Source of the DNA: Hericium rajendrae | Taxonomy: Eukaryota; Basidiomycota; Agaricomycetes; Russulales; Hericiaceae | Direction: 5' to 3' | Length of the DNA: 64,000 nt | Assembly: GCA_033439255.1 (NCBI GenBank) | Contig: CM065887.1 | Coordinates: 1,612,001 to 1,676,000, forward strand | Part shown: in pieces, positions 1-64,000 of the stretch | Layout: each line of letters opens with the position of its first letter | Position numbering within the stretch: position 1 is the first letter of the stretch | Notes under the pieces: generated by a model | What the model was told of the DNA's origin: nothing | The model's input: the letters and a program-made list of their open reading frames with translations, nothing else | The model's database searches: none | Position numbers and translations under genes: made by a program

Positions 1-622
1 CCTGGCCCGCCATGGATTTGAAGGGTGTCTTCGTTGGATATATGGTCGGCGTAGGAAGCGGATTTAAGCAATGTGGACTGGAGGCAAAGCGCCGTGGATT
101 TTGCTCTAGGACTTTCGAGGAAACACTTGGAATAGTGAGCGGATATATGCTTGAAGGGGGGTTATAGTGTCAGGATAGATTCAAGGATGTGCAGGCCTCG
201 TACCTTTATAACCAACTGTGGTATTGACGAATTCCAGAATTGTGACAGAGTCTCTAGTAAATAACGAGAAGAGGATGAGTTGTGTATAAGACTCAGCGTG
301 TATAGACTTCAGCTCGAACACGCTGAGACAAGCGGCCCGTATTATATAATATGAACCCGGGTCGCAGTCGTGGGAACCCCGGGTCGCAGTCGCGCGACTC
401 CGGGGTCTACGTTGTGGCCCGGGTTGCGAAGTGAGCCCCGCAGCACGCCCGTGTACAGTCTAGCCCGCGGCAAACAAAAATGACTCTAGAATGAATCTCA
501 CACTCCTTCGAAACAGCTAATATTTTTTTGTGCTACTTCACGCAGAGCTTTCATCGCCGTCTTAGCTCGTTGCAGCTGAGACTTCGGATGCAAAATCTGC
601 ATCCGTACGAGGGGGAGAAGGG
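1..622. other. Gene-free left edge with a short GC-rich direct repeat
   Basis: No gene could be supported here. At 354-396 a unit containing CCCGGGTCGCAGTCG occurs twice head to tail (354-374 and 375-396), followed by looser CCCGGG matches to about 425. The repeat lies just upstream of the first gene and may be promoter or 5' leader sequence; its function is unknown. Confidence 0.5.
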
Positions 623-1378
623 GTGTTTGTCAACCTGGTTTCATCGGGAACCCTTCTCTGCCCTCCATCGTCAAACTTGGACATGCACCCATTCGCTTTA
701 GAAGACAAGGACGAGCGCGAGGTTATACTCTCTCCTCTTCGTTCTTTGGTTCGCTTTCCTGGGGCCAGTCGTCCTCGCGTATACTGCGAGTCGATTGCAA
801 CTTCTTCCCCGCTTCGTGCGATCCACCATCACCCCATCGAACTTGAGGTAGTCGGAATGCTTCACGACGGCGGGACGTACTCAATGGCTGAAGCCGACTG
901 CTCTGACCTCTTCCCGTACGAAAGAGATCGAGGCGGAGGCCCGCCTGCTTGTGTCGCGAGCTTCAGAGTAGCCGCGCCGACGGAGGAAAGCGTCGACTTC
1001 AACCTGTGGGAGAAGACTACCCGTCAGCTCAAGAACATCGGCTGGCAGGCTCGTGAAGAATGCTCGACTACCGCACTCTACACCGGAGACCATTCCCTGG
1101 ATCTGCATATGTTTGGGCCGGTGCGCTCTGTCACGGTGCACTGGCGTGTGAAATATTCGTCTTCCGCGCAGGTCAGTATCGTCGTCGTGTCTAAATGCTT
1201 TCCCTAAACTCAGTTGCTCAATCGGATCTTTGATCTACCTCAGTATTCACATATTCTCGAGGGGTCCGTCGAGCGCGTGCGAGCGCGTGTGCGCTTCAGT
1301 GTCGCATGTCTTCCATATAGCGGCGCCCCTGGAGAAGGTCTTTTAATAGCGCGACTGATTTCCGTTGAGATACCGTAG
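623..1378 (+). CDS. Hypothetical protein, two exons, 237 aa
   Basis: I do not recognise the family. Exon 1 is 623-1171 and exon 2 is 1214-1378, separated by a 42-nt GT-AG intron (donor gtcagt, acceptor ctcag) that joins in phase 0 after the residues SSSAQ. Without splicing the frame would stop soon after the donor; with splicing it gains 54 residues with plausible composition (LLNRIFDLPQYSHILEG). The protein is mixed alpha/beta in character with no signal peptide, membrane segment or known motif visible. A second in-frame Met lies at 682, and the stretch before it looks leader-like, so the true start may be there. The neighbouring gene on the minus strand ends about 360 bp downstream, making the pair convergent. 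Confidence 0.5.
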
Positions 1379-1556
1379 TTTGTGAGCGATGCTTTCTCTC
1401 AATGGAGAGGAAGATACTATATTACTCCAGGTAGACGATATCCACGTCATACAAAACGAATTCGACGGAGGTAATGAACCAGGATGAGTAGCGTGTGCGA
1501 GACTATGCTAAGAAGATGACGATACCGAGTGCGTAGGATGTACGGGACTAATTTGA

Positions 1557-1672
1557 ACGACTCGTGATGAGCCCGGATGATAGGATGTGCTAAATGAACC
1601 AAACGACAGGACGATTCGTGATGAGCCCGGATGATAGGATGTGCTAGACGAACCAAACGACAGGACGAGTCG
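1557..1672. repeat. 54-bp direct tandem repeat, two copies
   Basis: A 54-bp unit (1557-1610) is repeated at 1611-1664 with four or fewer mismatches, and the first bases of a third unit follow. Both copies contain GTGATGAGCCCGGATGATAG. It sits between two convergent genes, near the 3' end of the minus-strand gene. Confidence 0.8.
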
Positions 1673-1739
1673 GACCGACGAAGGAGACAGACAGACAACA
1701 TGTACGAAACCGAGGTGACTTGGAAGCTAACTGGATGAC

Positions 1740-4297
1740 TCAAGGACCAGGAGGAAGGGTCCCTTGACCTGAGGCGCCGCCCTGCTGCTTTTTTGAGCGA
1801 ACTTTACCTTTGCTATACTCGCCCCACAAGCCAGAAGGAGTATGGCCGTAGGACCGGTATTTATCTTGTTCTTCCTCTGGCATCTTTCGCCACACCCTGT
1901 GATGATCATAATAGGTTGAGCTGATCCATCTGACGCCCGTCATAGCCTTGAACCGCTTTGCCAAGACGTTGTCCTTCAGTGTTCTCGTAGCGCCGCGTTC
2001 CCATTCCGAGCGAGGTGACAGGGCACTCCAGACAGCATCGACGTCGACGAAATGGTATTCCCGTGGCCACAGTCGATCCTTGACGATTTGGACCGAGGAC
2101 GAGGTTTCGCCCGAATTCGACGTGAGTGCCGGAGATACCCCCCCTCCGTTGTGGCTGGAGTCGTCTCCGTCGCTGTGGATGTAATGGTCCATAGGGGGGT
2201 CTTTGTGTTCTTCCATAAAAAAGTCTTCATGGCGCGTTGGATCTACGTCTCCTTTGGGATCATCGGACGATTGGGATGAGCCGGCGTGCAAGTCGCCTGG
2301 GAGTAGGCACGGTGATGCATCCGAATGGAAGTACTGGCCTTCGAACAGATATGGCAACATTTCCTGGCTTTGTTCATCCCACGACGGTGTGTAGCGTCCA
2401 CAACGAGTACAGCGCGGGACTTGGAGCCGGTCGATCGGATGTGGAATGCGGTCGTCCGGAACGGTCGACAGACGGTGCTTCATGGGACGATGCGCTGGAG
2501 ACCTTGCCCCTGTCACACAATTCCAGTCCTTGTCCGACATTTCTACTATTTCAGGGGAGCCTGAGGTGCCTTCTGACGCCGAATCAGTGTCCCCACGACC
2601 ATAATTGTTCTGATTGTATGCAGGAACTGGAGCTGGGTCTTCGGCACGTGCTTTTCCCTTATCAAGTGCTTTCGGATGAAGGCGAACACGGATCGTAGAG
2701 GCTGGCAGAGTATGTTCGAGTGGACGGTGGGTCGTACGCGCTACAGAGACAAGGTTGGTCTTTGCGGGTGGACGAGTTGTACGCATGTAGGCTCTATCGT
2801 TGACAAGTTTCCGGTGCGCGTCAGCTGCTCCCTGGACCCGTGCAGTTGTGCGAGTACCATGCACCTGGCGCCGATCTTGCTGCAGCCCCTTATGACCGCT
2901 GGGCGGATCCACAAGATCGGTGACATCGTCTCGACGGAGGTAAAATGTCTTGATTCCGTCCTCAACCTCAAGAATGGGAACGTCATCGACGAGGGTGGTC
3001 CAACCCCACGTATCTGGACCCACTTTCTTCCACTGAGCCACTGGAGTAGGTCCATCAAGGCCCGCCGCGTGCCGAAGTTTCCCCGTGAGCGGAATATGGG
3101 GGTGCACGTACTGGGTGTGCTCCAGAAATTTTGCTTCCTTTCCGTCCTGCAGATGGCGATGAGTGCGTGGCAATGGCATCGAAGAATTCAGCTTACCTCC
3201 GTCCAGACTTTCAAGACCACGCGCTGATCTCTCCTGCGCTCATGATCTGCCGCCTCCTGCCCCTCTCTGATACGACGCCGCTCTTCCTCCTCGGCTTGAG
3301 ACTTGGAAGCTTCATCCTGATGACGCGGTAATTCAGACTTGCGAAACTGATCTCGTGGAACTGTAGACGTCACTGAAGCCTTTGTATGCCAGACGCTTGA
3401 CTTCATTCTTTTCGGCGCACCTAGAGTCGCTTTTTTAGAAGGGCCGGCAGCAGCATTTGTGTCTGGATATTCCTCGCTAGGTCGGTCCAGATCCTTGCCG
3501 GGCGATTCTGGTCCAGTCGCTGCACGAGAAGGTCCGGCAGCGGCATTCATAAATGGAAGACCCTGACGAGGTTGCACTTGCTCTTTGAGAGGAGATCCCT
3601 GTCTCTCCGAGGCAGGAGGACGTTTGGCCCAGTGAACACCGCCAGGCGGAGTTTTGCCCATGTGATTCGCACTTTGAATTTCCCTAGCACGGATCTCTCC
3701 TAAGATCTGGAGCGCCAGCTTGGCCTCAGTGATTCCGAGTCTCTTCAATAACTCGTCCGAATTGGGGAAGGGGGAGCCCATGGAAAGGTTTGTGAGGGCG
3801 GGTGTGTGCTCAGTGTCGACCGGAGGTTGGGAAAGGGTCGGCGTCACCGGGTTCTCTGGCGTCACCTGGTGCTCGGGCGACGACGGGTGTTCTGGCGCCG
3901 GCTGGCGCACTGGCGACGGCGGGAGATCTGGAGACGTCGGGTTATCTGGTGACGGCGGGTTGTCTGGCGACGGCGGGCGATCTGACGATGTCGGGTGCTC
4001 TGGTGACGGCGGGTTGTCTAGCGACGGCGGGCGATCTGGCGACGTCGGATGCTCTGGTTCTGGAGACGGCGGGTGCTCGGGCGACGGCGGGTGCTCGGGC
4101 GACGGCGGGCGCTCGGGCGACGGCGGGCGCTCGGGCGGGGGCAGGTGCTTTGATGAGGGCGGAATCTCTGGCTTCTGATGTGACTTCACAGAGCAGTGCC
4201 CTGGACTTTGAATGCAATGACAGAGACACATCTTCTGAACACATTGGGCATGTATGCGACCCTTTGTGCACCCCTGCGACCACGCACACTTCGCCAT
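1740..4297 (-). CDS. Cys/His-cluster plus proline-repeat protein, two exons, 835 aa
   Basis: Two long minus-strand frames are joined by a 50-nt intron (3147-3196; donor gtaagc, acceptor ctgcag) in phase 0, giving ...LKVWTE/DGKEAKF.... Exon 1 is 3197-4297, exon 2 is 1740-3146. The N-terminal 40 residues hold a dense Cys/His cluster (CAWSQGC, QCVQKMCLCHC, HCSVKSHQ), which suggests a small zinc-binding module. Residues about 45-125 are tandem PPSPE/PPSPD pentapeptides, probably disordered and variable in copy number. The rest is charged and low in hydrophobics; a C-R-C-G pair near the middle (CTRCGRYTP) may be a second metal site. I know similar lineage-specific proteins in Agaricomycetes but cannot name a function. 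More 5' exons cannot be ruled out. Confidence 0.6.
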
Positions 4298-5894
4298 AGT
4301 AGTCTGTAAAAAATGTGATGGAGAGATGCCGATGCCTATGGAGCGACTCTCGGACTGGCTCTGGGCTTCCTTCAGTCACAGATATGTCCTGCAGTCCACC
4401 TGTGAGACGACGTGTGACCAGCGGGAAAGACGGTAGCGTTGGAGCACTTATGCTACCTTCGCAAACCAGCTATCATAGGAAAAAAACCAGCCAAATTAGC
4501 ACCCGAAAGCGATGACCGCCGACGACGTGGCTTACATGGGGACACAGATATGAGGGGACGTGGAGGAGAATCCTGGAAACACGAGGCGGCGTGAGACAAC
4601 GATGTAGGAGTGTTGGGTGAATCGGCGGCGGCGTTGGATACCCTATTTGAGTGAGCGGATGTTCCAACGCGACGGCTTCTAACGCGACGGCCTCACGTGA
4701 GACAGGACCTACATAAATGCATGCGGCTTCAACCCGGGTTCGTGGCGGGCTGCTTTTGCTCTGGCAGCAATCGATTCAATGGGGAGCACATGCCGATCGG
4801 CATGGTTTCAAGTGAGAATATCTTGACCGTCGACATGCACCAAGGCGAAAAAAATGGAATGATATCGAGCCTACCTAGCTATAAAATCGAAACTGAAACC
4901 TACTTCCATGACGATTCGGCAATATAAGTCGCGCACGTCTCCCGCCCCGCTAGTAGCGCCTCACATGCTGGGCCGGCCGCTTGGCGCCACCGATTGGAGC
5001 AGTCCATCATGTAAAATTCAAACTCCGTTCTACACCTGCATGCTCGTCGCAGCTAATATTCTGCCCGTGAATCAGTCTTCTCCGGCATACCGTACCACTG
5101 GCAGCATCATGCATTGTGCATAATGGTCGGCCTCCCTTTTTCGAGCAAAAGACAGGATCATCCATCGACACTCGGTAGGGAGACGTCACTTGGGCAATCA
5201 CGAGAACCATCGGAATACGCCCTTCTCTTTCTCTCTTACGAGCCCGGATGAGAGGGGGGCTGTCGTACTCGAGGGCATCCAAGAGATGAGTTTGAAAATG
5301 GGCATGTCTCCCTAGTGGATACATATCCTGCTGATGGTAAGCCTGGTATATCTCAATTGGTGACCATTGAGTTATTTTTGAGGCATCCAAACAGCAGCTC
5401 CTTTATTTTTATAGTAGTAATGATCATAGGAAAGAGCAGCGGTGAGGAGACGGGTTCAAGGGCAAGGTCAGGCATCAGAACTCCTGAGGTACGGCTGAGA
5501 ATCGTAGCGCTGCGGTTCAATGCACTAAACAGTCATCTTACAGGGAAGTGGGCACGCGGATCAGTTTGTCATGACATGCTTTAGAATAGTGAAGAAATGC
5601 GAACGCAGAGTATCAACGTGATGTGAGTGGCTTCAATCGTGGAATTCAGTTTGGAGCATAGCACCATCTCACGAAAAAAAGCATCTACACCGATCTAAAG
5701 CCTTTCTTAAAGCTGGCCGCTTTCGCTGACCTTGTTGCGTCTAAGCCGTCGTCTGTCGTCTCCGCTTTTCCTGACCTTGTGCCACCATCGCGAGAAAGTC
5801 CCGCGAGAAACTTCTGAGTTTGGGCGCTCACCAACTAATCTCTATTCCAACCACCACCTTTCCAACCACCATCTGCTTCCTCCCAAGTATCATC
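4298..5894. other. Intergenic stretch, one weak ORF (5007-5390, minus)
   Basis: No recognisable gene. A 127-residue minus-strand frame at 5007-5390 has a Cys-containing tail (VFCSKKGG, LCTMHD, TVCRR, ISCDEH) that could bind metal, but there is no splice support or family match, so I leave it unannotated. The last about 190 bases contain pyrimidine-rich stretches (repeated CCAACCACC at about 5850-5870) fitting a promoter and 5' leader for the gene starting at 5895. Confidence 0.4.
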
Positions 5895-6445
5895 ATGGCG
5901 GAACAAAATCTGACGATTAGCGTCAAGAAGAAACACTATGAAGTGAGTGAATAGTCGTACCAGTTAGTCTGCGACTAACGGAACTGGGGCGGCGGCTCTG
6001 CCAGACGTTTATGGCGATTTTCTCTCGAAGACGGCAAGACAAGAAGTCGATTCGATTCGACGCAGTCATGAAGGTGCATGAATGCTTTCCCTTAGCTGAT
6101 TCTGTTCGCTTATTGCGTGAACGCAGGCCATGGCAGCGGCCAACTTTAGCATTGAGCAGGTCGATGGCGCGGGGGTAACTTTCAGGCCGCAGAAGCGTGA
6201 AGGCGCGGGGTCCGTGGTCCTTTTCAAAGTAAGTACCACGTGTAGCTAGTTCTCATTCCTCCGTCTCATAATTTGTGCAGAATCACGGTACACTTTCAAG
6301 CGACCTCACTAGGGGACAAATTCGCTAGTAGGTATCTCGCTCAATCCCATGGCCACTCTACTAACGACTGGGATATTGCAGCATCAGAAAAAAGCTGACT
6401 CGCACGTACCATTGGAATGTGGATACGTTCGCAATTGCGTCTTGA
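5895..6445 (+). CDS. HicA-like small basidiomycete protein, five exons, 109 aa
   Basis: Exons: 5895-5942, 6005-6073, 6127-6228, 6281-6327, 6382-6445. All introns are GT-AG, and the last has a CTAAC branch-point match 15 nt before its acceptor. The spliced protein reads FMAIFSRRR, then IRFDAVMKAMAAANFSIEQ, GVTFRP, VVLFKNHG and finally RGQIRYIRKKLTRTYHWNVDTF. This order (helix, strand-strand, H-containing strand, basic helix ending in R-x-Y-x-W) matches a module I know from many mushroom proteins that resembles the HicA/YcfA dsRBD-like fold: 'F..AM...GF', 'G..V.F.P', 'H.PH', 'R.L.R.YGW'. Here the module is nearly the whole protein. The His in the NHG loop aligns with the fungal H-x-H region. 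Role unknown; RNA binding is an inference from the fold. It lies about 880 bp upstream of SMC3 on the same strand. Confidence 0.65.
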
Positions 6446-6934
6446 ATCATGGACACTTTTCTGACGTAGTTTCTTGGTTTTGTTGCCTGATGTATTGTTT
6501 CCATGTGCGTCATTGGTATATTCTTGATCATCTGCTGTGTTACGCCGTGGTAGTATGCTTTTATTCCAATGCACGTTCGCTAGCCGTCTGCAATGCCGGC
6601 GTCATCATTCTCTAACTACTTGGTCTAACTTCAAAGCTACCTCTGCATGCAACTCGTTCGCGCTGGCCCTTCGGTATAACGCATCCGCCTCAAGCTTCTT
6701 CGCGGACATCGCGGGCCCCGTCTCGCGTGGCATACCGACATCGTTATATCCGCAGGCCCCGCCGTCACTATCGCGGCTGATACGAAACTCCTCCCCGTCG
6801 AGCTTCCGCCCGCACACGAGCTTTCGTGCAACCCGAGCGAGACCCCACTTGCACCCCGTGAATCTCTGCGTACACACATGTGCTTGAGGGCGCTCTGCGG
6901 ATCAATAATAGTGCTGTAAGGAGGAAAAGGTATA

Positions 6935-6986
6935 CGGGTCGCAAGGATAGGACCCGCGGGTCGTATGGATAGGACCCGCGGGTCGC
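6935..6986. repeat. 22-bp tandem repeat, two copies plus part of a third
   Basis: The unit begins CGGGTCG and ends GGATAGGACCCG; copies are 6935-6956 and 6957-6978, then CGGGTCGC. Each unit starts and ends with complementary hexamers (CGGGTC/GACCCG), so each can form a small stem. It lies upstream of SMC3. Confidence 0.8.
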
Positions 6987-7029
6987 GTCCGGAAAAGGGA
7001 GGTGACGTAACTCTGTGACACGCATGTCT

Positions 7030-7190
7030 CAGATGTCACGTCCGCGTTTTTTGGTCGGACGTCCGCATTTATTGTCGGACGTCCGCGTTTTTTGTCGGAC
7101 GTCCGCGTCCTTGTCCGACATGCTGCGGAAAACGCCGAAAACGCGGACAATCCACGTCCGCGTCCGGGCAAAAACGCGGACAACCCAAAA
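7030..7190. repeat. Array of GTCGGACGTCCGCGTTTTTT units with inverted copies
   Basis: About four 20-21-bp units built on the palindrome TCGGACGTCCG followed by a T-run occupy 7030-7117. From about 7131 to 7185 the same words return in reverse orientation (AAAACGCGGACAA twice), so the whole block is an imperfect inverted repeat. It sits 140-290 bp upstream of the SMC3 start and contains ACGCGG words related to MluI-type cell-cycle boxes. Confidence 0.75.
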
Positions 7191-7223
7191 ACCTCCATAA
7201 GTCGAACAATCTGGGCCTGCTCA

Positions 7224-7266
7224 ACGCGTTAGTGGCGCGCGTGTGGCTTTCTTGCTTGCGACGCGT
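7224..7266. promoter_or_regulatory. Two ACGCGT (MCB) boxes before SMC3
   Basis: Exact ACGCGT hexamers lie at 7224-7229 and 7261-7266, about 94 and 57 bp upstream of the SMC3 ATG. ACGCGT is the MluI cell-cycle box bound by MBF (Mbp1/Swi6) in ascomycete yeasts, where G1/S genes including cohesin genes are controlled by it. That the boxes act this way here is an inference from position and sequence only. Confidence 0.5.
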
Positions 7267-7322
7267 TCGTGAAGCTCACCATTCGCATTTGCATCCCGTC
7301 GTTGGGTCGAAGGGGCACAGCG

Positions 7323-11882
<4,560 letters not shown>

Positions 11883-12107
11883 TTGTTCCTCTATATCTTG
11901 TCAAGTCTATTCCGTTCTATGTATCCGTACTGCTGTCTCTCTGCTTTCGTGTATCTTATCCAAACCATCGTTATTATTATTTTACTCATAGTCTATCAGG
12001 CAGAGTTGCTCATTTTTTTGCCACGTTGGATGGGTCAGCATCTGCAGCAAATTATATGACATGAACAGCTTCCTTATGGCAAGGGGATGTACAGAGAGGG
12101 CTGACAG

Positions 12108-12923
12108 CTACTCGCGACGAATCATCTGCCTTACGCTACGCAAGAAATCAGCGCTCTCTCCGTACCATCCACCAAGCCTTCTGGTCTTCCCGCCCAAGTG
12201 GATTCCATCTCTAGCCATGAGCGCGCTTCCCCGTCGACGCCGCTCCCAATGCTGACTGAGACACCACCAAATGATACTGTTGCGTGAAAAGAACGTCTCT
12301 CTAGCGCGTTCTGGGCAGCCAGGACTGCATGGTGGCGTAACGCCTATCAACCGACCTAAAGTGCGGATGCACAAACGTGGAAAATAAATTGCCAATGGCG
12401 GGTCAAGCCCTGTGTGCCATTATCGATAGGGTGGAGTCAACATTATCAGCACACAAGTAATGTTCATCGCGACGCTCACATATGATGTCCGTGGCCAAGG
12501 GATCGATGATATTCCCGAGGACCCTTTCGTAGTTTCCGTCGATGACCCATCCACGCGGATCTTGCTCCATGGCCGTCCGCACCGTTTCTTGAAGAATGTC
12601 TTCGGATATGGGCGTCCAGTTTGGCTTCCAATATACCGTATCCAGTGCGATATGCGGAATGCCGATTATATCGGCAAGTTCAGCAGCTAGAGTGGACTGC
12701 AGGCATCGTCATGAGCCGGCACTCCGCAATCAGACAAATCGATTGGTGTGTATACTATGAAAAAACTCGCCTTGCCAACTCCTACCATCGATCATCGTGT
12801 TCAACGCAAGGCCGTTGAAACGCGTACAAGGAACGTACCGCTGTTCCCGATGACGTGGATCCTGTAATTTCCTGCCTCATCACCTTTCAGGATAGGGATC
12901 GACATCGCCGCTTTGGTCGTCAT
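12108..12923 (-). CDS. P-loop NTPase, adenylate-kinase/topology-modulator like, four exons, 204 aa
   Basis: Exons (minus): 12839-12923, 12771-12781 (11 nt), 12480-12696, 12108-12409; total 615 nt in frame. The P-loop GNSGVGKST is assembled across three exons: IGNSG from exon 1, VGK from the 11-nt exon 2, STLAAEL from exon 3. Intron 2 has a GC donor (AAG/GCGAGT) and a normal ctgcag acceptor. Downstream motifs LDTVYWKPNW and GWVIDGNY match the fungal branch of the AAA/FlaR-like 'DNA topology modulation' kinases, followed by LDPPLAIYFPRL, a Cys pair (CSPGC), and SIIWWCLSQHW. It probably phosphorylates a small molecule or nucleotide; the substrate is unknown. It is convergent with SMC3, with about 300 bp between stops. 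The start Met at 12923 gives a 21-residue leader before the first strand. Confidence 0.8.
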
Positions 12924-13463
12924 GGGTCGCAGCTTGACGTGAGGTCCGAAACGCGCACTAGCCCAACAGTGGGATGTACGACGAAAACACAGAATACAAG
13001 CGTCAGCCTAGCCTTATAACAACTGCATGCCTGATGATGAAGTCGTCGAGCGTCGCCATTTGTGACTCACGCACGCGAGTAGGCGCTTGAACGTTTTGCG
13101 GCCCCGGTGCCCAGCAATGACTAGTAATGACTTGGCCGCAATTACATTGGACGCCTTCGGCACCGGCTGTCAAAATCTGTTCACTCACATAATAAAGCCT
13201 ACAAAGTACAGCGAGTATGATTGCAATTAGCCAGGAACCACATGAAAGACAGGAATGAGCAGTATCAGCGACGTAGAGCAAAACGATAATACGAGCAACG
13301 ATATAAGGAAGCGTACAAGAGAGCTGGACTACAGAGATACTTTACATAGCTATGCAGGGCAGGGACGGACAATACAGAAGGCGGCTGATTAGGAGACAGT
13401 GCTTGTCGAAGAGGTTTTAAATAGATGGAGGGGCACTAGAAATTGAATAAAGAGGTATGATCT
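12924..13463. other. Intergenic, possible small membrane ORF (13003-13281, minus)
   Basis: No confident gene. A 92-residue minus frame holds one hydrophobic stretch (SWLIAIILAVLC, about residues 17-28) and five or so Cys residues. It may be a small membrane protein, or simply the 3' leader region between two minus-strand genes. Confidence 0.3.
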
Positions 13464-14170
13464 TCACATATGGTTCTCATGAATGTGACGCATAATCAAA
13501 AGAGAGGCGAGCAATTCTGTCGATGATTATTTAGTCTCAGTCCGGTACTACGGAGCGAGACCGGAATCTACGTACCAACGGCAAGATGTGGATAGCTCTC
13601 TTCAACGGTGAAACTACACCCGGACGAGCCAGGGTACTGAGGTTCTCCGGGTATCCTGAGGTTGTAATAAGCGACTAGATATCCGCTGGTGTTCAAACAC
13701 TAGGACACACGTCGGTCAGTGAACGGGGATATAGCCGACTCGAGGCTCACAATCCATTCGAACCCTTCCTTGGCCCTATGATTCCACTGGTATTCTTGTC
13801 CATCGGATGCAATGAATTTCCTGTGTTTTGAGCTGGCGATGACTCAGTACTATGTCGCGGAAAAAAATACCACGACTGACCTTCCGAACGCCGAGACCTT
13901 CGTGAGATACTGGCTCATCGAGATGGCTGGTCTACCCGGTACGATCACAGTACCGAGCGCATTGTTTGGGCCGTAATCTAGCGTTGCTGCAGGGTATGCA
14001 TAGCCACGACCACCGGGCGATAGATTATAGATCATATATGCAGTGCGCGTGGAGTCCCGGAGAGTACAACGCAGGCTGAGGTGCATTCGATCGTTGACGT
14101 CGACGAAGTCGGAACCGCTCAGCACCCCAGTCTTGTCCTCGAGGAAGTACGGAATGCCAAGGGTCGCCAT
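13464..14170 (-). CDS. DUF6593-like protein, four exons, 178 aa
   Basis: Exons (minus): 13881-14170, 13751-13820, 13576-13699, 13464-13516; the sum 537 nt is in frame. Reading order: an N-terminal beta-rich part (HLSLRCTLRDSTRTAYMIYNL), then KFIASDGQEYQW, EWICLNTSGYLVAYYNL, and the C-terminal LLASLLIMRHIHEN. The SDG-x-Y-W core, the W-x-C-x-N strand, and the helix 'LA..LLIMRHI' at the end are the hallmarks I know from the fungal DUF6593 family, which has a beta-sandwich resembling phospholipid scramblase/tubby-like folds. Biochemical role unknown. Each splice junction keeps family motifs aligned, which is the main support. It is on the same strand as the P-loop gene downstream, about 540 bp away. 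Confidence 0.75.
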
Positions 14171-14321
14171 CGGTGAGATGGATGTTCGTCCACGAAGGAA
14201 GACGACGACGTCAGGATGCCGGGCGGGTTAAAATAACGTGGAGTGTCGGAAGATTAGTACCCGAAGACTAGAGATTTGGATGTGGCCGCAATGGCAGATC
14301 CGGGTGAGATGAAGTATCTGA

Positions 14322-14836
14322 TCATGCATAGAGGTCATATATAACCCGGTCAAGCTGCCTTCCACAAACAGAGCGGAGGGCATCAAATGCAATGTCCAAA
14401 CCATACGTTGGTGAGAAACGAGTTGACACCAAAGCAGAAGGGTCGCAATGTTCGACGAAGCGCACTCCAGAAGCTGAAGAGACATACGGACCTGCTCCGA
14501 TGCCAATCGATGAGCGATCAAAACCCGGGGGATTGGCGGTACAGAGCGGATAGCTTGCGCCTCGGTCAGATAAGGGCGCAGCAAGAGCATGAAATTCCGG
14601 CTTGGGTGTGGTGATGGAGCAGATGAGCTGATTTCCTGCAGGTGATTAGTGCTCTGATGCGCTACTGAAGGGAGATCGGCGCGAGATCTAACAGAGACGT
14701 CACTGATCACCGGGGCCACCTCAAGGCGGCGGCTCATGTCAGTATACTTACTCTGCATCCAGGTCCTCGCAGGCTGTCCATCAGCAAAGCGCAGGCCACA
14801 GCCAACGAGACACGCTGGTTGAAGTGAGCAGAGCAT
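14322..14836 (-). CDS. Possible two-exon hypothetical protein, 132 aa
   Basis: A tentative model: exon 1 14752-14836 and exon 2 14322-14635, joined in phase 1 by a 116-nt intron (donor gtaagtatac, acceptor cctgcag). The product runs from LQPACLVGCGLRFADGQPARTW through ASYPLCTANPPGFDRSS and GIGAGPYVSSASGVRF to RVIYDLYA. Composition is protein-like and Cys-containing, but I recognise no family, and the intron is long for this genome. An unspliced 202-residue frame (14228-14836) overlaps it in part and is less protein-like. Low confidence; it could be a relic. Confidence 0.28.
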
Positions 14837-15641
14837 TGGCAGACCAGACCAGTGTAAGGCGCTCGGTGCAATAATGCCTATTCATCATGGAGTGTTACTC
14901 GGCTCGAATGGCGAGGAACCGCCGTGAAGCTCCAGCCTTCCCTGAAGCGAAAAGGTCCAAACAGGTTAGTGTCAAACATGGGATCCTGAAACACCGGGAT
15001 CAACGACGTTCTGTCTTCGACTACCGAGTAGTCATCCTGCAGAGCGGAGGAAGGGAATGCGACACCCATTTTACTATGGATAGAAACAATCCATGTGCCT
15101 TGGGCTGTCTTAATGCCCGAGCCTGCGAAAAGCGCCGGTTCCTTGGGGCAATAAGGTCTTCGTCGTATTACGACATGCCTGGGATCACGTATTCCTCGAA
15201 ATCACGGCTTCCGATGATTGAGAATTGTTCCTAGAGTCATCCCGTCTCTCCACTTTGTCGTCTACTATCGCGTGATGCCGAAGGTCGAGCAAGGACAAGT
15301 GTTCTGTGATGAGCGCCAGGAGGACAAGATCCGTGTCTGCTGCGACGGCCTGAATCGGGTGTACTCCACGGTGACCACGGGGAACAAATGTTATGGAGAG
15401 TCATAGGGCGGCAGTGAGCATTGTGGGGGTCGAAGAAATCGCTTGGCCCGACGACACAAAGATAGGCGCTTTACTATCAGAAACTGGACAAGCGCGGCGA
15501 CCAAGTCCAGAAAGATCGTACTCAAGATATATGAGAATGCCAAAAGTGCAGAAAACCGGTCTGAGGGTATTATCATGAACATATCGTAAACAGGGTTGTA
15601 TAGCAGTCGTACCTACAAGCGGGACAATTTTCCAGGAGACC
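14837..15641. other. Gap without a supported gene
   Basis: Short frames are open on both strands (for example minus 14878-15069, plus 15218-15406), but none has splice support or a recognisable motif. It separates the tentative minus-strand gene from the 3' end of the MMTAG gene. Confidence 0.4.
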
Positions 15642-16500
15642 TCAAAACCGTTCACGATGGGATGAACGCGCCGCTTCCCGACCATCCCGCTCGTATCGAC
15701 GTCGATCTCGATCTCTATCCTGCACGCGTTCCCATGGCGCGTCCTTTGCTCTACTCTTTGAACGTCTGCCGTCATAGACGGGTGAACGTGAACGACTGTA
15801 GGAGTGTCGCGATCTTGAGTGTCTTGGATGATAGTCCTTGGAGTCGCGCGGAACAGGAGACCTCGACCGCCATCGGTCTCGCCGTGTACGATAGTCTCGG
15901 TCGTGAGTATCATCATCGCCTTCATGCCGCCGACGATGCGGTCGTTCAGCACGATGTTCCTCCTTTTGCGCCTGCTTCAAAGCTTTTCGCTCTGCTTTGA
16001 GTCGACGTCTCTCTTCCTTCTCGAGGCTCTTCTGTTTGTCAGCATCCCTGCTCTCAGCAGCCTCTCCCTTCGGAACACCTGTGGGTATCGCGTTTGCACC
16101 TGAGGTAGGTCCAACAGCGGTGCCAATCTTCTGAGACGGCCCAAAGCCACTGGGGGATAATATAAGATTGAGCGCGCAAGAAGCAACAATGAGGAAAGAA
16201 CGCACAGAGCAACTGATAGGGCTTCGGCCTCCGCCTCCTTGATCTTACGGATCTCCTCGTCTCGCTCTGCATCCGTCATCTTCACGTCACGGTTATACCA
16301 ATGAACATCCTTGTTCTTCTGCCAGCGACCCGTTGGAGCATTGACGCTGTGTCCAAGATAATTCTGAGAAATGAATTGAGAAGCTGCTTCCACTACAACG
16401 CTAGAACAGTACGCACCTCTCGGTCCTTGTCTGCAGAAACATCCGCCCATTTGAACTCAGCCTGTCCGCCGCGGGTTCCTCCACGGATAGGCTCAAACAT
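15642..16500 (-). CDS. MMTAG-domain (kinase phosphorylation protein) nuclear protein, three exons, 249 aa
   Basis: Exons (minus): 16417-16500, 16206-16363, 15642-16149; the sum 750 nt is in frame. The start MFEPIRGGTRGG, then FKWADVSADKDRENYLGHS, then GRWQKNKDVHWY is the MMTAG (multiple-myeloma-tumour-associated protein 2) signature, normally at the extreme N terminus as here. Next come an acidic helix (EEIRKIKEAEAEAL), the GFGP motif, a Lys/Glu-rich coil, and an Arg/Ser-rich tail with RS and RD dipeptides (SRSRSP, DRDRDRRR). The family is linked to spliceosome-associated proteins; nuclear location and a role in mRNA processing are inferred from this. Intron donors are all gtgcgt-type. Translation stops at RSSHRERF. 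Confidence 0.9.
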
Positions 16501-19500
16501 GGTGATATGTGTGCCTAGTCAATTGTGCAAGGTGGTGAACACGAAGAGAAGAGAGGGAACCAGCAAGATGCCGCCTCGGCAATGAAACCCCGTTTCAAAC
16601 TCCGCTAGCCGTCTTCGCCACCAAGTTCAATTTGGTAATCGATGATTTCGACCTTGATTTGTTTCGAAGACTCAGGTAGGTTCGGTGGTTGTCCGGATGT
16701 GACAATGTGTCTAACCTTGATTTCTCCGTCGTCTTTGCAGTGAGAGTCGTTTATCGTATCTCGGCTTGCTTTGATAGGAAATCAGCAGCTGACAGCTCTG
16801 ACATTTGCGCACCCCATCATCCTACTACACGGTACGTAAAAAGGACATATATTATCTGCTGCGTTTCACGTCTTCGTCTGCCCCACCATCCCGACCTGGA
16901 CAATTGTCGCATCAGACGCTTTCTATGTCTTTGTCAGATGCACAAATGCGTCAAGGCGTATCATTCTATCCTCTTCGTAGGGTTCACAATCGTCCGGAGC
17001 TCAGCCGCCTTCCACGCCCGTGGTTGGATCTTGCTGGATTTCGTCAGCACGTACAGGCACAAAACCGGACAATGCCTTCGCTCGTGAGCTAAACCTTTCT
17101 TGGTTGCCCGAGTTCCCGCTGTATCTTTCGCCCTGCAGGCTGCGCGCCCGTCTTCTGTGCACAAGAATATGAGATCAGGACTTCCGAACTTCGTGTTGGG
17201 AAATTGTCGCAGCCCTAGGCCTGCGCCGTGCGGTGAAACGCGTTATCTGTCATGATGCCGGAACAATTCACCTGTTTCTCGTCACAATGCGGTGTAGATT
17301 CTGGTGCCCTGGGGATTTCTGGAATATGTCCTGACGCCCAGCGGACATCGGGGACTTGACCTGCGAAATGTGGAATGTGGTCTCGTCTGGTATCCAGAGG
17401 CCGAGAGCCCTGTCTCTTCCGATACGTAGTCCAACATTCTTTGCTCCACCGATGAGTAAATGATGTTTCATCGATATGACAGGATCGCGAGCCCGTTTAA
17501 TATCAGTTAAGCAAGCTAAGAAGGTATCTAATTTTTTCGCGAGGAATTATGATCAAATTGTTCAAGGATTTGGACCTGTGTTGTACTTTTCGAACAGTCC
17601 GGCGCTCGGATCCCGATACAACCATTCAAATCGACAGTCCACTTCCGCCGCCATCGCGGTTGCTCATGGCATTCCGATATGACCGCGGTTTCCATATTGC
17701 CGATAGGCTCACCGATCGCGGCATCGTAGAAGGCCCCAGTACTTTCTCCAAGTGGGTCCAAAATATCCATTTCGTAAGGTGTACGATCCGGTGGAAGCCG
17801 CACGAGACCCAGTCACCCTATCCAACTTCCCTGGCCCAGAGCCAACATTTCGGCATGAAGATTCTTAGGCCAGTGACAGCAGGTGATATCGAAGAAACCA
17901 GGCGCTGAGAATACTGCTTATTTTATGTCGGCCATGCTATCGTACTCCCCTTTCTCCGGATACAGAAGCGGAACATCTGTGGGAGCCACCAATTTAGCCA
18001 TCTTTGTGCATACCCAAGCGGCGGTCTCAAGGCGAACAAGAAATTCCCCATCAAACCACGGGTGCACGAGGCGCATCATTTGCCCCGGTTGCCACTGAGC
18101 TATGAACTTGGCTGGAATCCTAAAAGCCTACTTTCAAGGCAAATACAATTTCAGCCGCGAGATGTGTCGTCGGGCAATCTTATATTCTACAAACATGGCT
18201 TTATGGGTAATCATGCCGAAGTACGCCGGAGATTGTGTCGATTTAGCGGCCCAAATGTGATGGTCCATCGGGGCAATGTGCCGCTGTAGTCGCAGCCTGA
18301 TCAACCCGGCACGCTGTACCAATCCCTGCCGCTCCTACTGCGATGCCTCCAGTGCCCGGCTGCTCGTGTCCTGCGGTTGAGGGTGGCCTTAGCAGGTGTG
18401 GCGAGATCTCCCTCGGTGCTGGGTGACGCATGATGGGACCTCGTTCAAGTTGTTGGTGCGTCCCCAATGAACTTTGTTCAGACTACCTATTCGCTTAGAT
18501 GATACATCTCTTCCTCTGCGAGGATTGCATCATGAACAGGGACGTCCATGCGACAGCAGGCTCATTCTACATAGTCTCCCGAAGGCGGGTAGCCGCTTAC
18601 TCAACAATCATGCCTCAGGATCGACTCGTCTGACATTCTACAGGGCCTCTCAATACTCGCACTTCATCTCCTCTCTTGCGGACGACGACAGCCGACACCG
18701 CCGCGGCGCATTGCAGCTCACCTGCGGTGGCTAAGTGGTGGGAGCCTCGTTGACAGTGCGTTCAATCAATTTTTAATCATCTTTATCCACCGTGAATTCG
18801 CGGACGGTACTCGCTCAAATGATCCTTTTTCTTCTGCAACAGTATCGTCGCGATTTGTGATGCTTACGCCGCGGCCCGCGCTCCCTGCGAGAAATCTGAT
18901 CCGTCTTCGTCTGAATGGCATTATTGCGGACAACAATCAACGGCGTCCACACGAATTTCACACAGCTGGGACCTGGAATCTTCTCGATGGCTCTGTCTCC
19001 GAAATTCCGAGGTCCTTTCGCAGCCTGACAGCTGCAATCTATGCTTGTCAACCAGTGACGAAGAGCAACAATGTCTCGATGGTGAAAACCTTGCGTTCAT
19101 TGAAAGCATCGTGAAAGCTCTCCCTAAAGCGGGCATAAATTGAAGACAAGCATCCTAGTGCGCTACCTCTCTTCGTGTTCCGGGACCTTTACCTGACGTC
19201 GCGGTTCACGACAGTCTTGAATCCTTCACTCTGTTGTACAGGTTATCAAAGTGCGCAATTCTTTGTTATTTTCACGACCCCAAGAATATATGCTGTCCTA
19301 TTTGATTACTGCCGGTGTGTAAGGGAGATGGGGGTGATGGTTGAGTCACACCTGTCGAGCTGCGTTGGAATCCACTCTATAGGGAAAACTAACAGCTACG
19401 ATGACAGTAAGAGGATGAAGTGACTACTGTTACATAATCAAGCCCTTCCGCTTCTGAATCTCTTGACCCTAACCCTAGACCTCTTACACGGTGAGCTCGC

Positions 19501-20250
19501 CGTAAATTACATATGACACCCGTCGTCCGAGACGCGTCATTTCCTAGTCAAGTACGCCCAACTGCACTTTTCTGGTAGAGTAGATCAATCTTTCTACCGT
19601 GACGCCCGCGTCCTCGTGTTTCTATAGAAACCTTTCAATGTTGCCAACGTTTTCGAATCCGATCTCAGATAGAACAAATGGCACCTTGCAAGGGATCCCT
19701 TATCTGCCTACCTTCTACTAGTGTTCGGCGATATACATTTCTGACCATTCTTACTCAACAGTACTGTTCGATGCTCAATGAGCATAAATTAGGTCTCGTC
19801 CATATGTTTTCCGCAGCATCTCACCGGGTGGTATGTCGGTTTAACTTTTCGGCATGGCCGCTGAGTGGTCTGCGGCAGTCTACGACCCGAACCGAACCGT
19901 GAGAACCGAACCGGTCACGAGATCGACGGAGTATCGCTAGGCTTTGTCTCTGAGCTCGCATGCTCGAAGATGCTGGGAGATGTTGATACTTCAGTGAGCC
20001 GATGTTACCATGATACTATAGAAAAATCGAATTATGAGAAACTGGAGGCATTAGTTGACACGAGGCACTGACTAGTTCGCGTGCACGGGCCTGCGTCACG
20101 GCACGAGCGTGGTAAACGGCGCCACCGCGCAAGGAAACAGCCGAGTGCAACTTAGACCAGGACTACTCCCTGCTTCACTCAACGGAGCCTTGCGTCGCGT
20201 CCCCGCCTTCGCGTCTCACATTTCCTCGCAGAAAACGCGTCTATTTCACA
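16501..20250. other. 3.7-kb gene-poor stretch with unresolved exon-like pieces
   Basis: No complete gene could be built. The best exon-like piece is minus 17918-18076, with RLVHPWFDGEFLVRLETAAW then KLVAPTDVPLLYPEKGEYDS, which reads like real protein but has no partner exons I can join safely. Minus 17528-17803 (DILDPLGESTGAFYD) and plus 17549-17908 overlap each other, so at most one is real. A 55-residue plus frame at 16926-17092 (MSLSDAQMRQG) is also open. The stretch upstream of 16500 should contain the MMTAG promoter, and the last few hundred bases that of the PWWP gene. A two-unit CCCTAA run is at about 19468. Confidence 0.4.
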
Positions 20251-21834
20251 ATGAACAAAAAGTCCAAGGCTGGCAAGGATACCAAGTACGAGTACCGCGA
20301 CGTGGTGCTCGCGAAAGTACGCGGTTATCCGCCTTGGCCTGGCATGGTACGTCGTCGTTGCTTCCTATCCGTGCATAGAGACTTCATCGCGCCTTTCCTC
20401 TTTGTTTCCAGGTTATAGATCCCGATACCGTCCCTGCAGACGTGGCGCGGGAGCGCCCGCAGAACAAGAAGTCAAATTTCTACTGCGTGAGGTTCTTCCC
20501 AAGGGGGGAGCAGTGCGTATTCATGGTACTTTTCATCCACATTGTACCCTGATCGGTCGCTGTTTGTAGTGCTTGGCTGGTCTCCAAGGATATCTCGAAG
20601 CTGCAGACGCACGAGATTGAGGCGTACATCAACGAGCCTTACAAGAAGTCCGGCGAGCTCCTTACTGGTTATCGCATCGCGCTGGATCCCTCCAAATGGG
20701 AAGAAAAGATGGAAAGCGAGCGTGCTGAAGCCGCTGAAGAAGAGGCAAACGAAGAGGTCGACCAGCTCGAAAACGAGTCGATTGATCGCGAAGCCGACGC
20801 GGACGGTGATGACGAGGAGGAGAAGAAGCCCAAAAAGCGGAAGCGCGATTCTGAGGCGGCGAAGCCTAAGGCCAAGGGCAAGGCGAAGAAAGAGTCTGCT
20901 GAGCCAGTGTCGAAGAAGAAGGCTCCCGTCAGCGCTAAGGGCAAGAAAAACGGCGTCAAGTCTAAGGCCATGGTCGAATCCGAAGACGACGGTGGCGATG
21001 CTGAAGGAGACGAGGATGCCGGGCCGAGCAAGCAGACGTCGCCTCCGCCGGCGAAGAAGGCCAAGCGTGAAAAAGAAGAAGATCGTGCGTACTCTTCGAT
21101 TTTATGATGAGCAATCACTCACGCGTCTCATGTTTCAAGCGTTGGCTAGCGACCCCGAGGCGGTGAAGGTCAAGGAATGGCGAACGAAGCTCCAGAAGAC
21201 ATTCCTTAACGAACACAAAGAGGCAAAGCCTGAAGTGCGTATTCTGGTCCATAAGTTTCCGTAAAATTCAGTGTACAAACCGCTTTGTAGGACATGCCAG
21301 CTTGTGACGAGCTGTTCACGACGATTGAACAGTACGATAAGATGAACTTGACGTATCTTTCGGTAAGTCTGTTTCCTATCTCTGCTCGCCTTGACTTCTT
21401 TTCTTTTCTTTGCTGATTCAACGATCCCCCTCTAGTACTCTAAAATCGGCAAAGTGATGCGACACATTTACCTGACGGCCCCAGAAAAGATTCCGCGCGA
21501 CGAGGAATTCCAGTTCCGCGATCGAGCCCGTGTGCTTATCAACAAATGGCAAGCCATCTTGAACGCAGCAAAGGATACCGAAGCTCCTGCCTCCGCGAAC
21601 GGCACGGCCGAGAAGAAATCGGAGGCTCCCGCTGATACAAAGATCAGCGAGAGTCCTGAAAAGGAGGTACCTGAGGCTACGACTACAGACGACACGAAGA
21701 TGGATGTGGAGGAGACCAAGGCAGCTCCCGTCGCCGCGGAACCCGAGACCAACGGCACCACCGTCGATAACCTGTTGGCCGATGCGGATGCAGACACGTC
21801 AGCACTCCCAGACGTTACGATGTCGGAGGCATAG
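20251..21834 (+). CDS. PWWP-domain chromatin protein with LEDGF/TFIIS-N-like C-terminal domain, six exons, 425 aa
   Basis: Exons: 20251-20346, 20412-20512, 20570-21084, 21140-21234, 21291-21362, 21436-21834; the sum 1278 nt is in frame. The PWWP domain lies at about 11-105: VVLAKVRGYPPWPGMV (the P-P-W-P core), NFYCVRFFP, HAWLVSKDI. PWWP domains bind methylated histone H3 tails and DNA. Residues about 120-240 are Lys/Glu-rich, disordered, with several nuclear-localisation-like KKPKKRKR clusters. Residues about 240-340 form a helical bundle (VKVKEWRTKLQKTFL, PACDELFTTIEQYDKMNLTYLSYSKIGKVMRHI, RDRARVLINKWQAIL) resembling the LEDGF integrase-binding/TFIIS N-terminal fold. The tail is acidic and Ala/Thr-rich. 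The architecture (PWWP then helical bundle) matches LEDGF/HRP2 and fungal Pdp3-type proteins. A paralogue of the bundle alone follows 630 bp downstream. Confidence 0.88.
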
Positions 21835-22462
21835 AGGCGTAAGGGCGCAAACACGCATGCCCAGGATTATTATGCGTCAACAATAGTGTATGTCAGCTCG
21901 TACCTGCTTCCTACGAATTATGCGTTGTGCGGTTGTTGATGATCTGCAGAGACGGCCGATGAGGGTACTCTGCGAATGTTGTTATAATCGTGTCTACGCG
22001 TTGTATGTATTCGATCTCACTTCCTTATCTTTGTTTTGGTACCGTCGATATGTCGTCCTAGCGCTTTTCAATGCTTTCTCCTACCATATGCTTCATGGGC
22101 TCCCCGATTCTTCGCGATGGCCTCAAAACCATGAATATTCAGTTTTTCTTTGCTGCAATCTCATCCACATAACATCATTGGACTCGCGGGTTCTTGTCCT
22201 ATGAGCACGTCCAAGTTTACTTCTGCTTCAGCTCCCACTCAGATATACGACGACGGACTGCTCTCCATGGGACACAGTCATCGGAACTTCCGAGACGTCC
22301 CCACGTCAGTAACTAGACTGGTCCTGCCTTCTCACGATCGCCATAGTCGTAAATGCCTTGTAACAACCAATGAAGCGCACCAGCAAGTCCCGTTGAAGTT
22401 CTGATTGACTCGAACGCACGGCGGCGTCAGCAGACAGGCTCCTGCTGTAACGCACCCTGGAT
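21835..22462. other. Spacer between the PWWP gene and its partial paralogue
   Basis: It contains the 3' UTR of the PWWP gene and presumably the promoter of the downstream small gene. No PWWP-like or linker-like coding remnant was found between them, so the paralogue appears to lack the N-terminal half rather than being separated from it. Confidence 0.5.
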
Positions 22463-22991
22463 ATGGCGAACGATGATCGTGAGTGTCGGTCAATTTGCAT
22501 GCGTTCTGAACTGACAGGCTCATGGACTACCAGCGCCGGCGCTCGACCAAGAGGCGGCCAAGCTTCAGGTCATGCAATGGAGAACGGACCTCAAGACGAG
22601 GTTTTTCCCCAGGCGGCAGGGAGCCATAAATCCAGACGTGCGGACTTTGCTGCGCGCCCGATGCGCCGTTGCATCAAGCCGCTGATCTCCAGGCTGCAGG
22701 ACATGCCCTTTTGCAACCACCTTTTCACGGCCGTCGAACAGTACGACATGACCATCGAATATCTTGTTGTAGGCATCACCTATGTCCAGATACATCCCCC
22801 ATTCTGTCACTGAAGCGGTTGGACGTGGCTTCTAGTACTCTAAGATCGGGAGGGTCGTTCGAAAAATCACCCTCCTGCAGGACGGTACAATCCCCCGCGA
22901 GGAGGAATTTCGATTCCGCGAGCGGGCCCGCGTCCTCCTCGCCAAGTGGTGGGATCTCTTGAACGCGGAGTCCACCTTAAATGCAGGATAG
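22463..22991 (+). CDS. Stand-alone LEDGF/TFIIS-N-like domain, paralogue of upstream PWWP protein, four exons, 114 aa
   Basis: Exons: 22463-22478, 22534-22637, 22700-22768, 22836-22991; the sum 345 nt is in frame. The product aligns along its length with the C-terminal bundle of the 20251-21834 protein: QWRTDLKTRFF versus EWRTKLQKTFL, DMPFCNHLFTAVEQYDMTIEYL versus DMPACDELFTTIEQYDKMNLTYL, YSKIGRVVRKI versus YSKIGKVMRHI, and EEEFRFRERARVLLAKW versus DEEFQFRDRARVLINKW. The three introns fall at the same places and phases as the last three introns of the upstream gene, including the phase-1 split after GAT C. So this is a genomic (not retro-) tandem duplication of the last four exons. A new ATG lies in the short first exon (MANDD). 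It lacks PWWP and the acidic tail. It may compete for the bundle's partners; that is inference. Confidence 0.8.
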
Positions 22992-23336
22992 TTCGCGCCA
23001 TTGAAGCACACGCGAGGGGCAGGGTGGGTAGCGGTGATGTCAACGGACTACGATTAGGTAGACGGTGCATATCAGACATCGCAAGGTCGACGATTGTACG
23101 CATCGAGGAACACAGCATCGGAAGCTCTGATTTATTTATCGTCTGAACAATAAAAGAAACCGTACGTATTGGTGAGGCACGTCCTACGGTAAGTAAGTTG
23201 GTATATACAGAGACCGATAATGACGCCGAAATAACCAACCGGGCAGAAGATATAATTACATAGCAAAGCTACAATGCTAAAAACGTACATTGAAGTTTAG
23301 GTTTCGCCGACCCAGACAGAACAGGAAACATCATAA
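22992..23336. other. Short convergent intergenic spacer
   Basis: This lies between the stop of the small LEDGF-like gene (+) and that of the Zn2Cys6 gene (-). I see only probable 3' UTRs, including an AATAAA at about 23147-23152 on the plus strand. Confidence 0.5.
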
Positions 23337-26300
23337 TCACGTCCCGAGGCGGTATATCGCTGGTGGTAAGGAGAGATGAGGTTCGAGAGGCAGGCCGATT
23401 TCCGAGGCGATACAGGCTTCTTTGAGCTGGGCTCGCAGATCGCGACATTGTTCTTGCCATACTTTATGATACCGCGTGATTAGACGGAGAGGGCACCTTG
23501 ATCTGCAGAAGCGTACCTTCACATGGCCACAGAAGATTGAGAGCCTCGAGAGGGACGAGGAACGACTTGGCCAGTTCGAGGGCTTTAAGCAAGGTACGAT
23601 CGCCGCTCCATAAGTTCAGACACCTGGATCGAGGAGAAGGTCAGGATCAGAAAATGAATGCAGATAAGGAAAACGCACATGGCAACCTGGCTCGTGAACC
23701 AGCTGATGAGAGCCGGGCGCCTGAGGAAGGGGTGTTCGTGGTTCTTGCCCAGGCCGTTCACAGAAGCTTTCATTTTCCGAGCCACCACGTCCTGATAGTA
23801 CACTGAACGACATGTTAGATCACGCAGCGAACGTTTACAATTCTGTCACGTACGCCATTCCTCAGCGAGTCTGCGATTCCATACTGGTCGTGCAGTCACA
23901 TCAAGGTCCAGGAGAAGGCTGTAATTGGTATGAATCAGCGCGATGTCGCAGTAGTGGCGACAAGTCGAGAGTTACCGTCTCATCAAATGAGTTACAGCTA
24001 GGCGTGTACTGAAAATGACCGTCAGCAAAGCAGAATCACATATCCTCGAGAGGCCAACGCACTTGCAAATAAACTCTCTGCTCATGTATATGAGAGAGGT
24101 GTCAATATTACAGATATGTGCGTCCAGGGCCTGATCCACAGCGTTGCTTTCCACGAAAATGGCGACGGCGATCTGAGCTTTCATGTCGTTGTCCAGCGCA
24201 TCGTTCTGGAACTGCATACACGAGTTCCAGAGCAGCATGCTCCGGCAATACAGCGCCCACACGCTGTCCTTGCTCGATCCCTTCGTCAATTGCGCAGAAT
24301 TGCGTTGGTAATATTCGCCTGGGAACAGCAGCTTGAACTGCATGCGCGTCGTTATCACATGGCAACAAGGACAGAGCCATGTGCGCTCACGTTAGAAGAG
24401 TCTTTCAGGAACAGATCGAGCGGTTTCCTTTGGAGTGCAGCACATGCAACCGTGTGGTTCGCCGCGAGCATGAGCGCGCTCCAGCACAGACGGCGCGTCT
24501 CTTCGTTCTGCGTCTCCGCGTACGACCAGTCCGGGTCCCACGCGGGAATGAACGAGAGCGTCAGTCCGTCCTGGCTGCCCTGCGGCAGATTGATGCAGTT
24601 GCACGCCTTGCGAGCGCCGTGCGTGGTCGGCTCGAACGTGCTGGGGTCGTGCGCGTCGAGCGACGTCAGGCGGAGCGCGCGGACAACGTTGTCGAGGAAC
24701 GCGAGCGCGGACTCGGCGCGCGCAGCTGAGTAGTCGGGGTGTGCGCAAGTCTCGAAGAGGGCGATCATCTATGGCGTGCGCGTCAGTGCGCATCCGCGGA
24801 TCGGTCGGCGGGATAGATACCATAGCCGCTTCGGCCAGTCCCAGATCGATCCAGCTCGTGTTCCACGACGCTTCGAGGGATGTTTGGGCACGGTCCCGGT
24901 ATATGACGGCGCGGTTGCGGACGGGCTGGCCGCCCTCGAGCTCGCTCGCTTTCGTCAACAGCGCCAGTGCCAGCCCGGCGTACACCAGCGCGGGCTGAAT
25001 CGTAAGCCGCTCCTGATCATCGAATAACTTGCGAAAAAAGAACGGAAGATGTAGAAATGAAAGCCAGTAACCACTTGTGTCGAATCTGGCTGATCGAGTC
25101 AACAGACTGTATGGGTGCATGCTACGTCACGACTCACAGGAGTGTGAAATCAGAAGTAATAAGGTTTATACTGCAGGGGCATGGGTCAATTGGCCGCAGC
25201 GCGATAAGGCGAGACTCACGATTGCTCACGGGTGGGGGAGTAGGTTTCAAGCAGATTGTCCCACCACAACCGTCGAGAGAATTCCGTAGTGGAGGGGGCC
25301 AGGGGAATCGAAAGGGGGCGGAGGTCGTCGAACGAAGGCGAGTGCACGTCAAAATCGAAAGGGCGGGATGAGTCCTTGGTGGTAGAATGGCGGTCCAGGA
25401 GGGACACCATAGTTCGGCGCGAGCTCGGGGCCGACCGCCTCTTCGAGAAGGAACATGAGACTCGCGCCCGACTTCGAAGCCATGAGACTCACCTTTCCAA
25501 AGAACCCGTCAGGCTCGAGCGCGCGAAACGTGCTGTCGTTAAACGACTCGTCTGCGCCGGCAAAGCGAAGTTCAGGCTCGGGCTTCTCCTGGTGTGTGGC
25601 CTGCAGCGAGGACGGAAGCAGCGGATCCGCTTTGAGCACAGGCGAAGACGGTGGATGGTCATCTTCCGACTCTGTCTTTCGCCTTTTCTTCGGGTGCGGG
25701 GCAGATCCATCGGTCGGGCGCTTTTTGCAAGACCGCTGGCGGGTCCCAGGACGCTTGTCAGGGCCCCTTCGTTTGGGTACGGCATCATAAACGCATTCGT
25801 TGGAACGTCGGACGCAGTTGTTGCACTCCGGCCGCGTCGAGTCGCAGCGAATCTTGCGTGCACGGCTGTAAAGGCACCGTCAGGGCCCAGCGCGGGTCAT
25901 GATGGCAGGAAGAACGCACCATTGGCGACAGGCGATCACGACATTCGAGATGTCCTTGCGGGAGCCGCGCGTGGACTTGGATGCGCTGGCATCGGGTGAT
26001 GATTGGCGCACGGTTGATGCTGCGGACGACGACGTTGGGGCCTCCTCGACGGCCATGGACACGGGTGCGCGTGGCCCAGACGAAGGAGTGGGCAGGCCGA
26101 GCTGGGGAAGCGGATACGAGCGATCGGGTGGAGAGGTGTAGTCGTCATAGCTTGCGTCAGGGATAGACAAAAATCGTGGCGGCGAGCCAAGTAAGGAGCC
26201 CGATGACGCAAAGGATGCGACGTGCAAATCCGTGTTGTATGGGCTGAGAGAAATACCTGGGAGGTCGTCGACCATGTGGGCGCCGTCGCGCAAGTCGGGG

Positions 26301-26601
26301 TCGAAGAACTGGTCATGTTGGAAGGACGACGTGATAAGATTGTTGGTATTTGGGAGACGTGCGGGGTCAATTCCCTGATATCGGGCTTTTTTACAGTTCG
26401 TCAGCACGCGTTGTACATAAAAACAGGCTCCATAAGGCGCGAAGGGGGCAATAACCTACCTGCCGGGGATAAGTGCAGAAATGGTTGCTCAAAGATGGGT
26501 GACTGCAGCTCTGAACCCTCTTCGCTGGACTGGAAGCCCTCATCGATGTGGGTGACCCTGGGGAAAGGGGTGTAGAGCTCGTCGTTGACACTGGCGACCA
26601 T
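23337..26601 (-). CDS. Zn(II)2Cys6 transcription factor with fungal-specific TF domain, 13 exons, 868 aa
   Basis: Exons (minus): 26460-26601, 25920-26385, 25493-25865, 25220-25440, 25137-25169, 24821-25085, 24391-24768, 24063-24337, 23976-24008, 23854-23918, 23679-23802, 23517-23623, 23337-23461; total 2607 nt, every junction in frame. The zinc cluster is at about 200-227: CRQC, RARKIRC, DSTRPEC, NNC, VRRSNEC, giving C-x2-C-x6-C-x6-C-x2-C-x6-C; its second Cys codon is split by an intron. A basic linker (KRRGPDKRPG, KKRPTDG) follows. The Ser/Pro-rich 200 residues before the cluster are unusual, as most members have the cluster near the N terminus. WWDNLLETYSP begins the middle homology region (about 400-800), including YWLSFLHLPFFF and ASWNTSWIDLGLAEAAM. 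It should bind CGG-type DNA sites in the nucleus; its targets cannot be told from sequence. Confidence 0.9.
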
Positions 26602-28613
26602 GGCGGATGGGGAGAAGGGGAGAGAAGGAGATTATGACGCGGGAGAGGGTTTGTAAAGACACACAGGACAACGCGTCCCACGTCGGGGTGATCACAATCT
26701 GCACGAAGGTCCGATGAAAAAGCTCTTTTCAAAGTTCGTCCTGAGAGTCCGCTTCTCTTCTCAGAACGCGATTCCTGCCCAGATAACCACGCAGCCCAAA
26801 CTCTAAACGCTATCCAGTCCGCTCAATGCCCTTGGCCGCACGTTCCAGGTGCGCCAAAGCGAGAGCGAGGAGAGATACGGAGCGGAAACGGAGTACGGTG
26901 TATTCGCTGAGGAGCGTATCAATGGCGTGGACAACACCCACACGTGACCGAAGTATCCCCGCGCGTCTCAGGCACGCCCGACTCCCATCTTTCCAATCCG
27001 CGACCAAGGCTCGGAAACCAGCCAGAGCGCACACTGAGCGCACTCCATCTATCTCCACCACATTCCAGCCCCGCTCAAGCCATTGTTGTGGGAGTAAAAT
27101 GACTCAATTTACCACTCCCCCCCGCCCCCCGCGCATGAACAGATCGCGCGCGTGCAGGGAAACAACTGACATGCGGGGAAACATAGGCCTTTCGTGGAGC
27201 CAGGCGCGTGTCGGATCAGAACCCAAGGGAAGAGATGAACAGCAATACCCTCAAAGAACATGCCAGTGGGAGGACAAAAGCGTTCTTGTGGCGTTGATGC
27301 ACATTGATTGCACAGCGTCTACCTTCGGGAACGACCCAGTACCCTGCCATAAGGAAGATCGAGAACGTTCCCACACGAACCATCCCCGCCTTCGACCACT
27401 GCGAAACCTAATGTTCACTCACACGTGGCGGCTGATTCGTTCACCAGCCGCTGAGCACCGCCGCTGCAGATGGCCAAACGCACTCACAGCACGAAATATA
27501 TGAGAACGATCGGACACGATGAGATCGTGCTGCAGCATCACACGACAGCCTGGCTGACTGAGCGCACCGCGCATTTGCCCGCGTCGAGCACGCTGATCCT
27601 AGGCGATCCGAGCGAGCTTTCTCAACGCGCACATTCACTGATTATCGACGCGCAGAGGACGGTGTTAGCGGGCGTCTTCGCATCAGGCCATCGCCGGGGG
27701 CAGGGAAACAGCGAGCCGGGCTGCCTGTCAGAAGAAGCGCATCTGATTTGAAAAAGCACCAGGTGAGTCGAGAGCCGCGAGCGCGCGCGAGGGCCAACAT
27801 GCGCGAATACGGCGAGCTGTGGTCTGCTGCTATCAGCCTATCATCGGCCAGTCGTTTTTGTTCCAAGAGGCCATATCTGTCAGCGCCTTGATTCCAATCA
27901 CAAGCTCGCTGTTGGTGAGGCTGAGGGGACGCCTCGCCGCACGACCGCAGATGGCCATGTTGCTGCATAAGGCAGAGATGAAAACACGATTCACGAGGAC
28001 GATGCCACGTACCATTGCGGCATGATTGCGAAACAAGACACGATTTCATCAGTACAACTGTCGCTGTAGGGTCTGATGTTCGTGGCATAGGGATAATATC
28101 CATCTTCGCTATGTTCGTACAGAAGCTATCCGAGATGCCGTACGCGCCCATCGAAGAACATCGGGCCTGGGGCCTGATAGCCTGGAAGACCCTGAACAGA
28201 GGCTAGTCATATAACACGAATAGAAATGATTTACATGAAGCCTGGAGGCTCGCTTCCAACCGTCCAAAATCCCTGCCATACCTTTACATTGTCTTCGTGC
28301 ATGCAATTCATGTACCACTGAGTCGTGCAACTGCTGGTAAAAAAAAAAAAATCATGCATAATTTTGGGATCGGTGCACAAACCACCCAGACATACCATTG
28401 ACACGAAAGAGATGAACTGGTCGAATGCGAAAGGTGGAGAAGGCAGCGACAGCGAATGAATGAATGAAAGTAATGAAGACACGAGGCACACGGCAAGACG
28501 GAAGCGGCGGCGCGGGCGGCGCGTGCCTCAATTAGGAACAGCAGCGTCGGTGGTCTTGCTCGTCGAGTCCTCGTAGCCTTGTCTCCTCTCGCCTTATCGC
28601 CACCACATTTTGC
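26602..28613. other. 2-kb stretch without a supported gene
   Basis: The first few hundred bases are the promoter side of the Zn2Cys6 gene. Beyond that, several overlapping frames are open on both strands (for example plus 26826-27503, minus 27642-28151, plus 27470-27751) without splice support or motif. An A13 tract is at about 28339-28351. The final about 100 bases before 28614 should hold the promoter of the next gene. Confidence 0.4.
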
Positions 28614-29497
28614 ATGTCCTTCCTCTCCCAAGTCCTCTCCTTCTCCTGCTGCTTCAAGAAACGTTCAGACAGCGCGGTACGTCGTCCCTGCGCCGTCTTT
28701 ACCGAGGCACTAACACACATCCAGGATGGCCCAGACGAGCGTTCGCGTCTTATCCCCCCGGTCACAGAGCAGCCGTGCGTGTCTGTTCTCACCTCGCCGC
28801 AGAACTCCATTTACACTTACACATCCCGAAGCACCCCGCAGCGACTCGCGAACCCTGTCGACCAGGACCGCATGAAAGAGCGGCTCGGCGTTATCGTGCG
28901 CTCGAAGGAAGGGTGCGCCGCTTCCATTCATTACCCGCACCCGCCGCCCACTAACCGCGCCCACAGAAAAATGGTGAATGTGAACGCGCCGCTGCCCTTC
29001 AACCTGCACAATAAAGCGCTGCAAGGCCGTCTCGATCCGTCGAGCTCGCGCTCCGCACGCGGGCCCTCGCCCCAGCCGAGCGTCGATACCGCGCAGTCCT
29101 CTGGCTCTGCGTCAGGGCCTGGCGACGAAGATGAGCCGCGGCGGCCCGTGCTGAATGTGCGGCTGGTGCGTGCGGCGAGAGGGGCGGGGGCGGCGCGGCT
29201 GGGGAGAAGGGGACGGAGCAGGGGCCGCGGCGGGCGCACGGTCAGTGCGGAGGGAGACGGGGGTGCGTCGGCGGACAGCCGGCCAGTGTCGCCAGAAGGC
29301 GACCACGACCACGACACGGACGCGCACGAAGTGAGTCGCCTTATCTCATGCTTATCTGAGTCTCTGCGAATGTGCGTTAATGGCGCTTCATGCAGCAGGA
29401 AGCGCGGTCTGCGTCGTCCGGCGATGCGTCGCGAGACGAGGACGAGGGCTTCAAAATTCAGAGCGTCGGCTCCATCTCGCGGAGCTGGGGCGATTGA
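28614..29497 (+). CDS. CC-start, possibly lipid-anchored protein (Ego1/LAMTOR1-like N terminus), five exons, 219 aa
   Basis: Exons: 28614-28676, 28725-28774, 28832-28912, 28967-29330, 29396-29497; total 660 nt in frame. The N terminus MSFLSQVLSFSCCFKKR has a Cys pair in a hydrophobic-then-basic setting, fitting palmitoylation. DERSRLIPP follows, then a helix (QDRMKERLGVIVRSKEGKMVNV) and NAPLPFNLHN. This N-terminal order recalls the Ego1/LAMTOR1 lysosomal anchors of TORC1 signalling, which have CC plus an ER/K-LL-P motif, but the similarity is short and the assignment is inference. The rest is disordered: Ser/Pro-rich, an RG-rich patch (GRRGRSRGRGGR) at about 130-155, acidic segments, and the end GFKIQSVGSISRSWGD. 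Introns 1-3 (48, 57 and 54 nt) are all multiples of three and stop-free, so an unspliced reading continues through them. Confidence 0.6.
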
Positions 29498-30251
29498 GCG
29501 GGGCGGCGGAAACGTCGCGTGGGGCGGCTGATACCCCTTGCTCACGCGAGCGTCGAACGTGTCTCTTCCGTTTCCATGCCTCGGACTTGCAATGCCTGCC
29601 ATATTCCCCGTTTATTTTCCGTAAGTCGCGGATCTCACGTCGAGGAGCTCATTTCATTGGGATTGAAAGTCAATCAGCGTCAACATGGGCATACGTACTT
29701 GAATGTATTTCGTAACACATATATAGGTCTTTCTCCACCATTTCTCCACGTGGGATACAGGACGAGATGTACTCAATGAACGTCTCCACTCCGATACATG
29801 CATTTGCATATATATCCGTAAGGAAGTACGCTGAGAACCACGCGCCTTGACAGATGTCCCTGCCACTGTCACCAGGCCTGTTCCTCGCGCCTCTGTCTAC
29901 GGTACCCGCCAACTTCTGAATCTATGGGCGCTTCTGCCACGGCAGCCCCACGCGACATTCACCCATACGACGGCGCATGCAGTGCTTCGCGCCATAGATT
30001 GCGGTCTGACGCGAAAGAGACATTTATTCTTGGCTGATAGGATGACCGCCACGTCAAACTCTCGAGAAACGCCATTTTGTTGTTGCCTTTTGTTGTCCGG
30101 ATGCCTTGCGGCCGTGGAGTGCAATGTCGTCCGACTGGATTACAAACACGGAGCTTGGCCTTGGCTGAGATTCTGAAAAATAGGACAAGGATCCTCAGGC
30201 CGAGGTCTTACGCATACATACAGCAAGCGCACCTACCCTTCAGACCAAGGA
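29498..30251. other. Convergent intergenic spacer, no gene seen
   Basis: It lies between the stops of the CC-start gene (+) and ELP6 (-). Short frames are open on both strands, but nothing has motif or splice support. Confidence 0.45.
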
Positions 30252-31130
30252 TCACAAGACAGCCTGCCCGGTGCCGCGCTGGAAGAACACAGCGCTGCTG
30301 TCTGTGAGCCTGTACTGGACCGCCTGCTCCCTAGGAATCAAGGCCACAGCCGTCTTCCCCAATGACGCGCCTGCATGCAGCGCGACCTATGCTTGATCAG
30401 CGTCAGCCGAAGGGATTAAAGTGGGAGACGCACCTCGCCGCTAACAGCGCCGCTCCGCCCGCTGGCGAGCGCACGCACCTCAGCGTGGTACGCGCAGAGC
30501 TGGCGCAGTGCGCGGAAGAGCTCGTCAGGCTCCTCGGCGCTGACGACATGGTGCCGCACGACGAGTGCAACCCCGTTCTGGCGCAGTGTTAGCAACCGTT
30601 GAGCACTGAGGTGGGGAATACACGTACCTTTGCGCATAGCGAGACCAGAGCGCGCGCGAAGCGCGTGATGGACAGGGCAGGGTGGCCTGTCCATTCGAAC
30701 GTAGTGATGTCGTCGAGGATAACGAGCGTGCGCTCATGGCCAGAGCTGATGCTGCTTTGCACACGGTCGAACAACGGGCGCAGGGATGAGGGGGATTTTG
30801 CGGGGGCGCTACGGCCAAGCTCGGTCGTGACGTCGACGAAGATCAGCGCGCCGTCGTCGATCTTCTGCGCCAAATTCATGTTCTGGAAAGATGAACACAT
30901 CAAGACAAGCTGTCGGGCGTGGTTTCACGGTGCGCACGCACCGATCGGGCGGCGATGGCTTTCCATCGCGCGAGCGATTCTGACACGGAGAGGAGGACGC
31001 AGCGCGCATTCTGCTTGCCTTTTAGGTGGGCGGCAAGTAAGTTGTGTAGAACGAAATCGGCAGGGGAGCCAAGCTCGTCTGTGATTAGTAGTAACTGGCC
31101 TGGAGTAGGTAGACCCTCGGGTGGGAACAT
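30252..31130 (-). CDS. ELP6: Elongator complex subunit 6 (RecA-like), four exons, 240 aa
   Basis: Elp4-Elp5-Elp6 form a hexameric RecA-like ring that binds tRNA and helps Elongator modify wobble uridines. Exons (minus): 30942-31130, 30628-30882, 30434-30577, 30252-30386; every junction is phase 0. The protein begins MFPPEGLPTPGQLLLITDELGSPADFVLHNLL, typical of ELP6, with no Walker A (normal for this family). It has ALIFVDVTTEL, TLVILDDITTFEW (the Walker B-like strand) and VALVVRHHV. SGRSGAVSGE then VALHAGA and YRLTDSSAVFF form the C-terminal strands. Length fits fungal members. It is divergent from COG3, with 400 bp between start codons. Confidence 0.85.
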
Positions 31131-31530
31131 TGAACGAGACTCTGGAGACAACCAAAATGAGTGTTCAGATCGGCAGCATTTGTTCACGTACGCCGGGAGA
31201 TTACCTTCTCGATTTTGGAATTGCGGCACCTATACTGTTCGGAAGTAATAAATACCTTACCGTACACCGCTGGGAAGATTCAATGCAGTCGAAGAGCAGG
31301 ATGCGAGGTCACTGGCAGGAGTCGACTTTCAGGAATTTCGGAAATGACGTCACGTGAAAAACATATGTCAGAGATCTCAAAGTGAGATCTACAGCAATTC
31401 GCGCTTCACTGCGTGTCCACCATCCTTCAATCCTCTACCTCCGCAACGACGTCGGCAAATGTGTTAAGTTGAGACTCTAAAGAGATTTATTTGCCTTCGT
31501 CCTTAGCTATATAACCAGCGAAGAAGTCTT
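31131..31530. promoter_or_regulatory. Shared divergent promoter of ELP6 and COG3
   Basis: This is the 400-bp space between two start codons pointing away from each other. At about 31353 and 31365 there are TCACGTGA-like and TCAGAGATCTCAAAGTGAGATCT words; the latter is a short imperfect dyad (AGATCTCA/TGAGATCT) at 31371-31391. No clear TATA box was seen. Confidence 0.5.
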
Positions 31531-34500
31531 ATGGCAACCCTTTCGGCACCCCGACGTGGTGCACCTCGTCTTTCGCCCTCCCCTCATCCCAAATCCACCA
31601 TCACTGTCGAAGAATGGGACGCAAAAACACCACTGGACGAAATTGAAACCCGAAGCATAGCGACCGCTAAGGCAGCATGCGAAAAGACGCCCCGGCCGCT
31701 CAAGGTGCGCCCCTCTCTCTCCCTCGCCGTTCTAATCCTGACCCCGCAATTGAAGTACCCCGCAGAAGAAGCCAGCTCCTCGCGCCCTGCCACGCCTATC
31801 GCGCGCGGCAAACTGCAGCAGCCCGGCTCACGCCCGTCGACGCCCAGTATCCCGTCGTCGCGCTCGCAGCCGCTCGGCGCCGCGCATGCGCTGCACCCCA
31901 AGCAGCCCGTACAGACGCCGCAGCAGTTCTATGACTGGTTCGCGCTCATCGATCGCTCCGTCGCGCACAGCCAGGAGGCGCACTTCCGCGAGCATCTGCT
32001 CGGCGTGTCGGAGTACCTGGAGATGTGCGATCGCCTTGTCGAGCGGATCGAGGAAGTGGACAGGGAGGTAGCGAGTATGTTCGAGGGGTGGCGGAGCGTG
32101 GAGGAGGGAGGGAAGAGTCTGCAGGATGCGTGTCAGCGGCTGCTGGAGGAGCGGGTATGTGTCTTCTTGTGTTGTAGGGGCATTCGTTTCACGACGCGTT
32201 ACTTGACAGGACAAATTGGTGGAACTGCAAGAAGCGATCGGCACCAGGCTCGATTACTTCCAGGAGTTAGAACATGCGACACGTATGCTGAACCACCCAG
32301 GAGAGTCTCTAGTACTGCAGACTGACTTCCTATACATGGTCGAGCGCGTCGACGTCTGTATCGATTTCTTGAAGAACCATGTGAGCTTCCAGCTTGCTCC
32401 CGGAAATTCGGCTATTTACTTTGATCGTGTAGCGACATTATCGAGAAGCGGAGATATACTTGTTACGATTCCACCAGTGCATGACGCGAGCTATGACTCT
32501 GATTCGCATGTATTTTGTTGGCTCGTTACGCGCTCTTACACAAGACGTGTCACGACGATTATCGGAGAAGGTGCGTCGTCCAACGGAGCCGTCTGTTGTC
32601 TAGAAAATAACAAGCGTCTTCAGGATGTTTCCGCCACGGCCCAAATGCATCTATTATACACGAGATTCACAACGGTATCCACCCAACTCGCGCCGCTCCT
32701 GGGCGAACTTGAGCGCCGAGCCCGCGCACATCCAGAAGAGCTCGCTGCATTGCTTTCAGAGTGCCACTCAGCATACTTTAGTGCCAGAAAGACCCTGCTG
32801 GTCGGCCGTCTGACAGAAGAGATCCGGGGTCTGGACCCCACGCGCACGGAGCTCGTGGAGCTAGTAAGTTCATACTTCGATGCATGATGCTGTTGCTAAG
32901 TCGATTTCACTCTAGACGAGGCAGGGTTGTAGCTACCTCAAACAGCTTTGCACGGACGAGTTCAATCTGTACCGATCCTTCTTCAGCACAGGCGAAGACC
33001 AGCTCTAGTACGCAGAGATCATCTCACGTTCCTAGCCTGCAGACTGACTCTGACCACAGTCAATATCTCGAAAATCTCTGCGATTATCTCTATGACGACC
33101 TACGACCCCGTATTCTGCACGAGCCCCGCCTCACTGCGCTCTGCGAAGTCTGCACGGTCCTGCAAGCACTCATGGTCCTGGATCTACCGGCAATCGGAGA
33201 GGAATCCTCTGAAGACGAAGACACCGACGTGCTCACTGTGGACATCGAGAAGCCGAAGCCGAAGCGTAGTCTCGGCAAGCTGCACATCAGCCAGCTGCTG
33301 CAGATGGTCCTGCAGGACGCGCAGACGCGGCTTTTCTTCAAGGCGCAGTCGGTCATCCAGTCAGAGATCCGGTACTACGCGCCCAAGCCGGAGGACCTCG
33401 CGTATCCCGAAAAGCTTATCGGTACGTGCTTGACTTCATGCATTTCCGGAGTTAAGCCGAGCTTATCTGGGCCGCAGCTGCGCGGAAGCCGTTGACCGGG
33501 AACGAGATCAAGGAGAAGGAGAGCATCAGCGAACTGTTCCAGCTGTCCAGCTTGGATAAGCGAGAGACGTGGTTTCCGACGTTGTCCAAGACGGTCTGGG
33601 TCCTCTCGCAGCTGCATGACTTTGTCCAGGTAAGCAAGGTTGGTTTCGCAGATGCAATCCCGCTGACGGTCTGTCCAGCCTGCTATCTTTGAGGATCTGG
33701 CGCAGGAAGCCATAAACCTCTGCCGGCAGTCCCTCTCAGCAGCTGCAGACATCATGAGAGCGAAAAATCCGCCCACTGGTGCCCTAGACGGGCACCTCTT
33801 CCTGGTCCGCCACCTGCTCATCCTGAAAGAGATGACACGCAATCTGGATTTGGTGCAACGTGATATCCCACGCGGCAGCAACGAGCCGTACGGAGTGACA
33901 GGTTCGTGGTGAATTGCTGCCTCGTAGACAATGATCTCAAGGATGTATAGACACTTTGTCGAGCATGCTCTCGAGGACAACTGCACTTCTTCCTGGATCA
34001 ATCTTCGCTACGCTCGGTGTGTCCCGCTCTGACGACGCAATGGGAGACGCCAAACACGTGAGTTCTGCGCCCGTCTCGCGGTGCACCGTGCTCATCCAGC
34101 TCCACGCAGGGCATCGACCTCGACTTGCGTGCGGCCTGCGAGGCCGTCATCGCATACTGCGCGGAGCCCATCTGTACTCCGCTCCGCGCGTTCGTCGACC
34201 GCGTCACCGCGCACCACACCTCGCCTGTCTCCCCCGGACCGCTCGCATCGCAGGACTGGGCGGCGCAGCCCGTCGCCGAGGAGCTCAACGACAGCTTCGC
34301 GCGCGCCTGCCAGCGCGACTTGCGCAGCGCCGTGACACGCATGCGGCTCTACCTCGAGGACCGGCGGACGGTCGATGTGCTGGTGGCGCATGTGAGGGAG
34401 CGGGTCGAGGAGGAGTATGTCGGCTTTCGGGATGTGGTCTGGAATATGTATGCTGGGGTGCTAAGGGAGCGCGTGTTGTCGGACGAGAGCTTGAAAGCAC

Positions 34501-34535
34501 TGTTGAAGGATGTATGCGATGAAGTATCTACGTGA
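31531..34535 (+). CDS. COG3: Conserved oligomeric Golgi complex subunit 3 (COG3/Sec34), 11 exons, 827 aa
   Basis: A subunit of lobe A of the COG tether for retrograde intra-Golgi vesicle traffic. Exons: 31531-31704, 31756-32154, 32210-32380, 32433-32570, 32624-32863, 32916-33007, 33060-33421, 33478-33629, 33679-33901, 33951-34057, 34110-34535; total 2484 nt in frame, close to the usual about 830 residues. Family segments in order: QFYDWFALIDRS, YLEMCDRLVERIEEVD (coiled coil about 150-220), FLYMVERVDVCIDFL, LLRFHQCMTRAMTLIRMYFVGSLRAL (the most conserved block), LYRSFFSTGEDQLYQYLENLCDYLYD, ALCEVCTVLQALM, LFLVRHLLILKE, and a C-terminal helical region. The N-terminal about 85 residues are Ser/Pro-rich and probably disordered. 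It shares a divergent promoter with ELP6. Confidence 0.95.
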
Positions 34536-34724
34536 TATTCGATTATATTTGAGAGCTGTGTCGACTGAAACGACTCGAGCGAGTGTAAAATGTATTCTGG
34601 TCGGCCCGAAACTTGCCGAGCCGACCGGTTCCACTTCAGAATCACTTCCACTAGGTTTTGGTCATGACCTCCTCGTCGGATCATTCAACGTATACGTTAT
34701 TTGCTTTAGGTAGCCAGCGACACC

Positions 34725-35976
34725 ATGTCCGAGAAATATCACAAGAGGAAGCGCAGCATTCAAGATACACCGGTCGACCTGACGAAGATGCAGCTCGCCA
34801 GACAGCGGCTGGCCGCGCTGCAGGAGGAGCTGGCTGGAGTCGAGGAGACAGAAGAGGAGATGGAGGAAGTTATGAAACACGTCAAGGCTCTTCAATACAT
34901 TCTGGGTACTGCAAAAAAGCTTGTGGGCTTCTTTTTCCAGTGTTGCTGCTCAGTTTCTGATGTAACTGCAGAAGCTTCCATTTTCATCTCTCCGGTATTC
35001 AGATCTTGAGAACATGGGAGTCAAGCGAAACAAGCTGCGATTCAACCGTTCTCTGCCTGGCACAGAAATATCAAACTCCGTAATTGACGAGGAGCACTTG
35101 GATAGTTTGTGCACGCAGATCAGTCGCATTCATCGCTACGTCAGCATGAAGGTACGTCGTCCCTGATATGCCCGTTGATAAGTTCCTGAATTAGAAAATA
35201 CAAACAGTACGAGCCGGGTGCTAGAATGATTCTCGATGCGATTTTGTTGGCAGTTGCACAGATCTGTGTCGACAGCGGTGTTCATCGACCCGTGGCTATC
35301 CTACCTGAATTACGAGTCACTGCTGGCGATGGCGTCTTGATCAGAAACCCCGCGACAAATTTCCAAGTCTGGCTCACTGGGAACACTGACTACGGAATGT
35401 GCATTTATGAGGACGAAGATGATCGCAGTGCGTATCGACTAGACCGAAGCCTGCAATACTTTGATGATCATTCTCGCAGGTCGGCTTTTTGGAGGTTCAA
35501 TAACCGAGGTCGTGCTATATGCAAAGAGCCGTATTATGATAGTTGGAGCGAAACAGCGCGCTGACGATTTCGAATTCGAGGACTACCTTCCAGAGGCAAC
35601 GGGTCAAGCCGTCGCTTTGGGTGAGGTGACTGGGTGCGTACTGTGACGCTGGCGCTCACGTCTCCTTGCTGAATCGCGGAATAGCAAACCAGTCAGATAT
35701 TGCCTATCCAATGGCAACAACTGGCTTTTTTCTCTGTTTACAAAGGATGCCAATGGCAATCGAGCTGTGTACGAAGGCAGCACGGTCAATATCATGACCC
35801 CGCGTCCCGGTGCCGAACACCTGTTCAAAGGCGATGTTCGTCGGGTCGTGGAGCTATTGTATCATTGGGTATGTGATCATCTTACGCATCTTTCGTCTCT
35901 CATGCGAGTTGGCCAGCTTGTCTCGACCACCGATCCTTTGAATGACCCGCTCTACACGCTTTCCGTGCTGCGATGA
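34725..35976 (+). CDS. Basidiomycete PD-(D/E)XK-like protein, about six exons; first junction uncertain
   Basis: Firm exons: 34972-35151, 35208-35427, 35480-35633, 35685-35868, 35917-35976, all joining in frame. Order: LRYSDLENMGVKRNKLRFNRSLPG, YEPGARMILDAILLAVAQIC, VWLTGNTDYGMCIYEDEDD, GGSITEVVLYAKSRIMIVGAK, EATGQAVALGEV, RYCLSNGNNWLFSLF, and ELLYHWLVSTTDPLNDPLYTL. I know many mushroom proteins with this order in which the central strand reads 'RI.IVEAKR', resembling the E-x-K half of a PD-(D/E)XK nuclease site after a D in 'G..DY'. Here the acidic residue before AK is Gly, so catalysis is doubtful. The upstream coiled-coil exon from ATG 34725 (KMQLARQRLAALQEEL) is in phase only if it ends near 34879 (donor gtcaag, poor); the better donor at 34906 would cause a stop. 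So the model's 5' part is open: weak splice, or a decaying gene. Confidence 0.55.
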
Positions 35977-37574
35977 CTTTTGAATTCTATGACCCTGCGG
36001 TTGTAGCATGCTGAAGGTAGACATGTCTCTTTGGCCTGGATGCGACGCGCGGGCGCGCTGCAGGGGCCCCACTGCATCATTGCATGTTCTGTTCGGTCGA
36101 ACAGCACACATAACACGACAGGGAGAGTTTGTTTCAGCACGATCCAACTTTCCGCAACAAAAATTCGGAACTTTGACTTTTCGCTCGACTCATTATCATC
36201 CGAAAACCATTCCGTCTCATTAACTGGACTCACTTCGAATCGCTACGAATCTGTCTGATTTAGTATCATCCAACGGCATTCTCACTGTGGTTCAACCTCC
36301 GTCATCTGACCAAGTGCCCTTCATGTCCTGCCAGATGAGCATTTTGGATAAGATTTCAGCGGCTCACGCTATCACCACGGCGTTCCAAGTGACTGGACAT
36401 TCGGTCTTCCGGAGCAAACTCAATTCGACCTTCAGACGTGGATGTAGCATCGCTTGGACAATCGCGATGACGAGATGACGAAGATCATCAAGGACACTGC
36501 GCTCAATCGTACGGATCCCATCATATATGGTGTATGTTTCTATCTCATTCTCTCTTTTCCGGATTGCAAGTTCAACTTTTCCTAATAATATAAATCTGAC
36601 AGCACACAGTGTACTGACGTGCTGCGTGCTGCGTGCTGCGTGTGTGGGAAAAAAATCTCAAAAGGGCAAAGGTGGATTTCTGGACATGGCGTGAGAGATA
36701 AGAAGGTCGAAAGTCGTTCGTCCGACATGTGACGTGGCTGTGCTGCGTGCTGCGTGCTGAACACGTCTATGCTGTGCTGCATGCAACGTGCAACGTGCTG
36801 CGTGCTACGTGCTGCATGCAACGTCCTACGTGTTGCGTGCTGCGTTGGGTTGGGTTGGGTTGGAAAGGGTGTGACGAATCCTAACTAAAGAGTATACTAG
36901 GTAGCTACTGCAGACGACAGTTGGCTGGGGGTCCAGTCAACACCTGTTTCGCTTATATGCTCTTCAGGCCTGCATTAGTAATCATGATGGGTAAGCACCG
37001 GCGACCTTGGCCCGGAGGGCCATGGGAGCCGTTTGTAATCTTGTATGTCAAACTTGATGACGCGCGATAACTTATCGAGACCCGATTGGCCAGATAACGC
37101 AGGGCATGTGATTAGCGGTTCAACCTTGGGCCAAACTTACTCCGGATTATAAACCTTTCCCACATGACGTCGTTATGACATCATGTCACGGGAACATTCC
37201 AGAACATTCCATGTCACGTGATTATGACGCGTCTCGCGCCACGTCACTTGTCGCCGAATGGGGTTGGGTTGGGTTGGGAGGAGGCGTGAAGCGCCGACGC
37301 AAACTACGGTAGCTAAGGAGATTAGTCAAAATGGAGGACCCAGTCTTGTAAAAGACAGGGGGTGCTTTCGACTTGAAGTCTCATCAGCATTTTGACCTGT
37401 ATTTATACCCCAGGAGGGTGGGCGAGTCAGCGATGATGCGATGCGATGCGTTGGGTTATGAGGGTATGTGGGTTGGACATGGGTCAGAATTATATACCCT
37501 AGGGCTGGGTAGGGCAGGTTGGACAGCTGACCTAGAGCTGGGCTGCACAGGATGCATAGCCAACCCAGAGCTGG
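35977..37574. other. Repeat-rich intergenic region
   Basis: No gene was found. A degenerate heptamer array (GCTGCGT/ACGTGCT-type words) occupies about 36615-36845. (GGGTT)n runs of three or four units occur at 36845-36865 and 37260-37280; their strand is G-rich and could form quadruplexes. Minus ORF 36582-36821 is just the translation of the heptamer array (HAARSTQHVARCMQH) and is not a gene. A short plus frame at 36287-36478 has no support. Confidence 0.6.
36615..36866. repeat. Degenerate GCTGCGT heptamer array ending in (GGGTT)3
   Basis: Runs of GCTGCGT, GCTACGT and GCAACGT heptamers occur in three clusters (about 36617-36643, 36737-36760, 36772-36845), and the last runs straight into GGGTTGGGTTGGGTTGG. 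The 7-bp period is not codon-based, so no coding repeat is implied. Confidence 0.75.
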
Positions 37575-37721
37575 GCAAAGATGATTTGTTCAGGAGACAG
37601 GCTATGTATTTGTCCTGACCTGACTCGCTGAAGAAGGCATCCGTCTGACAGACGGATGCCTTCTTCAGCGAGTCAGGTCAGGACAAATACATAGCCTGTC
37701 TCCTGAACAAATCATCTTTGC
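37575..37721. repeat. Perfect palindrome, 71-bp arms, 3-nt loop
   Basis: The left arm 37576-37646 and right arm 37650-37720 are exact reverse complements as read base by base, around the loop GAC (37647-37649); one further pair (37575/37721) extends it. The arm contains CAGGAGACAGGCTATGTATT and the inner stem CATCCGTCT/AGACGGATG. Such a long perfect hairpin is normally unstable in replication, so it is either recent or an assembly/fold-back product. A 37-bp version of the inner arm recurs at the junction of the 13.1-kb tandem copies (51191-51227). Confidence 0.95.
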
Positions 37722-38221
37722 AGCCCACTATAGTGGCTTGTTCTCATGAAGTCTTTGTGATGTAACATGTCTCACATGCCCTTCTCCTTCTACCCAGCTT
37801 ACAGATGAGCAGATCACCACGCCAATGTGCAACTTCAGCACAACTGACCTTGACATGCCCAGACTCACAGTTACATTCGGTTGGGTATCCATTTGAAAAC
37901 TGACAAACTGTACGCACAGATGTTCCAGCCATCATGCATCATGTCTTGAGCTGTGCTACATCATTGCGGTGTTCACGACCTCCTTTGTTCTGAACTCACA
38001 TGTTTCGCGCTGTCTCTGTTTGTTCAATAACAATATGCTGCACGCACCAAGCACAATCCTGCTGCCAAGACCGGCAGAGTTAGTGCTCTGCCGTATGTTG
38101 TTGATTCTGTATATACATATATATAACAGTATCAAGGTTCCCCTCGTGCAGAGTAGACTGGAACAAAAAATTACGCCGGGAAATTTGCTCTTTACTGTCG
38201 CATACGCACATTGATCACATC

Positions 38222-38402
38222 AACCGTCCCGGACGGTTACGCAGTGGACAGGGTTGACAAGGTCACCTGGGTGACCGGACCGCATCGTCGACTGTACAGT
38301 GGTAACCGTCCCGGACGGTTACTCACGGTGCAGTGCGCATGCACAGTGCATGTTGGGTTGGGGTTTGGCGATGTACACAGTGACGACCGTCGTGGACGGT
38401 TA
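38222..38402. promoter_or_regulatory. Three 17-bp dyads spaced 82 and 81 bp apart
   Basis: AACCGTCCCGGACGGTT occurs at 38222-38238 and 38304-38320, and a variant (GACCGTCGTGGACGGTT) at 38385-38401. Between them lie other dyads: GGTCACC-TG-GGTGACC at 38261-38276 and GTGCGCATGCAC near 38335. Spacing is close to eight helical turns, so a protein bound at each would face the same side. It sits about 110 bp inside the left edge of the tandem unit. It may be a binding array, a replication or silencing element, or subterminal repeats of an element; its function is unknown. Open frames across it (38211-38487) look spurious. Confidence 0.7.
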
Positions 38403-41400
38403 TTCCGTGCACCATGCGATCATCAAACTCCCAGTAAAAAGTCGGTCGAGTGAGATTGAAGGAGATCAAGTGAGATCAGATGATTAGAACGTGTTCAGGT
38501 CTCACTCGGTAAGTGGCATAATCTCACTCACGTCCGAATCAAAATGAATCAAAACGAATGGTGCATGGAAAATAATTGTGTGCCATGCTTCCAATTTGAT
38601 TTCTAGGTATTATTTCATCGAAGGACATCGAACAGGTACAGAGCATAGTCCGATGGCCGCAAATGAGTCCAGTTCATATCAGAGCGTGGAAATAATCATA
38701 TTTTGGGCCAGAATCGACAATGATCTGAGCAAATCGAAGCAAATCAGAATGTGATCAGCTCCCCAGCGAGACACATCAGAGCAGGATAGTCCTGCCGAAT
38801 CCTTGGACGGACATGCCGCCCTTGCCCATGTCGCCTACCGATGTCGATAAGTAGTCATTTACTGCGCGTGCTGCACAGTAGAGACGAGCTGCTTCCACTT
38901 CAGAAACTCAGTGCAATGTGCTTTCACTTTCCAATAAATGACGTCGGGATGGTCTGCAGCAGTAAGAGGCACGGGAAGGTCATCTGGGCGTGGAAGAGGT
39001 GACGACACTGCGATCGGAGCTCTTGAAATCCCAAGATGGATGCTGAAATGGGGACCTCGTCTTCCTTTGTGACGAATATGCTCCTGTTGTTCATTAACCT
39101 AAATGCAGCTGAAGTTAAGTTATAACTGTAGAAAGAGGTGGTCGTACGTACTTCAGTGTACTGTTTTCAAACTGCACAAGACTTCATCATCCACCTCTCA
39201 TCAGTGAGATATCTTTGATATTCACGTATAATATCATATTTTGTATCTTTTTAACACTTCATTGAAGACTTCATGATTTCTATATCATGCTAAGAAATGA
39301 TGAGAGTTGTGTAACATTCTTAGATCAAATTGTGCATTTCCTTAGAAAAATATGGCCTATAGCTGTCACATTTCAGCCTTTAAGAGCAATTTAGAGAAGA
39401 ACTCAAGGAACTTTATGATAAGTCTGCAGCCATAGATACTCGATTTCTTGTTCATCTTTCAATTTAAATGCTCTCACCAGAAGCACTTCAGTTAGTCTAC
39501 ACTTGCAGAACTTCAATCCTTCTCAGAAGTTGTGAAATTATGAGGCAGTAACTCTCCCTGTCTTTCAGTGTTCTAGCTGCATGTATTTTCTCCAATTGAA
39601 AAGGTAAGTGTCACTTTTCACACCAGCATAAGGTTTTGATGCAGATAACAGGCAGTCAACTTGCTTTGTCAACATCAAGGACATGAATATTTCAGCATTG
39701 CTGAGGGTGGTGTCACCAGCTAACTTCATCTGTCCGAGAGCGCATGGCTACAGATCATTGTGCACATCTCAAATCTAACCAACTCTCTTTGAAAACACCT
39801 TCAAGGTATGTCAGATAGCCTTGCAATGGCAGCATCTCGACAGAAATTTAGAGCTCTTTAGCAAAATGAGACACAATATGCAGTCAGATTTTTAGCTGCT
39901 TGGACTAAGCTGCTTGATGTTGATGACTGACATCATTTACAAATAACCTTTAGAACTTCGAGAAACTTTTTCAGAAAACTGGACCCCAAATAAAATACAA
40001 ATTCATCACTAAACTAAAGAGCTTCACAGATGTGAGTGCAAAAACTATGTATAGATTTCACGGCCCTTCAGGCATCGGCTGGTCTCGTAGAGCAGGCCGT
40101 TTGTTGGGGTTTACCGACAGGCTTAGGAAGGTGAAAAAGTAGTATTTTCATCTCTTTGATATGTTACAAGTAGCTATGAGGTTCGCATAATTGCAGAAAG
40201 GTAGGGTGGAGTTTAAGGCTCAATCTCAAAATAAGCACTATTCACAAGGCCATATACAGGTGTAATGGGGCCTCTGCATCCTTAGCAACATGCCAATGCT
40301 CTATGCAACTAGAAGGAGTGGACTTCTGGGAATGCTGTGAATGTGTCATCATCAGATCAGTTGTTGGATGTGGAAGAAGAGTGGGTGAGATCAAATTGAA
40401 GGCATGTGACATCATCAAAGTGACAAAAGGACACAGGGCAGTACAAATGATATCAGCCTTGTTTGTCATGTGAGGTGCTGATGTGACTGAATTTGTCATA
40501 TGAGGTGCTGATGTGACTGAATGGCACTATCTTTATATGATAAAACGGACATTGTATTTGGCAATGTATGCCTCTGTTTTTACAGTTTTTTTGACCGAAG
40601 GATTGATCATGCCTGAAAAGTAAAGTTAGGAGAGAAAAGAGATGATAATGCTTTACCATTGACTTGCCTCATCCACAAAGTGTCATGAGAGGGTAGGCAA
40701 TGCAAATCTTTTTGTACTGGTGTAGTTTATCACAAAGGTGTTCTAAAATTGGTCGATGGATCAGCATGGAGTCGGTGTGCACTGATGATAACATCAAGAG
40801 CTTTGTGTCCATTGTGGTGCAGGTGGACAACAACAGCAATGCCGCTGATGTAGTCTAGAAAAGCTTGGTCGAGAAAGGGTTCTGGCCAAATGGCCATCAA
40901 TCCTACAGTGTCAGTGAGAAAATGAATGAGGACACTGGCTGTGGTCAATGAGCAGTATATGTCTCTATCATTTGGAGTCCAACAGTCATGATTGGTGCTG
41001 TGGAGGATAAGCTATAAGATAACTGATCCTGATAAAACAGATTCACACTCGTTCAGTTCATGAAGGAACACATTCGTGTGTTTTCTAATGAAAAGGACAA
41101 GCTTTTGGCAGATGAGAGCTGTCAAGAATTGTTTTACATGGATGTGAAAAGTAGATTGAGCATTGTGAATATGAAATACGTCTGACAATGATATGTATTT
41201 AAGAACCATGAAGAAGATGTTGTGCTGATTTATGATGGCATAGACAGAGTACACAGATATAGTTGATAGTGGGTTCTAAGTGCACCTGGTATGCTACAGA
41301 TACTGAGCATGCAATATGTATGAAAGTTCTAAATCTTCTGTCATTGAGTTTATGTTATGTATGCAAGGTTCACATCACCAGTTACTTCACAGAGAAGGCA

Positions 41401-44259
41401 TGTAAAAATACAGTAAAATACAGTAAGTCGAAACACAATTTCTGATGTCAACCTGAAAATTATATGTCTTTCAACATATGCTAAAGTGATATTTTTTCAA
41501 AAATGTTTGCAATGCTGAATTTCATTGAATGATACCATTACATGCTATGCGCAAAAGCTTGAGAGTCAAGGAACTTGTCATACTTCTAACTTTCACCTTT
41601 AAAATCATTTTTGATGATGATGGTGAGTCTGCATAATAGAGGAGAGCTAGCTTTCAGGGCTCAAGAGGTAATTGTGTTGGTATTTTGAGATGCACAGAGG
41701 GATTAGTTGGAGGCATATAAGGAGTAATACCAATCAGATCTAGCAATGTCTTTGTCATAGATGTTGACAACATGATTGATATGGTCTTGTAGACTGAGGT
41801 CATGAAGGTCTTGTTTGTCAATCTCTCCTTTGTTGTTGATGTGCACCATACAGAGATCAACTTGGAGCTTGACATGAAAGCACGTCTGAAATATGTTGCA
41901 GCCCCTCGGGTCAGGATGAATAAATATAGCATTCTATTCTGATTTAAAAAAAGGCTCAGACATAGTTCTCAATTAATGATAGAGTCAGTCATAGTTTTCT
42001 GTTCATGAGTTATGCAAGGACTGACTTAAGAGGAGAAGTAGATAATGAAGGCAAAAGAGATAAATTGGGTTGGTCATTGTAGAAGCTAATATACAAAAAA
42101 CAGAACTACTTTACAGAGCTAAAAAAAAAATAGATTCATAAATGTATTTTGGCTAGATAGTGCCTTCAGAGCCATAGTTGAGAAATTTTATAACTGATTT
42201 ATCTTTACTTTTTGCCAACAATGAGATGTTCTGAAGATAGAAGTATGTTTATCAACCTTCTTTCACCTTGGTTTCGAAAGAGCCAAGTGTAGCTTCAATG
42301 AGGACTGTGTCACCTTCTTGTATGTATGAAGATTTCAGCCTTTTTATGACTGATTTACTTTCATAGGCAGTATAAGCATCAAAGACATTGGAGAACAGTT
42401 GCACTTAATGTTCAAGTTAGCTTGGAGTGCATTGAGCTTGTAAAGAACCAAATATACTACATTTGAACTCAGGCTGCATTTGCAAGTTGTTTGCCAGTGA
42501 GAAGCTCTAATGTCATCACTCTAAGTTGTTTGCTTTATTGTATGGTTGTAAGCACATTTATTCCAGTTTGGAGAGATAAGTAATAATGAACTAGTATCAC
42601 TCTCTGTAAAATCATTGAGAAGTTTTTTTTGCTGACTTGTAGGTGTTGTAAGTGACAGATATGACTAAAATTGCAGCACATTTAGCAAGCATGTCTTTGT
42701 CATTATAGAACTATTGACTAGCAACAATGCCAGCAATTCCAAAATACCACTGCTGTTTTGTCATCAGCCTGACAGAGAAAAGGCATCTTGATCTCAAGCA
42801 CCAGTAGCCACTGGAGATCACTGGGAGGCTTTCTGACTACAAACATATGCTTTTCTGGCTGCTGCCAGTTCAAGAAGGTTTTTAACTACCTTTGACTGTA
42901 TAAGTATTTAGAAATCCTGAAGATCAGCAAGGTTCGTACTGCATGACTACTGGAGTATGGTAGGTGTAGATTATGATTTCAATTTTGTTGATAAAAAATG
43001 TGTTCCTCTCAGTGCCATCAGATGAAGAAAGGGTAAGTGGGGTTTCCGATCATGCATTTGGTCTAAAATTTTAGTTAATATAGGATGAGATGGTACAGAA
43101 GGAAAGAATATGTACGCCTTTCCTTTTCCTTTGATAGTGCTGCTGAAGGGAGCATCATCACTCTCATTTCTTTTGGCTGTTTTAGCATCAGGCTGTTCTG
43201 GATGTTTCTGTTCTTTGTATTTGAGAGCCATATTTGTATAAATATAGGTAGATAAAAAGATGAAAAATTAGCATGACAAAAATGAAGATAATGTGGTTGA
43301 AGATAAGCTTACAAGCAGAGAATAGGAGAAGACTGAGAGGTCTGGGGAAGAAAAGTCTAGAAATATCTGGATTGAGGTCCATCAATACCATGCATGGGTA
43401 AGATGTGTCAGCAATGCAGGCATAGATTATCAAAGTCATGAAGAATGGAGATATGCATGGACAGTGTGCATGAGGTGAGGTGAGGTGTTAAAAGGGATGA
43501 GGTGTCAATATGTCGAAGACAAGAATGAGAGCCTTACTCGATAATGAGCGAGACTCTCGAGATCAGTAGATACAATGAAAATACAAGCTTTTTGGACTCA
43601 CCTAAGCACCTTCTGACTCTTATAACACATTTTAGCTTTGAATAATGGAGAATGTGATGCTGAAGGAGGAGGAGGAGAGAGATGCAAAAGAGGGTGGAGC
43701 AAGAGAGTGAGAGCAACCAAGTCATGTGATGCACCTTCTGTACTTCAGCCACCTATGAGTTCAAATGTTTTTGAGGTTGATAAATCAAATCAAATTGCAT
43801 AAAACAGAAAAACAAAATGCATAAAACTGATGTCCATTGATATAATATGATTATATGAGTTATATATCTAGCAATGAGATTGTAAGCTACTGAAAAACAA
43901 AATAAAGTTAGTAGCATCTAGCACTTAGCCTCTGTTGTGATGCCTAGCAATGTATAGCTCAATGCTTAGCAGCTACATTTCAGACCTCACTTGCAATGTC
44001 TATTTAAAGCTTGTGTGATGTGTGTCCTCTTTTTCTCTTTAACCCCCACCATCTCTCACTTTCATGGCCTTTCTTCATTTTTTACAATTGTTTACTAAGT
44101 TTTCAAGATAAAGTCTCTTATATTTCTTATGTTTTTAACTAGTGTTCTTATGTTTCTAATTAATTTATACTTTTTTGTAGTCATAGCAAGACTTGTATAT
44201 TGTGAATATAGCTTGATACTCAGTCTAAGCTTTGCTGATTGATTGGTTGTTTGAAGCAA

Positions 44260-44575
44260 ATTCTTTTGCAATTTAAATATTCAATAAGCTGGCTGATAAG
44301 GTACATTAAAAAATATGTTGTTCAGATTCTTTTGCAATTTAGATATCAAATAAGCTGGCTAATAAAGTACATTGAAAAACATATTGTGCAGATTCTTCTG
44401 CAATTCAAATATCAGATAAGCTGGCTAATGAGATATATTAATATTGTACAGATTCTTCTGTGATTCAAATATCAGATAAGCTGGCTGATGAGATATATTA
44501 ATATTGTATAGAATCTTTTGCAATTTAGATATCGGATAAGCTGACTAATGAGATACATTAGAAAATATATTATCT
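44260..44575. repeat. Minisatellite, five units of about 60-66 bp, copy 1
   Basis: Five head-to-tail units begin near 44260, 44326, 44392, 44452 and 44512. Each has ATTCTTTTGCAATTTA-like and ATAAGCTGGCTRATRAG words and ends in a CAG- or TAG-like trinucleotide. The first two units are about 66 bp and the last three about 60 bp. An ORF at 44239-44463 (ILLQFKYQISWL repeats) is simply its translation. Confidence 0.85.
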
Positions 44576-44722
44576 TAGTGAGTATTATCAATAATGATTG
44601 AACTGTAGAAAATTGAGTAATTAATATAAGATACAATATGATGGAGTGATATTATGATCATAAATAACATTGTTTTGAAGTAGATAAATAAGTCCTATGC
44701 AAATAGTCAGTATTATAATAAT

Positions 44723-45299
44723 TAGTAAATGGCATAGGTATGGGTAATCTACAGTGGGTCATGGGTATGGGTATCATGGGTATGGGTATGGGTCAGCCTT
44801 ATGCAACCCATGAAAAACTCATACCCATATCATGGGTCATGAGTTTTTCTATATTGAGAATGATTAGTTCAAAGTACATTATCAAGATGCAAGCCATACT
44901 ATATACTAAATCAAGCAACAATCAGACTAATGTATTAAGGGTGGCTAATATGGCAGATGCTCTAAAAGGTAATAAAATAGATATTAAAGAGTCTGAGATG
45001 AAAAAGAAATACAATATTATGAAACTTTTTTGACTTTTTTGACTGATCAGTGTTAACTGCTACAATGTTATTGATGTGTGTCTGCTCATATTGAGATATT
45101 TATGGCATAACAAGACTATAGTCTCTCAATACATGTTACAACCCTTGAGTAACCCATAAACCCACAGCTACCTATGAACCCATATCCTATCCATACCCAA
45201 CCCACAGAAAACCCATACCCACAGCATGGGTGTGGGTTTTGATAGGTATGAGTATGGGTCAGCTCAAAAGTACCCAAAAGTTACCCATGCCATTCACTG
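44723..45299. mobile_element. hAT-like MITE, 577 bp, copy 1
   Basis: The left end TAGTAAATGGCATAGGTA and right end (reverse complement) CAGTGAATGGCATGGGTA are inverted repeats with few mismatches. The flanks ATAATAAT (44715-44722) and ATGATAAT (45300-45307) look like an 8-bp target duplication with one change. CAGTG-type ends and 8-bp duplications are hAT features. Subterminal GGGTATGGGTA words are abundant in both orientations (plus near 44735-44795, minus near 45165-45285), as in many hAT elements. It has no transposase, so it is non-autonomous. A frame at 44740-45033 is open but is repeat translation at its start. Confidence 0.6.
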
Positions 45300-47480
45300 A
45301 TGATAATAGGCATACTTGGATCTTTTAAAAGATTGCATTGATTTTGTATTAAGATTGTAGTAAAAAAAATATAATAATATAGAACTAAATATTATTTGTA
45401 TTTCAAAAATTTTTACAGTTCAATTTGAAAGCTAGAATGCAATAACTATAAGTGAAATTTTTTTTTAAATGCACAATTTGTTTTGAGAGTATTATATATC
45501 TCTTCTCATTTTTTAATATAATATATAAATTATAAAAATTTCAATGAAGTGTAAAAGAAAAGAAAATATGATATTATATATAAATGTCAAAGATATCTCA
45601 TTGAATACATCTTTAGAAGAGATGCTATAATAGTCTTCTCCCCTACAATAATATTTTCTATGTGAGAATTGAAGATTAAATTTAGATTTATCAAAGAATG
45701 TAATCTGCTATTAATCTTTTAGAGTTTAATTAACATGTAACTTAGACTATTCTTTCAGATAGCTATTAATCTTTCCAAAGCACGGATTATATCTTCAAAT
45801 TCAGTGACATTTATTTCATCAGAAATATTCAATTCTACATTTGTTGGGCCCTCTAACTCATACTTATGGTGAGCCTGCAAGCATCCTTTTACATTTGCAA
45901 TGATCACAGATAGATTTTGATGTGACTTTAATCTTTGACTGAGCCTCTCCATCTGCAGGAAGATTGGTAATCTGAAGTAAGATGTTTTCAAATGTGAAGA
46001 ACTGCTTTTCAATGTGCTGATTAGACTCTCAATGACTATACTACCCTCCACATAGACTTGTTCCACTATTACTGTACTTTTAAAAAGCTTGAACTATTGT
46101 GAAGATTTCTAATTTCTGTCATTGTTAACATGTACTGAAATATTGTGAATAATATTGACAAGAAGATGATAGAAGAAATATTCTTAGAAATGATTTTCAA
46201 GTTCAAATGCATGGTGGACCAATCTAGTTCTTGGAAAAAGTCAAGCAAGGTGACCTGAAGTGTACATATGCTATTGTTTGTGCTATATTCATTTTTATTA
46301 TTCGAGCAGCATTTGTCATCATCTTTAATCTTACTGACATCAGAAGATAAGAATGATGAAGATGTGAAGCTCAGTGCAGAAGTTCGATGCAGTGTTTCAA
46401 TTACAAGAACCTGAGATCAAGGTAGAGGTCAAGATGGAGGAATTGTAAGAGTGATCAGCACAGCGTACAGTACTTACTACAAAATATATGGAGGATTGTT
46501 TCTCGAGTGTACCAGAACAAAGTGGACGCTTGATTCAGAATGCTCAAAGGGTGCAATTCGGTATTAAATCAGCCAGCGAACTCAGTCTTTGGAGTCTTCG
46601 AGCCATGCGACATTCAATATATCGGAACAGAAACAAGAATATAAGACTTGGACGTGTCTAGAGAGCAAATCCGGTGGCAAAAGCAATGATATATGACATC
46701 GACCAACAGTCTCCCAAGCACAGTCTCACCCACAAGTGGGCTTCCTAAAAACAGCCGCTTGCAGTCCTCAGGTCAGTCGATATTTGTGCTTAATAGGCGG
46801 GAGAGCAGCAGCTATGCAGCCACGACAAGCCCAGTATAGAATGCGATGCCATACCTATTCTGCCAGCCAGTGATAGCCATAGGGCTCAGGAAGCTGAGTA
46901 CGGAGAGTGTGCAGAGAGGAATGGTGTGGCGGCTGAAGAGAATGGCCATGAAATGCATGTCAAACCCAGTGAGAATTGGCACGAATGAAATTGAATGAGA
47001 TCAAATGTCAGGATTTGGCTGGTCCGAACTTCAAACGAAATTGAATGAAATCGAACTGATATTGAACACCTGTCCAAGAAAGGAAATTGCAGCTGTGTTT
47101 TACCCACGAAACATGACGACAATGCATCATCAGTGCATCAAACACCTGTTGCTTGCTTGCATGCTCGCATTCGACGTCTCGCGAGCATGCTCAGCTCTTC
47201 GTGCCCACATATTCCTGTCCGCTGTTGGCTCTGTTTGTGCCAACTTGAATGATGCCATCACCATATTGCCTCCCATCACATATAGGTAGCGTGTCGGTCT
47301 CTTTGACTTAGCAGAATTCTCCTTCCCCTCTCCTCCCTTTCCTCCGAACATCCACTTGTCACAGGCCCCTTCCTTCTTCCCAACTCGAAAACCATTCTGA
47401 GATATTCAATTGCAGACATGTTTATGGTAATCTCTCATATGTTTTGCACAGTCCCCCTCTAAAGCAACACTGCCACAGCC

Positions 47481-47888
47481 AACTACCACAGTCGAACATG
47501 CCTGGGCCACCGCCAAAAACCTTCTGGCACCTGCTGCCTGCCCTAGAGCCTTCAGTAGTCAAGTCCAAGCACACCCTCAAGGTAGGTACATTCACCTGTA
47601 TTTTGCATCCACTCCCACCCATGCACACAATCGTTTCACTTCATGCGCAACTTGATGCCTCAGAAAGCATCGGGTAATGCTCTCAGGTTTGCAGGCACAA
47701 TGTGTACTTCATGTCGGTTGTTCTGCCTAAACACCGTCATGCATTATGGAAATGGACATGCCATATGTGAGAGCACAGCTCTGAGTCCAGTGGAGCTGCA
47801 GACGAGCAGGCTGCCAACTGCACGCTGGCCTGCATCGATCATCGGCAGCGAAGATTCGCAGAGCCTGCTGATGCTTTCCTCTGCCTGA
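47481..47888 (+). pseudogene. Spliced-looking coding piece inside the hAT-like element
   Basis: A possible exon from 47498 (MPGPPPKTFWHLLPALEPSVVKS) ends at a good donor (AAG/gtaggt, 47581) and an acceptor (cctcag at about 47663) leads into KASGNALRFAGTMCTSCRLFC. The Cys pair and FW-x-x-L start could be a zinc-finger N terminus such as those of transposases, but this is too little to assign. It is likely a relic. The same sequence is in copy 2 at 60591-60998. Confidence 0.25.
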
Positions 47889-49189
47889 AGTTGTGATCGG
47901 AAAGCCTCCACGCCCTTAGGCTGCGATCAGCAATGCAGTTGAGATACGATTTCTGAGATACTGTATCTTTTCTGACATGAGAAGGTACTGGTATTAGATC
48001 GCGGTTCAGTGGCTATGCTGCTTACAGTGATGCCGGTGGCATGTTAGCCATGCCGGGCCAATGCTGATCCCAATCCATCTAAATCCATAGTGCACCCCCT
48101 TGGCACCCCCAGTTCTTCATATTTACTGTGCTTGCTATGCCTCTTGTACAACCTCAAAAATCTACTGATTAACTTGAAAAATAAAATAAATATGATTCTC
48201 CTGTTTTGTTTTGCCAAGAAACATCCATGAGATACTTTTTTACTGATCTTGTAGTTGTAGAGGCCGAACCGTGCTGTGCGGCACTTACTGATTATTTGTT
48301 CTTCGAAATGCCACTCAGTTTGGATTTTGCAGATTTTGGTGCAGCCGAACAGATCAGTATCAAATCGGCAGTCGAGTTATAGGTGGGTATAGTTTGGACC
48401 GAAAAAGAAATAATTAATTCAAAAAGAATTAAATTAACTCGAGGCAGCATGCCTCACAGGTTCTGCACATTTTTTCGGTTACACTCGATGTTCGCATGCT
48501 CAGAGGTGCTTAGCATAGCCATGATGCAGACAATGCATGTATGTTTTCATCAAGAATTTGCCATTTTCCAGATGTAATCAATATTTTTCTGGCCGCCTTC
48601 GGTGGCACACATTTTGTGATGGTGCATTATGTGACCTCTCGCTCAGTCAGATTTCCAGCTAAGAAAACATGTGAACATGTCATGTCTATCATCCATGTTA
48701 AATTAGCATGTTCGAAGCTTGATATTTGCAAAACTGCTCCCACTCGAGATGAACGCTTGATGCAACACTGATACATCATTTCTGTGCTTATAGCAGCATT
48801 TGTGTACAATCTGGGAGCATATAACTCAAGATTCATGTCTTGCTATTAATTTCTCGACACACTAAGGCTGCATAAAACATGGCATTTGCCCGAGAGCCAG
48901 AGAGCATGTGCCAGGCCATATCACCATCGAATATTTTAAATTTACGAGCTTCGCGTAGCTCTGCACGTCTCGAAAAAATTCATTCCTCATGCGTTCGTCT
49001 GGGAAACTCAAAACACCAAGTTACATGGCGTGCGGAAACGTGCTGCGGGCTACAGAACATTCGTTCGCAGCTGCTGCAAAGTGCAGCAGCAATGACTAAG
49101 CTGGCTCCTGCCGAAAAAGGCACCACTCTTCGAAGTCCGTTACAATTCGAAGTCCGCTAGAATTCAAACTCAGCTAGAGCTCGCTCAGT

Positions 49190-50480
49190 GCCCACCTATG
49201 GCCCGACCGCCATCAAATCTGGTTGCGAGAGCAGTCCCAGGTAAGATTCGTCTATATATGGTAGTCAACCGCAATCTGGTTGCGCTCAACCGCGTTGCCG
49301 ATCGCAGCCTTATATTCTCACCATCGCCTTGGGCGCCACGCTTTATCGCTCTATCTTCGACTTGCATGATTGTACCGCGATCGTGCGCCGCCTGCTTCGC
49401 GAACGTCGTATCCTCGACCGCCTCGGGAAGTTCGCATTTGACGTGACCGAGATTTTCCTTGGGTGCCCTCTCTACATTCATCCCTCGGCTCAGACCGCAG
49501 TGCGTTGCCGCCTCTGCTTGATCCCCGATCCCTCACACTCACTTCGTGTCTCTACAGGACACTCCCCAGTAATGATCTCTGCACCTGGTTTTCCCATGTC
49601 CGCGGTTTTACCGACTAGGTTTTCCCCGCATGGGTTTTTCATCAGGTCTGCTCTCTAACAGTTGTGGCTTTCCCTTCCGCAGCATACATACTGTCCGTCC
49701 TCGTCTCTCGTGACTGGGACCCATCATACTGGGTAGTGATCAAAGTAGTTACATGATATGAGTGTGCGTAACGTAGTCCTGTGCCTGTCTACGTAGTACG
49801 CGCCACCGCTTTGTTCCGCCATGGGACCGCTGCGGAATACACTTCCTTCCTTCCTTCCTTCCTTCCACCCTGATTCAGTGTCCGCACATCGACACATGCC
49901 CTGCTGTGCACGAGCCCCTTCTGGCGCTGCTCCTCGACCCACGTCTCTCGTACGTCATACCTTGGATGTCACCCCTGAGCAGCACGCCATTCGCCGACAC
50001 ACGCATGGAACTGACTATCAAGTTGAGTGTCGTGAAGGCGTAGCCTGCGGCCTTGCTCTTCGCGCATCCCGCCGTCAGTGCGCGCAGCATTTTGGTCTTC
50101 TCCGCATTCGGCAAGTTGACGCGCCCAATGTCCGCGAACAGCTTCAGCTTCAGCTGCAGCATCACGCGCCGCTCGCCTTTGTACCCCCGCAACGGTCACT
50201 TCGGTGAGTGGTTCTCCAAGCTTAGTGTCGTGAGGTTCTCCCTCTTGCCTAGCGCAAGTGGCACGTCCTCCGCGATCTGTGTGTCTTCGAGCCCGTCCAG
50301 AGACAGCATGAGCGGCTCCGTCCGCTTCCTTCTTGCCTGCCTCCCGCATATACTAACATGCTCCGTGTCCCGATGCATGTCTCATCGCGTGCGGAATCCT
50401 CGATGGAAAAGCTAGGTGAAGCCCCAGCACTGATTTTAGGCGAGTTAGTGTTCGCTATCCATCCCAGGCGCATACTGATT
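49190..50480 (-). pseudogene. GC-rich, CpG-normal insert with LRR-like coding pieces
   Basis: This part of the hAT-like element differs sharply in base make-up from its surroundings and resembles host genic DNA. Minus-strand pieces such as SLDGLEDTQIAEDVPLALGK with ENLTTLSLENHSP (50196-50378) look like leucine-rich/RNI-type repeats, and KLKLFADIGRVNLPNAEKTK with LRALTAGCAKSKAAGYAF (49875-50192) looks helical. They are in different frames with no convincing complete gene. The likely reading is a host gene fragment captured by the element (Pack-type), but no parent gene is in the window. Confidence 0.3.
49844..49867. repeat. (CTTC)n microsatellite, about six units
   Basis: An uninterrupted CTTC tetranucleotide run. 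It is identical in length in copy 2 at about 62955, which is notable because such runs change length quickly, and fits a very recent duplication. Confidence 0.9.
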
Positions 50481-51190
50481 TTGTCTTTAGTCTAAGTCTT
50501 GCAGGCTACATGACTCTGTCAATGGCGACGGACCACTGCAGACCACAGCGATGCTGGCAGGAGTGGCTCAGATTGCATCGAACGAGATCGAATAGTTCTA
50601 GTAGCTACAAACAAAATATGTACCTCAAATTGAATATATTCAACTACTACTGCACCACCGACCTGATTCGATGTGATTCGAAATCGGCCTAAAGAGGACC
50701 GATGTCAATCGATGTGCTTCGCTATGCTCCGACGCGACATCGAATGACATCGATATATAGTCCAAAAGTTCGAATGAGATCGAAGTCGACGCTGACATTC
50801 GATATCATTCGATCTCATTCGCGCCGATTCTCACTGGGTGTCAAACTTGATGTCCTCAGCTCGATCCTGGTGACAGATCAGCATCACGAGTGCTGCGCAC
50901 TATAGAAAGAAGTCGCACCTGGTGCTGGTATATCGTCTCGAAGGTGATTGTCCAGAGACAGAAGCCAGCATAGAGCAGTGTGAGGACCTGCCAGTGGTCC
51001 CTTAGATCGGCGAAGTCGCTCTAGCCCATGCAAGTGCCGGCTCCGAACATGAGCCCCTGTCAGATTTTGTTAGGATCATGCTCAATCAAGTGGGCGATGC
51101 GGATGCATTGACTTACAAGGGGAATGGGCACGAGGTTCGTCCACTGCTGATAGCATTACGGAATGAGATCAGAGATCATTAGATAGTAGG

Positions 51191-51228
51191 ACGGATGCCT
51201 TCAGCGAGTCAGGTCAGGACAAATACAT
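51191..51228. repeat. Palindrome-arm fragment at the tandem junction
   Basis: The 37 bases before the start of copy 2 repeat the inner right arm of the 37.6-kb palindrome (ACGGATGCCTTC...AGCGAGTCAGGTCAGGACAAATACATA), lacking one TTC triplet. At its end the sequence passes into copy 2 through the shared word ATACATA, a 7-bp microhomology present both in the arm (about 37685-37692) and at the unit start (38113-38119). Confidence 0.85.
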
Positions 51229-51331
51229 ATATATAACAGTATCAAGGTTCCCCTCGTGCAGAGTAGACTGGAACAAAAAATTACGCCGGGAAATTTGCTC
51301 TTTACTGTCGCATACGCACATTGATCACATC

Positions 51332-51512
51332 AACCGTCCCGGACGGTTACGCAGTGGACAGGGTTGACAAGGTCACCTGGGTGACCGGACCGCATCGTCG
51401 ACTGTACAGTGGTAACCGTCCCGGACGGTTACTCACGGTGCAGTGCGCATGCACAGTGCATGTTGGGTTGGGGTTTGGCGATGTACACAGTGACGACCGT
51501 CGTGGACGGTTA
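51332..51512. promoter_or_regulatory. Dyad array, copy 2
   Basis: Identical to the array at 38222-38402, with the same 82- and 81-bp spacing. Confidence 0.7.
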
Positions 51513-54500
51513 TTCCGTGCACCATGCGATCATCAAACTCCCAGTAAAAAGTCGGTCGAGTGAGATTGAAGGAGATCAAGTGAGATCAGATGATTAGAAC
51601 GTGTTCAGGTCTCACTCGGTAAGTGGCATAATCTCACTCACGTCCGAATCAAAATGAATCAAAACGAATGGTGCATGGAAAATAATTGTGTGCCATGCTT
51701 CCAATTTGATTTCTAGGTATTATTTCATCGAAGGACATCGAACAGGTACAGAGCATAGTCCGATGGCCGCAAATGAGTCCAGTTCATATCAGAGCGTGGA
51801 AATAATCATATTTTGGGCCAGAATCGACAATGATCTGAGCAAATCGAAGCAAATCAGAATGTGATCAGCTCCCCAGCGAGACACATCAGAGCAGGATAGT
51901 CCTGCCGAATCCTTGGACGGACATGCCGCCCTTGCCCATGTCGCCTACCGATGTCGATAAGTAGTCATTTACTGCGCGTGCTGCACAGTAGAGACGAGCT
52001 GCTTCCACTTCAGAAACTCAGTGCAATGTGCTTTCACTTTCCAATAAATGACGTCGGGATGGTCTGCAGCAGTAAGAGGCACGGGAAGGTCATCTGGGCG
52101 TGGAAGAGGTGACGACACTGCGATCGGAGCTCTTGAAATCCCAAGATGGATGCTGAAATGGGGACCTCGTCTTCCTTTGTGACGAATATGCTCCTGTTGT
52201 TCATTAACCTAAATGCAGCTGAAGTTAAGTTATAACTGTAGAAAGAGGTGGTCGTACGTACTTCAGTGTACTGTTTTCAAACTGCACAAGACTTCATCAT
52301 CCACCTCTCATCAGTGAGATATCTTTGATATTCACGTATAATATCATATTTTGTATCTTTTTAACACTTCATTGAAGACTTCATGATTTCTATATCATGC
52401 TAAGAAATGATGAGAGTTGTGTAACATTCTTAGATCAAATTGTGCATTTCCTTAGAAAAATATGGCCTATAGCTGTCACATTTCAGCCTTTAAGAGCAAT
52501 TTAGAGAAGAACTCAAGGAACTTTATGATAAGTCTGCAGCCATAGATACTCGATTTCTTGTTCATCTTTCAATTTAAATGCTCTCACCAGAAGCACTTCA
52601 GTTAGTCTACACTTGCAGAACTTCAATCCTTCTCAGAAGTTGTGAAATTATGAGGCAGTAACTCTCCCTGTCTTTCAGTGTTCTAGCTGCATGTATTTTC
52701 TCCAATTGAAAAGGTAAGTGTCACTTTTCACACCAGCATAAGGTTTTGATGCAGATAACAGGCAGTCAACTTGCTTTGTCAACATCAAGGACATGAATAT
52801 TTCAGCATTGCTGAGGGTGGTGTCACCAGCTAACTTCATCTGTCCGAGAGCGCATGGCTACAGATCATTGTGCACATCTCAAATCTAACCAACTCTCTTT
52901 GAAAACACCTTCAAGGTATGTCAGATAGCCTTGCAATGGCAGCATCTCGACAGAAATTTAGAGCTCTTTAGCAAAATGAGACACAATATGCAGTCAGATT
53001 TTTAGCTGCTTGGACTAAGCTGCTTGATGTTGATGACTGACATCATTTACAAATAACCTTTAGAACTTCGAGAAACTTTTTCAGAAAACTGGACCCCAAA
53101 TAAAATACAAATTCATCACTAAACTAAAGAGCTTCACAGATGTGAGTGCAAAAACTATGTATAGATTTCACGGCCCTTCAGGCATCGGCTGGTCTCGTAG
53201 AGCAGGCCGTTTGTTGGGGTTTACCGACAGGCTTAGGAAGGTGAAAAAGTAGTATTTTCATCTCTTTGATATGTTACAAGTAGCTATGAGGTTCGCATAA
53301 TTGCAGAAAGGTAGGGTGGAGTTTAAGGCTCAATCTCAAAATAAGCACTATTCACAAGGCCATATACAGGTGTAATGGGGCCTCTGCATCCTTAGCAACA
53401 TGCCAATGCTCTATGCAACTAGAAGGAGTGGACTTCTGGGAATGCTGTGAATGTGTCATCATCAGATCAGTTGTTGGATGTGGAAGAAGAGTGGGTGAGA
53501 TCAAATTGAAGGCATGTGACATCATCAAAGTGACAAAAGGACACAGGGCAGTACAAATGATATCAGCCTTGTTTGTCATGTGAGGTGCTGATGTGACTGA
53601 ATTTGTCATATGAGGTGCTGATGTGACTGAATGGCACTATCTTTATATGATAAAACGGACATTGTATTTGGCAATGTATGCCTCTGTTTTTACAGTTTTT
53701 TTGACCGAAGGATTGATCATGCCTGAAAAGTAAAGTTAGGAGAGAAAAGAGATGATAATGCTTTACCATTGACTTGCCTCATCCACAAAGTGTCATGAGA
53801 GGGTAGGCAATGCAAATCTTTTTGTACTGGTGTAGTTTATCACAAAGGTGTTCTAAAATTGGTCGATGGATCAGCATGGAGTCGGTGTGCACTGATGATA
53901 ACATCAAGAGCTTTGTGTCCATTGTGGTGCAGGTGGACAACAACAGCAATGCCGCTGATGTAGTCTAGAAAAGCTTGGTCGAGAAAGGGTTCTGGCCAAA
54001 TGGCCATCAATCCTACAGTGTCAGTGAGAAAATGAATGAGGACACTGGCTGTGGTCAATGAGCAGTATATGTCTCTATCATTTGGAGTCCAACAGTCATG
54101 ATTGGTGCTGTGGAGGATAAGCTATAAGATAACTGATCCTGATAAAACAGATTCACACTCGTTCAGTTCATGAAGGAACACATTCGTGTGTTTTCTAATG
54201 AAAAGGACAAGCTTTTGGCAGATGAGAGCTGTCAAGAATTGTTTTACATGGATGTGAAAAGTAGATTGAGCATTGTGAATATGAAATACGTCTGACAATG
54301 ATATGTATTTAAGAACCATGAAGAAGATGTTGTGCTGATTTATGATGGCATAGACAGAGTACACAGATATAGTTGATAGTGGGTTCTAAGTGCACCTGGT
54401 ATGCTACAGATACTGAGCATGCAATATGTATGAAAGTTCTAAATCTTCTGTCATTGAGTTTATGTTATGTATGCAAGGTTCACATCACCAGTTACTTCAC

Positions 54501-57369
54501 AGAGAAGGCATGTAAAAATACAGTAAAATACAGTAAGTCGAAACACAATTTCTGATGTCAACCTGAAAATTATATGTCTTTCAACATATGCTAAAGTGAT
54601 ATTTTTTCAAAAATGTTTGCAATGCTGAATTTCATTGAATGATACCATTACATGCTATGCGCAAAAGCTTGAGAGTCAAGGAACTTGTCATACTTCTAAC
54701 TTTCACCTTTAAAATCATTTTTGATGATGATGGTGAGTCTGCATAATAGAGGAGAGCTAGCTTTCAGGGCTCAAGAGGTGATTGTGTTGGTATTTTGAGA
54801 TGTACAGAGGGATTAGTTGGAGGCATATAAGGAGTAATACCAATCAGATCTAGCAATGTCTTTGTCATAGATGTTGACAACATGATTGATATGGTCTTGT
54901 AGACTGAGGTCATGAAGGTCTTGTTTGTCAATCTCTCCTTTGTTGTTGATGTGCACCATACAGAGATCAACTTGGAGCTTGACATGAAAGCACGTCTGAA
55001 ATATGTTGCAGCCCCTCGGGTCAGGATGAATAAATATAGCATTCTATTCTGATTTAAAAAAAGGCTCAGACATAGTTCTCAATTAATGATAGAGTCAGTC
55101 ATAGTTTTCTGTTCATGAGTTATGCAAGGACTGACTTAAGAGGAGAAGTAGATAATGAAGGCAAAAGAGATAAATTGGGTTGGTCATTGTAGAAGCTAAT
55201 ATACAAAAAACAGAACTACTTTACAGAGCTAAAAAAAAAATAGATTCATAAATGTATTTTGGCTAGATAGTGCCTTCAGAGCCATAGTTGAGAAATTTTA
55301 TAACTGATTTATCTTTACTTTTTGCCAACAATGAGATGTTCTGAAGATAGAAGTATGTTTATCAACCTTCTTTCACCTTGGTTTCGAAAGAGCCAAGTGT
55401 AGCTTCAATGAGGACTGTGTCACCTTCTTGTATGTATGAAGATTTCAGCCTTTTTATGACTGATTTACTTTCATAGGCAGTATAAGCATCAAAGACATTG
55501 GAGAACAGTTGCACTTAATGTTCAAGTTAGCTTGGAGTGCATTGAGCTTGTAAAGAACCAAATATACTACATTTGAACTCAGGCTGCATTTGCAAGTTGT
55601 TTGCCAGTGAGAAGCTCTAATGTCATCACTCTAAGTTGTTTGCTTTATTGTATGGTTGTAAGCACATTTATTCCAGTTTGGAGAGATAAGTAATAATGAA
55701 CTAGTATCACTCTCTGTAAAATCATTGAGAAGTTTTTTTTGCTGACTTGTAGGTGTTGTAAGTGACAGATATGACTAAAATTGCAGCACATTTAGCAAGC
55801 ATGTCTTTGTCATTATAGAACTATTGACTAGCAACAATACCAGCAATTCCAAAATACCACTGCTGTTTTGTCATCAGCCTGACAGAGAAAAGGCATCTTG
55901 ATCTCAAGCACCAGTAGCCACTGGAGATCACTGGGAGGCTTTCTGACTACAAACATATGCTTTTCTGGCTGCTGCCAGTTCAAGAAGGTTTTTAACTACC
56001 TTTGACTGTATAAGTATTTAGAAATCCTGAAGATCAGCAAGGTTCGTACTGCATGACTACTGGAGTATGGTAGGTGTAGATTATGATTTCAATTTTGTTG
56101 ATAAAAAATGTGTTCCTCTCAGTGCCATCAGATGAAGAAAGGGTAAGTGGGGTTTCCGATCATGCATTTGGTCTAAAATTTTAGTTAATATAGGATGAGA
56201 TGGTACAGAAGGAAAGAATATGTACGCCTTTCCTTTTCCTTTGATAGTGCTGCTGAAGGGAGCATCATCACTCTCATTTCTTTTGGCTGTTTTAGCATCA
56301 GGCTGTTCTGGATGTTTCTGTTCTTTGTATTTGAGAGCCATATTTGTATAAATATAGGTAGATAAAAAGATGAAAAATTAGCATGACAAAAATGAAGATA
56401 ATGTGGTTGAAGATAAGCTTACAAGCAGAGAATAGGAGAAGACTGAGAGGTCTGGGGAAGAAAAGTCTAGAAATATCTGGATTGAGGTCCATCAATACCA
56501 TGCATGGGTAAGATGTGTCAGCAATGCAGGCATAGATTATCAAAGTCATGAAGAATGGAGATATGCATGGACAGTGTGCATGAGGTGAGGTGAGGTGTTA
56601 AAAGGGATGAGGTGTCAATATGTCGAAGACAAGAATGAGAGCCTTACTCGATAATGAGCGAGACTCTCGAGATCAGTAGATACAATGAAAATACAAGCTT
56701 TTTGGACTCACCTAAGCACCTTCTGACTCTTATAACACATTTTAGCTTTGAATAATGGAGAATGTGATGCTGAAGGAGGAGGAGGAGAGAGATGCAAAAG
56801 AGGGTGGAGCAAGAGAGTGAGAGCAACCAAGTCATGTGATGCACCTTCTGTACTTCAGCCACCTATGAGTTCAAATGTTTTTGAGGTTGATAAATCAAAT
56901 CAAATTGCATAAAACAGAAAAACAAAATGCATAAAACTGATGTCCATTGATATAATATGATTATATGAGTTATATATCTAGCAATGAGATTGTAAGCTAC
57001 TGAAAAACAAAATAAAGTTAGTAGCATCTAGCACTTAGCCTCTGTTGTGATGCCTAGCAATGTATAGCTCAATGCTTAGCAGCTACATTTCAGACCTCAC
57101 TTGCAATGTCTATTTAAAGCTTGTGTGATGTGTGTCCTCTTTTTCTCTTTAACCCCCACCATCTCTCACTTTCATGGCCTTTCTTCATTTTTTACAATTG
57201 TTTACTAAGTTTTCAAGATAAAGTCTCTTATATTTCTTATGTTTTTAACTAGTGTTCTTATGTTTCTAATTAATTTATACTTTTTTGTAGTCATAGCAAG
57301 ACTTGTATATTGTGAATATAGCTTGATACTCAGTCTAAGCTTTGCTGATTGATTGGTTGTTTGAAGCAA

Positions 57370-57685
57370 ATTCTTTTGCAATTTAAATATTCAATAAGCT
57401 GGCTGATAAGGTACATTAAAAAATATGTTGTTCAGATTCTTTTGCAATTTAGATATCAAATAAGCTGGCTAATAAAGTACATTGAAAAACATATTGTGCA
57501 GATTCTTCTGCAATTCAAATATCAGATAAGCTGGCTAATGAGATATATTAATATTGTACAGATTCTTCTGTGATTCAAATATCAGATAAGCTGGCTGATG
57601 AGATATATTAATATTGTATAGAATCTTTTGCAATTTAGATATCGGATAAGCTGACTAATGAGATACATTAGAAAATATATTATCT
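57370..57685. repeat. Minisatellite, copy 2
   Basis: Five units as in copy 1, with no change in unit number. Confidence 0.85.
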
Positions 57686-57832
57686 TAGTGAGTATTATCA
57701 ATAATGATTGAACTGTAGAAAATTGAGTAATTAATATAAGATACAATATGATGGAGTGATATTATGATCATAAATAACATTGTTTTGAAGTAGATAAATA
57801 AGTCCTATGCAAATAGTCAGTATTATAATAAT

Positions 57833-58409
57833 TAGTAAATGGCATAGGTATGGGTAATCTACAGTGGGTCATGGGTATGGGTATCATGGGTATGGGTATG
57901 GGTCAGCCTTATGCAACCCATGAAAAACTCATACCCATATCATGGGTCATGAGTTTTTCTATATTGAGAATGATTAGTTCAAAGTACATTATCAAGATGC
58001 AAGCCATACTATATACTAAATCAAGCAACAATCAGACTAATGTATTAAGGGTGGCTAATATGGCAGATGCTCTAAAAGGTAATAAAATAGATATTAAAGA
58101 GTCTGAGATGAAAAAGAAATACAATATTATGAAACTTTTTTGACTTTTTTGACTGATCAGTGTTAACTGCTACAATGTTATTGATGTGTGTCTGCTCATA
58201 TTGAGATATTTATGGCATAACAAGACTATAGTCTCTCAATACATGTTACAACCCTTGAGTAACCCATAAACCCACAGCTACCTATGAACCCATATCCTAT
58301 CCATACCCAACCCACAGAAAACCCATACCCACAGCATGGGTGTGGGTTTTGATAGGTATGAGTATGGGTCAGCTCAAAAGTACCCAAAAGTTACCCATGC
58401 CATTCACTG
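57833..58409. mobile_element. hAT-like MITE, copy 2
   Basis: Identical to 44723-45299, including both flanking octamers. Confidence 0.6.
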
Positions 58410-60075
58410 ATGATAATAGGCATACTTGGATCTTTTAAAAGATTGCATTGATTTTGTATTAAGATTGTAGTAAAAAAAATATAATAATATAGAACTAAAT
58501 ATTATTTGTATTTCAAAAATTTTTACAGTTCAATTTGAAAGCTAGAATGCAATAACTATAAGTGAAATTTTTTTTTAAATGCACAATTTGTTTTGAGAGT
58601 ATTATATATCTCTTCTCATTTTTTAATATAATATATAAATTATAAAAATTTCAATGAAGTGTAAAAGAAAAGAAAATATGATATTATATATAAATGTCAA
58701 AGATATCTCATTGAATACATCTTTAGAAGAGATGCTATAATAGTCTTCTCCCCTACAATAATATTTTCTATGTGAGAATTGAAGATTAAATTTAGATTTA
58801 TCAAAGAATGTAATCTGCTATTAATCTTTTAGAGTTTAATTAACATGTAACTTAGACTATTCTTTCAGATAGCTATTAATCTTTCCAAAGCACGGATTAT
58901 ATCTTCAAATTCAGTGACATTTATTTCATCAGAAATATTCAATTCTACATTTGTTGGGCCCTCTAACTCATACTTATGGTGAGCCTGCAAGCATCCTTTT
59001 ACATTTGCAATGATCACAGATAGATTTTGATGTGACTTTAATCTTTGACTGAGCCTCTCCATCTGCAGGAAGATTGGTAATCTGAAGTAAGATGTTTTCA
59101 AATGTGAAGAACTGCTTTTCAATGTGCTGATTAGACTCTCAATGACTATACTACCCTCCACATAGACTTGTTCCACTATTACTGTACTTTTAAAAAGCTT
59201 GAACTATTGTGAAGATTTCTAATTTCTGTCATTGTTAACATGTACTGAAATATTGTGAATAATATTGACAAGAAGATGATAGAAGAAATATTCTTAGAAA
59301 TGATTTTCAAGTTCAAATGCATGGTGGACCAATCTAGTTCTTGGAAAAAGTCAAGCAAGGTGACCTGAAGTGTACATATGCTATTGTTTGTGCTATATTC
59401 ATTTTTATTATTCGAGCAGCATTTGTCATCATCTTTAATCTTACTGACATCAGAAGATAAGAATGATGAAGATGTGAAGCTCAGTGCAGAAGTTCGATGC
59501 AGTGTTTCAATTACAAGAACCTGAGATCAAGGTAGAGGTCAAGATGGAGGAATTGTAAGAGTGATCAGCACAGCGTACAGTACTTACTACAAAATATATG
59601 GAGGATTGTTTCTCGAGTGTACCAGAACAAAGTGGACGCTTGATTCAGAATGCTCAAAGGGTGCAATTCGGTATTAAATCAGCCAGCGAACTCAGTCTTT
59701 GGAGTCTTCGAGCCATGCGACATTCAATATATCGGAACAGAAACAAGAATATAAGACTTGGACGTGTCTAGAGAGCAAATCCGGTGGCAAAAGCAATGAT
59801 ATATGACATCGACCAACAGTCTCCCAAGCACAGTCTCACCCACAAGTGGGCTTCCTAAAAACAGCCGCTTGCAGTCCTCAGGTCAGTCGATATTTGTGCT
59901 TAATAGGCGGGAGAGCAGCAGCTATGCAGCCACGACAAGCCCAGTATAGAATGCGATGCCATACCTATTCTGCCAGCCAGTGATAGCCATAGGGCTCAGG
60001 AAGCTGAGTACGGAGAGTGTGCAGAGAGGAATGGTGTGGCGGCTGAAGAGAATGGCCATGAAATGCATGTCAAAC

Positions 60076-63000
60076 CCAGTGAGAATTGGCACGAATGAAA
60101 TTGAATGAGATCAAATGTCAGGATTTGGCTGGTCCGAACTTCAAACGAAATTGAATGAAATCGAACTGATATTGAACACCTGTCCAAGAAAGGAAATTGC
60201 AGCTGTGTTTTACCCACGAAACATGACGACAATGCATCATCAGTGCATCAAACACCTGTTGCTTGCTTGCATGCTCGCATTCGACGTCTCGCGAGCATGC
60301 TCAGCTCTTCGTGCCCACATATTCCTGTCCGCTGTTGGCTCTGTTTGTGCCAACTTGAATGATGCCATCACCATATTGCCTCCCATCACATATAGGTAGC
60401 GTGTCGGTCTCTTTGACTTAGCAGAATTCTCCTTCCCCTCTCCTCCCTTTCCTCCGAACATCCACTTGTCACAGGCCCCTTCCTTCTTCCCAACTCGAAA
60501 ACCATTCTGAGATATTCAATTGCAGACATGTTTATGGTAATCTCTCATATGTTTTGCACAGTCCCCCTCTAAAGCAATACTGCCACAGCCAACTACCACA
60601 GTCGAACATGCCTGGGCCACCGCCAAAAACCTTCTGGCACCTGCTGCCTGCCCTAGAGCCTTCAGTAGTCAAGTCCAAGCACACCCTCAAGGTAGGTACA
60701 TTCACCTGTATTTTGCATCCACTCCCACCCATGCACACAATCGTTTCACTTCATGCGCAACTTGATGCCTCAGAAAGCATCGGGTAATGCTCTCAGGTTT
60801 GCAGGCACAATGTGTACTTCATGTCGGTTGTTCTGCCTAAACACCGTCATGCATTATGGAAATGGACATGCCATATGTGAGAGCACAGCTCTGAGTCCAG
60901 TGGAGCTGCAGACGAGCAGGCTGCCAACTGCACGCTGGCCTGCATCGATCATCGGCAGCGAAGATTCGCAGAGCCTGCTGATGCTTTCCTCTGCCTGAAG
61001 TTGTGATCGGAAAGCCTCCACGCCCTTAGGCTGCGATCAGCAATGCAGTTGAGATACGATTTCTGAGATACTGTATCTTTTCTGACATGAGAAGGTACTG
61101 GTATTAGATCGCGGTTCAGTGGCTATGCTGCTTACAGTGATGCCGGTGGCATGTTAGCCATGCCGGGCCAATGCTGATCCCAATCCATCTAAATCCATAG
61201 TGCACCCCCTTGGCACCCCCAGTTCTTCATATTTACTGTGCTTGCTATGCCTCTTGTACAACCTCAAAAATCTACTGATTAACTTGAAAAATAAAATAAA
61301 TATGATTCTCCTGTTTTGTTTTGCCAAGAAACATCCATGAGATACTTTTTTACTGATCTTGTAGTTGTAGAGGCCGAACCGTGCTGTGCGGCACTTACTG
61401 ATTATTTGTTCTTCGAAATGCCACTCAGTTTGGATTTTGCAGATTTTGGTGCAGCCGAACAGATCAGTATCAAATCGGCAGTCGAGTTATAGGTGGGTAT
61501 AGTTTGGACCGAAAAAGAAATAATTAATTCAAAAAGAATTAAATTAACTCGAGGCAGCATGCCTCACAGGTTCTGCACATTTTTTCGGTTACACTCGATG
61601 TTCGCATGCTCAGAGGTGCTTAGCATAGCCATGATGCAGACAATGCATGTATGTTTTCATCAAGAATTTGCCATTTTCCAGATGTAATCAATATTTTTCT
61701 GGCCGCCTTCGGTGGCACACATTTTGTGATGGTGCATTATGTGACCTCTCGCTCAGTCAGATTTCCAGCTAAGAAAACATGTGAACATGTCATGTCTATC
61801 ATCCATGTTAAATTAGCATGTTCGAAGCTTGATATTTGCAAAACTGCTCCCACTCGAGATGAACGCTTGATGCAACACTGATACATCATTTCTGTGCTTA
61901 TAGCAGCATTTGTGTACAATCTGGGAGCATATAACTCAAGATTCATGTCTTGCTATTAATTTCTCGACACACTAAGGCTGCATAAAACATGGCATTTGCC
62001 CGAGAGCCAGAGAGCATGTGCCAGGCCATATCACCATCGAATATTTTAAATTTACGAGCTTCGCGTAGCTCTGCACGTCTCGAAAAAATTCATTCCTCAT
62101 GCGTTCGTCTGGGAAACTCAAAACACCAAGTTACATGGCGTGCGGAAACGTGCTGCGGGCTACAGAACATTCGTTCGCAGCTGCTGCAAAGTGCAGCAGC
62201 AATGACTAAGCGTGGCTCCTGCCGAAAAAGGCACCACTCTTCGAAGTCCGTTACAATTCGAAGTCCGCTAGAATTCAAACTCAGCTAGAGCTCGCTCAGT
62301 GCCCACCTATGGCCCGACCGCCATCAAATCTGGTTGCGAGAGCAGTCCCAGGTAAGATTCGTCTATATATGGTAGTCAACCGCAATCTGGTTGCGCTCAA
62401 CCGCGTTGCCGATCGCAGCCTTATATTCTCACCATCGCCTTGGGCGCCACGCTTTATCGCTCTATCTTCGACTTGCATGATTGTACCGCGATCGTGCGCC
62501 GCCTGCTTCGCGAACGTCGTATCCTCGACCGCCTCGGGAAGTTCGCATTTGACGTGACCGAGATTTTCCTTGGGTGCCCTCTCTACATTCATCCCTCGGC
62601 TCAGACCGCAGTGCGTTGCCGCCTCTGCTTGATCCCCGATCCCTCACACTCACTTCGTGTCTCTACAGGACACTCCCCAGTAATGATCTCTGCACCTGGT
62701 TTTCCCATGTCCGCGGTTTTACCGACTAGGTTTTCCCCGCATGGGTTTTTCATCAGGTCTGCTCTCTAACAGTTGTGGCTTTCCCTTCCGCAGCATACAT
62801 ACTGTCCGTCCTCGTCTCTCGTGACTGGGACCCATCATACTGGGTAGTGATCAAAGTAGTTACATGATATGAGTGTGCGTAACGTAGTCCTGTGCCTGTC
62901 TACGTAGTACGCGCCACCGCTTTGTTCCGCCATGGGACCGCTGCGGAATACACTTCCTTCCTTCCTTCCTTCCTTCCACCCTGATTCAGTGTCCGCACAT

Positions 63001-63949
63001 CGACACATGCCCTGCTGTGCACGAGCCCCTTCTGGCGCTGCTCCTCGACCCACGTCTCTCGTACGTCATACCTTGGATGTCACCCCTGAGCAGCACGCCA
63101 TTCGCCGACACACGCATGGAACTGACTATCAAGTTGAGTGTCGTGAAGGCGTAGCCTGCGGCCTTGCTCTTCGCGCATCCCGCCGTCAGTGCGCGCAGCA
63201 TTTTGGTCTTCTCCGCATTCGGCAAGTTGACGCGCCCAATGTCCGCGAACAGCTTCAGCTTCAGCTGCAGCATCACGCGCCGCTCGCCTTTGTACCCCCG
63301 CAACGGTCACTTCGGTGAGTGGTTCTCCAAGCTTAGTGTCGTGAGGTTCTCCCTCTTGCCTAGCGCAAGTGGCACGTCCTCCGCGATCTGTGTGTCTTCG
63401 AGCCCGTCCAGAGACAGCATGAGCGGCTCCGTCCGCTTCCTTCTTGCCTGCCTCCCGCATATACTAACATGCTCCGTGTCCCGATGCATGTCTCATCGCG
63501 TGCGGAATCCTCGATGGAAAAGCTAGGTGAAGCCCCAGCACTGATTTTAGGCGAGTTAGTGTTCGCTATCCATCCCAGGCGCATACTGATTTTGTCTTTA
63601 GTCTAAGTCTTGCAGGCTACATGACTCTGTCAATGGCGACGGACCACTGCAGACCACAGCGATGCTGGCAGGAGTGGCTCAGATTGCATCGAACGAGATC
63701 GAATAGTTCTAGTAGCTACAAACAAAATATGTACCTCAAATTGAATATATTCAACTACTACTGCACCACCGACCTGATTCGATGTGATTCGAAATCGGCC
63801 TAAAGAGGACCGATGTCAATCGATGTGCTTCGCTATGCTCCGACGCGACATCGAATGACATCGATATATAGTCCAAAAGTTCGAATGAGATCGAAGTCGA
63901 CGCTGACATTCGATATCATTCGATCTCATTCGCGCCGATTCTCACTGGG
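60076..63949. mobile_element. hAT-like DNA transposon, copy 2
   Basis: Same as 46966-50838 with one substitution (60578) and one inserted G (62212), hence 3,874 bp. Flanked by TGTCAAAC at 60068-60075 and 63950-63957. Confidence 0.75.
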
Positions 63950-64000
63950 TGTCAAACTTGATGTCCTCAGCTCGATCCTGGTGACAGATCAGCATCACGA

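Follow-up and report, generated by a model that had tools for sequence, protein, structure and literature searches.

Non-recurrent tandem duplications that carry templated insertions go by the name MMBIR or FoSTeS, and tandem segmental duplications are known to evolve in concert through unequal crossing-over and gene conversion. When two copies are nearly identical, this is commonly taken as a sign of youth. In yeast, palindrome-induced breaks have hairpin-capped ends that are opened by MRX-Sae2, according to the accessible part of that report (PMC7999016). For the basidiomycete Ganoderma sinense, the available excerpt describes a CpG-directed decay of methylated transposons (PMC4457147).

We analyzed a tandem array in a 64,000-nucleotide window of the Hericium rajendrae genome (C10:1612001-1676000), to which adjoining sequence of the same contig was added to trace the array. 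Comparison of the window with itself revealed one long direct repeat, 38113-50889 versus 51223-64000, with 4 mismatches and 1 gap in 12,778 bp. The tandem duplication of a 13.1-kb unit with about five differing sites, which an earlier note on this DNA had described, is thus present in the assembly. The array does not stop at 64000, as that note had it: with the adjoining sequence, the repeat extends to 38113-54191 versus 51223-67301, and a third copy starts at 64334 and continues past the window end. The period is 13,110-13,111 bp, with 2.23 uninterrupted copies arranged head-to-tail. The two full copies and the parts of the unit are as follows; the relatives given for the parts derive from the best 39 of 196 candidates scored, with the array's own copies left out, so that their counts are lower bounds.

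38113..51222, + strand: unit copy 1, 13,110 bp
51223..64333, + strand: unit copy 2, 13,111 bp, in the window to 64000; the last 333 bp lie outside, to C10:1676333
38113..39288, + strand: part D, CpG-normal; unit positions 147-535 have a 91% relative at C10:2051000
39289..40057, + strand: repeat family B, first part, 78% to C2:817121-817910
40058..41073, + strand: part F, no relative outside the array (8 of 8 candidates scored)
41074..44195, + strand: part E, CpG observed/expected 0.14; a 97-98% copy occurs on the right of the solo LTR, within copy 3
44196..51189, + strand: continuation of family B; insertions nested in it lie at 44723-45298, 46958-50845, 47915-49320 and 48367-49211 (the last inside 47915-49320)

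Nested remnants of transposons make up the unit, most of which is CpG-poor. The nested insertion 46958-50845 is bounded by terminal inverted repeats, and empty sites were read for 44723-45298, 46958-50845 and 48367-49211. X, the 2,961-bp unit section before E, occurs at full length three times in the genome, always in the array on C10, and unit positions 7771-9788 and 11750-13110 occur at full length twice each, on C10 only. Pieces of X have diverged relatives on C2, C10 and C11. We rejected X as a transposon or as a pre-existing flanking repeat that mediated unequal crossing-over, since it is composite and its full-length copies are confined to the array.

The description of the unit as CpG-stripped holds for its middle, where the CpG observed/expected ratio is 0.00-0.46 (39289-46957). 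The ends are much less CpG-poor, with 0.975 over 38113-39288, 0.87-1.18 in four segments of 48367-50845 and 0.70 in the final 344 bp of family B; 46958-48366 lies at 0.54-0.57, and the first 36 kb of the window at 1.11. The further claim that the DNA is gene-free stands for the frames that were searched: none of 10 open-frame pieces, from 69 listed frames of at least 60 aa, reached the Pfam cut-off, and the open reading frame 49821-50207 had no Pfam match at E 0.001. A sub-threshold Rhomboid_N match (E 0.059) was taken as chance, and no Rfam family reached the gathering threshold anywhere in the window. C5 methyltransferase domains were found in the H. rajendrae genome.

Copies 1 and 2 differ by four transitions (unit positions 3558, 3581, 4617 and 9356) and a 1-bp indel (10990). 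All four substitutions lie at CpA, an outcome with a chance of about 0.02 if every C:G transition had the same probability. Copy 3 reveals the polarity of three of them, and these are all derived changes from G:C to A:T. This pattern looks more like mutation than random error. Each unit holds about 345 CpGs, and no CpG transition separates the two copies.

A solo LTR, flanked by a 4-bp target duplication, interrupts copy 3 at unit positions 2962-2965. Its boundary at 67299 corresponds to the 5' end of a family of LTRs with the ends TGTCGTG...CACGACA. We fetched nine of at least 13 other matches covering at least 1.6 kb (best 40 of 291 candidates scored); the 5' end is common to all nine and the 3' end CACGACA to eight, and one of them (L057) shows a clear 4-bp target duplication. 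The LTR in copy 3 is flanked by TTGT and TCGT, one base apart, and E resumes right after it, whereas copies 1 and 2 represent the empty site with a single TCGT. A full LTR retrotransposon was rejected in favor of a solo LTR with nested insertions, because 67299-81674 contains no direct repeat (second LTR).

Left of the LTR, copy 3 runs for 2,938 bp without a difference from copies 1 and 2, and none of the 78 CpGs in unit positions 1-2938 is changed. In the 27 bp before the LTR, both CpGs are changed; the second is part of the target duplication and is still intact in the right-hand copy of that duplication. Right of the LTR, E lies at C10:1693675-1694511 and C10:1696843-1699138 (E3). We counted 1 substitution in the 2,961 bp of X in copy 3 (X3) against 63 in approximately 3,120 aligned bases of E3 (Fisher p 1.3e-17). 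E right of the LTR is 2.0% diverged, versus 0.03% between copies 1 and 2. Provided that this E belongs to the third copy and did not insert independently, the copies are not all equally young, unlike those expected of a recent tandem segmental duplication. The first 2.37 kb of E has no match besides copy 3 (best 40 of 96 candidates scored), and copy 3 is therefore probably local rather than a chance insertion. Its match to the unit ends at unit position 6085, the boundary between E and B. A simple one-step tandem duplication was rejected, because the right end falls inside the third unit. A RIP mark, in the form of a CpA excess among the differences between copies 1 and 3, was also rejected: the 53 transitions comprise 20 at CpA (497 sites), 15 at CpT (445), 10 at CpC (159), 6 at CpG (28) and 2 unassigned, with no preference for CpA.

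The unit junctions share sequence with a palindrome to the left of the array:

37575..37721, no strand: perfect palindrome of 147 bp with 73-bp arms and a 1-nt spacer, 391 bp left of the array
37651..37693, + strand: stretch of the palindrome's right arm that is repeated at the junctions; its first base is 3 nt away from the centre (37648), its last seven are ATACATA
51190..51222, + strand: unit junction; after the end of family B (51189), 33 bp of palindrome arm minus TTC, with the next unit starting at the shared ATACATA

The palindrome is the sole inverted repeat of at least 35 bp with arms within 400 bp in window positions 1-38112, and it folds into a single hairpin (-94.1 kcal/mol, z -26.6). 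Elsewhere in the genome, its sequence recurs as just 40 bp at both unit junctions (4 of 4 candidates scored). The junction insert measures 33 bp, or 40 bp with the microhomology, and its template, 37651-37693, is nearby and unique, with TTC absent from the insert. The microhomology amounts to 7 bp (ATACATA) at one side and 0-1 bp at the other, and copy 2 ends in a junction identical to that of copy 1. Measured between both ATACATA copies, the unit start sits 426 bp right of the palindrome-arm piece. Two B relatives on C2 continue differently beyond the junction point. A later insertion that duplicated 7 bp could account for the 426 bp between the ATACATA copies left of X1; we rejected this reading because the palindrome symmetry reaches 28 bp into this stretch. 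The junction carries a scar, which we infer to stem from a break or a template switch.

The diverged E3 beside the difference-free X3 points to an older duplication followed by recent homologous exchange (homogenisation), and copy 3 carries an abrupt boundary between identical and diverged sequence, as in a homogenised (concerted) repeat. We consider it rather probable that the locus is a tandem segmental duplication of nested dead transposable elements, which arose by break repair or template switching at the palindrome and was later evened out by homologous recombination. The starting material is a nest of mobile-element remnants, mostly CpG-poor. As the scar shows, the unit end is joined to palindrome-arm sequence, which in turn meets the unit start at the 7-bp microhomology. 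A break at the hairpin tip may have been end-joined to the unit end, with loss of the 426 bp from one ATACATA copy to the other; alternatively, a repair polymerase may have switched template twice in an MMBIR-like manner. A third copy is cut by the solo LTR, and its continuation beyond the LTR is 2% diverged. Because the change from zero difference to 2% is abrupt, recombination between misaligned chromatids, in the form of unequal exchange or gene conversion, presumably equalised copy 1, copy 2 and the left portion of copy 3 recently; from the 2% rate, arithmetic would place the halt of the exchange within approximately 150 bp of the LTR. The present junction could be a product of either the old duplication or a recent amplification. 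Judged by sequence divergence, the oldest duplication is old, at about 66 times the divergence between copies 1 and 2, and the near-identity of these copies most likely reflects recent homologous exchange that ended near the LTR. What speaks against this account is that copy 3 ends at the E/B boundary and that the later unit parts named above exist only twice. The old copy 3 may therefore have been incomplete from the start, and the old event a duplication of its own. Moreover, the count of identical units is the assembler's word, and the absence of differences in X3 could be an effect of consensus polishing, if this drew copy 3 towards the other two copies.

Recent duplication, homogenisation and an assembly duplicate had all been put forward in the earlier note; the identical X3 beside the diverged E3 favors homogenisation. 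If the true locus consisted of one full unit and the partial third copy, the second identical unit would be an assembly artefact or, in a dikaryotic or diploid sample, be present in a single nucleus only. Five sites in 13.1 kb are within reach of consensus error or a small haplotype difference, and the occurrence of full-length X at three places on C10 only implies that the assembly carries one haplotype there. A false duplication would, however, not invent the palindrome-derived scar, which requires at least one real X2-type copy. Long-read error consists mostly of indels, and the substitutions, all of them CpA transitions and derived from C to T where polarisable, are unlike such an error pattern. 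We therefore regard this explanation as unlikely, albeit with some weight left for the number of identical copies. It is improbable that every tandem copy is recent. In that case, XY-XY-X... would be the product of a recent amplification via the palindrome junction. The right end would have been made by a homologous deletion that recombined part F of the last copy with an independent F-E insertion downstream, itself 2% diverged, rendering an old duplication with homogenisation unnecessary. This would explain together the identity of X1, X2 and X3, the change at the end of F and the lack of unit sequence after E in copy 3. Furthermore, E in copy 3 continues into sequence that resembles an E-family member on C18, whereas copies 1 and 2 have a shortened E followed directly by B (60 bases, compared by eye). 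On the other hand, the one other place matched by the first 2.37 kb of E lies beside X3 in the right order and orientation (best 40 of 96 scored), where an independent insertion is unlikely to land by chance, and F has no match elsewhere.

The array might also serve as a structural satellite unit in a centromere or pericentromere and be maintained and homogenised for this role. An element at its right side has many relatives, concentrated in zones of some contigs (best 40 of 560 scored) and lies on C10 at 1.70 and 1.78 Mb, and a Ganoderma study, in the part available, gives predicted centromeres as repeat-rich, low-GC regions of 30-210 kb (PMC10817607). The same element, however, also occurs outside such zones, for example on C8 at 0.13 Mb and on C1 at 0.07 and 4.19 Mb, and SMC3 is located about 28 kb left of the array; this neighbour had been proposed before, and the top PDB matches of window positions 9355-10203 are indeed SMC3. 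With two copies and a partial one, and no further full-length copy of the tested parts, the satellite-like nature raised in the earlier note is not supported. Nor is a subtelomeric position, as the array occupies 1.65-1.70 Mb of a 2.31-Mb contig. A centromere-proximal location is possible, but a structural role there is very improbable.

Returning to duplication with later homogenisation, the LTR-cut third copy suggests from a single locus that the age read from identity is that of the last exchange rather than that of the duplication; it also marks approximately where exchange stopped. The palindrome scar provides a concrete and testable origin for the duplication. More doubtful is a broader proposal, in which a short perfect palindrome would be a permanently fragile site from which direct tandem duplications start in fungal heterochromatin. 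Although it lies among transposons and CpG-decayed sequence, the array would still undergo exchange and vary in copy number, and the solo LTR would be a heterology barrier that froze copy 3 as a dated outgroup. If this were true, the CpGs of the unit, free of transitions, would mean that the duplication escaped repeat-induced CpG mutation. The array most likely has no function of its own, and its effect on the organism is probably nil.

As in concerted evolution, the copies are more alike than their age allows, and identity ends sharply near a large heterology; here, however, about two copies are involved, and they consist of transposon debris instead of genes or satellites. Like the tandem duplications with templated insertions attributed to MMBIR in the available part of PMC8421209, the junction contains a short stretch from a nearby template and 7-bp microhomology on one side. 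In contrast to that description, a perfect palindrome provided the template with one of its arms, copied from the centre, the other side has 0-1 bp of microhomology, and we deal with a fixed scar rather than a repair assay. The perfect palindrome with 73-bp arms and the breakpoint 3 nt from its centre resemble the palindrome-induced breaks of yeast, whose product, as far as the accessible text goes, is a large palindromic duplication, whereas here it is a direct tandem one (PMC7999016). CpG-poor, low-GC transposon remnants together with C5 methyltransferase domains recall the decay in G. sinense as excerpted (PMC4457147), yet zero CpG transitions separate copies 1 and 2. Overall, the duplication and its later homogenisation look like a known kind of event, an ordinary repair accident beside a palindrome.

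The tandem repeat unit measures 13,110 bp and is arranged head to tail from 38113. The earlier note had described a near-identical 13.1-kb direct tandem duplication of decayed DNA at 38113-64000. This duplication is real and represents a known kind of event, but it is probably older and more complex than was first described. Copies 1 and 2 differ by four transitions and a single 1-bp indel. Copy 3 begins at 64334, beyond the end of the window, and runs for 2,938 bp without a difference. Positions above 64000 extend the window numbering along contig C10 and become C10 coordinates by adding 1612000. The main features are as follows.

Features of the array and its left flank
37575-37721: 147-bp palindrome, its two 73-bp arms perfect and separated by a 1-nt spacer
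38113 onwards: 13,110-bp units, head to tail
40058-44195: insertion in B, consisting of F and E
44723-45298: insertion in B, a 576-bp element; the 13 full or partial copies fetched are 89-95% identical
46958-50845: insertion in B, an element with terminal inverted repeats and further insertions inside

Searching the genome with the unit (39 of 196 candidates scored, which makes the counts of relatives lower bounds) and comparison with fetched relatives revealed a nest of mobile-element remnants. Within it, family B, which is 78-88% identical to two places on contig C2, is split by these insertions. In the same search, C17:109845-110880 and C18:8784-9815 gave paired repeat matches with an equal 676-bp spacing and near-equal scores, as if these small contigs had a duplicated stretch in common.

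The left part of copy 3 ends at 67298, where it adjoins an LTR by that family's 5' end. Of 13 other matches to the family covering at least 1.6 kb, nine were fetched. All nine started with TGTCGTGAACAAAACC, and eight ended in CACGACA after 2.78-2.87 kb. Three shared a left flank, which we read as the interior of a full element; the remaining flanks differ. The LTR in copy 3 is solo, carries 1.5-kb and 10-kb insertions, and ends at 81674. The larger insertion (C10:1682989-1692990) has 614-bp terminal inverted repeats that are 90% alike. The solo LTR is flanked by TTGT and TCGT, where copies 1 and 2 have a single TCGT at unit positions 2962-2965. Immediately to its right the unit continues with E (81675-87138), which is itself broken by an insertion of 2.3 kb whose 9-bp target duplication has 7/9 bases alike. 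After unit position 6085, copy 3 departs from the unit and, by eye, resembles an E-family member on C18, then other elements. Genome searches with unit stretches 7771-9788 and 11750-13110 found each at full length only twice; the other stretches beyond 6085 were covered by the whole-unit search alone (39 of 196 candidates scored).

Divergence of copy 3 jumps at the LTR, from 1 in 2,961 to 63 substitutions in about 3,120 positions (Fisher p 1.3e-17), with four gapped positions in E relative to copy 1. Only 27 bp and the LTR set the identical 2,938 bp apart from the 2%-different 3.1 kb. Copy 3 differs at both CpGs within these 27 bp but at none of the 78 before; the second lies inside the target duplication, and its right-hand duplicate is unchanged. 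As 2% divergence equals one difference per 50 bp, the boundary lies, by our arithmetic, at most about 150 bp from the LTR. The distance between copies 1 and 2 is 0.03% (95% interval 0.008-0.078%), about 66 times below that between copies 1 and 3 in E.

In the simplest reading, the duplication would be old, the LTR would later have landed in one copy, and the copies would recently have exchanged sequence without passing the LTR. Against this, copy 3 was possibly never a full unit. A similar picture could also arise from recent amplification combined with a homologous deletion that reached into an independent copy of E. This alternative seems less likely to us, since the opening 2.37 kb of E had no match outside copy 3 (40 of 96 candidates scored).

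The junction between units reads as follows. The B sequence stops at 51189, from where its two C2 relatives proceed differently. The following 33 bp (51190-51222), together with the first 7 bp of the next unit, match part of the right arm of the palindrome, with TTC absent. The copied stretch starts 3 nt from the palindrome centre and ends at ATACATA, a motif that occurs at 37687 and again at 38113, where the unit begins. The palindrome folds into a single hairpin, and window 1-38112 contains no other inverted repeat of at least 35 bp with arms no more than 400 bp apart. A genome search with 37400-38112 (all four candidates scored) recovered the arm sequence nowhere else but at the two junctions between units, as 40 bp. 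The junction is a scar, probably left either by a break at the hairpin tip or by a polymerase template switch there; repair accidents of both kinds have been described (PMC7999016, PMC8421209). Since the identical junction sequence precedes copies 2 and 3, one was most simply copied from the other.

The second identical unit could be an assembly error. Against this, all four substitutions between copies 1 and 2 fall at CpA, and copy 3 polarises the three that lie in E as C-to-T. The palindrome scar, the LTR with its target duplication and the diverged E that follows in order can hardly be assembly errors and resemble genuine history. The locus holds a well-preserved record of its origin and evening-out.

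The array lies at 1.65-1.70 Mb on the 2.31-Mb contig C10 of the 46.77-Mb, 19-contig genome. The window (C10:1612001-1676000) includes an SMC3 gene (SMC hinge at 9355-9612; best PDB matches SMC3, E 2.7e-47), which marks the source as eukaryotic. The first 38 kb hold only three open frames of at least 300 aa, which suggests many introns per gene. Two neighbouring minus-strand frames of 479 and 369 aa, the second proline-rich, lie at 1740-4297. Right of the array, an element at C10:1699100-1704999 has relatives at mostly 93-99% among the 40 of 560 candidates scored. These cluster in zones of some contigs, for example at 1.04-1.65 Mb on C5, 1.69-1.87 Mb on C9 and mostly 1.60-1.72 Mb on C8, with outliers on C8, C1, C11 and C19. 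The zones may be centromeric and the element a candidate centromere marker.

CpG observed/expected ratios within the unit were 0.975 at 38113-39288, 0.00-0.46 over 39289-46957, 0.54-0.57 over 46958-48366, 0.87-1.18 over 48367-50845 and 0.70 in the final piece of B. Each unit has about 345 CpGs (690 C-in-CpG counts on both strands), and copies 1 and 2 do not differ by a transition at any of them. Either too little time has passed since their last exchange, or the duplication has since been spared CpG-directed mutation. Five sequences in the genome, at four sites, match the C5-methyltransferase domain above the Pfam cut-off, one of them with an internal stop codon; loss of methylated CpG is therefore a likely cause of the decay. 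In Ganoderma sinense, transposons are CpG-methylated and mutation is CpG-directed (PMC4457147).
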